From the NCBI GenBank assembly GCA_916610825.1, contig OU744452.1:12814110-12878109 (forward strand): a DNA stretch of 64,000 bases. Direction: 5' to 3'. The notes below the pieces were generated by a model. The model saw only the letters and a list, made by a program, of their open reading frames with translations, was not told the origin of the DNA and did no database searches. Within the stretch, counting starts at the first letter, position 1. Every line of letters begins with the position of its first letter. Position numbers and translations under genes: made by a program. This document shows, piece by piece, positions 1 through 64,000 of this stretch. The stretch comes from Haliclystus octoradiatus (taxonomy: Eukaryota > Cnidaria > Staurozoa > Stauromedusae > Haliclystidae).

Positions 1-290
1 TCAAAAACATTTGCTGGTAAAATTTTTCTGCATTATGAAATCTCATACGCTCTAATATTTGAACGTCCCCGTATAAAATATAGAAGTTACCCCCCGTATA
101 TATATATATATATATATAGAGCTATTCACTTTATATTTCTTATTTTCAAGATGAAGCTTCATTACCCTGATCTGTTAGCTCTTTCATTAGAAATTTGAAT
201 ATTTTAATTCAGATCTCTTCAAGTTTAATGTCCTACCATAACAATTCTACTACAATGAACCATTATCAATTAATGTATATATATATATAT
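1..290. other. Intergenic, no gene seen
   Basis: No open frame with coding character and no RNA gene is visible. The stretch contains two short TA dinucleotide runs near 100-118 and 275-290. The second run directly abuts the foldback element that follows. Confidence 0.6.
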
Positions 291-473
291 AATAATAATG
301 GTGATAGATCAAAGAAAACACATTCTTAACTGTAACTCCAAGTTTCACGCTACTGCGATCATCAGACATTTTTTTATCTATAAAAAATAAAAAACTGTCT
401 GATGATCGCAGTAGCGTGAAACTTGGAGTTACAGTAAAGAATGTGTTTTCTTTGATCTATCACCATTATTATT
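291..473. repeat. Foldback element with 78-bp near-perfect arms
   Basis: The left arm (291-368) and right arm (396-473) are reverse complements with a single mismatch over 78 bp, separated by a 27-base AT-rich loop. The outer ends read AATAATAATGG / CCATTATTATT and lie in AT-rich DNA. The structure fits a young foldback or MITE-type non-autonomous transposon. If transcribed it would form a long hairpin RNA. No protein is encoded. The target duplication cannot be fixed because the flanks are low-complexity TA. Confidence 0.85.
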
Positions 474-947
474 ATTTACCGCTCTGCCAAATGTTGACAT
501 TGAGCACTATTTTGTCTGCTATTAGATAAACCTATACTTATTATATATATGCTGTATATAGCTGCTATGTATGTCTCGATTGCGCTTGCGCAAATTTGAG
601 CACTGGCTTTGGATGTGTCTATAATATTTGCGAATACATTGCTCACTACTTCGGTAGCTTGAGCACTCTGTTACGGCACAGATGTTTTTTTCATGTTGTG
701 AATTTTCACTGACTAACTCATCTTGACCTAGCTATAAGAGGCTAAGTCAGTCCATTGTTCACTGAGCAGTACTGATGACGGCTAATGGCCAGAGACCGTA
801 AGTGCATGTCTGCTGCTATATAGGGCTAATTTGATTTTCAAATTTGAAATCAGCTGATCACATGTTAGTTCTGATCAAAAGAAAAGCTAATTTAATTCAC
901 AATTCCATTGTTAAGCCTCGCTTTCATGTTTCTGCTGGTAATACCAT

Positions 948-1420
948 TAATCAAGTTGCGATATTGGTATCCAGTTAAACCGTACTCAGATTATATCCGT
1001 CCACGTTTTTACTGCACTGTTATTGATGAAAAATTTGATGTACCGATGGTTTTTAGACTCTATTTAAGCTTATGACTTTCAGTTTATGTATTAGTGAGGG
1101 TGTTATTGTGAATGAATTGATAAATAGAATATTTTTATCTTTAAAAAATGGAGTAATTCTGGTAGCAAATACCGAAGGTTTTCAAGTTTTGATAGAGTCT
1201 CGTACTTGATAAGTTTCTCATACTTTGATGGAATTGTAAAATTTAAAATGTTCAAAATAGTTTCTGGATTTGTTTATATTGCCATGAAGGATGATTAGAA
1301 AAAACCTATCTTACATTACTTAGTTGAGTAGTAAATTGATTTTAAAAACTTGACTCAACTGCGAGCTGAAAGCGTGGACGCTTCACACTGAGTACGGATT
1401 AACTGGTAACCGCGATATTA
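948..1420. repeat. Inverted-repeat (MITE-like) element, about 470 bp
   Basis: The segment around 958-1006, containing ACCGTACTCAG and CGTCCACG, matches the reverse complement of about 1370-1416 (CGTGGACG, CTGAGTACGG) over roughly 47 bp with several mismatches and small gaps. The AT-rich interior has no coding capacity. This is the pattern of an old terminal-inverted-repeat element. A weaker outer pairing, with CTCGCTTTCATG near 918 and CAAAGCGAG near 1544, may mean the original element was larger. Confidence 0.6.
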
Positions 1421-1541
1421 AAGGAGCAAAAATGACCGGCAGGCGCTACGCACTTCGGATCACGTGCATGTTTATTGTTCATAACACAATGTACATTGTT
1501 GACATGAATTTATAACAGATTAGGCCTGCGTAGAACAATAG

Positions 1542-1750
1542 TTTCAAAGCGAGACGGTTGAATTACGCTAAGCATAAATTCAACTTGTGCTCGCAGCGGT
1601 CGCCGGTCAATCTTGCCCCTTTAAGGCATTTTACGTACTCCGATTTCGCCGGGAACATTTTGGATATGTTGTTAAGCGTGAAATTTTACCTTAGAATTGA
1701 TGAAAAATGCTTCTGTTATAATTTGTGTGAGGTCATTTTCTATAATGACT
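1542..1750 (+). repeat. Dispersed repeat, copy 1
   Basis: A block with GATATGTTGTTAAGCGTGAA followed by a degenerate AAATTYTACC...AAAATGCTT stretch resembles 20,046-20,270 in the same orientation. The two copies are clearly diverged. The short open frame here (1558-1758) has no family resemblance and is not called as a gene. Confidence 0.5.
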
Positions 1751-1759
1751 GCCTATAGC

Positions 1760-4700
1760 CTACTATATGAATAAAGTGCTTAACAATGCGATGAAATACC
1801 ATACAACTGTCACATAATTAAGTCATATAACTGAAATTGTCCGAAATCGTATATACTTGCTGTCTCGTGACTTACTATAGCTATAGATTAGCTCTGTGAA
1901 TGGTAGACTACTTCTAAAGTCGAGCAATGTATCAGAGATGGGTGCCCGGGTGGATCCTTCTTTTTGAAGATTTTTCCGACAGATGGTCCGAAATGATTCT
2001 AACTGAAATTAGTGGGGCAGATAAAGGTTCAAAATCAGCAATATACCGCAAATTGTGATACGAGTATAATTTTAGTATCAAACCAAAGATATTCGTTTAT
2101 ACTTCAAATAGAGCCCGTTACCCCATCCAGATTCAGTCTGAGTGCCGAGAAAATGGCATCCAAAGTTTGGTTCCACCTACGTCCGTTTCACTGAAAAATT
2201 GCGAATGTGGTGACATATTTTTGAATAGAATACACATAATTACTAATTTTATTATTATAATGATATGATTAAAACTCCCACTTTCGTTCTACAGCAATAT
2301 TTTGTGTAAAACTATATCATTGCGCAATATGATAAATATGCGCTTGCGCAGTACAAATTTCAGAATTTCGGAATTTTTGCGTTACTGTATTAATGATTAC
2401 ATATGTAGTATTGATATTGAATTGGCTTAGGGACTGAAAAATTGATGTTTTTCTACACAATCAAGACATTTTCTATTCAATTAGCACTTATTATGTATGT
2501 CTATCCCGATATGTGTAAACAAATTATATTAAAGGTGAAAATATAGGGCTTTTGCCTCCCACGTTTACTCTCAGTATACCATATCAAATTAAACAAGTAT
2601 ACCGGTAAGAATAGAAATATGCTACTACAATTAGAATGATGGAATGATCATACGCCAGAAACGTAATTATGGTTTTTATTAGGAGCTATTTTAAAGTTAA
2701 GTATTGAAAGTGCAGCAATACTAATTTAGATTTACAATATGTAAAGAATACTTGGAAGCAGAAACAGTTATTGAATAATTCGTTTTTCTGGCAATGCTTT
2801 TTATCTTGTTCATACTCTGCTTCTTGGTGATTATTGTTATTTTTAATAATTTTATAATGAAGAATCTTTGGTCTGATTTTCCTTTCTTCATCTCTTTCAC
2901 TAGGCAGGAGTTCCAATCCTTTAAATTAGTAGCAGACGCCTATATAAACTTTATGTGCTCTGACCACAGTCGTAACTACAGGACTTTGACTGGGGTGTTT
3001 AGTCAATTTTGTCCGAAACAAAGGTGTGGTATTTGCATATTTGGGAGCTACGGTATTGTAATTTTTGTGTACGTTTTGCAATTTTTCGTCTCAAAATTGC
3101 CCGAAATTTGATTCAAAATTTAGTATGGGAGTGTGAAGACAGTGAAGTCTATCTAATGAATGCAACAATTGTGTACAAGTTTAGCGACAACATAATAACC
3201 ATTCTGTGCGTTACATATCAAATGATTTGAAAGCAGATATTCTCGTAATTGTTGGGTAAGTAATGACTCCATGACTTTACATCTGTGGAGGTACGCGACA
3301 TTAAGTCGGGTATGGCACCGAGAAGCAGGACCGACGAGAAACCGTGCCCTTCCCAATAGAAAAATGTTTTTACAAATATAATCTCATAGCTGCAATTAAA
3401 ATTTAGCAACAAAATCCCATGAGCAATATAATTTGCATAGCCCCAGGCTATCGCTTAACCTCCTCTCGGCGACCCTGTCCAGAAGGGCTATTTTACCGCC
3501 TGTTTTGACCCCCTGTTTAGATTTTAGATGGGAATTTTTTCCCACGTTCAAGTAACTACAACGACACAGCATGACATATAGGGAGACGATTTGTCCCTCA
3601 TCTTTTTACCAGTTTCGTTTTCGTATCTTCAGCTTTTCGAAAATTAAATAACAGATAAGGTACTTCAGCTGAATTTAATCTCGATATAGTATTAATAGTA
3701 TTACTATTACTACTGGAATGTCATGTGTACTGCAAATGGTGATTGGTATCCAAAGCTATCTGTTTGTGCGCTTGCGACTTGCGTAGATGAAATGACAGCG
3801 TGGCTGGTCCACCAAAGTCTGTTTATATGAATATATTGTCTCGCCAAGGTGGGATATCCCGCTCATGAAGTAAAATCCCAATTGAAAGTCCATTACGATG
3901 ATACATGAGTTCTTCATATGAATATAGACTTGGTTGTGCCACACATCCTTTCTTCTGGGCCAGCGCACCAAATAGAGATATCAGGAGTTCAATCACCATT
4001 GACAGTAAACTTATATATAACATTCCAGGTAATTGCATTGCTATTCATTTCATATTCTATTCCCATGCTATATCTTCGCTTCCAAAGTCTGAGATTTGAA
4101 AAGGAAAGCGGTGGTCAGAGGTTGGAAAAGATAGACAAACGTTCACCAGGCTGTAACCGGACTGGACGAAGGAGAAGACTTCCATACAAACAGGACGCGT
4201 GGCAGGCGTTCAAGTCCAGAGGCAACCGAAGCATTTATACAAGAAATAAATGTTATCGACTTTAAACAGGACATTATAAAATATCTCTTCAGCACTAGGC
4301 TCATATCAGCTTGGTTTGGCGAAAAACGTAAACAATTAATGAGCATCAACTTTAGCTGACACTCGATATTAATAATTTCTTTAAGCATGGGTATGCGTTA
4401 GAAGTATTTGCAGATATACGCCAGAGGTAGATAGATGTTTAATTAATCATGTAAAACACTTAACAATAATAATATACAAATCGACGTAGTTGAAAGTTAA
4501 TTAGTGATACATAATAATTCTAATCCCTGAAGCAATCACTGCTTGTTTATTTGGGATACCTGTAAATTGATACAATGATTAACGAAATAATTTGTAAAAT
4601 TTAAAACAACATTTGAATAAGAATAGTCAACAATGACAATGATAATAATAGTGATACTAAATATGGCTAAAAGAATAAAATAAATTATAAACACTAACTA

Positions 4701-5320
4701 CTTAATATAGTATACCGTGTTCTAGGCAATCCGATAAAAGCCATGGATGAAAACAATTTTCTTTGGATAATAACAAGGTTGAAATATACAATTTTTAATG
4801 AAACTCCTTGTCTGCGGCGCACTTTTCCGAACTTCTAATTCACTTCTTGTGTATCTATATAGACCTTCAGCTAATCAAGGTTTAGTAATTTTTGCAGCTT
4901 AAAATGAGATGAACTGCTCATCAATTGCGATTAAAATACGCAAAGTTGAGGAAGCCGAAGGCTGAGTTGCCAATTGCAATTGGCAATTGTCATAAATGCA
5001 ACTGCAACCTATTTAAAAAGAACGCAATTTTTACTGTCAATAATGAATTTATGGGTTCACTTTGTCATTCCATATTATTATTTGGAAGCTTCAGTACTGT
5101 AATGCCTTGCACGATATCTGTAATTTTTCGTCTCAAAAATTGCCCTTAACGTTTTTAACGTTTTTATCGGCCACTTGGCACGCACACATTTGAAAATTTA
5201 ATTCGATGATTATGCTCCTTCTATATAAGGCTATATTTTATTTTACTACACTCATTAATTAACGACATATTTACCTAATTTTCTGATCTAAATAAAATTG
5301 AACACCAGGTTTATGTGCCA
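1760..5320. other. Intergenic region upstream of the kinase gene
   Basis: About 3.5 kb of AT-rich sequence without a supportable gene. The open frames here are short, overlap on both strands and lack conserved motifs. One short stretch (about 3,930-4,027) looks exon-like and ends at a CCAG|GTAATT donor, but no partner exon was found. Confidence 0.5.
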
Positions 5321-5328
5321 TTTGTGCC

Positions 5329-5368
5329 CAGAGCCATCTATTTACAAATTTGTAAATAGATGGCTCTG
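5329..5368. repeat. 40-bp perfect palindrome of hAT-like terminal repeats
   Basis: Positions 5329-5368 form an uninterrupted perfect palindrome whose half-site is CAGAGCCATCTATTTACAAA. The same end sequence bounds larger elements at 23,921-24,154, 30,809-30,992 and 61,007-61,592. It is flanked by TTTGTGCC (5321-5328) and ATTGTGCC (5369-5376), a 7-of-8 match that fits an 8-bp hAT-type target duplication. It therefore looks like an element reduced to its two inverted ends. It sits 52 bp upstream of the ethanolamine kinase ATG, probably in the 5' UTR or core promoter. Confidence 0.8.
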
Positions 5369-5420
5369 ATTGTGCCTGGTGCCATGAAATGACGTAATAG
5401 AAGTTCATTCACAAATCAAA

Positions 5421-5980
5421 ATGGCGAATGTCGAACACCGGGTTTCTTTTGTCCAGCATTTTGATATCCACATAAATGATAGAAATGTTGAGCAATCTGT
5501 GAAAACATTGATATCTCATTTTAAAAAGAATTGGGACGTTGATCATTTGAGAAAGAAAGTTTTCGATGATGGAATTAGTAACAAATTAATTGGTTATTCC
5601 CAAGCCCGTTCAACTGATTTGAGACCTGATGTTGTATTGGTGAGAATTTATGGGTACAAAACTGAATTACTTATCGACAGAGCCAGAGAATTAAGGAATT
5701 TTGAGTTATTAGTGAAAAACAGATTATCACCAACTCTATATTGCACGTTTGAGAATGGGTTTTGTTATGGTTTTATCCATGGTAAAGTTCTAACAACGCG
5801 AGATTTTCAAGTTGAAGATGTTAGAGATAAAACAGCCAAATTGATTGCGAAATTACACTCTGTGAAATTAGAAGAAGATTATTTACATCATCATCGTCTC
5901 GAATCAAGTTTATTTGATTCAATTTACAAGACAATTAAGAATATACCAAAGTCTTATCGTGAGCCCGAGAAACAGAAGCA
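5421..5980 (+). CDS. ETNK1: Ethanolamine kinase exon 1 (aa 1-186)
   Basis: Encodes the start and the whole N-lobe, including GISNKL and VLVRIYG. It ends at AAGCA|GTAAGT with two bases of a split Gln codon. Reading through the donor runs into a stop at once, so a naive open frame (to 5984) would wrongly truncate the enzyme. Confidence 0.92.
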
Positions 5981-8900
5981 GTAAGTTCACAGTTCAATAA
6001 GTTTAGTGGGGGGCAGGGGGCCTTAGTTCCACCTGCAAATTGCTGACAATCTGGCATGGATAACATGTACATGCCTGTATATTGAATCATTAATATAATA
6101 TTTAGATGGATATATCAAACAATGTGAAGGAACATCAGATTTCTTCACTGTGATGTTGGCGGGGCCGGAGGAAAGATCTTATCTTCTGGAATCCTAAGTT
6201 TTTCTTAAAATTTCTTCTGAATTTTGCCCCACAACCAGACTGCAGAGATGAGCAACTGCGCTCCTTAGATAAACATTTTTTTTCAAATTTGCGCTCCTGA
6301 GAATTTTTGTTTTGGTTTCACCCCTAATAAAGTGCTCATCTTGGCAGAAATATTGTGGGTGAAGTGCGAGACTTAGGATGAGCTATAAGATGGGTATAGT
6401 GGCCTGCTTTGTCAGAGAATATATAGAAATAACACCTAGGAAAAATTAACCGTTCTACAGCGTAACCTGCTTGAGAGCAATCCGGATAAGTGGAATTCCT
6501 CTTGTTTGCGACCTAGCTTTGAAACCCTTTAAGTATAAACTATTTTCTTGTCAAGTCCTTGGTAAACAATTTGATAATTTCAAATTCGGATATATGCAAT
6601 GAAAACCGTAGACAACTTTGACTTGCACTTAAGCGGGTTACACTGTAATATCAACTTTCAAATGCTAACAGTTCTGTTACAGTCCTGTTATTTTACAGAA
6701 GCACCGGTGATATTGAAAGGCAATTTAATTGTACCTTTCCAAATGTCCTCCATCACCCCCATTGCAGGAATTTACAATCCCTGGAGAAAGACAAAACCAA
6801 CGTACTAGTGCTTTTCTAAAGTGAAAAAAAACTAGATTTTAAGTGTGCACATTCATTTCTATTAGTACTGGTTCAAGTAGAATATGCTTAAAGTACACGC
6901 TTAGAAATGATCCATGTTTTCCAACTCGAATGTTGAGTAGTTTAGAAACACAATGCAAATGCTTTATGACAAGGAAATAAAATCTGCCGTTGTTTGTTTG
7001 TTTGTTTGTTACGCCATGATCATGGCTTATATTGTCTTTACAGTATAACTTTTGAATAACAACCAGCTACGAGAGGTATAAAATAAAAATTGACCACTAT
7101 ATACAGGTGACCTTACATACAGGGTTCAATAGAAAATTCTATTTTAGATATACCAATCTGCTTCTGCTCAGTTTGCCTTTCAACATACCTGCCCCACTTT
7201 CTACTACCTAGTAGTTTTGTGCTTCCATTTTATATTGCTAAATCAATCATATTGTGAGAGGCTCAGATGTGTTATGAAATTTCAGATTTGATGACATTAT
7301 TCAACCAATGGAAAAGCTCAAATTAGAAGTTGATGAAATGTGCCATCTTATTGAAAAACAACAGCTGCCAGTTGTTTTTTGTCACAATGATTTACTTTGT
7401 GCCAACTTCATCTATGACGATTTGAAAGGTTTGTACCTTTCTCATAGTTCTACTTTGCTATGTCGATCAAATTGTCATTATTAATATCGATCTTTTGAAA
7501 TGTCTATCAAATTATGTTACCCTGTGTGCACTCTAAATCGCCTGAAATTACGTTGCTATTTATATCAATGAAGTTTTGAAATTGAAATGCTACCAATATA
7601 TTCGTATTCGTCTCTATATTCTTTATCAAAGAGTTCTGAATGCATACTCCAGAACAGTGCGCAAGCTGGAGCAACTGTCCCTGGAAGTTCATGCTCGTCA
7701 TTTTCAAAATGAATGTACCGGTATGACAGTATTTGTATGCTCTGTTTTGCAACTGTCCTCTCTAATGTCCTACTGACTTATTTTGCTTTGATGTTATTGG
7801 TTGTTTGACATTTATTCTGTGCTTTTGGTGATTTTGAGCCAAAAAATTTATTGTAGCCATTACCCATTGTCATTTTCTATTGGTTCAATCCCATGATTCT
7901 GCTCTCTATTTCAGATAAAATGTGGTTAATAGATTATGAATATGGTTATCCAAACTATGCTGCTTCTGATATTGGTAATCATTTTGCTGAGTTTGCTGGT
8001 AAGTAGGCCTTTATTACTCATATCAGTAATACAGTATATATTTATTATTAAACGTCAAACTCAGGTAATATCCCCTTCTCTGATGCCCCATTGTGTTTAA
8101 GTATATAAGCTACATCATAAACTGATTTTTAGCTTTCATCCACCATACAAACTCTTACATTTTAGCCCTTTCGATAATGTCCCACTTTTCAGTTGCACCA
8201 GAGAGGATATTGAGCTAGCAAGTTCGGCTGTATGTAACACAGTGAAACCTGTATACAGCAAGCAGCTAGGAGTTGTTTAGAGATTGACCACTATATGCAG
8301 GTAATCTATATTTAGGGCTGATTGAATCAAATGCTAGAGTGATCACTAAAAGTCATCTGGCCACTTTGCCAACTCTTGGCCAACAACATTGAGAACAATA
8401 GAATATTCACAATATTTGTAAAATCTTATGTTGGCGAAATTTTTGTACCTCTTCAAAATAAAAAAAATGAAGTTCAACATCAGCCAACAGCAGCCAACAT
8501 CGTGAGGGTGGCAAAATTACTTTTTATTTCGCCTTTGGTAAGATTTTTGCAAAATCCAGCCAATCTTGGTGAAATTAAAAGGTCATCTGACCGGGGCTTT
8601 AGAAAAACACTCAGTTGCTAATTTTGTTGAATGTTTCAATGACAGCATCTTTGCATATCACATAATGCATTGCATACAATAAAAACTGATAACATTTCCA
8701 AGATAAGAAAGTAGCAATTATTTTACCAAATTCCAATTTTCTTTCCTGATTAGCGGACTGTAGCTCTCTCTGTACTCTCATTTGCAATCTCTTAATCAAT
8801 CTGCATTCTTCATTTTGGCATTTGATTCTGTAGGTGTTGATCCAACAGACTATTCCCTTTATCCAACAAAGGACGTTCAACTTCAATGGCTAAGGATTTA

Positions 8901-10955
8901 CCTTAAAGAATATGACGAACTCAATGGTATTAAAGTATAGCTTGTAATACTTTTTTGCCTCGTTATTCCCTATTATCATTATTGCCCCATTTATCGAAAG
9001 ACAAAGGGTTCTTCTGCTTGAGTTAAAAGTTGCTACTACAGTCAAACTATGTTTTAATATTCTTAATTAATAATTAATCTATATTAATAATTTTTTTCTC
9101 CTTTGATTTCCTTATGCATAATATGAAGTAGGTAAGTTATGGCTATACAGGGTAGCTTTCACAAAAAAACGTTAAAACTTGAAATTAAAACTTAAAATTA
9201 AAAACATTTACAAAATTTAGCTAAGCTAATTGAGCCCAGGTTATGTTTAATTACAGTAAGGTTGACGAACATACAACGAACCAATGTGAGAGCTATCCTT
9301 TATAGTCTATGCCATAACTTACCTACTAGATATTATGTATGAGGAAATCAAGGAAAAAAATCCCCTCTCTCAATGCCCCACGTTGCTAATATTAACGGCA
9401 CATAGTGATGTTAATAGATACAAGCATCTACTCAGAATTTCAATGCATATGATATTTATCTAATTTAAATAAGTAAGAGCGGGAGTTAGCCATTGCTGCA
9501 TTTTTCGAAAAATGTTTTGAAAATATCAAGTCAGAGGTGACAGTCACTCCCACTTCTCTATTCGAATTGACTTCTACCAAGGGATTGTTAAAAAGTTTGT
9601 ATTGGCGAGAAGGTTCACTTTTATTTCCAAATGATATTGATGAGCACTTTTGTAATGCATCATGAAGTTGCCATTCACTAAGCAACTTTTAAATTTTTTT
9701 TAGCATATAATGAAGCCCAGTAGATAATTCATGATTTTCATGGTGACAGTTAATAAAATCTTAACTTCGTCAGCAAACAGTTTGACCAATGACCATGCAT
9801 GTACTATGAAGTGAAGAAGTTATGTTGTTAATAAATATTAAAATGATGCCTTTTGCTGTAAATTTTGAGTTCTTGATTTTGAAAGTCTTGAGAAGCAAAA
9901 TAATCATCATCACTTATCCAGTTAAATAATTGTAAGAAATTGGTGCACAGTTTCCTATATGAGCTATTGATGTTTGACACACTCGAGTCACTTCAGGAGA
10001 AAATTTGAATGCGAAATTCACTCGCCAATAAGGTGGCTTGTGATTTACTTATGCCTTCTCCTTTTCTCCTTATATATGTGCCTCTCGTGCAATGATTACA
10101 CTGTATAAAACATTATTAATTGAGTTATAGAATATCACTGTAATACTATTTATTATTATTTCTGTTATATTATTCTGTTTAGGTGGTAAGGGAGAAGTGA
10201 CAGAAAAAAGGGTTGGCGAATGGTACATTCTTGTCAATCAATTTGCTTTGGTAAGTTAAACTGAGCTTGCTCTTTTTTGCAATTATATTATATGGTGATC
10301 CATAATGGTTACTTTGTCATACGCATTACCAAATTCCAAATTCTATTGATAGTATAATAACCCTCTTTTTAAATATTGCCTCTTGCTTAATTACTTACGT
10401 CAATTTGTACAGTTGCCAGTCATTACTCAAGCAAAACAAAATATAATCTATCATGTAGTAGTAGTATAGACAGTCACATTATAGGAATGTGCCGTCCCTC
10501 TTACGCCTTACATATTTGCTACACAACGAACGCCACAAAACACGGTCAGACATAGCTGACAATGAAACTTTTAAATAACACAATTCACGATACAAAACAT
10601 TATGAAAATATACTACTCTCCCATAGCCCCGACGAAGCATCTCCTTCTGTTGCCAATGAAGGATGTCGTGCAGCGGTTGAGGGGCATACGTCTTTGATCT
10701 ATCATGTAGATCAGTGATAATTCAAAAAGATAGTTCTTTGTGACAGTTTCAATATAAGCCAAATCTTATATGATTTTCAATCAATTTGTAAAGAGATTAT
10801 GAAATTCGTGGTCAACCTGACGAAACATTTTGCAACTGGTCTTTTGTATTTAAATAATTTATTTTGTATAGAATTTGTTAGTATTATAATGAGCTGTTGT
10901 ATTGTATCCGTAATTACCGTATTGGTAGATTATTGTCTTCCGTCATAACATGTGT

Positions 10956-11019
<64 letters not shown>

Positions 11020-14000
11020 TAAGTTAAGTAACATGTGTTAAGTGTAGCATGTTACCAGAACCATGAAACAATAGATTAATTATTATGCAAATTAGAATTT
11101 CAACTATATATAACATGTAAAACTGTTTATCGATCTCTTTACAATTTGCTTGAAAATGATAAATTTATATCGAAATTGTTGCAAATAACTGTGTTTTTGA
11201 TTTATCACCAAACTACATGATGAAGTATAACCAAAGTATTACTTTTTCTATCAAAATATAATTGTTTCAAATTTGTCAACTAGATTCCATACATATTCCT
11301 TTCAAATTTGATCCATCAAATTCTCTAAATCGTAAAATACTCGATTCAACGGAATCTATTCCATAAAACTTAGCTATCTACTTGTCTCCTGATAAAGTGT
11401 CCCTGGTTAGCTGATAGTGTATTTCCTATAACTTGCCACTGATAATGGCTGCAATAAAAGCTCTTGAATGTATTTCGCTGTTTTGTCGATGAGAAGTTTC
11501 CGACTTCGTTGATAAACTTCTTTCCTTTTTCTTCAAAAGAAAGTTCCAGTGGTCTCTGCAGCTAAATGTATATCCTTGCTTGCCCGAGACAACTTGTTTT
11601 TTTACCCTCATAACTTGTGGAACCAGGGTCTGACAAAATGGGTATCCTTATCCTAACATTGAAGATTCTGGAAGGCCAAAGAAAATTCTGAAGAAAATCT
11701 ATATTTTATGCATTTATAGGCCAATCATCAACATAATATTTACACAGAAAGAATTAGAAATATTATAGGATCTTAAACGGTTTGACTTTTTGTTTCTACG
11801 ACAGGATTAAAAATAGTGGGAATCTTAGGATCCTAGATCTCAGAAGGACAGAGCAAATTCGGAAGAAAAATGATATCTTCTGATTTATGGGTCGAAATGC
11901 CAACAAAAAATCCAGAAAAAAAACTTAAAAATGTTCTAGAGTTAATTCTGAGAGGCTAGACCTTTTTCAGTCACTGTAAAACACTGTTTGTTATCCAAAA
12001 TCTAGGCTATTTTCTTCATTCGAGAATTTTTTGAATAAAAAAACAAAATGTCAATAAAATGTGTACTTATGTGTCTATGTATCTACCTATGCGGACAAGT
12101 AGTGTGTATATTCTTGTTTCAAGCAAAAATTTGTTAGTTTTGAGAGAATATTGTCTTGTTTGAGATCACATGAGAAAATCGACATTCTAGGTTATTTTCT
12201 TAATTTTAGAATTTTTCGAGTCAAAATAAAAATGTTGATAAAATCATTAAAATGTGTCCTTAGAGTGTAGCTATGTGGACAAGCAGTGTGTATATTCTTA
12301 TTTCAAGCAAAAATGTGTTAGTTTTGACAAAATATTGTCTTGTTTTAAGATCCTATTAGAATATCCACAGTCTAGGCTATTTCTTCATTTGAGAATTTTT
12401 CAAGTCAAAATAACAAGAAAATTTGTACTTGGAGTAAGAATATGTTTTCTAGCTATGTGGACAGATATGTACAGTGTCACATGTGTTTTGTTTGAGAAAT
12501 TATTGTATTTTCAAGCAAAAAACTACGTGTAGGCTATATTATATACCAATTGATGCATCATCTGTGTTACTCTTCCAGGTTGCCCATTTATGGTGGGGCA
12601 TTTGGGCACTGTTCCAATCCCATTATTCTGAAATTGATTTTGATTTCTTAGGGTAAGTAACAAATATTTTATTCAGATTTCAAAAAAACAAAATTGTACA
12701 CCTGTTTAAAGAAGTGCTACGAACTTGGAGAAAAGTGTTATTATAACTTTTTTAACGTTTCCTATCTGCTCCTGAAATTTCCTTTGGAATTACCTATATT
12801 TGAGTTTTACACAAGTTGAAATGTTTTAGAAAATATATTTAACACTTATGATTATAATTATTATAATAAATAATAAATAAATCTTATAATATAGATGATA
12901 AATCAGTCTTGGATTTGGCATTCTAATTGATAAATTTAAGTAGAGATGACTTAACCTGATTTACAAAACATTTTTCCGAAGAGCTGATGGGACGAAAGAT
13001 AAAATAGAAATTTGATTTGTTCCAAAGTAGGCCTACTAGAAAAATTAATTTTTATATTGGTTAATTCTGTAAACAAAACGGCTTTTGCAAAAATAATTCA
13101 AAAATATTTCACTTTTGGAAACGTGATTGACTAAATTTAAACACGTCAGAGACTACAGGGGAACATTTTTCGGACAGGACCATGTAGAGAAAAGTTAGGA
13201 CACTCAATTTATACATGTGATTGAATTGGAGAAGACCTATAGGTGTTTTAGAATAGGTTCAGTGTTCAGGGTTCTTGGCTGTGAACCCATATATACTTCC
13301 ATTTTATAAGAAGTGAGACTTCAACAAAAGTTACATAAAAATATTGAATTTATGATTTTGTGAAAAAGAATTGCGAATTTTAGATGCTCGGTCTGCCCGG
13401 AGGTCCATAGTTCATATTCCGTAGTTGCATGTTTTGCCAAATTGTTTTGCCTATTCTTAAAAGAATAGCTTACCTGTTTGCTTGTTTGTTTGTAATGTGC
13501 AAATATTGATTTTTTTTATATATTGCTTATTGCATTTTTGAAGCATGTTTCATTCAATTCTTAACAACGGAAATGCTGCTCCTCGAATATCAAAATACTT
13601 TTTTCCTCATTCAGCAGTATCTTATGCATAGGAGGTATGACTGGGTTTTGGTTGTTCTCCGATGCAGATTTGCAGAAGTTTGGGCCATTGCTGTACTTCT
13701 ATTGGTTAATTTCACACAACTCTTAACTCAGAAATCTTTGAACGTCGATTCAGTTCAGTTCTGAAATTATGTCGTTTAGCTGCCCAAGTTTAGAAACCGA
13801 TTTGGAGGCGACCGCGACTCAGTCGCATTTTACAATAGGAGGACTAGATATAATAAAGGATTGGAATTACTATGCCGGATTCAGTAACTTTAATGAAAAC
13901 ATTCAAAGGTGAAAACTTGCGCTACTACTTTGCTATTGAACATACTTTGTAGGTAGGCTTTTGTTCTCTCAAGACATATGGGTTGCAAGTTGAATAAAGT

Positions 14001-17000
14001 TTATTTAAGGTAAAATTACAATGGAAGATGACCCCAAGGCATGCTCTTTTCGAAACTTTATATTCACTTCTGCTAATTGCAGTGATGCAGCTGCATGTAA
14101 TTTTCATATATATATATATAGTAAGTTACTTATGGCGGATAATTATGTTTCGAGGTTTTTTGGCAGTCATTAGGAGAGAGATGGAATTGCGCCACGATGA
14201 GGTGTTTTTCAAGCCATTATTTGTATCCCGAATGATACTCTTACTGCATTTGTGTCATCTGCACATGGATTTAACAATACATATTACATCGAAGAAAAAA
14301 GAGTGTGACAGAGTAGTTATTTAGATTTGAGTTTCTATTATCCTACTTAACTTGTTTCATAAATGCAGTTCATCAACTTCAGAAACATAAACTTGATATA
14401 AAACATCTGAGTACAACGCATGGTAGTATATCAACGCATGGCAGTATACCAAAACTATGGAAGACAGCAATGGTATGTCCAATTTCCAATAAAGGAAGTC
14501 GATGTTCTCCTATAATAGCTATCCGACGAATTTCATTGACATGTATTCCCTGCAAGGTCATGGAGAAGTTAATAATAAATGAAATAATGGAATTTCCATT
14601 AAAAAGATCTCTGATCACTAACGAACAGTATGAATTTCTTTCAAGAAGATCAATCACTGCTCTATTATTACAAACATTAGATGAATAGACAAGCTATGCA
14701 AACAATTGTTTGCGAATTGATTGTATATATTTTGATTTTGCCAAGGCGTTTGACTCTGTTCCTCATTCAAAATTACTTCATAAGCTTCATTCATATGGAT
14801 TCCAACATGAGCTACTTCGGTGGATGTATCGATTGCTTCCTCTTTGGCCGCTCTCGATGTGTATTTATTGACAAATACCAATCTCTCTATACAGCGGTCA
14901 CCAGTGGTGTCCCTCAGGGTTCCGTACTTGGACCCCTATTATTTTCAATCTACATACATGATATTGTTGACTGCATTAAAGGAATCACTGGCATCAAATG
15001 TTTTATAGATGATACAAAACTTTATTATCCTCGTTCATCAGCTGAAAATTCCGATTTTATAGCTCTATTGATTGTTCTATTAACTGGGCATCCACATGGC
15101 AATTGAATATTGCACTTCACAAATGTGTTTCTGTTTTGTTTGGATATTTGAAGACTTCAGCTTTCTCGTACAGTCTGTCGGGTGTTCCATTGCCACATGA
15201 GAATTCTGTCCGTGATGTGGGCATCTATTTATCTTCTGATCTGAAGCCAAGTGTCCATTGTCAGTATATCATCTCTAAGGCACTTAGGCGATCGTACTGC
15301 TTATTGAAAACGTTCTTATCAAATGAAACACTAATGCTCAATAAAGCATACTGCGTTTATATCCGTCCACTTCTTGAGTCGTGCTCACCAACATGGAATC
15401 CTTGGCTTATTAAAGATATTAATCTTGTTGACTCCGTGCAACGCTATGTAACAATGAGTATATGTAGACGTGCTCAGATCAAGTACACTAGCTACAAAGA
15501 CAGACTTAAGATACTTGGTCTAAAGTCGTTGGAAGATCGCCGACTAGTATTTGATATATGCATGACATTTAGAATAATTAATAAATTAATTGACATTAGT
15601 TCTGACAGTTTATTCCGTTTTGCAGTAAATAAAGACCCAATTCGCGGTCACAGCCAAAGATTAATGGCAGTAGATAAGGTCAATTATGACTTCAGAAGAT
15701 TTTAGTTTTCAAATAGAGTTATAAATCCCTGGAAGTCTCTACCAGAAGAAATAGTAAATGCTTGCAGTTTAAATAGTTTTAAATTACAGTTATCGCAAAT
15801 AGACCTCTCAAAATTATGTAATGTTTCTAATTTCTTTTGTAATTCAATCAGTGGTTGTAAGTTATATATTTAGCCATAACTTTACCTTCCACAATAGTCC
15901 AGTCAATCTAGATCGAAAAAACACGGAACCCAGGACAAATTGCAACACAAGCTTTTTTTACAGATTGTAGAACAGAATTTAACGCTTAACAACATACTGA
16001 AAATCGAGAAAAATCGAGGTGGCGGAACATTACTTTATTTGCATTTAAAGTCACAAATTATTAACCCTTTCTAAAACGCCATTATGCCTTCATCTAAACG
16101 TCTGCGCACAGGCTGAGCGCGACATGTTTTCGGAAAACTGTCAAATTTTGATCGAAAGACAATACAACAAGATGGTAGACATCGTTCGCGTATCATTCAG
16201 GTTTGCGTATGATTTTTTATGGTTTAATGGTGAAATGGTACACTTTCCTCCTAATTTTGGTACTCAAAGATATTTGATTCGAAGAAACTCTCTCACGATT
16301 TAATTCATAATGGAATGTTATCAGTTCGAAAAGTCTCCCAGTGTTATGAGGAAAACGAAGGATAGAATGACAGGCATTATCAAGGACAAGGTTCAAAGCA
16401 AAAATCTGTAGATATTCAATAGGGCCTAACACTTATTGTATTGGCTTTCCATTTTCCAAAATCAAGGTCAGTATTTTAATTAAAAGTAAGTGAAACATAT
16501 TTTTAATGAATTATATTCAATTATTCTAATGTTTGTTCGATATGTAGCATGATCATGAATTCATGATGTGAAAATAATAATGATCATGAGGATTCAGTTC
16601 TCAGTTGTTTGTTAAGACATAGTGGTTTAGACAGGATGCAAGACTCCCAGATATTTGGATGTAAATGCATGTACAATTGCCAATTCCTATGGGCTCTGCT
16701 GTAACAGTATTACACATGATAGCATCAATTCTGCTGAGTGATCCAAATCAGGACCAATAACATTTGTTGGCCTATTATCTCTATTTCTGACATAGTTTGG
16801 CAGCATATTAATGCACCCCGTATAACAGTGCACACAACTGTTGGCCCCCTATATGCCATGGCAATAACGTATTTACGGACTCAATCTGTACAATTTCACG
16901 CATAGCATAATGAAAGTTTCAAATTTCATGCATTCAAACGAAAGAGCTTTCTTGAAATTGATTCAATTCAGACCTATCTGCTTTTAAATCGTATTATTAA

Positions 17001-20000
17001 TATTTAGCTGAACATGCAAAGTTTGAATGGTGAACAAGGTGTTTGCAAATAATAAAAATTTTGCATGATAAAAATAGGAAAACAGGGTTGAAGTCTTAAA
17101 ATAGGGTCTGGAGATTCACCCCCTTGAGAACTTTATGAATTCTGGCGTCCCAAATAGGGAATTTTGCAATGATTTTATCTGAAATATTCTGTAAAACTTC
17201 ATGTTTTTGTTTTTATATAACGCAAAAATCATCGATAACGCAATAACGTAGATAAGAATGCCTTTTCACAATTTCACAGACAAAATTTAGGGCAATAACA
17301 CGTCCTGATGAGCCGTAAAAGGCCCCAACTGTTGCTCAACCCCTAATTTACAAACATTGCATGTCTGGTATCGTGCAACCTAGATATCTTTTGAGCAATT
17401 GAGGATGTTCTTGTTATCTTCTGTGGACCCCTAGACCACACATGTTAATTATCGCAACAATGGTTGAATGTCTCTTCAATCTAATTTGAATGGTTTTATT
17501 AGAAATATACATCCATTGTATTCAACATCTATGTTATTTTATAATCATAGATAAAGTTTATGATGGTGAAAGTTATGGACTCTTGGACCACACCTATTAT
17601 ACTACTGAGGGTGATGAGATGTAACTATAATGCCTATGAGATGGTCTACTTGATTTATATATATATATATTCTATGCAACCTAGATATGATTTTATGATG
17701 TCAGAAATGTTCCTGTTCTTGATATGTGACTCTTGGACCACACCTATTATATCACTGAGGGTGATAAGATGTACCTGTAATGCCTATGGGATAGTTTACT
17801 TGAATTATATATACATTCTATGTAACGTAGATATCGTTTTATGATGTCAGAAATGTTCCTGTTCTTGATATTGGACTCTTGGACCACACCTATTATACTA
17901 CTGAGGGTGATAAGATGTATCTAATATGCATATGGGATGGTCTACTCGATTTATATTTATATTCTATACAACCTAGATAGGATTTTATGATGTCAGAAAT
18001 GTTCCTGTTCTTGATATTGGACTCTTGGACCACACCTATTATACTACTGAGGGTGATTAGATGTACCTGTCATGCCTATGGGATGGTCTACTCGATTTAT
18101 ATTTATATTCTATACAACCTAGATAGGATTTTATGATGTCAGAAATGTTCCTGTTCTTGATACTGTACTCTTGGACCACACCTATTATACTACTGAGGGT
18201 GATTAGATGTATCTATAATGCATATGGGATGGTCTACTCGATTTATATATATATTCTATGCAACCTAGATATGATTTTATGATGTCAGAAATGTTCCTGT
18301 TATTGGTATTGGACTCTTCGACCTCACCTATTATACTACGGAGGGTGATTAGATGTACCTGTCATGCCTATGGGATGGTGTACTCGATTTATATTTATAT
18401 TCTATACAACCTAGATAGGATTTTATGATGTCAGAAATGTTCCTGTTCTTGATATTGGACTCTTGGACCACACCTATTATACTACTGAGGGTGATTAGAT
18501 GTATCTAATATGCATATGGGATGGTCTACTCGATTTATATTTATATTCTATACAACCTAGATAGGATTTTATGATGTCAGAAATGTTCCTGTTCTTGATA
18601 TTGTACTCTTGGACCACACCTATTATACTACTGAGGGTGATTAGATGTATCTATAATGCATATGGGATGGTCTACTCGATTTATATATATATTCTATGCA
18701 ACCTAGATATAATTTTATGATGTCAGAAATGTTTCTGTTATTGGTATTGGACTCTTGGACCTCACCTATTATACTACTGAGGTGATTAGATGTACCTGTC
18801 ATGCCTATGGGATGGTGTACTCGATTTATATTTATATTCTATACAACCTAGATAGGATTTTATGATGTCAGAAATGTTCCTGTTCTTGATATTGGACTCT
18901 TGGACCACACCTATTATACTACTGAGGGTGATTAGATGTATCTATAATGCATATGGGATGGTCTACTCGATTTATATATATATTCTATGCAACCTAGATA
19001 TGATTTTATGATGTCAGAAATGTTCCTGTTATTGGTACTGGACTCTTGGACCTCACCTATTATACTACTGAGGGTGATTAGATGTACCTGTCATGCCTAT
19101 GGGATGGTCTACTCGGTTTATATTTATATTCTATACAACCTAGATAGGATTTTATGATATCAGAAATTTCCCTGTTCTTGATATTGGACTCTTGGACCAC
19201 ACCTATTATACTACTGAGGGTGATTAGATGTATCTATAATGCATATGGGATGGTCTACTCGATTTATATATATATTCTATGCAACCTAGATATGATTTTA
19301 TGATGTCAGAAATGTTCCTGTTATTGGTATTGGACTCTTCGACCTCACCTATTATACTACTGAGGGTGATTAGATGTACCTGTCATGCCTATGGGATGGT
19401 CTACTCGATTTATATTTATATTCTATACAACCTAGATATGATTTTATGATGTCCGAAATGTTCCTGTTATTGGTATTGGACTCTTGGACCACACCTATTA
19501 TACTACTGAGAGGGTTAGATGTATCTGTGATGCCTATGGGATGGATTTATATATACATTCTATCTAACCTAGATATGATTTTATGATGTCAGAAATGTTC
19601 CTGTTATTGGTATTGGACTCTTGGACCATACCCATTTCACTACTGAGGGTGATTAGACGCATCCTTATTTTGTACGGGATGGTCTGCTTGATTTATATAT
19701 GATTTATTTTGATTTTGCTGATTTGAATAGAATTTAATATTTTAATATTTGCCTGGTAGTTAATTAATATAATCGTTAGGTACATCGATTTGCCCCTATT
19801 TCAAGGAGCTAATGCGTGTTCTTATGCCTAGCATCTTTTAATGCGCATTTTATCTAGCGTTATTGGTGATAGTACAGTAAAAGTACAGTAAATTCCCTAA
19901 TATAATTTTTAGCCTCGTTATGGTTTTTCTGTTATAATGATCAACTTATGATTTTTTTTTTTTGAATCATATTGTGTCACTGAGTGTGTTCTTCTTGATT

Positions 20001-21375
20001 GCGTACATTCTCTTATTTTTTGAAATATCGCTCAGTTTTAAGCCCTAAATGACACAGCCTCGCTTTCATGCCGACCGTAACTAATTTCTATAAAATTGAG
20101 CACCTTCCGCCACTTCGATTTTTCTCGATTTTTGATATGTTGTTCAGCATAAAATTCTACCCTATCTTCCATAAAAAAAGCTTGTGTTGCAATTTGTCCT
20201 TGGTCAAATTTTAGATTGACTGGACTACAATGGCTTTGCATAAATGCTACTAAATTTGAAAAATGGCAGCCAGTAATCGCCAAATTTTAAACTCATTTGT
20301 AAATAGTGTCAATATATTTTATTGATCTTTAACACGGAGTACAAATTTAAATTCACAAACAAACAAACAAACTGAAGAACATTCCAAGGCTCAATGCGTG
20401 AGATTTTAGGCAATTATTGAATGAGGCTGCGCGTAATATTCAGAATGATTGAGATTGAGGTCGAAGGTATCTGCCACTTTGCGGACATGAATGGTGGAAA
20501 GGTGCATTTGTTGTTGATATTGATGATGGACCTATCTGATCTATATCATAGGGTTTGACCGTCTAAGGAGCAACCGCCGAGTTACAGCAAGATGGCCAGA
20601 CTGTAATGGCAGAACAGGATTCGAAGATTACTTTGAGTTCAATAACTCTAATGAATATATTCAAATATTCGCTTGCGTGGCTGTTTTGTTATTGATCATA
20701 TTTTGTAGGCTGCTTTGAGACATAGCCCGAGTGGCGGGAAAGTTCAATCCTTGTGGATGTTGATAATGGGTCTATGTGAGCCTTATGACCTGTATGGCCT
20801 GTTTTTATAGGGTTTGACCGCTTGAGGAGCAACCATAAAGTTAGATAAACTCCAAGGGAGCAACACATTAAATAAAAGCAGAATGAAAGTACTCCATATG
20901 CCGTTATGCAGAAAATAAAATAAAATTGTTAAAATTGTTAAAATTAAAAAAAACTCATTTTCATTCATTCATTCATTCATTCATTCATTCATTCATTCAT
21001 TCATTCATTCATTCATCCGTTCATTTATTCATTCATTCATTCATTCATTCATTCATTCATTCATTCATTCATTCATTCATTCATCCATTCATTTATTCAT
21101 TCATTCATCCGTTCATTCATCATTCATTCATTCATTCATTCATTCATTCATTCATTCATTCATTCATTCATTCATTCATTCATTCATTCCCTTCAACGAG
21201 CAAACGCCTCGTTTTCGTATTCACAATCCCAATTTGGACCTTTGTTCATCTTTCAAATTCTAGATATGCTGCCATCAGGCTTGATGAATATTTTCGACGT
21301 AAACAAGAATTTCTTGGATTATCTGATACAGAAAATGGGACCAATGAAACACAGCATCATCAACCAAAGAAATAA
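5421..21375 (+). CDS. ETNK1: Ethanolamine kinase, complete seven-exon gene (377 aa)
   Basis: The product phosphorylates ethanolamine with ATP, the first cytosolic step of the CDP-ethanolamine (Kennedy) pathway to phosphatidylethanolamine. I joined exons 5421-5980, 7286-7428, 7915-7998, 8834-8926, 10183-10250, 12579-12652 and 21264-21375. All borders are GT-AG and the total is 1,134 nt (378 codons with stop). Family marks in order: an N-lobe stretch with GISNKL (51-56) and VLVRIYG (72-78); LYCTFENGFCYGF (107-119); the Brenner-type catalytic motif HNDLLCAN (220-227, Asp222); the metal-binding LIDYEYGYPNY (239-249, Asp241); DIGNHFAEFAG; then a C-terminal NQFAL / WGIWALFQSHYSEIDFDF stretch diagnostic of ethanolamine rather than choline kinases. 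Length is typical. The ATG at 5421 is chosen because it has AAA at -3 to -1 and opens the family-like N-terminus. Invertebrates usually have one ETNK1/ETNK2 co-orthologue, so the symbol marks the family rather than strict orthology. Confidence 0.93.
5981..7285. other. Kinase intron 1
   Basis: A 1,305-base intron, GTAAGT to TTTCAG. No internal gene is seen. It contains a short (GTTT)n run near 6,990-7,008. A segment around 7,080-7,140 with ATTGACCACTATATACAGGT recurs in intron 3 near 8,285-8,305, so a small dispersed repeat is present in both. Confidence 0.7.
7286..7428 (+). CDS. ETNK1: Ethanolamine kinase exon 2 (aa 187-234)
   Basis: The acceptor is AATTTCAG|ATTTG and the donor AAAG|GTTTGT. 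It carries the catalytic loop VVFCHNDLLCANFIYDD, in which His220, Asp222 and Asn227 match the conserved HNDxxxxN of the choline/ethanolamine kinase family. The incoming phase completes the split Gln codon and the outgoing phase leaves one base. Confidence 0.92.
7915..7998 (+). CDS. ETNK1: Ethanolamine kinase exon 3 (aa 235-262)
   Basis: Bounded by TATTTCAG|ATAAA and GCTG|GTAAGT. Encodes LIDYEYGYPNYAASDIGNHF, the second catalytic motif, in which Asp241 is the expected Mg-coordinating residue and Asn248 and the DIGN block are family-conserved. Intron 2 (7429-7914, 486 bases) and intron 3 (7999-8833, 835 bases) flank it and hold no gene. Confidence 0.92.
8834..8926 (+). CDS. ETNK1: Ethanolamine kinase exon 4 (aa 263-293)
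   Basis: The acceptor is TTCTGTAG|GTGTTG and the donor CAATG|GTATTA. Encodes a VDPTDYSLYP block and QLQWLRIYLKEY, matching the helix after the kinase core that is typical of ethanolamine kinases. The donor lacks the usual G at +5, but the phase and family alignment support it over the later candidate at 8935. Confidence 0.88.
9091..9360. repeat. MITE-like inverted-repeat element in kinase intron 4
   Basis: The arm at 9091-9163 (with GTAGGTAAGTTATGG) pairs with the reverse complement of 9284-9360 (CCATAACTTACCTAC) over about 73 bp with scattered mismatches. The interior of about 120 bp is AT-rich and noncoding. Arms this long with little between them fit a non-autonomous DNA transposon. Confidence 0.65.
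9440..9685 (-). mobile_element. LINE ORF2 fragment (3' part of the RT region)
   Basis: On the minus strand an open frame contains LSEWQLHDALQKCSSISFG, then a segment with NREVGVTVTSDLIFSKHF and ANSRSYLF. This is the W-x-L...K-C...F-G...LGV-x-x-x-x-x-L-x-F-S-x-H pattern found just after the reverse-transcriptase fingers and palm of CR1/Jockey-type non-LTR retrotransposons. Only about 80 codons survive, with no RT catalytic motif. It lies antisense to the host gene. Confidence 0.65.
10183..10250 (+). CDS. ETNK1: Ethanolamine kinase exon 5 (aa 294-316)
   Basis: The acceptor is CTGTTTAG|GTGGT and the donor GCTTTG|GTAAGT. Encodes EVTEKRVGEWYILVNQFAL; the NQFAL block is strongly conserved in ethanolamine kinases. 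It ends exactly on a codon boundary. Confidence 0.92.
10450..10705 (+). repeat. Dispersed repeat (about 250 bp), copy 1
   Basis: This block closely matches 59,481-59,750 in the same orientation. Shared landmarks are TAGTAGTAGTA at the start, ATAGGAATGTGCCGT, CATATTTGCTACACAA, ACAATTCACGATACAAA and TGCAGCGGTTGAGG, ending in ACGTCTTTGATCT. Both copies begin with an AGT tract. The size and tract suggest a SINE or short non-autonomous element. I see no clear tRNA A/B boxes. Confidence 0.7.
10957..11020 (+). repeat. (AGT)n microsatellite
   Basis: About 21 uninterrupted AGT triplets, inside kinase intron 5. It is likely length-polymorphic. Confidence 0.95.
11990..12480 (+). repeat. Degenerate tandem repeat, about three copies
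   Basis: Three imperfect copies of a 150-180 bp unit. Each runs through a TATGYGGACAAG-type start, TGTGTATATTCTT, TTTCAAGCAAAAA, TTGTCTTGTTT, TAGGCTATTT or TAGGTTATTT, and GAATTTTTCRAGTCAAAATA. A single further copy lies at 63,560-63,660. The short open frames here arise from the repeat and are not genes. Confidence 0.65.
12579..12652 (+). CDS. ETNK1: Ethanolamine kinase exon 6 (aa 317-340)
   Basis: The acceptor is CTCTTCCAG|GTTGCC and the donor TTAGG|GTAAGT. Encodes HLWWGIWALFQSHYSEIDFD, the most recognisable C-terminal block of ethanolamine kinases. It leaves two bases that make a split Gly codon with exon 7. Confidence 0.92.
14345..15870 (+). pseudogene. Broken non-LTR retrotransposon (LINE) reverse transcriptase
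   Basis: Successive frames give the RT domain of a CR1/Jockey-like LINE. The order is IPKLWKTAMVCPI and ISLTCIPCKVMEKL (about 14,445-14,570), FDFAKAFDSVPHSKLLHKL (about 14,730-14,790, motif A), SGVPQGSVLGPLLFSIYI (about 14,905-14,960), then FIDD at about 15,001-15,012 where active elements have (F/Y)ADD. A 3' region (15,103-15,705) has RDVGIYLSSDLKP, KAYCVYIRPLLESCSPTWNP and LKILGLKSLEDRR. Frameshifts separate the first blocks. An in-frame stop at 15,703-15,705 interrupts the C-terminus, which continues with FSNRVINPWKSLPEEIV. It lies in sense orientation inside kinase intron 6 and is 5'-truncated: no endonuclease domain was seen. Confidence 0.85.
17390..19700 (+). repeat. Minisatellite, about 15 copies of a 146-bp unit
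   Basis: The phrase GGACTCTTGGACC (or a one-base variant) recurs about every 146 bases from 17,577 to 19,617. Each copy includes CACCTATTATACTACTGAGG, GGGATGGTCTACTCGATTTA, a TA-rich run, CAACCTAGATA and TTATGATGTCAGAAATGTT. A strongly diverged leading copy starts near 17,390. Two unit subtypes partly alternate: CTATAATGCATATGGG with TATATATATTCT, and CTGTCATGCCTATGGG with TATTTATATTCT. This suggests a two-unit (about 292-bp) higher-order period. Short open frames across it are incidental. Confidence 0.9.
20046..20270 (+). repeat. Dispersed repeat, copy 2
   Basis: Diverged partner of 1,542-1,750, sharing GATATGTTGTTCAGC and the following AAATTCTACC...AAAAAGCTTGTGTTGCAATTTG stretch. It also begins with CCTCGCTTTCATG, as found near 918. 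Confidence 0.5.
20955..21189 (+). repeat. (TTCA)n microsatellite
   Basis: About 58 tetramers with a few interruptions (ATCC, GTTC, TTTA). A four-base unit without stops is open in every frame, which yields a spurious Phe-Ile-His-Ser open frame running into the last kinase exon. The true exon starts at 21,264 after TTCTAG. Confidence 0.95.
21264..21375 (+). CDS. ETNK1: Ethanolamine kinase exon 7 (aa 341-377 and stop)
   Basis: The acceptor TCAAATTCTAG|ATATGC completes the split Gly to give GYAAIRLDEYFRRKQEFL, which corresponds to the family's GYAxxRFxxYxxxK end. A hydrophilic tail (GTNETQHHQPKK) and TAA follow at 21,373-21,375. Confidence 0.92.
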
Positions 21376-21384
21376 TTAAATTTG

Positions 21385-21390
21385 AATAAA
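21385..21390 (+). promoter_or_regulatory. Polyadenylation signal AATAAA (kinase gene)
   Basis: A canonical AATAAA lies 10 bases after the kinase stop codon, which would give a very short 3' UTR. Another AATAAA begins near 22,354. Both are candidates without transcript data. Confidence 0.55.
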
Positions 21391-23039
21391 TATCATTTCA
21401 TTATAACTATAACTAAAGATTCAATAGATTCATAAAATATAAATATATAAACATTTCCAAGGATGGGAGTATATATTAGGTGTCTTCTCTCTGTGCTATA
21501 TAATTTTGTGCATATTAAGTATGTGTCCTCTCTTTTCTGTACTCCATAATGACTCCATATAAAACCTGAGGGGGTTCTATACATTTGAAAAAGTTAAACG
21601 GCAAAAGCAATTGTAACTAGTTACTTTTGAATTAAAAGTAATTTGTAATTTTCAAAAGTTACTTTTTCAAAAAAGTAACATCTAAAATTATATAACTAGT
21701 TACTTTTTGAAAAGTAGCTTCCCCGAACATTTCACATATTCTGTAACAAAATTCCATGTTTTCATCATATGCATATCATGCCATGAATTCAAGATTTCAT
21801 GAAAAAATCTTTAAACACCGAAACACCGAATAGAAAACGTTCAAATCCTTTATGAAATTAAATTTACGGTAATAAACATGGGTAAATTTTGTCATTTTGA
21901 ATGGGTTTTTGGATTTTTCTGTCAAATCTTGAATTTATAATCCAGTTCAATATTCAACTTGCAAAACAAAGTTTGTGATAGCCAACAATCATATCATGAC
22001 TCCTCCCCTCAAATTAATCAACTGGATGTAATTTCTATTTTTCACATGGATCATTAATGTAGTCATGGTGGTCTACGATCGATAAACCCACATTGTGACG
22101 CTATATTGTGGCGTAAGTGATGTAACACCCGATGTTTTATATACGAGAACATTCAATCGTGGACCTCCATAACTACTACTATACAAATGCTTGTATCGAA
22201 TCAAACCCAAACCATGGCTACTCTCATTTTCTCTATACACCCTCATTCCACCTACTTGAACTCTGCCTTTTTTCTCTCACGACCAGATATCATTTACATT
22301 CCTTATTATTTTTAATTTAAATTTAGTCCTGAAATGTAATATAAATGAAATAGAATAAATTGAAACATGTTACAACAAATTATATGTTTCTGATATTCAA
22401 AACTGACTGTTTTTATTTTCACTATTACTCTGAGATAGGAAAAACTAACATCTACTCTTGGATTCCTTTTGTTACCGTCCATGATATCATTGTATCAAAA
22501 CTTTCATATAGCGGTTAGCGCTTTGTGCATTTACCCGCAGTTGTCCTTTGAAATTTGTTTCACTCCGCTGAAGAGTTTATTCTAAAACGTATCCGCAACC
22601 AACCAAAATTTAAAAATCAAAATGTATCAGAATATCCTATAAATTGGCCGAACCTTGAGGCAATCACACCTCTTTTTGCTGCCCTGCATTCATTCAATAT
22701 TCGTTCTCTATTCGAAGTATTATCCGATGATGCTCCAGAAGTAATCAACATCGCAATCATATCTGGTGATTAACAGGATTGTGATGAAATGAATAATCTA
22801 TCACCAATTAAACGCTGAGGATAAATGACATAAATGAGAAAGTCTATATATGAACAACAAGAAAGCAGTTGATAATGTTTTATTTTCATCCATGTATCCT
22901 CAGATTGATGAAGGTTTTTTTAAAGGACACGTTTAAGCGTGTGTTATGTTATGATTATATTTGTGGCAGAGGTGTACAGGACCCGGAGTCAGGCAGGAGT
23001 CGGAGCCGGTGGCAAGGATGCAATTAGGGCCTGAAAAAA

Positions 23040-23320
23040 GTGAGGATCCTGGGATCCTACATCCTGAAAGGCTATAGAGAATATTCAGAAGAAAATTGAT
23101 AATTTTATGATTTATAGGCCAAACATCAACAAAAAATTCAGAAGAAAATTGATAATTTATGATTTATAGGTCAAACATCAACAAAAAATTCAGAAGAAAA
23201 TTGATTATTTATGATTTATAGGCCAAACCTGAACAAAAAATTCAGAAGAAATTGATAATTTTATGATTTATATGCCAAACAACAACAAAAAGTTCAGAAG
23301 AAAATGTTGAAATTAGTTAA
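23040..23320 (+). repeat. Short minisatellite, about four copies of a 57-60 bp unit
   Basis: The unit contains TTCAGAAGAAAATTGATAAT, TTTATGATTTATAGG and CCAAACATCAAC. Copies start near 23,090, 23,146, 23,206 and 23,263. A diverged relative with AGGATCCTAG and GATTTATGGG lies at 11,640-11,960 in kinase intron 5, so this is an internally amplified copy of a dispersed repeat. Confidence 0.8.
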
Positions 23321-23920
23321 AGATTCTTGAAGGCTGAACGTTTTGTCGGACACTGAATGTAATCCTTATAATTTCTTGATAAGCATTGGAAAGTTGAAAA
23401 TCATCTTGATATTCCAACATATAGCAGTTGGACTTGCTACTCACATGTCAGATTACGCTACTATATTTTGTACGTTTCTATTGATAAATTGATAGAATGG
23501 GTTGCTAAATTAATCCATTTTCGAACTTTTGGCAGGTGTTTGTCTGAAATATTTTGGAGCCTTGCTCGGAGTCAAATGCTTCTACACGAAAATTCTGACG
23601 CCGTACACTCTGATTTTTGGGTGTCTTTCAAGGCTGACGTTAGTTATATGACCTTAGTTATATTTTCGGTTAGGTCTAAATTGTTGAATATGGAAATCCA
23701 TTTGCATCGCAAGTGCTTTTGTTTCGTGGAATTACGAAATATCTCAAATGTTGGAATACGTTCGATGAGATTCCTTTTGGATCCTATATGTACGATATTT
23801 GCGAATATATATAAACAGCAAATTAAGTTTCTTGAGAAACATTTCAATATGAAAGACGGTGACAAACATTCCCAGATATAAATCGACGTTTTGGCTACGC
23901 TCTTGCCGTTTTCAATCCAC

Positions 23921-24154
23921 CAGAACCATCTATTTACGAAAGTTGTAACCCTCTTTCGTGTGCTGCTCCTGGCTCCCATTGGATAGATGGAGGTCCGTGA
24001 ACTAATGGACGCCATTTTCATCCCGTCAAAACCAGTCTCGCGAAATTTGAACAAAGTGCGCGAAAATACTACCATAAATTCCAAAACCTTTTTGTTCAAA
24101 AGCAAAACCTCGTTCCAAAGTTGCGTGCTCAACTCTTATAAATAGATGGCTCTA
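23921..24154. mobile_element. hAT-like non-autonomous element, 234 bp
   Basis: The left end CAGAACCATCTATTTACGAA and right end TTATAAATAGATGGCTCT are inverted copies of the family terminal repeat also seen in the 40-bp palindrome near 5.3 kb. The interior does not encode a transposase. The flanking 8 bp do not match, so the insertion is old or its ends are eroded. Confidence 0.7.
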
Positions 24155-25564
24155 ATTATACTTCCCACGGGTGCGTTATCTTCCGTTGCGAAGCTGATTG
24201 TGGATCATTGTGGTATAAAGCATAACTTTAATGCATCAGAAAATGACGTGATAGTCAGTCTCACCTCCTATCTCAGCACGAAATGAGATGATCTTTTAGC
24301 AAAATCGAAGCAAAGTTAAACAGATTAATCCGGCTTTTATTTCTTCTAAATTTGTTTAATCTTATTTAATGATACAAAAGCAATGTGTCAATGGGTAAAC
24401 TATTTTGAATTGTACATGTCATATTATAGATATATCACATTGCTGATAACCAATCAGAATCAATTTGACAGTATACAATGCTCTACATGTATTAGACATG
24501 GTATTTGCTTAGAATTGCGGCCTTTATTGTCCTGTAATGTATAAGCCTGAGTTTGTATTTATTAACTCTTTGCTTCGGAATCGAATGGATTTACTCAAAG
24601 TTGCATTTTTGTTTTAAAAGACATGAATGGTTTCATTAGAGTTGAAGACAACACATGTGTATTCAAAAATAAGAATCGATCTTCAAATTTCTTAGCGTTT
24701 TTTTTATTTGTTGAAAGAAAATATTTTCTTAACTTGACGTATTAAAGTCATTCAATATAGAAACAGATTATCAAAGAATTATTGCCGCATAAATTGAAGA
24801 TGTTTTTGGAAGTCAAATAGAAGCTGTCTTTATAAATAATCTTCTGTTTGATAGCAAGCTATACCTTGATAGCAAGGAACAGACTATTGCCACCTAGGCA
24901 CGTATATATATACGTGATTTCACCGTACAGACTGTTTTTATCTTATCTTGAAGCTCAAGATATAGCCGTTGGATATCATTATACTCATGCAACTGGAATC
25001 TAACCGTCACAACAATTTTGTCCGATACGATTCAAGTACGATGCAAAATCCTGATTTCAACATATCATCCGATCTGTTAATTTAAAATCTAATGTATTTC
25101 GACTTGATGCATTCATGTTTCAAGAAAACTTATTAAAAATATAGAAAGTACGATAACTGGATTTGCGACAGAACATTCTAGTGACTTTGCGTAAATTACA
25201 TTTATCGGTCTACAAACAAATCGGACAGCAACAAGGAAACATCGCAACTTTTTATTGTAACACGTGGGAAGTAAAAGATCAATGTATGAATATGAAACAA
25301 AAGAAAATTAGCATAACAATATAATTAAGACAACAATCGTCTAAAAGCAGTTACTAGGGTTACAAAGAACGCTTTAGAAAACTTCAAACTGTAACTTTTA
25401 AAAATAAACTTAATATTTCATCCTACGAGACCTATATTTGATTATTAACAGACTTTTATTGGTTATTATATTGATTTTGATGGTACAGAACAGTTTATCT
25501 ATGCTCAAAGATACTATGATTTTATACGAAATTATCAAATAAAAAGAGGGGAAAGAATAGTGGA

Positions 25565-25640
25565 ATGGTTTCTAATTGTTTATTATTGGCTGCTCATATT
25601 TATATATTTTGTAATATTTTATGCTGCAATGCTCAGTCAG
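25565..25640 (+). CDS. Giant protein exon 1: signal peptide
   Basis: ATG at 25,565 opens MVSNCLLLAAHIYIFCNI and ends CCNAQS before CAG|GTAATT. This is a classic signal peptide with a hydrophobic core and a small residue (Ala24) at the likely cleavage point. The start has G at -3 and G at +4. The exon ends with one leftover base (G), exactly the phase required by the next acceptor (|GT), so Gly is made across the junction. The 5.8-kb distance is the only weak point. It is inferred, without transcript evidence. Confidence 0.7.
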
Positions 25641-28600
25641 GTAATTCAAATTATATATTTAGCATGTCTATAGGCATATTAAATCATTACGGTATTACAT
25701 TTATATATTAGAAATCCTCGTAACGTTTAATTTCAATATATATAGGTCATCTTCAAATTCTTCGAATTATAAATTTTAGAAATAATACTTATTATATTTT
25801 GAAACAGTTACGTAAAATTTTGTCGGTAAAAATAATCCAAAGAGGTATTGTAAACTGATCCATCTGGTATCGAACATGGAACTCATTATATGTCAGCCGT
25901 TTAATATATACCTCTTTAGGGTTGATGTAATTTATAATCATATAATTATTTATCTTACCATTATATGAATTCAATTAGTTGCATTTCGAAATTAATGGGC
26001 ATCTGAATTTCAAAAGTATTGATACTAAATTGTACCTCTTTAAACGTTTACATTTGTTGAAAATATTCTTTCACGATGCCGCATCTCCAACTTATCATTA
26101 CTGTGTAAATTTGAGTTGCAATTTTGATCTTTAGAAACCACCTTGCAGTTTTTCATAATTCTAAATATTCTGACGTTAATTGAAAAATACATTCTTCAAA
26201 TAGATACCATTTCATTTCATAAATACAGTATAAAGATAAATAGATCATTTGATATTGTAAGTTTCTTTGAAGTCTAGAACTTGACATTTTCCAAAGATTG
26301 GTTTCATTTTACAGTTTTATCAACCCTGCTCTCTCTGTTATTCTCACCTGGTTTCTGCAATCACGATGTTAGGGAATTCGCTCTCTTATTTTGAAAGCTT
26401 GAAGTTAATCATTTACTATGTTTTTCATAAGTTAACGTTAGAATAAGATGAACATTTCTCTTTTTATCACTATACTGACACCAAAACCATTAAAAATGTG
26501 GTGAAATTTTATTGCGTTTTGATGGCATTTTCAAGGCATTTTCACATTTTAATATCGTGAATATGGATGTTTTCACGGCTTAAAAAATGTGTGGTTTTCA
26601 CGTTTTTACATTTTCATGGTGTTTTCACAACACTTGCATGCCATTTTCATGGTCATGATATTGCTAGTGTATAATAATGTTCATGTCAAATTTTTTGTTG
26701 AGAAATAATTGCATTGATTTCAGCCAATTGATAACATATAATTATATACTATAGTAAACATCATCAAGATAATTTTAATTCTCACTATATAATGTCTTGC
26801 TTGTTTCAGAGATTGTCCCGCTTGTTTCGAGCAAAAATGTACTGTTTTTTTCCGATTCAACAATCTTGAATTTAATGGTATAATAAAATATCTGTTCATT
26901 TCTTTTGATGGAAAACATGATTTTTTATATCATAATCTCAAGCATTTCAGATTTACAAGACAAAAATGCTTGAAAGCTGGACATCAATAATATATTTTGC
27001 TCGAATTAAGACATTTTTGCTCAAAACAAGATTTTTTTGGCGCAAATATATGAAACAAGCTGGAAACAAGAAAATATTTTTGCAAGTCAACAGGAATACA
27101 AGATCTTGGTTGTGCTTGGTTAAGGCTCGAATCATGCTCAAATACTAGTTTAATTTATTCTTAATTTCCTTAGATAAATCATGCTCAATTCCTGCTGTAA
27201 TTTATTCTTAATTTCATAATTTCATTAGATAAATCATGTTCAAATACTAGTTAATATATTCTCAATTGAAAATTTGAAATCCTTATATATAACTGCGCAA
27301 GTTATTCTTGAATTGCAAATGAAGTCATGCAATCCAAATCCTGAAGTTTTTTTATAGACTATTTTATTATCGCTTAGCATTAACTATATACATATCATGT
27401 TAAGAATGAAGGTTAATATCAACATTGAATAAATATGATAAGGACAATAATGTATCAGACATCTTATATCTAGCTCAAAATTCATTTAATCTCCATAAAT
27501 TTAGAAACAATTATTCGTTAATAAAATTTCAAGAAATTTTCACTCTTTATTATGTTGATGTGTGCTTATCTATAAAGGAATAATATATGCGTTGAATGTT
27601 AAGCCTGTCAACTAGTTCATAACATATATAGCAAACAATTAATATTAAAATACGTTACTGTCATCTTATATCAAAACACTGAATCGAATTTTCTTCTGTG
27701 AAGTTTATATATTGGGAAAAATCGAAAATCCATAAAATCATATTATATTATCATGTCGTCTTGTGTCAAGCTCATCAATCATCCGAATACAACTTAGTCA
27801 GTGGTAAAAAAAACATATTGATGATAGCGATGGCAGTTTTTTTCGTCATCAAGAATGTATTGTAGATACAAATTCTATTGATATTTAATTGAATAGTTGT
27901 ATTTCTTCAAAATTTCATCATCATCATCATCATTTATTCAGAAACCTGCTAAGTTTTACAATAACTTTTTTCACAGGACTGATTTACGTAATGATATTTA
28001 TACTTATTACAACAATACATACATATATATATATACAAGGTAAATCAAATACGAACTTAATAGTTAAGATGAAGGTTGTTATTGATAGTAATAATTATTG
28101 TATTTATTTTTATTTATTATTACTACAGTTATCATATAGATACTATATAACGTCATTGACACCTTTATTTTCATTCCTTCTATATAACAACTGATGGTAT
28201 AAACTATATAGTATTTATATATACTGTAATGCACACATACTATAGTTATCATCAATATTGTCCAGAGAAGGTAAGTGGTTGGAAATTTTTATTATCATTA
28301 GTTCCATCAAAACCTTGTTACAACTATATCGAATATTTACTAACACAAACAAAACAATTTCAATTTAAACATATTCAACTGCCAACAACGATTTTTGTAG
28401 CTGATTATCGCATTTTCCCTCTGAATTATATTTTTTTTATAAGTTTAGAATCCACCAGGATTGAAACTTCCTTCCACTACCAACACAAAAACCATGAAAA
28501 TGCCATGAAAGTGTTGTGAAAACTCCATGAAAATGTAAAAAAGTAAAAACCACAAATTTATTAAACCATCAAAAAGTTTGAAAACCATGAAAACATCCAT

Positions 28601-31600
28601 ATTCACGATGTTAAAATGTGAAAATGCCATGAAAAGGCAATGAAATTTCACGATTTTGTCATGGTTTTGGTGTCAGAGAAAGAGAAAGAGAGGGAATGAC
28701 ATAATTAAAGTTATTTTAACTGGATAGAGCCAATTTCTAATATCATTAACATATTTTCAGTCAACTAAAAGTATTGCAGCAAATTCAAAATATTATTGAT
28801 TACCCATCGGTGGTCAGTTACCGATGGTTTTTTTTTCATATATCTCATTATTCCTGAACGCAAGTCTTTAATATTAATAGCCACGACATTTTAATAGGCT
28901 GAATCATTTCCAGAATCATTTTTTGCGAAATTCTATTTTTGTCAGTAATCATATAGCATTGACAAGAGAATGAATCAAAATCTTTTTAATCATCGAAAAA
29001 ATCATTTCATCAGTTGATACCCTTAACTCTAACATTGGATTATGAATGTTATCTATAACTACAGACGATTTTATTACGTCTGAAAACTCAAGTCCCTTAT
29101 CAGTTATACAAACAAGAATTTACATGATGAAAAATTCTGATTTGAAAACAGCATCAAGATTATTACAAACGTTATCTATACATATCAAGAGTTGATATCC
29201 GTTTGTCAAACTCCTCAAACATCTGATGTATAACAAACAGCTTTACAAAATGAAAGAATTTTTGAACTGTAATAGACAACATTAATTACAACCAATGACT
29301 TAATGGATCATTCGTAATGACTGAAATGAAACTCCATCACGATGGTTTCATGAATTTGTTTGAGTATGTACTGTTTGGAGTTATAACTTCAGCTTCACGA
29401 TTTAAGTTAAACGGTTCTTCTTTTGATATCTCATAGCAATTTGATTTATGACGTAGCTACCATAGCTACAATTTCTAAATGGAAAAGGAATTTGTGGACT
29501 ACATCTCTTACGCTTATTCTTTGCAGTCAAAGACTCCATTTTTCAAGTTCTTGTCCGCAGTTAGAAAAGTAAACAATACTTTTATTTCGATTACTATTGC
29601 ATCTATTAACACAACAATTAATAAGTTAAAAGCCTATGTTTGTTTTCACTAATAAAAGTTGTATTTTTTCGCGCGCTTCGCTTAAAACAAGAAACCCGGT
29701 TCCGAAAAAACACGAAGGGCGTCCGAAAAATCACATGAATGGCATCTGTCCAATAAGAGACGATAGCGGCACATGAAAGCGTGTCCCAACTCTTGTAAAT
29801 TGATGGCTCTGGAGGGGCACGTCTGATTTACGGAAAACGGAAAGAAATTTACGGAAAAATATTAAACGAGGTCCATTGTATTCTGCTTTCCTGAAACGAG
29901 TGTACCGCATAGGAATATATCGTCGTGAGCGGTGGATTTAGATGCAGTGAATATAACATTTTGCAATGTTGTCTTTGATTTTTATCCTTTTGTCTATTTT
30001 GTCTTACCATCTGTTACTGTTTACTTTTTCGTACTTTTTATTCGTGGAATTAATCATCGAAAGAAAAGAATACACAATTGTAAATATTTTTAATTAAATA
30101 CGAATGGCGATATGAACAGTGTTTGCAAGCACGTGGTTTGCAAGTAGCTGACAAGAGTTTGACAAACTAAACATTTTACACTTTTTTTTACCTTCCACAA
30201 TCAGAGTTTTAACAAAAGCTTTCGATTTGATGTTATTATTATGGCGAAGAATTATTGCAGTTACCATTTGCATCCGTTTGCGAAGGATACCGCCTTCATC
30301 TTGCCATTGCTTAGCCCAATTGTTAAGAGATAGTAATGAGAGGAATCGGAACTAAACCTTTTAGTTAATTCAACCATAGAAATCGACAATAATGCAATAT
30401 TACAAAGCAACATGCCAGTGTTAGGTAGGCGAAGGGCCTACATATATATGAAAATAGCTAACGAAGACGACAGTGACACAAATACAAAATACAGTAAATC
30501 AATCAATCAATCAATCAAACAGTTCCATCAATCGATGGTAATAACTACGTAAAAGGCTAGAGGAGTAAATTAAACAGAATATCGACAATGATCGATAATA
30601 TCGAAATGTTATGTCCAATGTCCAAACTTTAAATTCAAAACATCATCGCAAAATAGTTATTGCTATTTTCACTACACCTAAATCCATCGCCCAAAACGAT
30701 GCATTTCCACGCGGTACACTCGTTTACAGGAAAGCAGAATACAATGGACCTCGTTTTATATTTTTCCGAAAATTTCTTTCCGTTTTCCGTAAATCAGACG
30801 TGCCGCTCTGGAGCCATCTATTTATAAGAGTTGGGACATAATTTTACTTTCGCGCGCTTTGTTCAAAGTTTGCGAGCCTGGGTTGGCATGAAAGAAAATG
30901 GCATCCATAAATTACGTGACTGGCATCTTCCCATCTGGAGCGGAGAGCGAAACATGAAATAATATCTCAACTCTTGTAAATAAATGGTTCTGACATCTAC
31001 AACTTCAACATATCGATTATTCCACATAAATGCGCCATAACCATGGTTATTTCCCTTTTAACATTTTTGATATTAGATATTAATTATATATCGAGCTACA
31101 TAAGACATGGATGAAACAAATAAACTAATATAACTAAGCTATTAAACTAATTAAACTAAGATGAACAGTTTAAAAATGAAATCCATTTATTTCTGCTCCT
31201 ATTAACTGAACATGATATGATTGAGTAATTATAAACTGATGATGGTTTTCAATTACTCAGCACGTCAAATCTATATCAAAATACCCTGAAACATATTAAC
31301 ACAAATTGCGTTGTGGCTATCATTATAGTTAGGTTATTTTACTACTTTAAAGAGGTAATTTTTTTTTGCAAAGTATGAATTATATTACTTTTTAAACTTT
31401 TTAATATTTCTTTGCATTTTTCAGGTAATTCTGTGGGAACAGGACAAGCAATTTCCACAAACTCATTGAGCAACAAACAACTTACAAGTTTAAATGGTAA
31501 TGGCACAGCAAGTAATGCACTGCCAAGTTTTCAGTTGGAGAGTAATATATCCCAAACTATTTTCGTATCCATAGTAAAAAACGATTCAAGGATAACAATA

Positions 31601-34600
31601 TATCCTTCTTTTAGTGCTTTTCCAAATAATGTGTCTACCGATGAGAGGACATCTAGTTTATCAATGAGCTCTCCTACAAATGCAATTTCATCTACAATAG
31701 AGATTGAGGATGGAATTATCACGAATAATGGTGGGATAACAAACGTGTTAAAGTCGGAAATGCTTCAAAGTTCATTTCTCAGCAAAGTGCAAATAAATCA
31801 AACATTACACTCTGACGATGAAATACTTCCAGAAGTATCAACTATTAATGGTCCCAAATTTTCGGATATTTCATCACTTGCCAATGTATTACCATCCTCA
31901 TCCATGCCGAGTTTCAAAATCACAGCTAACTCAATACCTGAAATTAATTCTGCCTTCAATGTTATAGAAGGATTAGCTCAGACTTCTCTTTCATCTGCAA
32001 TCTCCATTGGAAAGTCCAGTGTAAATACTGCAACTATTGAAATTCTTTCCAGTTTTGAAACTAACCAATTGTCTGCGACATTATTACGAGGAACTGTGGA
32101 ACGTACAGTTACTACAACCTATTACACAGTAGAATCAAATGCAACTCTTCTCTCAATGCCGACCACTCAAAACACATTCCTCCATTCTACAACAATCAAC
32201 ACAGCAACACAAATGTTTATTCCTTTCTATTCAGACATATCGGACAGTTCATATATCGATGAGTCAACTTTAAAAAAAAAATACGAAAGTTATCCAACTT
32301 CAGATACGATATCAATAAATACAACACTATTCAGTTTACGCAATACATTGAATTCACAAAAAATGAATACGGATAATTTCTTTGACATCTCTTCTTCATT
32401 TAGTAGCTTGGAAATTTCAAGTAAAAAGTCATCAGAAGAATTTAAAAATTCAACTGCATACCCATCCTCGGACAACTACCTCAACAATTACGCACCAACT
32501 GAAAGTTCTATATCATCGATAGACATATCTTTAAGCGCTAACATGCCTGCAATTGCAATTACTGCTTTATCTGAAGGAAATGCATCTATTGTACAATCAT
32601 CATTTACGTTGACTCCATTGGTTATTCCAAAAATGAGTAGCTTGCATTCATCATTTAATGGCAGTGAAACATTGAAGACTGTATCATCAATAGACACATC
32701 TTTTAACGCAAGTATGTCTGCAATTGCTTCTACTGCTGTATCTGAAAGAAATGGATCTATTGTGCAATCATCATTTACGTTGACTCCATTGGTTATTCCA
32801 ACAATGAGTAGCTTGTATTCATCATTTAATGGCAGTGAAATCTTGGAGGCTGTATCATCAATAGACACATCTTTTTACGCAAGTATGCCTGCAATTGCAT
32901 CTACTGCAGTATCTAGAAGAAATGGATCTATTGTACTATCATTATCTACGTTGACTCCATTGGTTATTCCAACAATGAGTAGCTTGTATTCATCATTTAA
33001 TGGCAGTGAAACATTGGAGACTGTATCATCAATAGACACATCTTTTAACGCAAGTATGTCTGCAATTGCATCTACTGCAGTATCTGAAAGAAATGGATCT
33101 ATTGTACTATCATTATCTACGTTGACTCCATTGGTTATTCCAACAATGAGTAGCTTGTATTCATCATTTAATGGCAGTGAAACATTGGAGACTGTATCAT
33201 CAATAGACACATCTTATAACGCTAGTGTGCCTGCAATTGCATCTACTGCAGCATCTCAAAGAAATGGGTCTATTGTACAATCATTATCTACGTTGACTCC
33301 ATTGGTTATTCCAACAATGAGTAGCTTGTATTCATCATTTAATGGCAGTGAAACATTGGAGACTGTATCATCAATAGACACATCTTTTAACGCAAGTTTT
33401 CCTGCAATTGCATCTACTGCTGTATCTGAAAGAAATGGATCTATTGTACAATCATCATTTACGTTGACTCCATTGGTTATTCCAACAATGAGTAGCTTGT
33501 ATTCATCATTTAATGGCAGTGAAACATTGGAGACTGTATCATCAATAGACACATCTTATAACGCTAGTGTGCCTGCAATTGCATCTACTGCAGCATCTCA
33601 AAGAAATGGGTCTATTGTACAATCATTATCTACGTTGACTCCATTGGTTATTCCAACAATGAGTAGCTTGTATTCATCATTTAATGGCAGTGAAACATTG
33701 GAGACTGTATCATCAATAGACACATCTTATAACGCAAGTGTGCCTGCAGTTGCATCTACTGCAGTATCTGAAAGAAATGGATCTATTGTACAATCATCAT
33801 TTACGTTGACTCCATTGGTTATTCCATTAATGAGTAGCTTGTATTCATCATTTAATGGCAGTGAAACATTGGAGACTGTATCATCAATAGACACATCTTT
33901 TAACGCAAGTATGCCTGCAATTGCATCTACTACAGTATCTGAAAGAAATGGATCTATTGTACAATCATCATTTACGTTGACTCCATTGGTTATTCCAACA
34001 ATGAGTAGCTTTTATTCATCATTTAATGGCAGTGAAACATTGGAGACTGTATCATCAATAGACACATCTTTTAACGCAAGTATGCCTGCAATTGCATCTA
34101 CTGCAGTATCTGAAAGAAATGGATATATTGTGCAATCATCATTTACGTTGACTCCATTGGTAATTCCAACAATGAGTAGCTTGTATTCATCATTTAATGG
34201 CAGTGAAACATTGGAGACTGTATCATCAATAGACACATCTTATAACGCAAGCGTGCCTGCAATTGCATCTACTGCTTTATCTGAAAGAAATGGATCTATT
34301 GTACAATCATCATTTACGTTGACTCCATTGGTTATTCCAACAATGAGTAGCTTGTATTCATCATTTAATGGCAGTGAAATCTTGGAGGCTGTATCATCAA
34401 TAGACACATCTTTTTACGCAAGTATGCCTGCAATTGCATCTACTGCAGTATCTGGAAGAAATGGATCTATTGTACTATCATTATCTACGTTGAATCCATT
34501 GGTTAGTCCAACAATGACTAGCTTGTATTCATCATTTAATGTCAGTGAAACATTGGACACTGTATCATCAATATACACATCTTTTAACGCAATTAGGCCT

Positions 34601-37600
34601 GCAGTTGAATCTACTGCAGTATCTGAAAGAATTGGATCTATTGTACTATCATTATCTACGTTGACTCCATTGGTTATTCCAACAATGAGTAGCTTGTATT
34701 CATCATTTAATGGCAGTGAAACATTGGAGACTGTATCATCAATAGACACATCTTTTAACGCAAGTATGCCTGCAATTGCATCTACTGCTGTATCTGAAAG
34801 AAATGGATATATTGTGCAATCATCATTTACGTTGACTCCATTGGTAATTCCAACAATGAGTAGCTTGTATTCATCATTTAATGGCAGTGAAACATTGGAG
34901 ATTGTATCATTAATAGACACATCTTATAACGCAAGCGTGCCTGCAATCGCATCTACTGCTGTATCTGAAAGAAATGGATCTATTGTACAATCATCATTTA
35001 CGTTGACTCCATTGGTTATTCCAACAATGAGTAGCTTGTATTCATCATTTAATGGCAGTGAAATCTTGGAGGCTGTATCATCAATAGACACATCTTTTTA
35101 CGCAAGTATGCCTGCAATTGCATCTACTGCAGTATCTGGAAGAAATGGATCTATTGTACTATCATTATCTACGTTGAATCCATTGGTTAGTCCAACAATG
35201 ACTAGCTTGTATTCATCATTTAATGTCAGTGAAACATTGGACACTGTATCATCAATATACACATCTTTTAACGCAATTAGTCCTGCAGTTGAATCTACTG
35301 CAGTATCTGAAAGAAATGGATCTATTGTACTATCACTATCTACGTCGACTCCATTGGTTATTCCAACAATGAGTAGCTTGTATTCATCATTTAATGGCAG
35401 TGAAACATTGGAGACTGTATCATCAATAGACACATCTTTTAACGCAAGTTTTCCTGCAATTGCATCTACTGCAGTATCTCAAAGAAATGGGTCTATTGTA
35501 CAATCATTATCTACGTTGACTCCATTGGTTATTCCAACAATGAGTAGCTTGTATTCATCATTTAGTGGCAGTGAAACATTGGAGACTGTATCATCAATAG
35601 ACACATCTTATAACGCAAGTATGCCTGCAATTGCATCTACTGCTGTGTCTGAAAGAAATGGATCTATTGTACAATCATCATTTACATTGACTCCATTGGT
35701 TATTCCAACAATGAGTAGCTTGTATTCATCATTTAATGGCAGTGAAACATTTAAGATTGTATCACCAATAAACACATCTTTTAACGCAAGTATTCCTGCA
35801 ATTGCATCTACTGCAGCATCTCAAAGAAATGGGTCTATTGTACAATCATTATCTACGTTGACTCCATTGGTTATTCCAACAATGAGTAGCTTGTATTCAT
35901 CATTTAATGGCAGTGAAACATTGGAGACTGTATCATCAATAGACACATCTTTTAACGCAAGTATGCCTGCAGTTGCATCTACTGCAGTATCTGAAAGAAA
36001 TGGATCTATTGTACAATCATCATTTACGTTGACTCCATTGGTTATTCCAACAATGAGTAGCTTGTATTCATCATTTACTGGCAGTGAAACATTGGAGACT
36101 GTATCATCAATAGACACATCTTTTAACGCAAGTAATCCTGCAATTGCATCTACTGCAGTATCTGAAAGAAATGGATCTATTGTACAATCATCATTTACGT
36201 TGACTCCATTGGTTATTCCAAAAATGAGTAGCTTGTATTCATCATTTAATGGCAGTGAAACATTGGAGACTGTATCATCAATAGACACATCTTTTAACGC
36301 AATTATGCCTGCAGTTGCATCTACTGCAGTATCTGAAAGAAATGGATCTATTGTACAATCATTTACGTTGACTCCATTGGTTATTCCAAAAATGAGTAGC
36401 TTGTATTCATTATTTAATGGCAGTGAAACATTGGAGACTGTATCATCAATAGACACATCTTTTATCGCAATTATGCCTGCAGTTGCATCTACTGCAGTAT
36501 CTGAAAGAAATGGATCTATTGTACTATCTTTATCTACGTTGACTCCATTGGTTATTCCAACAATGAGTAGCTTGTATTCATCATTTAATGGCAGTGAAAC
36601 ATTGGAGACCGTATCATCAATAGACACATCTTTTAACGCAAGTATGCCTGCAATTGCATCTACTGCTGTATCTGAAAGAAATGGATCTATTGTGCAATCA
36701 TCATTTACGTTGACTCCATTGGTTATTCCAACAATGAGTAGCTTGTATTCATCATTTAATGGCAGTGAAACATTGGAGACCGTATCATCAATAGACACAT
36801 CTTTTAACGCAAGTATGCCTGCAGTTGCATCTACTGCAGTATCTGAAAGAAATGGATCTATTGTACAATCATCATTTACGTTGACTCCATTGGTTATTCC
36901 AACAATGAGTAGCTTTTATTCATCATTTAATGGCAGTGAAACATTGGAGACTGTATCATCAATAGACACATCTTTTAACGCAAGTATGCCTGCAATTGCA
37001 TCTACTGCTGTATCTGAAAGAAATGGATCTATTGTGCAATCATCATTTACGTTGACTCCATTGGTAATTCCAACAATGAGTAGCTTGTATTCATCATTTA
37101 ATGGCAGTGAAACATTGGAGACTGTATCATCAATAGACACATCTTATAACGCTAGTGTGCCTGCAATTGCATCTACTGCTGTATCTGAAAGAAATGGATC
37201 TATTGTACAATCATCATTTACGTTGACTCCATTGGTTATTCCAACAATGAGTAGCTTGTATTCATCATTTAATGGCAGTGAAACATTGGAGACCTTATCA
37301 TCAATAGACACATCTTTTAACGCAAGTATGCCTGCAATTGCATCTACTGCAGTATCTGAAAGAAATGGATCTATTGTACAATCATCTTTTACGTTGACTT
37401 CATTGGTTATTCCAACAATGAGTAGCTTGTATTCATCATTTGATGGCAGTGAAACATTGGAGACTGTATCATCAATAGACACATCTTATAACGCAAGTAT
37501 GCCTGCAGTTGCATCTACTGCAGTATCTGAAAGAAATGGATCTATCGTACAATCATCATTTACGTTGACTCCATTGGTTATTCCAACAATGAGTAGCTTG

Positions 37601-40600
37601 TATTCATCATTTAATGGCAGTGAAACATTGGAGGCTGTATCATCAATAGACACATCTTATAACGCAAGTGTGCCTGCAATTGCATCTACTGCTGTATCTG
37701 AAAGAAATGGATCTATTGTACAATCATCATTTACGTTGACTCCATTGGTTATTCCAACAATGAGTAGCTTGTATTCATCATTTAATGGCAGTGAAACATT
37801 GGAGGCTGTATCATCAATAGACACATCTTATAACGCAAGTGTGCCTGCAATTGCATCTACTGCTGTATCTGAAAGAAATGGATCTATTGTACAATCATCA
37901 TTTACGTTGACTCCATTGGTTATTCCAACAATGAGTAGCTTGTATTCATCATTTAATGGCAGTGAAACATTGGAGACTGTATCATCAATAGACACATCTT
38001 TTAACGCAATTATGCCTGCAGTTGCATCTACTGCAGTATCTGAAAGAAATGGATCTATTGTACTATCTTTATCTATGTTGACTCCATTGGTTATTCCAAC
38101 AATGAGTAGCTTGTATTCATCATTTAATGGCAGTGAAACATTGGAGACCGTATCATCAATAGACACATCTTTTAACGCAAGTATGCCTGCAGTTGCATCT
38201 ACTGCAGTATCTGAAAGAAATGGATCTATTGTACTATCTTTATCTATGTTGACTCCATTGGTTATTCCAACAATGAGTAGCTTGTATTCATCATTTAATG
38301 GCAGTGAAACATTGGAGACCGTATCATCAATAGACACATCTTTTAACGCAAGTAATCCTGCAATTGCATCTACTGCAGTATCTGAAAGAAATGGATCTAT
38401 TGTACAATCATCATTTACGTTGACTCCATTGGTTATTCCAAAAATGAGTAGCTTGTATTCATCATTTAATGGCAGTGAAACATTGGAGACTGTATCATCA
38501 ATAGACACATCTTTTAACGCAATTATGCCTGCAGTTGCATCTACTGCAGTATCTGAAAGAAATGGATCTATTGTACAATCATTTACGTTGACTCCATTGG
38601 TTATTCCAAAAATGAGTAGCTTGTATTCATTATTTAATGGCAGTGAAACATTGGAGACTGTATCATCAATAGACACATCTTATAACGCAAGTATGCCTGC
38701 AATTGCATCTACTACAGTATCTGAAAGAAATGGATCTATTGTACAATCATCATTTACGTTGACTCCATTGGTTATTCCAACAATGAGTAGCTTTTATTCA
38801 TCATTTAATGGCAGTGAAACATTGGAGACTGTATCATCAATAGACACATCTTTTAACGCAAGTATGCCTGCAATTGCATCTACTGCAGTATCTGAAAGAA
38901 ATGGATATATTGTGCAATCATCATTTACGTTGACTCCATTGGTAATTCCAACAATGAGTAGCTTGTATTCATCATTTAATGGCAGTGAAACATTGGAGAC
39001 TGTATCATCAATAGACACATCTTATAACGCAAGCGTGCCTGCAATTGCATCTACTGCTTTATCTGAAAGAAATGGATCTATTGTACAATCATCATTTACG
39101 TTGACTCCATTGGTTATTCCAACAATGAGTAGCTTGTATTCATCATTTAATGGCAGTGAAATCTTGGAGGCTGTATCATCAATAGACACATCTTTTTACG
39201 CAAGTATGCCTGCAATTGCATCTACTGCAGTATCTGGAAGAAATGGATCTATTGTACTATCATTATCTACGTTGAATCCATTGGTTAGTCCAACAATGAC
39301 TATCTTGTATTCATCATTTAATGTCAGTGAAACATTGGACACTGTATCATCAATATACACATCTTTTAACGCAATTAGGCCTGCAGTTGAATCTACTGCA
39401 GTATCTGAAAGAATTGGATCTATTGTACTATCATTATCTACGTTGACTCCATTGGTTATTCCAACAATGAGTAGCTTGTATTCATCATTTAATGGCAGTG
39501 AAACATTGGAGACTGTATCATCAATAGACACATCTTTTAACGCAAGTATGCCTGCAATTGCATCTACTGCTGTATCTGAAAGAAATGGATATATTGTGCA
39601 ATCATCATTTACGTTGACTCCATTGGTAATTCCAACAATGAGTAGCTTGTATTCATCATTTAATGGCAGTGAAACATTGGAGATTGTATCATTAATAGAC
39701 ACATCTTATAACGCAAGCGTGCCTGCAATCGCATCTACTGCTGTATCTGAAAGAAATGGATCTATTGTACAATCATCATTTACGTTGACTCCATTGGTTA
39801 TTCCAACAATGAGTAGCTTGTATTCATCATTTAATGGCAGTGAAATCTTGGAGGCTGTATCATCAATAGACACATCTTTTTACGCAAGTATGCCTGCAAT
39901 TGCATCTACTGCAGTATCTGGAAGAAATGGATCTATTGTACTATCATTATCTACGTTGAATCCATTGGTTAGTCCAACAATGACTAGCTTGTATTCATCA
40001 TTTAATGTCAGTGAAACATTGGACACTGTATCATCAATATACACATCTTTTAACGCAATTAGTCCTGCAGTTGAATCTACTGCAGTATCTGAAAGAAATG
40101 GATCTATTGTACTATCACTATCTACGTCGACTCCATTGGTTATTCCAACAATGAGTAGCTTGTATTCATCATTTAATGGCAGTGAAACATTGGAGACTGT
40201 ATCATCAATAGACACATCTTTTAACGCAAGTTTTCCTGCAATTGCATCTACTGCAGTATCTCAAAGAAATGGGTCTATTGTACAATCATTATCTACGTTG
40301 ACTCCATTGGTTATTCCAACAATGAGTAGCTTGTATTCATCATTTAGTGGCAGTGAAACATTGGAGACTGTATCATCAATAGACACATCTTATAACGCAA
40401 GTATGCCTGCAATTGCATCTACTGCTGTGTCTGAAAGAAATGGATCTATTGTACAATCATCATTTACATTGACTCCATTGGTTATTCCAACAATGAGTAG
40501 CTTGTATTCATCATTTAATGGCAGTGAAACATTTAAGATTGTATCACCAATAAACACATCTTTTAACGCAAGTATTCCTGCAATTGCATCTACTGCAGCA

Positions 40601-43600
40601 TCTCAAAGAAATGGGTCTATTGTACAATCATTATCTACGTTGACTCCATTGGTTATTCCAACAATGAGTAGCTTGTATTCATCATTTAATGGCAGTGAAA
40701 CATTGGAGACTGTATCATCAATAGACACATCTTTTAACGCAAGTATGCCTGCAGTTGCATCTACTGCAGTATCTGAAAGAAATGGATCTATTGTACAATC
40801 ATCATTTACGTTGACTCCATTGGTTATTCCATTAATGAGTAGCTTGTATTCATCATTTAATGGCAGTGAAACATTGGAGACTGTATCATCAATAGACACA
40901 TCTTTTAACGCAAGTAATCCTGCAATTGCATCTACTGCAGTATCTGAAAGAAATGGATCTATTGTACAATCATCATTTACGTTGACTCCATTGGTTATTC
41001 CAAAAATGAGTAGCTTGTATTCATCATTTAATGGCAGTGAAACATTGGAGACTGTATCATCAATAGACACATCTTTTAACGCAAGTTTTCCTGCAATTGC
41101 ATCTACTGCAGTATCTCAAAGAAATGGGTCTATTGTACAATCATTATCTACGTTGACTCCATTGGTTATTCCAACAATGAGTAGCTTGTATTCATCATTT
41201 AGTGGCAGTGAAACATTGGAGACTGTATCATCAATAGACACATCTTATAACGCAAGTATGCCTGCAATTGCATCTACTGCTGTGTCTGAAAGAAATGGAT
41301 CTATTGTACAATCATCATTTACATTGACTCCATTGGTTATTCCAACAATGAGTAGCTTGTATTCATCATTTAATGGCAGTGAAACATTTAAGATTGTATC
41401 ACCAATAAACACATCTTTTAACGCAAGTATTCCTGCAATTGCATCTACTGCAGCATCTCAAAGAAATGGGTCTATTGTACAATCATTATCTACGTTGACT
41501 CCATTGGTTATTCCAACAATGAGTAGCTTGTATTCATCATTTAATGGCAGTGAAACATTGGAGACTGTATCATCAATAGACACATCTTTTAACGCAAGTA
41601 TGCCTGCAGTTGCATCTACTGCAGTATCTGAAAGAAATGGATCTATTGTACAATCATCATTTACGTTGACTCCATTGGTTATTCCATTAATGAGTAGCTT
41701 GTATTCATCATTTAATGGCAGTGAAACATTGGAGACTGTATCATCAATAGACACATCTTTTAACGCAAGTAATCCTGCAATTGCATCTACTGCAGTATCT
41801 GAAAGAAATGGATCTATTGTACAATCATCATTTACGTTGACTCCATTGGTTATTCCAAAAATGAGTAGCTTGTATTCATCATTTAATGGCAGTGAAACAT
41901 TGGAGACTGTATCATCAATAGACACATCTTTTAACGCAATTATGCCTGCAGTTGCATCTACTGCAGTATCTGAAAGAAATGGATCTATTGTACAATCATT
42001 TACGTTGACTCCATTGGTTATTCCAAAAATGAGTAGCTTGTATTCATTATTTAATGGCAGTGAAACATTGGAGACTGTATCATCAATAGACACATCTTTT
42101 ATCGCAATTATGCCTGCAGTTGCATCTACTGCAGTATCTGAAAGAAATGGATCTATTGTACTATCTTTATCTACGTTGACTCCATTGGTTATTCCAACAA
42201 TGAGTAGCTTGTATTCATCATTTAATGGCAGTGAAACATTGGAGACCGTATCATCAATAGACACATCTTTTAACGCAAGTATGCCTGCAATTGCATCTAC
42301 TGCTGTATCTGAAAGAAATGGATCTATTGTGCAATCATCATTTACGTTGACTCCATTGGTTATTCCAACAATGAGTAGCTTGTATTCATCATTTAATGGC
42401 AGTGAAACATTGGAGACCGTATCATCAATAGACACATCTTTTAACGCAAGTATGCCTGCAGTTGCATCTACTGCAGTATCTGAAAGAAATGGATCTATTG
42501 TACAATCATCATTTACGTTGACTCCATTGGTTATTCCAACAATGAGTAGCTTTTATTCATCATTTAATGGCAGTGAAACATTGGAGACTGTATCATCAAT
42601 AGACACATCTTTTAACGCAAGTATGCCTGCAATTGCATCTACTGCTGTATCTGAAAGAAATGGATCTATTGTGCAATCATCATTTACGTTGACTCCATTG
42701 GTAATTCCAACAATGAGTAGCTTGTATTCATCATTTAATGGCAGTGAAACATTGGAGACTGTATCATCAATAGACACATCTTATAACGCTAGTGTGCCTG
42801 CAATTGCATCTACTGCTGTATCTGAAAGAAATGGATCTATTGTACAATCATCATTTACGTTGACTCCATTGGTTATTCCAACAATGAGTAGCTTGTATTC
42901 ATCATTTAATGGCAGTGAAACATTGGAGACCTTATCATCAATAGACACATCTTTTAACGCAAGTATGCCTGCAATTGCATCTACTGCAGTATCTGAAAGA
43001 AATGGATCTATTGTACAATCATCTTTTACGTTGACTTCATTGGTTATTCCAACAATGAGTAGCTTGTATTCATCATTTGATGGCAGTGAAACATTGGAGA
43101 CTGTATCATCAATAGACACATCTTATAACGCAAGTATGCCTGCAGTTGCATCTACTGCAGTATCTGAAAGAAATGGATCTATCGTACAATCATCATTTAC
43201 GTTGACTCCATTGGTTATTCCAACAATGAGTAGCTTGTATTCATCATTTAATGGCAGTGAAACATTGGAGGCTGTATCATCAATAGACACATCTTATAAC
43301 GCAAGTGTGCCTGCAATTGCATCTACTGCTGTATCTGAAAGAAATGGATCTATTGTACAATCATCATTTACGTTGACTCCATTGGTTATTCCAACAATGA
43401 GTAGCTTGTATTCATCATTTAATGGCAGTGAAACATTGGAGGCTGTATCATCAATAGACACATCTTATAACGCAAGTGTGCCTGCAATTGCATCTACTGC
43501 TGTATCTGAAAGAAATGGATCTATTGTACAATCATCATTTACGTTGACTCCATTGGTTATTCCAACAATGAGTAGCTTGTATTCATCATTTAATGGCAGT

Positions 43601-46600
43601 GAAACATTGGAGACTGTATCATCAATAGACACATCTTTTAACGCAATTATGCCTGCAGTTGCATCTACTGCAGTATCTGAAAGAAATGGATCTATTGTAC
43701 TATCTTTATCTATGTTGACTCCATTGGTTATTCCAACAATGAGTAGCTTGTATTCATCATTTAATGGCAGTGAAACATTGGAGACCGTATCATCAATAGA
43801 CACATCTTTTAACGCAAGTATGCCTGCAGTTGCATCTACTGCAGTATCTGAAAGAAATGGATCTATTGTACTATCTTTATCTATGTTGACTCCATTGGTT
43901 ATTCCAACAATGAGTAGCTTGTATTCATCATTTAATGGCAGTGAAACATTGGAGACCGTATCATCAATAGACACATCTTTTAACGCAAGTATGCCTGAAG
44001 TTGCATCTACTGCAGTATCTGAAAGAAATGGATCTATTGTACAATCATCATTTACGTTGACTCCATTGGTTATTCCAACAATGAGTAGCTTTTATTCATC
44101 ATTTAATGGCAATGAAACATTGGAGACTGTATCATCAATAGACACATCTTTTAACGCAAGTATGCCTGCAATTGCATCTACTGCTGTATCTGAAAGAAAT
44201 GGATCTATTGTGCAATCATCATTTACGTTGACTCCATTGGTAATTCCAACAATGAGTAGCTTGTATTCATCATTTACTGGCAGTGAAACATTGGAGACTG
44301 TATCATCAATAGACACATCTTATAACGCAATTATGCCTGCAGTTGCATCTACTGCAGTATCTGAAAGAAATGGATCTATTGTACAATCATCATTTACGTT
44401 GACTCCATTGGTTATTCCAACAATGAGTAGCTTGTATTCATCATTTAATGGCAGTCAAACATTGGAGACTGTATCATCAATAGACACATCTTTTAACACA
44501 AGTATGCCTGCAGTTGCATCTACTGCAGTATCTGAAAGAAATGGATCTAGTGTACTATCATTATCTACGTTGAATCCATTGGTTATTCCAACAATGAGTA
44601 GCTTGCATTCATCATTTAATGGCAGTCAAACATTGGAGACTGTATCATCAATAGACACATCTTATAACGCAAGTGTGCCTGCAATTGCATCTACTGCAGT
44701 ATCTGAAAGAAATGGATCTATTGTACAATCATCATTTACGTTGACTCCATTGGTTATTCCAACAATGAGTAGCTTGTATTCATCATTTAATGGCAGTCAA
44801 ACATTGGAGACTGTATCATCAATAGACACATTTTTTAACGCAAGTATGCCTGCAGTTGCATCTACTGCTGTATCTGAAAGAAATGGATCTAGTGTACTAT
44901 CATTATCTACGTTGAATCCATTGGTTATTCCAACAATGAGTAGCTTGCATTCATCATTTAATGGCAGTGAAACATTGGAGACTGTATCATCAATAGACAC
45001 ATCTTTTAACACAAGTATGCCTGCAATTGCATCTACTGCAGTATCTGAAAGAAATGGATCTATTGTACTATCATTATCTATGTTGACTCCATTGGTTATT
45101 CCAACAATGAGTAGCTTGTATTCATCATTTAATGGCAGTGAAACATTGGAGACTGTATCATCAATAGACACATCTTTTAACGCAAGTATGCCTGCAGTTG
45201 CATCTACTGCAGTATCTGAAGGAAATGGATCTATTGTACAATCATCATTTACGTTGACTCCATTGGTTATTCCAACAATGAGTAGCTTGTATTCATCATT
45301 TAATGGCAGTGAAACATTGGAGACTGTATCATCAACAGACACATCTTTTGACGCAAGTATGCCTGCAATTGCATCTACTGCTGTATCTGAAAGAAATGGA
45401 TCTATTGTACAATCATCATTTACGTTGACTCCATTGGTTATTCCAACAATGAGTAGCTTGTATTCATCATTTAATGGCAGTGAAACATTGGAGACTGTAT
45501 CATCAATAGACACATCTTTTAACGCAAGTATGCCTGCAGTTGCATCTACTGCAGTATCTGAAAGAAATGGATCTATTGTACAATCATCTTTTACGTTGAC
45601 TTCATTGGTTATTCCAACAATGAGTAGCTTGTATTCATCATTTGTTGGCAGTGAAACATTGGAGAGTGAGACTGTATCATCAATAGACACATCTTTTAAC
45701 GCAAGTATGCCTGCAGTTGCATCTACTGCAGTATCTGAAAGAAATGGATCTATTGTACAATCATCATTTACGTTGACTCCATTGGTAATTCCAACAATGA
45801 GTAGCTTGTATTCATCATTTAATGGCAGTGAAACATTGGAGACTGTATCATCAATAGACACATCTTATAACGCAAGTGTGCCTGCAATTGCATCTACTGC
45901 TGTATCTGAAAGAAATGGATCTATTGTACAATCATCATTTACGTTGACTCAATTCGTTATTCCAACAATGAGTAGCTTGTATTCATCATTTAATGGCAGT
46001 GAAACATTGGAGACTGTATCATCAATAGACACATCTTATAACGCAAGTGTGCCTGCAATTGCATCTACTGCTGTATCTGAAAGAAATGGATCTATTGTAC
46101 AATCATCATTTACGTTGACTCAATTCGTTATTCCAACAATGAGTAGCTTGTATTCATCATTTAATGGCAGTGAAACATTGGAGACTGTATCATCAATAGA
46201 CACATCTTATAACGCAAGTATGCCTGCAATTGCATCTACTGCTGTATCTGAAATAAATGGATCTATTGTACAATCATCATTTACGTTGACTCCATTGGTT
46301 ATTCCAACAATGAGTAGCTTGTATTCATCATTTACTTTCAGTGAAACATTGGAGACTGTATCATCAATAGACACATCTTATAACGCAAGTGTGCCTGCAA
46401 TTGCATCTACTGCAGTATCTGAAAGAAATGGATCTATTGTACAATCATCATTTACGTTGACTTCATTGGTTATTCCAACATTGAGTAGCTTGTATTCATC
46501 ATTTAATGGCAGTGAAACATTGGAGACTGTATCATCAATAGACACATCTTTTAACGCAAGTATGCCTGCAGTTGCATCTACTGCAGTATCTGAAAGAAAT

Positions 46601-49600
46601 GGATCTATTGTACAATTATCATTTACGTTGACTCCATTGGTTATTCCAACAATGAGTAGCTTGTATTCATCATTTAATGGCAGTGAAACATTGGAGACTG
46701 TATCATCAATAGACACATCTTTTAACGCAAGTATGCCTGCAGTTGCATCTACTCCAGTATCTGAAAGAAATGGATCTATTGTACAATCATCATTTACGTT
46801 GACTCCATTGGTAATTCCAACAATGAGTAGCTTGTATTCATCATTTAATGGCAGTGAAACATTGGAGACTGTATCATCAATAGACACATCTTTTAACGCA
46901 AGTGTGCCTGCAATTGCATCTACTGCAGCATCTGAAAGAAATGGGTCTATTGTACAATCATTATCTACGTTGACTCCATTGGTTATTCCAACAATGAGTA
47001 GCTTGTATTCATCTTTTAATGGCAGTGAAACATTGGAGACTGTATCATCAATAGACACATCTTTTAACGCAAGTATGCCTGCAGTTGCATCTACTGCAGT
47101 ATCTGAAGGAAATGGATCTATTGTACAATCATCATTTACGTTGACTCCATTGGTTATTCCAACAATGAGTAGCTTGTATTCATCATTTAATGGCAGTGAA
47201 ACATTGGAGACTGTATCATCAACAGACACATCTTTTGACGCAAGTATGCCTGCAATTGCATCTACTGCTGTATCTGAAAGAAATGGATCTATTGTACAAT
47301 CATCATTTACGTTGACTCCATTGGTTATTCCAACAATGAGTAGCTTGTATTCATCATTTAATGGCAGTGAAACATTGGAGACTGTATCATCAATAGACAC
47401 ATCTTTTAACGCAAGTATGCCTGCAGTTGCATCTACTGCAGTATCTGAAAGAAATGGATCTATTGTACAATCATCTTTTACGTTGACTTCATTGGTTATT
47501 CCAACAATGAGTAGCTTGTATTCATCATTTGTTGGCAGTGAAACATTGGAGACTGTATCATCAATAGACACATCTTATAACGCAAGTATGCCTGCAGTTG
47601 CATCTACTGCAGTATCTGAAAGAAATGGATCTATTGTACAATCATCATTTACGTTGACTCCATTGGTTATTCCAACAATGAGTAGCTTGTATTCATCATT
47701 TAATGGCAGTGAAACATTGGAGACTGTATCATCAATAGACACATCTTTTAACGCAAGTATGCCTGCAGTTGCATCTACTGCAGTATCTGAAAGAAATGGA
47801 TCTATTGTACAATCATCATTTACGTTGACTCCATTGGTAATTCCAACAATGAGTAGCTTGTATTCATCATTTAATGGCAGTGAAACATTGGAGACTGTAT
47901 CATCAATAGACACATCTTATAACGCAAGTGTGCCTGCAATTGCATCTACTGCTGTATCTGAAAGAAATGGATCTATTGTACAATCATCATTTACGTTGAC
48001 TCAATTCGTTATTCCAACAATGAGTAGCTTGTATTCATCATTTAATGGCAGTGAAACATTGGAGACTGTATCATCAATAGACACATCTTATAACGCAAGT
48101 GTGCCTGCAATTGCATCTACTGCTGTATCTGAAAGAAATGGATCTATTGTACAATCATCATTTACGTTGACTCAATTCGTTATTCCAACAATGAGTAGCT
48201 TGTATTCATCATTTAATGGCAGTGAAACATTGGAGACTGTATCATCAATAGACACATCTTATAACGCAAGTATGCCTGCAATTGCATCTACTGCTGTATC
48301 TGAAATAAATGGATCTATTGTACAATCATCATTTACGTTGACTCCATTGGTTATTCCAACAATGAGTAGCTTGTATTCATCATTTACTTTCAGTGAAACA
48401 TTGGAGACTGTATCATCAATAGACACATCTTATAACGCAAGTGTGCCTGCAATTGCATCTACTGCTGTATCTGAAAGAAATGGATCTATTGTACAATCAT
48501 CATTTACGTTGACTTCATTGGTTATTCCAACATTGAGTAGCTTGTATTCATCATTTAATGGCAGTGAAACATTGGAGACTGTATCATCAATAGACACATC
48601 TTTTAACGCAAGTATGCCTGCAGTTGCATCTACTGCAGTATCTGAAAGAAATGGATCTATTGTACAATCATCATTTACGTTGACTCCATTGGTTATTCCA
48701 ACAATGAGTAGCTTGTATTCATCATTTAATGGCAGTGAAACATTGGAGACTGTATCATCAATAGACACATCTTTTAACGCAAGTATGCCTGCAGTTGCAT
48801 CTACTGCAGTATCTGAAAGAAATGGATCTATTGTACAATCATCATTTACGTTGACTCCATTGGTAATTCCAACAATGAGTAGCTTGTATTCATCATTTAA
48901 TGGCAGTGAAACATTGGAGACTGTATCATCAATAGACACATCTTTTAACGCAAGTATGCCTGCAATTGCATCTACTGCTGTATCTGAAAGAAATGGATCT
49001 ATTGTACAATCATCATTTACGTTGACTCCATTGGTTATTCCAACAATGAGTAGCTTTTATTCATCATTTAATGGCAGTGAAACATTGGAGACTGTATCAT
49101 CAATAGACACATCTTTTAACGCAAGTAATCCTGCAATTGCATCTACTGCAGTATCTGAAAGAAATGGATCTATTGTACAATCATCATTTACGTTGACTCC
49201 ATTGGTTATTCCAACAATGAGTAGCTTGTATTCATCATTTAATGGCAGTGAAACATCGGAGACTGTATCATCAATAGACACATCTTATAACGCAAGTATG
49301 CCTGCAATTGCATCTACTGCAGCATCTGAAAGAAATGGGTCTATTGTACAATCATTATCTACGTTGACTCCATTGGTTATTCCAACAATGAGTAGCTTGT
49401 ATTCATCTTTTAATGGCAGTGAAACATTGGAGACTGTATCATCAATAGACACATCTTTTAACGCAAGTAATCCTGCAGTTGCATCTACTGCAGTATCTGA
49501 AAGAAATGGATCTATTGTACAATCATCATTTACGTTGACTCCATTGGTTATTCCAACAATGAGTAGCTTGTATTCATCATTTAATGGCAGTGAAACATTG

Positions 49601-52600
49601 GAGACTGTATCATCAATAGACACATCTTTTAACGCAAGTATGCCTGCAATTGCATCTACTGCTGTATCTGAAAGAAATGGATCTATTGTACAATCATCAT
49701 TTACGTTGACTCCATTGGTTATTCCAGCAATGAGTAGCTTTTATTCATCATTTAATGGCAGTGAAACATTGGAGACTGTATCATCAATAGACACATCTTT
49801 TAACGCAAGTAATCCTGCAATTGCATCTACTGCAGTATCTGAAAGAAATGGATCTATTGTACAATCATCATTTACGTTGACTCCATTGGTTATTCCAACA
49901 ATGAGTAGCTTGTATTCATCATTTAATGGCAGTGAAACATCGGAGACTGTATCATCAATAGACACATCTTATAACGCAAGTATGCCTGCAATTGCATCTA
50001 CTGCAGCATCTGAAAGAAATGGGTCTATTGTACAATCATTATCTACGTTGACTCCATTGGTTATTCCAACAATGAGTAGCTTGCATTCATCTTTTAATGG
50101 CAGTGAAACATTGGAGACTGTATCATCAATAGACACATCTTTTAACGCAAGTAATCCTGCAGTTGCATCTACTGCAGTATCTGAAAGAAATGGATCTATT
50201 GTACAATCATCATTTACGTTGACTCCATTGGTTATTCCAACAATGAGTAGCTTGTATTCATCATTTAATGGCAGTGAAACATTGGAGACTGTATCATCAA
50301 TAGACACATCTTTTAACGCAAGTATGCCTGCAGTTGCATCTACTGCAGTATCTGAAAGAAATGGATCTATTGTACAATCATCATTTACGTTGACTCCATT
50401 GGTAATTCCAACAATGAGTAGCTTGTATTCATCATTTAATGGCAGTGAAACATTGGAGACGGTATCATCAATAGACACATCCTTTAACGCAAGTGTGCCT
50501 GCAATTGCATCTACTGCTGTATCTGAAAGAAATGGATCTATTGTACAATCATCATTTACGTTGACTCCATTGGTTATTCCAACAATGAGTAGCTTGTATT
50601 CATCATTTACTTTCAGTGAAACATTGGAGACTGTATCATCAATAGACACATCTTATAACGCAAGTGTGCCTGCAATTGCATCTACTGCAGTATCTGAAAG
50701 AAATGGATCTATTGTACAATCATCATTTACGTTGACTCCATTGGTTATTCCAACATTGAGTAGCTTGTATTCATCATTTAATGGCAGTGAAACATTGGAG
50801 ACTGTATCATCAATATACACATCTTTTAACACAATTAGGCCTGCAGTTGCATCTACTGCAGTATCTGAAAGAAATGGATCTATTGTACAATCATCATTTA
50901 CGTTGACTGCATTGGTTATTCCAACAATGAGTAGCTTGTATTCATCATTTAATGGCAGTGAAACATTGGAGACTGTATCATCAATAGACACATCTTTTAA
51001 CGCAAGTGTGCCTGCAGTTGCATCTACTGCAGTATCTGAAAGAAATGGATCTATTGTACAATCATCATTTACGTTGACTCCATTGGTAATTCCAACAATG
51101 AGTAGCTTGTATTCATCATTTAATGGCAGTGAAACATTGGAGACTGTATCATCAATAGACGCATCTTATAACGCAAGTGTGCCTGCAATTGCATCTACTG
51201 CTGTATCTGAAAGAAATGGATCTATTGTAAAATCATCATTTACATTGACTCCATTGGTTATTCCAACAATGAGTAGCTTGTATTCATCATTTAATGGCAG
51301 TGAAACATTGGAGACTGTATCATCAATAGACACATCTTTTAACGCAAGTATGCCTGCAGTTGCATCTACTGCAGTATCTGAAAGAAATGGATCTATTGTA
51401 CAATCATCATTTACGTTGACTCCATTGGTAATTCCAACAATGAGTAGCTTGTATTCATCATTTGATGGCAGTGAAACATTGGAGACTGTATCATCAATAG
51501 ACACATCTTATAACGCAAGTGTGCCTGCATTTGCATCTACTGCTGTATCTGAAAGAAATGGATCTATTGTACAATCATCATTTACGTTGACTCCATTGGT
51601 TATTCCAACAATGAGTAGCTTGTATTCATCATTTAATGTCAGTGAAACATTGGAGACTGTATTATCAATAGACACATCTTATAACGCAATTGTGCCTGCA
51701 ATTGCATCTACTGCTGTATCTGAAAGAAATGGATCTATTGTACAATCATCATTTACGTTGACCCCATTGGTTATTCCAACAATGAGTAGCTTGTATTCAT
51801 CATTTAATGGCAGTGAAACATTGGAGACTGTATCATCAATTGACACATCTTTTAACGCAAGTATGCCTGCAATTGCATCTACTGCAGTTTCTGCAGGAAA
51901 TGGATCTATTGTACAATCATCATTTAAGTTGACTCCATTGGTTATTCCAACAATGAGTAGCTTGTACTCATCATTTAATGGCAGTGAAACATTGGAGACT
52001 GTATCATCAATAGACACATCTTTTAACGCAAGTGTGCCTGCAATTGCATCTACTGCTGTATCTGAAAGAAATGGATCTATTGTACAATCATCATTTACGT
52101 TGACTCCATTGGTTATTCCAACAATGAGTAGCTTGTACTCATCATTTAATGGCAGTGAAACATTGGAGACTATATCATCAATAGACACATCTTTTAACGC
52201 AAGTGTGCCTGCAATTGCATCTACTGCTGTATCTGAAAGAAATGGATCTATTGTACAATCATCATTTACGTTGACTCCATTGGTTATTCCAGCAATGAGT
52301 AGCTTGTATTCATCATTTAATGGCAGTGAAACATTGGAGACTGTATCATCAATAGACACATCTTTTAACGCAAGTAATCCTGCAATTGCATCTACTGCAG
52401 TATCTGAAAGAAATGGATCTATTGTACAATCATCATTTACGTTGACTCCATTGGTTATTCCAACAATGAGTAGCTTGTATTCATCATTTAATGGCAGTGA
52501 AACATCGGAGACTGTATCATCAATAGACACATCTTATAACGCAAGTATGCCTGCAATTGCATCTACTGCAGCATCTGAAAGAAATGGGTCTATTGTACAA

Positions 52601-55600
52601 TCATTATCTACGTTGACTCCATTGGTTATTCCAACAATGAGTAGCTTGTATTCATCTTTTAATGGCAGTGAAACATTGGAGACTGTATCATCAATAGACA
52701 CATCTTTTAACGCAAGTAATCCTGCAATTGCATCTACTGCAGTATCTGAAAGAAATGGATCTATTGTACAATCATCATTTACGTTGACTCCATTGGTTAT
52801 TCCAACAATGAGTAGCTTGTATTCATCATTTAATGGCAGTGAAACATTGGAGACTGTATCATCAATAGACACATCTTATAATGCAAGTATGCCTGCAATT
52901 GCATCTACTGCAGTATCTGAAAGAAATGGATCTATTGTACAATCATCATTTACGTTGACTCCATTGGTAATTCCAACAATGAGTAGCTTGTATTCATCAT
53001 TTAATGGCAGTGAAACATTGGAGACTGTATCATCAATAGACACATCTTATAACGCAAGTGTGCCTGCAATTGCATCTACTGCAGTATCTGAAAGAAATGG
53101 ATCTATTGTACAATCATCATTTATGTTGACTCCATTGGTTATTCCAACAATGAGTAGCTTGTACTCATCATTTAATGGCAGTGAAACATTGGAGACTGTA
53201 TCATCAATTGACACATCTTTTAACGCAAGTATGCCTGCAATTGCATCTACTGCAGTTTCTGCAGGAAATGGATCTATTGTACAATCATCATTTAAGTTGA
53301 CTCCATTGGTTATTCCAACAATGAGTAGCTTGTACTCATCATTTAATGGCAGTGAAACATTGGAGACTGTATCATCAATAGACACATCTTTTAACGCAAG
53401 TGTGCCTGCAATTGCATCTACTGCTGTATCTGAAAGAAATGGATCTATTGTACAATCATCATTTACGTTGACTCCATTGGTTATTCCAACAATGAGTAGC
53501 TTGTACTCATCATTTAATGGCAGTGAAACATTGGAGACTATATCATCAATAGACACATCTTTTAACGCAAGTGTGCCTGCAATTGCATCTACTGCTGTAT
53601 CTGAAAGAAATGGATCTATTGTACAATCATCATTTACGTTGACTCCATTGGTTATTCCAGCAATGAGTAGCTTGTATTCATCATTTAATGGCAGTGAAAC
53701 ATTGGAGACTGTATCATCAATAGACACATCTTTTAACGCAAGTAATCCTGCAATTGCATCTACTGCAGTATCTGAAAGAAATGGATCTATTGTACAATCA
53801 TCATTTACGTTGACTCCATTGGTTATTCCAACAATGAGTAGCTTGTATTCATCATTTAATGGCAGTGAAACATCGGAGACTGTATCATCAATAGACACAT
53901 CTTATAACGCAAGTATGCCTGCAATTGCATCTACTGCAGCATCTGAAAGAAATGGGTCTATTGTACAATCATTATCTACGTTGACTCCATTGGTTATTCC
54001 AACAATGAGTAGCTTGTATTCATCTTTTAATGGCAGTGAAACATTGGAGACTGTATCATCAATAGACACATCTTTTAACGCAAGTAATCCTGCAATTGCA
54101 TCTACTGCAGTATCTGAAAGAAATGGATCTATTGTACAATCATCATTTACGTTGACTCCATTGGTTATTCCAACAATGAGTAGCTTGTATTCATCATTTA
54201 ATGGCAGTGAAACATTGGAGACTGTATCATCAATAGACACATCTTATAATGCAAGTATGCCTGCAATTGCATCTACTGCAGTATCTGAAAGAAATGGATC
54301 TATTGTACAATCATCATTTACGTTGACTCCATTGGTAATTCCAACAATGAGTAGCTTGTATTCATCATTTAATGGCAGTGAAACATTGGAGACTGTATCA
54401 TCAATAGACACATCTTATAACGCAAGTGTGCCTGCAATTGCATCTACTGCAGTATCTGAAAGAAATGGATCTATTGTACAATCATCATTTATGTTGACTC
54501 CATTGGTTATTCCAACAATGAGTAGCTTGTACTCATCATTTAATGGCAGTGAAACATTGGAGACTGTATCATCAATAGACACATCTTATAACTCAAGTGT
54601 GCCTGCAATTGCATCTACTACTGTATTTGAAAGAAATGGATCTATTGTAGAGTCATCATTTAAGTTGACTCCATTGGTTATTCCAACAATGAGTAACTTG
54701 TACTCATTATTTAATGGCAGTGAAACATTGGAGACTGTATCATCAATAGACACATCTAATAACGCAAGTGTGCCTGCAATTGCATCTACTGCTGTATCTG
54801 AAAGAAATGGATCTATTGTACAATCATCATTTACGTTGACTCCATTGGTTATTCCAACAATGAGTAGCTTGTATTCATCATTTAATGGCAGTGAAACATT
54901 GGAGACTGTATCATCAATAGACGCATCTTATAACGCAAGTGTGCCTGCAATTGCATCTACTGCTGTATTTGAAAGAAATGGATCTATTGTACAATCATCA
55001 TTTAAGTTGACTCCATTGGTTATTCCAACAATGAGTAGCTTGTACTCATCATTTAATGGCAGTGAAACATTGGAGACTGTATCATCAATAGACACATCTT
55101 ATAACGCAAGTGTGCCTGCAATTGCATCTACTGCTGTATTTGAAAGAAATGGATCTATTGTACAATCATCATTTAAGTTGACTCCATTGGGTATTCCAAC
55201 AATGAGTAGCTTGTACTCATCATTTAATGGCAGTGAAACATTGGAGACTGTATCATCAATAGACACATCTTTTAACGCAAGTGTGCATGCAATTGCATCT
55301 ACTGCTGTATCTGAAAGAAATGGATCTATTGTACAATCATCATTTACGTTGACTCCATTGGTTATTCCAACAATGAGTAGCTTGTATTCATCATTTACTG
55401 GCAGTGAAACATTGGAGACTGTATTATCAATAGACACATCTTATAACGCAAGTATGCCTGCAATTGCATCTACTGCAGTATCTGAAAGAAATGGATCTAT
55501 TGTACAATCATTATCTATGTTGACTCCATTGGTTATTCCAACAATAAGTAGCTTGTATTCATCATTTAATGGCAGTGAAACATTGGACACCGTATTATCA

Positions 55601-58600
55601 ATAGAAACTTCTTTCAACGCAAGTATGCCTGCAATTGCATCTACTGCTGTATCTGAAAGAAATGGATCTATTGTTCAATCATCATTTACGTTGACTCCAT
55701 TGGTTGTTCCAACAATGGGTAGCTTGTATTCATCATTTAATGCTAGTGGAACACCGGGGATGATATCAATAGTTCTTCTAACATCTTCCTATCCAACATC
55801 ATATGATGGAACTCCTACTTTTGTCTTAACCCTGTCGCAGCTTGATTCTAGTTTGTATTCTAGTTTGTCTTCGGATAGATCCAATCTTTTTACAAGCAGG
55901 AATATTTCAAATTCTGAAATAAATACCTCGTGGACTTCAGTTATTGACCCTTCTTCTCCAGAAGTTTCATCATCGTCTGTCTCAATTTCCATTATCCCTT
56001 CGGTATTTCCACCATTGTCTGCTATTATTGCAATGGAATTACGCATCCAGCCTTCTTTGTCAGTTTCATCTGATTCATTTGTTATTGAACTGGAAAGTAA
56101 AATTTTAGCAGCTTTTTCTGCTGGGTTGTTAAAGCCAAGAGTAGTGAGACAGCTGGATTCTAGTTCGGAGGAAGAATACAACAACACATTTGCGTTGAAG
56201 ATGTACCACTCCACAAGAACTCGTAAGAGGAGAGCAACACAGAATATTGCTGTGCAGGTGAGCTCAATACACATCTGCTTGCAATTAGAAACTTTGCACT
56301 ATAATGGATAATTTGTGTTTCCTTTTCTAGTTATCATGCGCAATCATTTTCTCTTTTTCATTGGCCTTCTTCATGAATACCAGCAGTTTTACCCACGTTG
56401 CTGGGTTAATTTTGGCCAAATAAAACCTTTCTTTAGTGACTTTGTCTGTTTATCAAGACAAACAAGTAATACTTGTAGAATATATTCTAAATGGAATTGT
56501 AGAACACGTGAACTTTAATATCAAACAATAGAAACGCGACGCAACAGAGGTGTCGTAGCATGACGTATCCAAAAAGCAAAATAAAATCAGTGCGTGCAAA
56601 ATGACATCTCCTTTCGATACGCAAAGCAAAGGGAAACTTTGAAAAAATACAAAGCTTGTTAGGTATAACTATTTGCAATTATCTATCAGATGATATGCTA
56701 TTTGATTCATTTGGTTTTGAAATGGCAGAGAACATCGCAAAAATCCACCGCAATCACACATACGTAAAGACATCCGCACTTATTGGTATATATTTTATTT
56801 TATTTCTTATTGCAGATTATCGAACTAATAAGAAACAGCGCTGATCCACAACTTGCTTCAGTGAACTTTCTTCTATTAAATGGTAGTCAACCAATTGATG
56901 CCTCCACAGCATCTGCTGTTTTTAATAGATTGATGTTGTGGGAACTAGATACATTTCTTGGTTATCCGGTAAGACAATCACAGTTGTTTATAACTTTGTA
57001 TTCTTATATTGTATTGCATGTTGATGTCAAATATACCAAAACGCATATTATTTCAATTTCTTGCTCTGATCTTTAGATCTTTGATCAGTGCGATAACACT
57101 GTATAAAATTGTAGTAAAAACTTGCTAGCTTCTCTCTCATTACATCTATCCAAATTTCTCATTATTTGTTTGCTTTTTTCCTGAAACTCTTTATGGCGAT
57201 AATCAACATTTTGGGGCATCATGATTTCTTGACAATAGATCATCTAAGAATAAAAATCGCAAAGCGAGACTTTTAATTCGTTTCTAAGGAATGTAGTGCA
57301 AATACTAGAAGGAATTATTTGTACGGATTATTAATCTTTGCAAGTTTATTTGAATTTTGTACATTTGAAAGAAAAAATATTTTCACGTCATAGCTCTGCA
57401 TGATAGCTTGTGTAATAATCAGATATAACTCAGCAAAAGTCAATATAACCATGTTTTATATATATACTTCCAATTGTCATATTACATAACTATCATTTAT
57501 ATACTATTTTATATTGAAAGATAGCAACAAAAATCTCAAACTACAAAAAATACAACTTTTTTGTCGCTACTTTTCACTCTGAAATGTTTTACAAAGAAAC
57601 TTTTGGTCAATATACTATTTTCGTTTAGAACATATCGAGGATCTGCTACGATTTATTCTTGCAATTTGATTGGTTAACGCCAATAACGCCATTTCACGAT
57701 AGCCGAGCTTGACCCCGTCGATTTCAAGAAATTTATGAATTACAAAACAACCGATAATTATTTAAATATGGCATTATAAACTGGCAAGTAATAAAAAGTA
57801 AAAAGCAAATACAGTGAATATCTGAGGAGTCATATACAATTTCATTGAGTTACTGTTTCATGCAGTTTCTCAATTGTTCAAAATAAATCAAATGGCTCTG
57901 GGTGAAATATCTGAGCTAGTAAACAGAAATTTTTTAAGTGTATAGAAATATTTTGCAAAAAATTAACAATTCAAAAACAATTTGCCCAAATTTTACAGTA
58001 TTGATGATTGTGAAAACATAAGATAACATAACTTCATTTCTTTAATACATCCCCTCATCCTTTTATGGCCAATTTTTGCAAGTTCCTAGATATGAGTATA
58101 AAAACTAAATTGCTGGCGTAGAAAAATAAGCTTTTCGTAAACTACCAAAACCATAACATAGGGCTGCACAAAATCAACCGCTAAAATTTCAAATAATTAA
58201 ACCATTTCTCCAAATGAAGGTTAGCAACATTTTAAAAAGTTGTCATAAATTCAATAATCTGCTCTTTTAAACAGGCAATTAGCAAACATTTAGTCAATAA
58301 ATCTATCATTGTTTCATTTCTTTCTTCACGTTCACGGCTTCTTACGAAATTCTTCAAATTATAGGTAAGAAACATTTTCTTTCCATTTTAAGTTTTCCAA
58401 TTCAGTTTTCCATAAAGAATAACACGCATAAAAAATAGAAAATATTGTTCAAAGATAAGAATCCATGACTATGTATATGTAAGAAAACGATGTTAAGCAT
58501 CCATTCTTTTAATATCAAGAAGATAAATATAAATTTCTCGATATCAATTTTTCCTCGAAGCTTTTAGTTGAATTAAAAAAAGGCAAGCGTGCAGCTCTCG

Positions 58601-61600
58601 ACTCAGCTTTCTTCCTGTGACGTCACGAAAATAGGAGAATTACATACTTGATCATGGATTGAAAGATCAGAAAATGCTCTGAAAAAACGTCCCCAACAGT
58701 CACAACTCGGGGCTGGCTATGTTCTCAACCAAATAGTTCATACTTTCCGTGAACTATGGGCGGCTCGTAATTTTCTGATGCCTTCTCGTTTTCTCCTTAC
58801 GTGCCTCTCGTGGTGCTATCAGAGCATAGTTCACGGAAAGTATGAACTATTTGTTTATTTTTATCATCCTCGTTTAGATATGACCTATATAAAATAGAAC
58901 GTTCTATCATGAGGTCTGGCGTTGTAATTGTTCATTTTCATTATAATTATTATAACAATCACTGTCAATCAGCAAATTGATGCTGGATGCAGGGTTTCAT
59001 TATAGAATAAATTGGTTTACAGAACGACATGGTAATTTACAATTTGATTGCAAATAGTTCCTATTTGTTTGGAATTCTAGGATAAACGTTTTTTTTATTC
59101 ATGGCGAAATTTAGCGATCAAATTCTTTCAGAGGCTCATAGTATTAAGAGCATTGAGATTGATTCAAAATTAAAATTGAAATTAAATTCATTGATTCAAA
59201 AGTCGAACGACCTTCCATAATGTAAACAGTCTTGGTCCCGAATTTCTTTTTGCACGTTTGTAAATGTTTTTATTCATATTTACTACACGAGAAATGTTGT
59301 AAGACACAAGTGAAGCGTTGAAATCTCGAGCCTCCGAGATTGGTGTGGTAACCATGGTGGTAATCCTACAAGTGTCACAGCCAGTTACCCTTTATAGAAA
59401 CATTCTTTCAGCGGGAAATACACCCACAAAGCTGGAAAACAGTATGTTTTCGAATTTGCTTAATCTGTTACTCAAACTATAGTAGTAGTAGTAGCAGCAG
59501 TAATGGCAGTATAAACAGTCACGTTATAGGAATGTGCCGTTCCTCTTTCGCCTAACATATTTGCTACACAAAAAACGCCACAAATCACGGTCATACCTAG
59601 CTGACAAAGAAACTTGTAAATAAGACAATTCACGATACAAATCATTATGAAAAGATACTACTTGCCCATAGCCCCGTCGAAACATCTTCTTCGGTTGCCA
59701 GTGAAGGATGTCATGCAGCGGTTGAGGGACATATATACGTCTTTGATCTCTCGATGTGATCTAAAAAAGACATCTGACGTTGGTGAACAATAGCAGAAGC
59801 AGAAGGGGAAAGTTTCCTAAGTTTAGCAGTAGAAAGTATAAGTTGGGCCAATGCTGTATCAATGGTATATCAATACTGTATTAATAAAAAAGTCAACGAA
59901 AAAATGTTCAAATTTTTATTCATATTAACAAACAACGTTTCGATTGCATCATGCAATCATTTTCAAGTTAAAGGGTAACCGTAAACATAAACGGCTGTTG
60001 GAAAACATTTAAGGGATGCCCATAACTTGGACACAAAAAACAATGACATTTTATCATTTTTTAAAGTTTTGTCTCGTGGTAAAACAAAATTTGACTGCTT
60101 AATAAAAGAGATGGTATTCATTGCAAAAATTGAACCGTCGCTTAATACACAAAAGGATTCTTTAAAGGCCCTAGTGTTTAAATAGATGTTTTTTGTCAAT
60201 TTTATTTATTCTTTTATTTTGTATTACTATATTATTATCCTTTGTATATTGTCTTAAATTAACCCTTATAAATAGTCCTATAATAACTTTCACCCTTTAA
60301 CTTGAAAATGATTGCATGATGCAATCGAAACATTGTTTGTTAATATGAATAAAAATTTAAACATTTTTTCGTTGACTTTATTTATTAAATTAACACCAAA
60401 GAAGCTTTTTATAAAAATACTGCATTAATAGCATATATATTTGCAGTAATTTACAGATAAAATAACTATTAGTCATGGATCAACAAGCAGGTCAATATGG
60501 AAATAAAATGAAATCCAGCAATTTGATTGGTTGAACAGTGGTCAATTCTAAAGTTGTGTTGATGACTACGTGTTTTTTCAACCGTTTTTGCATAAAGATA
60601 CGACAGATAATTCTGTCCTTGATATATTAAATACATCAAAATTCAAATAACGATTACATTTTTCAACATTGAATGGAAAATTGACCTGTTAATTATTGAT
60701 TAAAACAGATACTGGTCACAGGCTCGATAAATGTTGGCATAATGACCTCTCCGGACTTCGGTCATTGTCAACCGATATTCATCTTCACAGTTCATTAAAT
60801 GAAAACTTGTTTTTCCGTACATAATGCTACATGTAATACATTTAATATCGATCGCTTTCTGATATAAATAAGTAATATTATACTTCATCTGTATAGAGTT
60901 TTTCACGGGTTCCCAATGAGCCCCTTAAGAATTATTTAAAGAAAAGATTGATAACCCGGGTGATGTATTTTGGAAAGACCGTGACACAGGGAGGTATTAT
61001 TATACCAAAAGCCATCTATTTACAAGAGTCGGAACAATTATGCCATTTTTGTTTCTTTTGGCCTGGACCAAAGCATGTTTTTAATAGTGCGCATGTGCAG
61101 GAAAATGTTGGGTGTGTTTTTCAGCCATTTTGACACTGTGTGAAATGGTTTGCGATCGTCTACTTCTATGTATACTATGTTATCGATTTCATCAGCATGT
61201 CGCTCAAGAGTAAATATACAGATCAATGCTAATGAAATTGCTAATTACATGAAAAAGGAGTTTTTTGATTACATCTTACGCTCTACGCTGATTCTTTGCA
61301 GTCAAAGACTTCTGTTTCTAGTTCTTGTCCCCAGTTGGAATAGTCAACAATACTATTATTTCGATTATTATTGCGTCCATTAATTTAACAATTAATCATT
61401 AATCATGTTTGTTCTCAATGATAAAAGTTATATTTTTTCGCACGTTTCACTTGAAATGATTGAGAACCTGTTTACGAAAGAACAAAAATGGCGTCCAAAA
61501 ATCACGTGACTGGCATCTGTACAATAGGATACGATAGCGGCACATGAAAGCGTGTCCCAACTCTTATTTGTTGCAAATATAGTTGGCTCTGGTTATACCA

Positions 61601-62604
61601 CATCAATATTGCAGATGTGAAAAAGCTATATTGATTTATCCGAGTTATTGATTAAATTTGTTGAATAAGTATTACTCAAATTTAATTTCATTCTGTTGAT
61701 GTATGTATGTATGTATGTATGCATTTTTGTCAATTAAAAACAATAAGCTGGCAAATACAGGGAAGGTTCAAAACTCCCACTTACGTACAGCGGTTTACAA
61801 TAATAATATTTATTTTTTGTACACAACCAATATTCAATAATAATTATCTATTTAGGATTCAATAAGGTTTTAAATCAATATTATTAAGGTGCCGTTTGAA
61901 AGAAGACATACTTTTTGAAGTCACACATGCATCAGGTAGAGTGTTCCACCAGGGTATAGCACGGGTATAGCACAGTGAGAAGTCTGATTTTTCACTAAAC
62001 TTCTAGTTTTGGAATTGTTAATTGTTTAAACTTTAAAGAGTTTCCACGCATATTGTATTTACTGCTATCAAAAGTCCCAAATTTATTGATATTAAGATCT
62101 AGCATATTGTGAGTTATTTTGAACATAATTATTAGGTCATTTTTTATCCTACGTGTTTGTAATGATTCTAAATTGAAAGTTTGAAGGCGTTCTGGACACG
62201 TCTCCTCGCAATAGTAGGATCTTGGATAGCGATAAAAACAAGAGATAATAATTTGTAACAGTTTCGATTTCATCATATATAAATAAACAATGTAAATTTG
62301 TCCCTCTTATCGCCTGATGATGATTTTACAATAAATCGAAACTGTCGCAAATTAGTATGTCTTGTTCTTATCGCTGATCAACGTAATGATATTAATGAAT
62401 TCATTACTAATATATTTTATTTTCATGTTTTTGTAGGTTGTGCAAAGACCTGCTGCAGTTGCAATTCCAGTCACTAATGACGATGACCATGAAACTCTGA
62501 TTATAATTCTGGCATGTTGCAGTGCCTTTATATTAATTATAATTATTGTTATTATATGGTGTTTGATGAAACGTTCTAAAAACAGAAAGCGAATGAAGGT
62601 ATAA
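25565..62604 (+). CDS. Giant repeat-bearing membrane mucin-like protein, KIAA1549-like C-terminus (about 8,409 aa)
   Basis: Four exons join in phase: 25565-25640, 31425-56257, 56816-56968 and 62437-62604, totalling 25,230 nt. Predicted order: signal peptide (1-24); Ser/Thr-rich unique region (about 25-384); one diverged plus 135 canonical 57-aa repeats (about 385-8133); a unique Ser-rich stretch; a SEA-like region with RKRR at about 8291-8294; a transmembrane helix (about 8375-8397); and a basic tail of about 12 residues. About 37% of a canonical repeat is Ser/Thr, and three N-glycosylation sequons per unit imply some 400 sites. The protein is probably a heavily glycosylated cell-surface or coat molecule. 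The region around the cleavage site (RKRRAT, then LLLNG, LGYPV and the helix) resembles the KIAA1549/UPF0606 family in order and spacing, judged from memory. Known members have long cytoplasmic tails, so more 3' exons may exist. Function is unknown. Confidence 0.82.
26476..26663 (+). repeat. Dispersed repeat, forward copy of an inverted pair
   Basis: Contains CTGACACCAAAACCAT, CATTTTCACATTTTAA, ATCGTGAATATGGATGTTTT, TTACATTTTCATGG and TTTTCACAACACTT. The reverse complement of the same series occurs at 28,490-28,668 with about four in five bases matching by eye. The pair could be ends of one 2.2-kb element or two separate insertions. Confidence 0.65.
28490..28668 (-). repeat. Dispersed repeat, inverted copy
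   Basis: Reverse-oriented partner of 26,476-26,663. Landmarks are CCATGAAAATG, AAGTGTTGTGAAAA, AAAACATCCATATTCACGAT, TTAAAATGTGAAAATG and ATGGTTTTGGTGTCAG. Repeated CATGAAAA words make it internally low-complexity. Confidence 0.65.
29494..29811 (+). mobile_element. hAT-like element, partial copy (right part)
   Basis: Closely related to 61,264-61,592. Both share TTCTTTGCAGTCAAAGACT, AGTTCTTGTC, TTATTTCGATTA, ATAAAAGTT and GATAGCGGCACATGAAAGCG, and end in GTCCCAACTCTT plus the GGCTCTG terminus. The left half of the element is missing. Its right end directly abuts the inverted-repeat element at 29,812. Confidence 0.7.
29812..30808. repeat. 1-kb element with about 98-bp inverted ends
   Basis: The left end (GGCACGTCTGATTTACGGAA and onward to about 29,912) is repeated as reverse complement at about 30,708-30,806, with only a few differences. 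The interior of about 800 bp contains no transposase-like frame. It carries an (AATC)n run near 30,500. A non-autonomous terminal-inverted-repeat element or foldback is the best reading. Confidence 0.75.
30809..30992. mobile_element. hAT-like non-autonomous element, about 184 bp
   Basis: The left end GGAGCCATCTATTTATAAGA and right end CTTGTAAATAAATGGTTCTG are inverted family termini. The interior has CGCGCGCTTTGTTCAAA and ACGTGACTGGCATC, shared with the longer relatives at 29,494-29,811 and 61,007-61,592, so it is an internally deleted derivative. Confidence 0.7.
31425..56257 (+). CDS. Giant protein exon 2: 24.8-kb single coding exon
   Basis: Open without a stop for 24,833 nt from TTTTTCAG|GTAATT to GTGCAG|GTGAGC. 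It encodes a Ser/Thr-rich leader, the repeat array and the first half of the SEA-like region. The frame begins one base into a Gly codon and ends on a codon boundary. The frame also continues a few codons upstream of the acceptor and 54 bases past the donor, but the splice sites and downstream exons argue against using those codons. The size exceeds the largest mucin exons I know of. The intact frame through more than 130 repeats shows purifying selection on translation or very recent expansion from an intact unit. Confidence 0.9.
33900..38348 (+). repeat. Higher-order block A within the array
   Basis: This stretch recurs at +4,782 and, in its later part, at +5,637 (block B). Shared rare variants include ASTTVSERN, SGRNGSIVLSLSTLNPLV, IYTSFNAI.PAVEST and the QSF deletion, in the same order. 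The offset of 4,782 equals 28 units minus the two 3-base deletions. About two units (38,349-38,681) separate A from B. Confidence 0.9.
38682..43985 (+). repeat. Higher-order block B, with internal 855-bp duplication
   Basis: Second copy of block A with only a few substitutions seen by eye (for example CTAGC to CTATC near 39,304). It differs in carrying an extra five units: 40,216-41,070 is repeated at 41,071-41,925, which accounts for the change of offset from 4,782 to 5,637. Similarity to A ends where B reads MPEVAST and A reads NPAIAST. Confidence 0.9.
51820..54560 (+). repeat. Eight-unit (1,368-bp) tandem duplication in the array
   Basis: The segment 51,820-53,190 is followed by a nearly identical copy at 53,190-54,560. 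Shared rare marks at an offset of 1,368 are the TCAATTGACACATC variant, VSAGNGSIVQSSFKLTP, LETISSIDTS, TSETVSS and QSSFMLTP. Only one or two differences were noticed. Confidence 0.9.
56258..56815. other. Giant gene intron 2
   Basis: A 558-base intron, GTGAGC to CTTATTGCAG. No gene or element was recognised in it. Confidence 0.75.
56816..56968 (+). CDS. Giant protein exon 3: second half of the SEA-like region (51 aa)
   Basis: The acceptor is TTATTGCAG|ATTATC and the donor TATCCG|GTAAGA, in phase 0 at both ends. Encodes IIELIRNSADPQLASVNFLL, then LNGSQPIDASTA and LWELDTFLGYP. In the KIAA1549 family an R-x-K-R-A-T site is followed by a hydrophobic strand, a NG turn, an alanine-rich helix and LGY before the membrane. 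This exon reproduces that order right after RKRRAT at the end of exon 2. Confidence 0.82.
58730..58853. repeat. Short element with perfect 29-bp inverted ends
   Basis: 58,730-58,758 and 58,825-58,853 are exact reverse complements (end CAAATAGTTCATACTTTCCG). The 66-base centre contains CTGATGCCTTCTCGTTTTCT and GTGCCTCTCGTG, which resembles 10,045-10,092 in kinase intron 4. It is probably a short MITE. Confidence 0.75.
59481..59750 (+). repeat. Dispersed repeat (about 250 bp), copy 2
   Basis: Same family and orientation as 10,450-10,705, including the leading AGT/AGC tract and the trailing ACGTCTTTGATCT. Roughly one base in ten differs by eye. Confidence 0.7.
59881..60388. repeat. MITE-like element, about 508 bp, with about 96-bp inverted ends
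   Basis: 59,881-59,976 (with GTCAACGAAAAAATGTT and GATTGCATCATGCAATCATT) is matched by the reverse complement of 60,292-60,388 with only a few differences. The interior contains a short minus-strand open frame (59,963-60,199) without family resemblance. Confidence 0.8.
60892..61633. repeat. MITE copy interrupted by a hAT-like insertion
   Basis: Outer ends TATAGAGTTTTTCACGGGTT (60,892) and GTGAAAAAGCTATA (61,617) belong to the same 150-bp family as 62,883-63,032. The left part, with GGTTCCCAATGAGCCCCTTA, GATTGATAACCC and TATTTTGGAAAGAC, aligns with that intact copy up to about 61,006. The right part resumes at 61,601. The hAT-like element in between accounts for the gap. Confidence 0.8.
61007..61592. 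mobile_element. hAT-like non-autonomous element with 8-bp target duplication
   Basis: Ends are AAAGCCATCTATTTACAAGA on the left and GTTGGCTCTGG on the right, flanked by direct repeats of TTATACCA (61,000-61,007 and 61,593-61,600; the exact border is ambiguous by one or two bases). The 8-bp duplication and CAGAGCC-type terminus fit hAT elements. Small open frames inside (60,948-61,383) show no transposase motif. Confidence 0.8.
61845..62276 (-). mobile_element. LINE ORF2 3'-terminal fragment
   Basis: On the minus strand the frame gives CPERLQTFNLESLQTRRIKN followed by DLIIMFKITHNMLD. After a frameshift near 61,990 it continues as LCYTRAIPWWNTLPDACVTS and then SMSSFKRHLNNIDL before a stop. This is the LExLxxRRxxxDL...WNxLPxxVV...SFKxxL ending of CR1/L2/Jockey-type LINEs. 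Truncated, frameshifted and inactive. Confidence 0.75.
62437..62604 (+). CDS. Giant protein exon 4: transmembrane segment and tail
   Basis: The acceptor TTTTTGTAG|GTTGTG joins in phase 0. Encodes VVQRPAAVAIPVTNDDDHE, then a hydrophobic helix of about 23 residues beginning TLIIILACC and ending VIIWCLM, then KRSKNRKRMKV and TAA at 62,602-62,604. The basic cluster after the helix is a stop-transfer signal placing the C-terminus in the cytosol. AAG|GTATAA just before the stop could also be a weak donor leading to a longer tail outside the window. Confidence 0.85.
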   Translation, partial: VVQRPAAVAIPVTNDDDHETLIIILACCSAFILIIIIVIIWCLMKRSKNRKRMKV

Positions 62605-62815
62605 AGTGGAACAGCTAATGAATTGTTAAATATATATATTATCTTGTCTGAATCATCAGCGTTCTCTGATTTGAATACGTGTAGATATAGATGGTAGCTT
62701 CAGTATTGATCATCTTTTCAGTTCATTTTGATCATTTTCTCTTTGACATGTCTTTCACCACAATTCCAAAGAGGCAACTATGAAAAATGTTGAAGGAGGT
62801 ATACAGCTCTTACTG

Positions 62816-62821
62816 AATAAA
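62816..62821 (+). promoter_or_regulatory. Candidate polyadenylation signal (giant gene)
   Basis: AATAAA lies 212 bases after the TAA at 62,602. If exon 4 is terminal this would end the transcript. If AAG|GTATAA is a donor, the signal would be intronic. Confidence 0.4.
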
Positions 62822-62882
62822 CCTCATAACCACAAAGAGAAAAATAACACTTATTAAAATCCTAAAAATCCATTTGTGGGTT

Positions 62883-63032
62883 CAATAGAGCTTTTTCACA
62901 GGTTCCCAATTGGTCCCTCGAGAATTATTTTAAGAATTGATTGATAATCCTGGTGGGATATTTTGGAAAGACAGCGACCCCGGATGTATTGTTATGTCAA
63001 ACCAACATGGCCGACGTGAAAAAGCTCTATTG
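62883..63032. repeat. 150-bp MITE, intact (uninterrupted) copy
   Basis: Ends CAATAGAGCTTTTTCAC and GTGAAAAAGCTCTATTG are exact 17-bp inverted repeats. The interior runs in parallel with 60,892-61,006 plus 61,601-61,633, without the hAT-like insertion. Confidence 0.8.
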
Positions 63033-63555
63033 TTTTCTATGATTTCACTTTTTTAACAAAGCATTGCTAAAATGTTTTAGAAATTTAAAAATATAGTAAT
63101 AAAATACACGTTCCCTTTGAATTTGATACCCATAAAGTTCAACTAACTTTAAATAGTCACTTGAGCATAAATAGCTGCACATATCGTATTGCTTCGTCAA
63201 ATGGTGCTGACCTCATGCCCGGAGGGGGGACGATACATGTACTTCGCTACTTTTTTTACGGAGGTATGCCATTTCAAAAATCCAACTAGCAACCCAAAAT
63301 TGCAGGTTTTGCTGGAAACCAAACCCCAAAAATGTGTTATCTCCCTTGCATTTTGCATGAAGAATGCCATTTTGGAGCCTAATTCCTAAATTGAAAATTT
63401 GTTGCCAAAATGGTACCTAAAAAATGTCACATCACCGTAGCGCCTATATGGAGGTTCATGGAAAACTTTATAGAGCACATTTATTTTCTTTATTTGAGAA
63501 TATCCCTGGTCACAAAAAAATAACAAAAAGTTAAAGAAAATGTAGAAAATTACTT
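63033..63555. other. 3' flank, nothing recognised
   Basis: AT-rich sequence with a short open frame (63,189-63,389) lacking coding character. Confidence 0.5.
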
Positions 63556-63559
63556 AAAG

Positions 63560-63660
63560 TAAGAAAATATTGTCTAGCTTTGCGGACAAGTGAGTATATT
63601 CTCCTTTCAAGCAAAGAAGTGTTACTTTTGAGACGATTTTGTTTTGTTTTAAGCACAAAC
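63560..63660 (+). repeat. Single copy of the intron-5 tandem repeat family
   Basis: TCTAGCTTTGCGGACAAGT, TATATTCTCCTTTCAAGCAAA and TTTGTTTTGTTTTAAGCAC match the unit amplified at 11,990-12,480. Confidence 0.65.
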
Positions 63661-63674
63661 ATTTTTGGTGAAGT

Positions 63675-63780
63675 TTCTGGTCTATCTCATATAAATCGTG
63701 CGAGGGAACAATTGAATCATCAATCGACACATTTTTAAATACTATCATGTCAGCTATAGCAACTAAAACTGTGTCTTAAG
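63675..63780 (+). pseudogene. Decayed single copy of the giant protein's 57-aa repeat
   Basis: The frame ending at TAA (63,777-63,779) reads SYKSCEGTIESSIDTFLNTI and then MSAIATKTVS. It aligns with the canonical unit's SSIDTSFNASMPAIASTAVS at most positions, including the SSIDT and AIA cores. At the DNA level TCATCAATCGACACATTTTT parallels TCATCAATAGACACATCTTT. It lies 1.1 kb past the last exon and ends in a stop codon. It may be a relic of the array, or part of a neighbouring paralogue that continues beyond the window. Confidence 0.65.
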
Positions 63781-64000
63781 AATCTTTAAAGAATTACAAA
63801 TCAATTCAAAGTCGCTATTCTTTTCTTGCTGTTGTTGCTGTTGATAAACTTCTTCTTCTTTCTCGACTTCCAAGCATATTATCCTCGCATGTGTAACTTG
63901 AAAATACTTGGACAACAACAAGAATTTGTAACCAAAACAAGCCAAACTATCTCTTGCAAATGTAATACTTTTGGAAGAGTATATTTAAAAAATCGATATT

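Follow-up and report, generated by a model that had tools for sequence, protein, structure and literature searches.

In the stauromedusa Haliclystus octoradiatus, at a locus that assembly statistics suggest to be on chromosome 7, a single coding exon of 24,833 nt appears to encode the ectodomain of a giant type I glycoprotein that crosses the membrane once and works like a transmembrane mucin. We give this reading a probability of about 0.6. From the sequence of the window, the whole stretch of 64,000 nt that was analysed, we propose a four-exon gene composed of a signal-peptide exon, the giant exon, a 153-nt exon and an exon that carries the membrane span and ends in a stop codon. The predicted product would be a type I surface protein of 8,409 residues (approximately 875 kDa).

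Gene model and reading frame

The giant exon (exon 2; 31425..56257, + strand) enters in phase 1 and leaves in phase 0. It is embedded in a stop-to-stop frame of 8,310 codons (31,379-56,311, +), and translation of 31,424-56,257 gave 8,278 residues with zero stops. The acceptor, tttctttgcatttttcag, has pyrimidines at 13 of 16 positions, and the donor, CAG/GTGAGC, scores 12.6 bits in our own position table. The first-pass annotation had described an open coding exon of this length between consensus splice sites, and these data bear it out. MUC16 also has a giant exon, put at about 21.7 kb in that annotation; the exon described here may be longer.

A tandem array (32486..55738, +) fills most of the exon, and its five other frames contain 423, 689, 829, 75 and 774 stops. 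The array is flanked by two unique ends. The N-terminal end (31425..32485, +) encodes a Ser/Thr-rich part of the ectodomain of 353-354 residues, and the C-terminal end (55739..56257, +) begins the membrane-proximal domain. Among the three forward frames compared, only the coding frame is open in each (0 stops against 18 and 26 at the N-terminal end, and 0 against 14 and 10 at the C-terminal end); on the minus strand an open frame of 169 codons (55,789-56,298) runs over the C-terminal end. Taken alone, neither end matched a Pfam family at E ≤ 0.01, and no second copy of the first 357 residues of the giant exon was found in the genome.

Putative exon 1 (25565..25640, +) provides an ATG, the candidate signal peptide MVSNCLLLAAHIYIFCNILCCNAQS and a phase-1 donor, CAG/GTAATT. 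It is the better of two candidates from a scan of 509 upstream ATG frames, of which none passed a stricter first scan. Joined to exon 2, it would read QS-G-NSVGTG. Exon 3 (56816..56968, +; 153 nt, phase 0-0) encodes 51 residues (IIELIRN...LGYP) of the membrane-proximal domain between the acceptor ttgcag and the donor CCG/GTAAGA (10.2 bits). Exon 4 (62437..62604, +) contains the predicted transmembrane helix TLIIILACCSAFILIIIIVIIWCLM (62494..62568, +; hydrophobicity assessed by eye), a short basic tail, KRSKNRKRMKV, and the stop codon TAA; an alternative donor at this exon is weak (3.35 bits). A scan for AATAAA or ATTAAA placed a possible polyadenylation signal at 62816..62821 (+), with more matches at 62,853 and 63,098.

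A predicted KIAA1549-like membrane anchor

The joined C-terminal exons matched the Pfam family KIAA1549 (PF12877, UPF0606) with 32.6 bits (E = 3.9e-8), the curated cut-off being 24 bits. A piece trimmed to the membrane-proximal part and the membrane span reached 34.5 bits (E = 1.1e-8), covering profile positions 166-292 of 676. The membrane-span exon alone scored 8.7 bits and exons 3 and 4 together 23.3 bits, slightly below the cut-off; joining the C-terminal end of the giant exon to them raised the score. Since the match crosses both introns, it supports the exon joins. Without the membrane span, the membrane-proximal part scored 13.3 bits at a different place of the profile (37-112). When this part was shuffled and combined with the real membrane span, none of eight sequences reached the cut-off and one was listed (E up to 1; 10.1 bits), whereas the unshuffled part still gave 24.3 bits when an unrelated membrane span replaced its own. 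A reversed, not quite exact version of exons 3 and 4 (103 letters versus 106) did not match KIAA1549.

The gene showed no match to the cytoplasmic half of the profile (293-676), and its modelled tail has approximately 11 residues. A genome-wide search at E ≤ 0.001 detected no exon for the KIAA1549 cytoplasmic region (profile after position ~307), nor did one appear near a second family member at C8:11.19 Mb. The membrane-span exon of that member (C8:11,192,503), 1.6 Mb away on the same chromosome, is closer to the family and scores 27.9 bits on its own; BLASTP revealed no similarity between it and the membrane-span exon of the giant gene.

A basic site, RTRKRR (56216..56233, +), which we take to resemble a furin motif, precedes the end of the giant exon. 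After cleavage there, the ectodomain might stay attached through the membrane-proximal domain or be released into the mucus. Up to three sites per unit may be N-glycosylated and Ser/Thr residues O-glycosylated, and the protein would project from the epithelium as a long polymer coated with glycans. The product had earlier been suspected to be a structural coat or a surface mucin. The surface glycoprotein reading is backed by the membrane span and the candidate signal peptide, and a surface mucin that is anchored in the membrane and possibly shed is favoured over a structural coat that is secreted.

The tandem array and its possible fold

Tandem Repeats Finder (TRF) reported 135.9 copies of 171 nt at 32,511-55,753 with 95% matches and 0% indels. 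Segmentation of 32,486-55,738 yielded 136 units of 57 residues (132 of exactly 57, three of 56 and one of 59), one more than the 135 copies counted previously; the array itself is real. It carries 368 N-glycosylation sequons. Over all 8,278 residues of the giant exon there are 380, somewhat fewer than the earlier figure of about 400, while the claim that more than a third of the product is Ser/Thr holds (35.8%).

All length changes among the units preserve the frame: the four odd-length units differ by multiples of three, reflecting at least two events. No unit contains a stop, although 6.4 stop-making changes were expected from 2,000 simulations of the single-site changes seen in the array (P of none = 0.0005). 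Two single-base variants that would make a stop on their own occur solely in codons that are changed at more than one site (P of two or fewer = 0.0185). On the other hand, 33 changes are silent (35.6 expected) and 111 replacing, which is the neutral ratio; without an excess of silent changes, no selection can be detected on single residues of the unit. Conservation at sequon positions barely exceeds that of the other positions (0.943 versus 0.933).

Identical DNA twins exist for 92 of the 136 units, exact blocks of 2,276, 1,528 and 1,412 nt are duplicated within the array, and divergence is greater in its edge units. Most probably, the array reached its length by unequal exchange between units and is still changing in this way. 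As each unit typically spans 57 whole codons, such exchange leaves the frame intact. A weak unit-like relic downstream (tblastn, E = 0.10) is a candidate only.

The amino-acid composition, with only 5% proline and 39% hydrophobic residues (AVILMFYW), is unusual for a mucin domain. Furthermore, the best AlphaFold2 model of six units was a confident beta-solenoid, with disagreement among the five models. The array could fold into a right-handed beta-solenoid rod with the membrane anchor unchanged, and the protein would then be a glycosylated surface fibre or adhesin of giant size, which we regard as possible but rather unlikely. In a structural comparison no family stood out, a lack of match that is uninformative. 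If true, the solenoid rod would represent a type of surface fibre for which we found no description in animals. It is more doubtful still that a KIAA1549-type anchor came to carry one of the longest animal proteins encoded by a single exon, in which the 136 near-identical units form one continuous glycosylated beta-solenoid rod (130-200 nm by our estimate) beside a second, independent giant-exon mucin. The solenoid model, the low proline content, the neutral ratio of silent to replacing changes and the better KIAA1549 exon elsewhere were all counted against the transmembrane mucin reading.

Alternatively, the giant exon might be skipped or recursively spliced out, with another product made in some tissues. 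Of 1,356 GT sites in the giant exon, a single one scores at least 7 bits as a donor, compared with 38 of 1,978 in the flanks of the window, the units of the array not being independent; this scarcity counts for the favoured reading. The one site, CAG/GTAATT (8.6 bits), directly follows the acceptor, has the same sequence as the exon 1 donor and speaks for such alternative splicing. However, exon 1 (phase 1) and exon 3 (phase 0) do not join in frame, and the membrane part would be lost from the skipped form; we consider this alternative improbable. A satellite-like repeat in intronic or intergenic DNA, its open frame a by-product of recent amplification, would agree with units that are approximately 95% alike, with their neutral ratio and with an unrelated 146-bp minisatellite that also lies upstream, but this reading, like a chance open frame, was rejected as very improbable on the unique ends, which are open in the frame of the array with the other two forward frames closed (the minus strand being open over the C-terminal end) and terminate in good splice sites, on the continuation of the C-terminal end into a protein-family domain across two introns, and on the missing stops and frame-preserving unit lengths.

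Relatives and the neighbouring giant exon

The first-pass annotation knew of no described family with this repeat. For the repeat this stood: three joined units yielded 3,532 candidates and the C-terminus 2,474 among predicted proteins of public genomes and metagenomes, with none at E ≤ 0.01 in either case, in a collection that perhaps holds few animals and reaches only relatives with shared 5-residue words. Two joined units remained under the cut-off in Pfam (best E = 0.019); NCBIfam gave a best E of 0.15, far under its cut-off, and the single PDB match by sequence up to E = 10 (E = 0.39) is not credible. No Rfam family reached its gathering score in the window. The C-terminal module, in contrast, matches KIAA1549. 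Because the anchor resembles this family, the giant protein looks like an extreme form of a known type of protein rather than one without relatives.

KIAA1549 is familiar from brain-tumour fusions, and to our knowledge the function of its ectodomain is not clear. The human ectodomain is described in PMC11292533 as mucin-like, with high disorder and dense O-mannosylation by POMT1/POMT2; the classical O-mannose pathway has few targets in humans, KIAA1549 among them. The jellyfish protein fits the KIAA1549/KIAA1549L family in its membrane-proximal part, membrane span and long Ser/Thr-rich ectodomain, and differs in the 136 units, the ectodomain of approximately 8,000 residues and the very short tail. 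Growth of the ectodomain to this size by repeats in a cnidarian relative suggests that the family acts as mucin-like stalks on the cell surface, and the gene offers a natural length variant for testing this role.

With SEA-type transmembrane mucins (MUC1, MUC3/17, MUC16 and cnidarian mucin1-like) the predicted protein shares a putative signal peptide, a tandem-repeat Ser/Thr ectodomain, a membrane-proximal domain, one membrane span and a short tail. It differs from them in its low proline content and many N-sequons, and in the joined C-terminus the Pfam search detected no SEA domain (PF01390) up to E = 1 by sequence profile and listed no EGF family. Unlike gel-forming mucins, the giant exon lacks Cys in all of its residues, and no VWD or cystine-knot Pfam family was found in the unique N- or C-terminal parts. 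Insect H-fibroin is a secreted silk protein that is not known to have a membrane span or to be related in sequence to the jellyfish protein. In size the two are alike, the H-fibroin of the caddisfly E. regina, likewise a repeat protein, having 8,386 residues (25,250-bp gene with introns, HiFi assembly; PMC9693786).

In the literature searched, the gene appears not to be described. Nothing linked KIAA1549 with a SEA domain, nothing related was found on giant exons and mucins, and articles on Staurozoa and mucins contained no such gene, judged by title and the start of the abstract. KIAA1549 is not named in the main text, as far as available, of PMC9080433, from the literature on cnidarian and transmembrane mucins.

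Two further candidates were set aside. An Ig/FN3-like membrane protein on C11 (domains named by eye) was rejected as a paralog, its resemblance to exon 4 being limited to the membrane-span stretch. Continuation of the gene into downstream AA15/LPMO-like genes was likewise rejected; by eye, these appear to be separate single-frame genes.

A second giant-exon gene lies head-to-head 36 kb upstream (C8:12,792,075-12,809,210, -). Its frame of 5,712 codons encodes a SEA-type transmembrane mucin with two SEA stretches and a membrane span; genome-wide, SEA matches at E ≤ 0.001 occur in this neighbour and on C5 only. Both genes have a giant tandem-repeat exon and a membrane span and share one cluster, whereas the neighbour has a 23-residue unit, is richer in proline (11.6% over its whole frame, with 41% Ser+Thr) and contains only five sequons in that frame. 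The presence of this neighbour counts for the transmembrane mucin reading. Two giant-exon surface proteins within one 100-kb stretch bear on the repeated origin of mucins by repeat growth, and also on how exons of 17-25 kb avoid splice sites and stops.

Coding status and structure of the giant exon

The first-pass annotation described window positions 31,425-56,257 as a single giant coding exon. This description holds: the coding frame is open through the array of tandem 57-residue (171-nt) units as well as through the unique ends flanking it, and the remaining two forward frames are closed in array and unique ends alike. The minus strand is partly open, with 75 stops in its best frame of the array and a 169-codon open frame spanning the C end of the exon. 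Stop-making changes are avoided among the array units, and four units depart from the 171-nt length, by -3, -3, -3 and +6. The three shorter ones (units 23, 36 and 56) are identical to one another, which indicates at least two length-change events and not four. In the array we found no indication of selection at the level of single residues of the unit; among the 132 units of 57 aa, conservation at sequon positions was hardly higher than elsewhere (0.943 vs 0.933). Judged from its sequence, the array is read as a low-constraint mucin-type repeat within a working gene.

At the 3′ end of the giant exon the frame continues into RTRKRR, followed by a donor. A 153-nt exon (56,816-56,968) and then the membrane-span exon (62,437-62,604) are located downstream, all in phase 0. 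Upstream, two of the 509 ATG frames scanned combined a hydrophobic start with a phase-1 donor and were retained as candidates for exon 1; the better one starts with the ATG at 25,565 (exon 1, 25,565-25,640). A stricter first scan yielded no candidate for this start. The predicted product comprises 8,409 aa (875 kDa). The giant exon is larger than that of MUC16, taking the MUC16 exon length given in the first-pass annotation. The size of the protein is already matched in print by caddisfly H-fibroin, which is similar in length (8,386 vs 8,409 aa) and encoded by a gene of 25,250 bp including introns, the available text of that report containing no exon lengths (PMC9693786).

The sole donor-like site of at least 7 bits inside the giant exon, CAG|GTAATT, is made by the acceptor together with the first exon bases (31,422-31,430). 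It is identical to the exon 1 donor, so that splicing of exon 1 would rebuild a donor. A donor rebuilt at an exon junction is the arrangement of recursive splicing. Use of the rebuilt site would put exon 3 out of frame, and the arrangement may have arisen by chance. The intron before the membrane-span exon contains an inverted repeat (59,886-60,382; 104-nt arms, 91% complementary, 289 nt between them), which resembles a foldback or MITE element.

Turnover of the repeat array

The array (32,486-55,738, plus strand) consists of 136 units, with 76 distinct forms at the protein and 82 at the DNA level. The 132 units of 57 aa share a mean pairwise identity of 89% (protein) and 95% (DNA), and an identical DNA twin exists for 92 of the 136 units. 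Compared with its nearest relative, the first unit carries 30 differences in 171 bases, whereas the last two carry 8 and 6. Recent block exchange is evident from exact duplicates of 2,276 nt (spacing 5,637), 1,528 nt (4,782) and 1,412 nt (1,368). Twin units, divergent edge units and block duplicates form a pattern typical of unequal exchange.

The genome searched comprised 261,861,806 bases in 33 contigs. The window corresponds to positions 12,814,110-12,878,109 of contig 8 (C8) and can be assigned with high confidence to chromosome 7 of assembly jrHalOcto1.1. In its available text, the genome note for Haliclystus octoradiatus gives 262 Mb in 33 scaffolds, a chromosome 7 of 21.35 Mb, a mitochondrion of 18.3 kb and an assembly built from 68-fold HiFi reads (PMC9975415). 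Given these reads, the assembled repeat number should be close to the true one. A genome search with the 57-residue unit gave 136 matches, all within the giant-exon frame, and none elsewhere at E 0.001. A possible degenerate partial copy lies 3′ of the last exon at 63,690-63,776 (tblastn E 0.10), with a DNA alignment score of 37 compared with a maximum of 32 among 15 shuffled units. The first 10,000 bases of contig 33 (18,316 bases) carry frames named by eye as COX1, COX2, ATP6, COX3, NAD2 and NAD5, a polymerase-like frame and, as the only tRNAs, tRNA-Met and one with anticodon tca; we take this layout to be that of a linear medusozoan mitochondrial genome.

Probable relationship to KIAA1549 and the predicted ectodomain

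The C end of the giant exon joined to exons 3 and 4 matched Pfam KIAA1549 (PF12877, cut-off 24 bits) at profile positions 166-292 of 676 with 32.6 bits, and a trimmed piece scored 34.5 bits. Exons 3 and 4 alone were slightly under the cut-off (23.3 bits), the membrane-proximal part alone reached 13.3 bits at another profile position, and the membrane span alone gave an unspecific 8.7 bits. After a swap of the membrane span the piece scored 24.3 bits. One of eight shuffled controls was listed (10.1 bits), and neither an inexact reversal of exons 3 and 4 nor the SEA-membrane module of the neighbouring mucin frame matched KIAA1549. These part-wise scores and controls indicate that the match is carried by the membrane-proximal part and the membrane span together.

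In an exon-by-exon genome search for KIAA1549, with three candidates scored, the sole match listed was C8:11,192,530-11,192,709 (24.2 bits), approximately 1.6 Mb from the window gene. The membrane-span exon at this locus (C8:11,192,503-11,192,721) scored 27.9 bits for KIAA1549 and matched no other family. The main KIAA1549 gene of H. octoradiatus probably resides at this locus, the gene in the window being a divergent relative. BLASTP detected no similarity between the membrane-span exons of the two genes; the profile is thus the one link between them.

The product of the window gene may function in the manner of a transmembrane mucin. For KIAA1549, the ectodomain has been described as mucin-like, highly disordered and densely O-mannosylated (PMC11292533). 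An alternative, which we consider unlikely, is that the array forms a solenoid rod instead. AlphaFold2 gave a pLDDT of 50.7 for three units and 83.5 for six (best model), the structural matches being beta-helix proteins, and confidence rising with repeat number is the behaviour of real solenoids. However, AlphaFold2 falsely raises confidence on near-perfect repeats too, and the five models of six units strongly disagreed with one another. As a mucin, the approximately 2,960 Ser/Thr and 380 sequons encoded by the giant exon would give a long, hydrated, glycan-rich brush, and we estimate that the ectodomain might measure up to approximately 2 µm if fully extended. A furin-like site inside the KIAA1549-matching stretch (beginning at residue 13 of the trimmed piece) suggests that cleavage could hold or release the ectodomain, resulting either in a held two-chain protein or in an ectodomain freed into mucus.

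Genomic neighbourhood

A second giant open exon of 5,712 codons is located upstream on the minus strand (C8:12,792,075-12,809,210, window -22034 to -4899); as judged by eye, it is bounded by a 5′ acceptor and a 3′ donor. It contains a 23-residue Ser/Thr/Pro/Val repeat unit, 41% Ser+Thr and 11.6% Pro over the whole frame, two SEA stretches (48.3 bits) with a GSVV motif, and a membrane span; of the two SEA matches listed genome-wide, the better one lies in this frame. A SEA match at C5:7,246,889-7,247,038 (minus strand; 28.4 bits) falls within an open frame of 905 codons, a further surface-protein candidate. The two giant genes are arranged head-to-head and diverge, their giant exons lying 36 kb apart with a choline/ethanolamine kinase exon between the genes (5,388-5,981; Pfam E 8.5e-26). 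Downstream, from 65,645 to approximately 92,232, seven AA15/LPMO-like genes, each in a single frame, were recognized by eye; six lie on the minus strand. The one scored against Pfam matched LPMO_10 (E 4.4e-25), and the seven form a local family of enzymes probably active on chitin or cellulose. The window also holds a minisatellite at 17,576-19,700 (14.6 copies of 146 bp) and a (TTCA)n microsatellite at 20,960-21,189 (57.8 copies).
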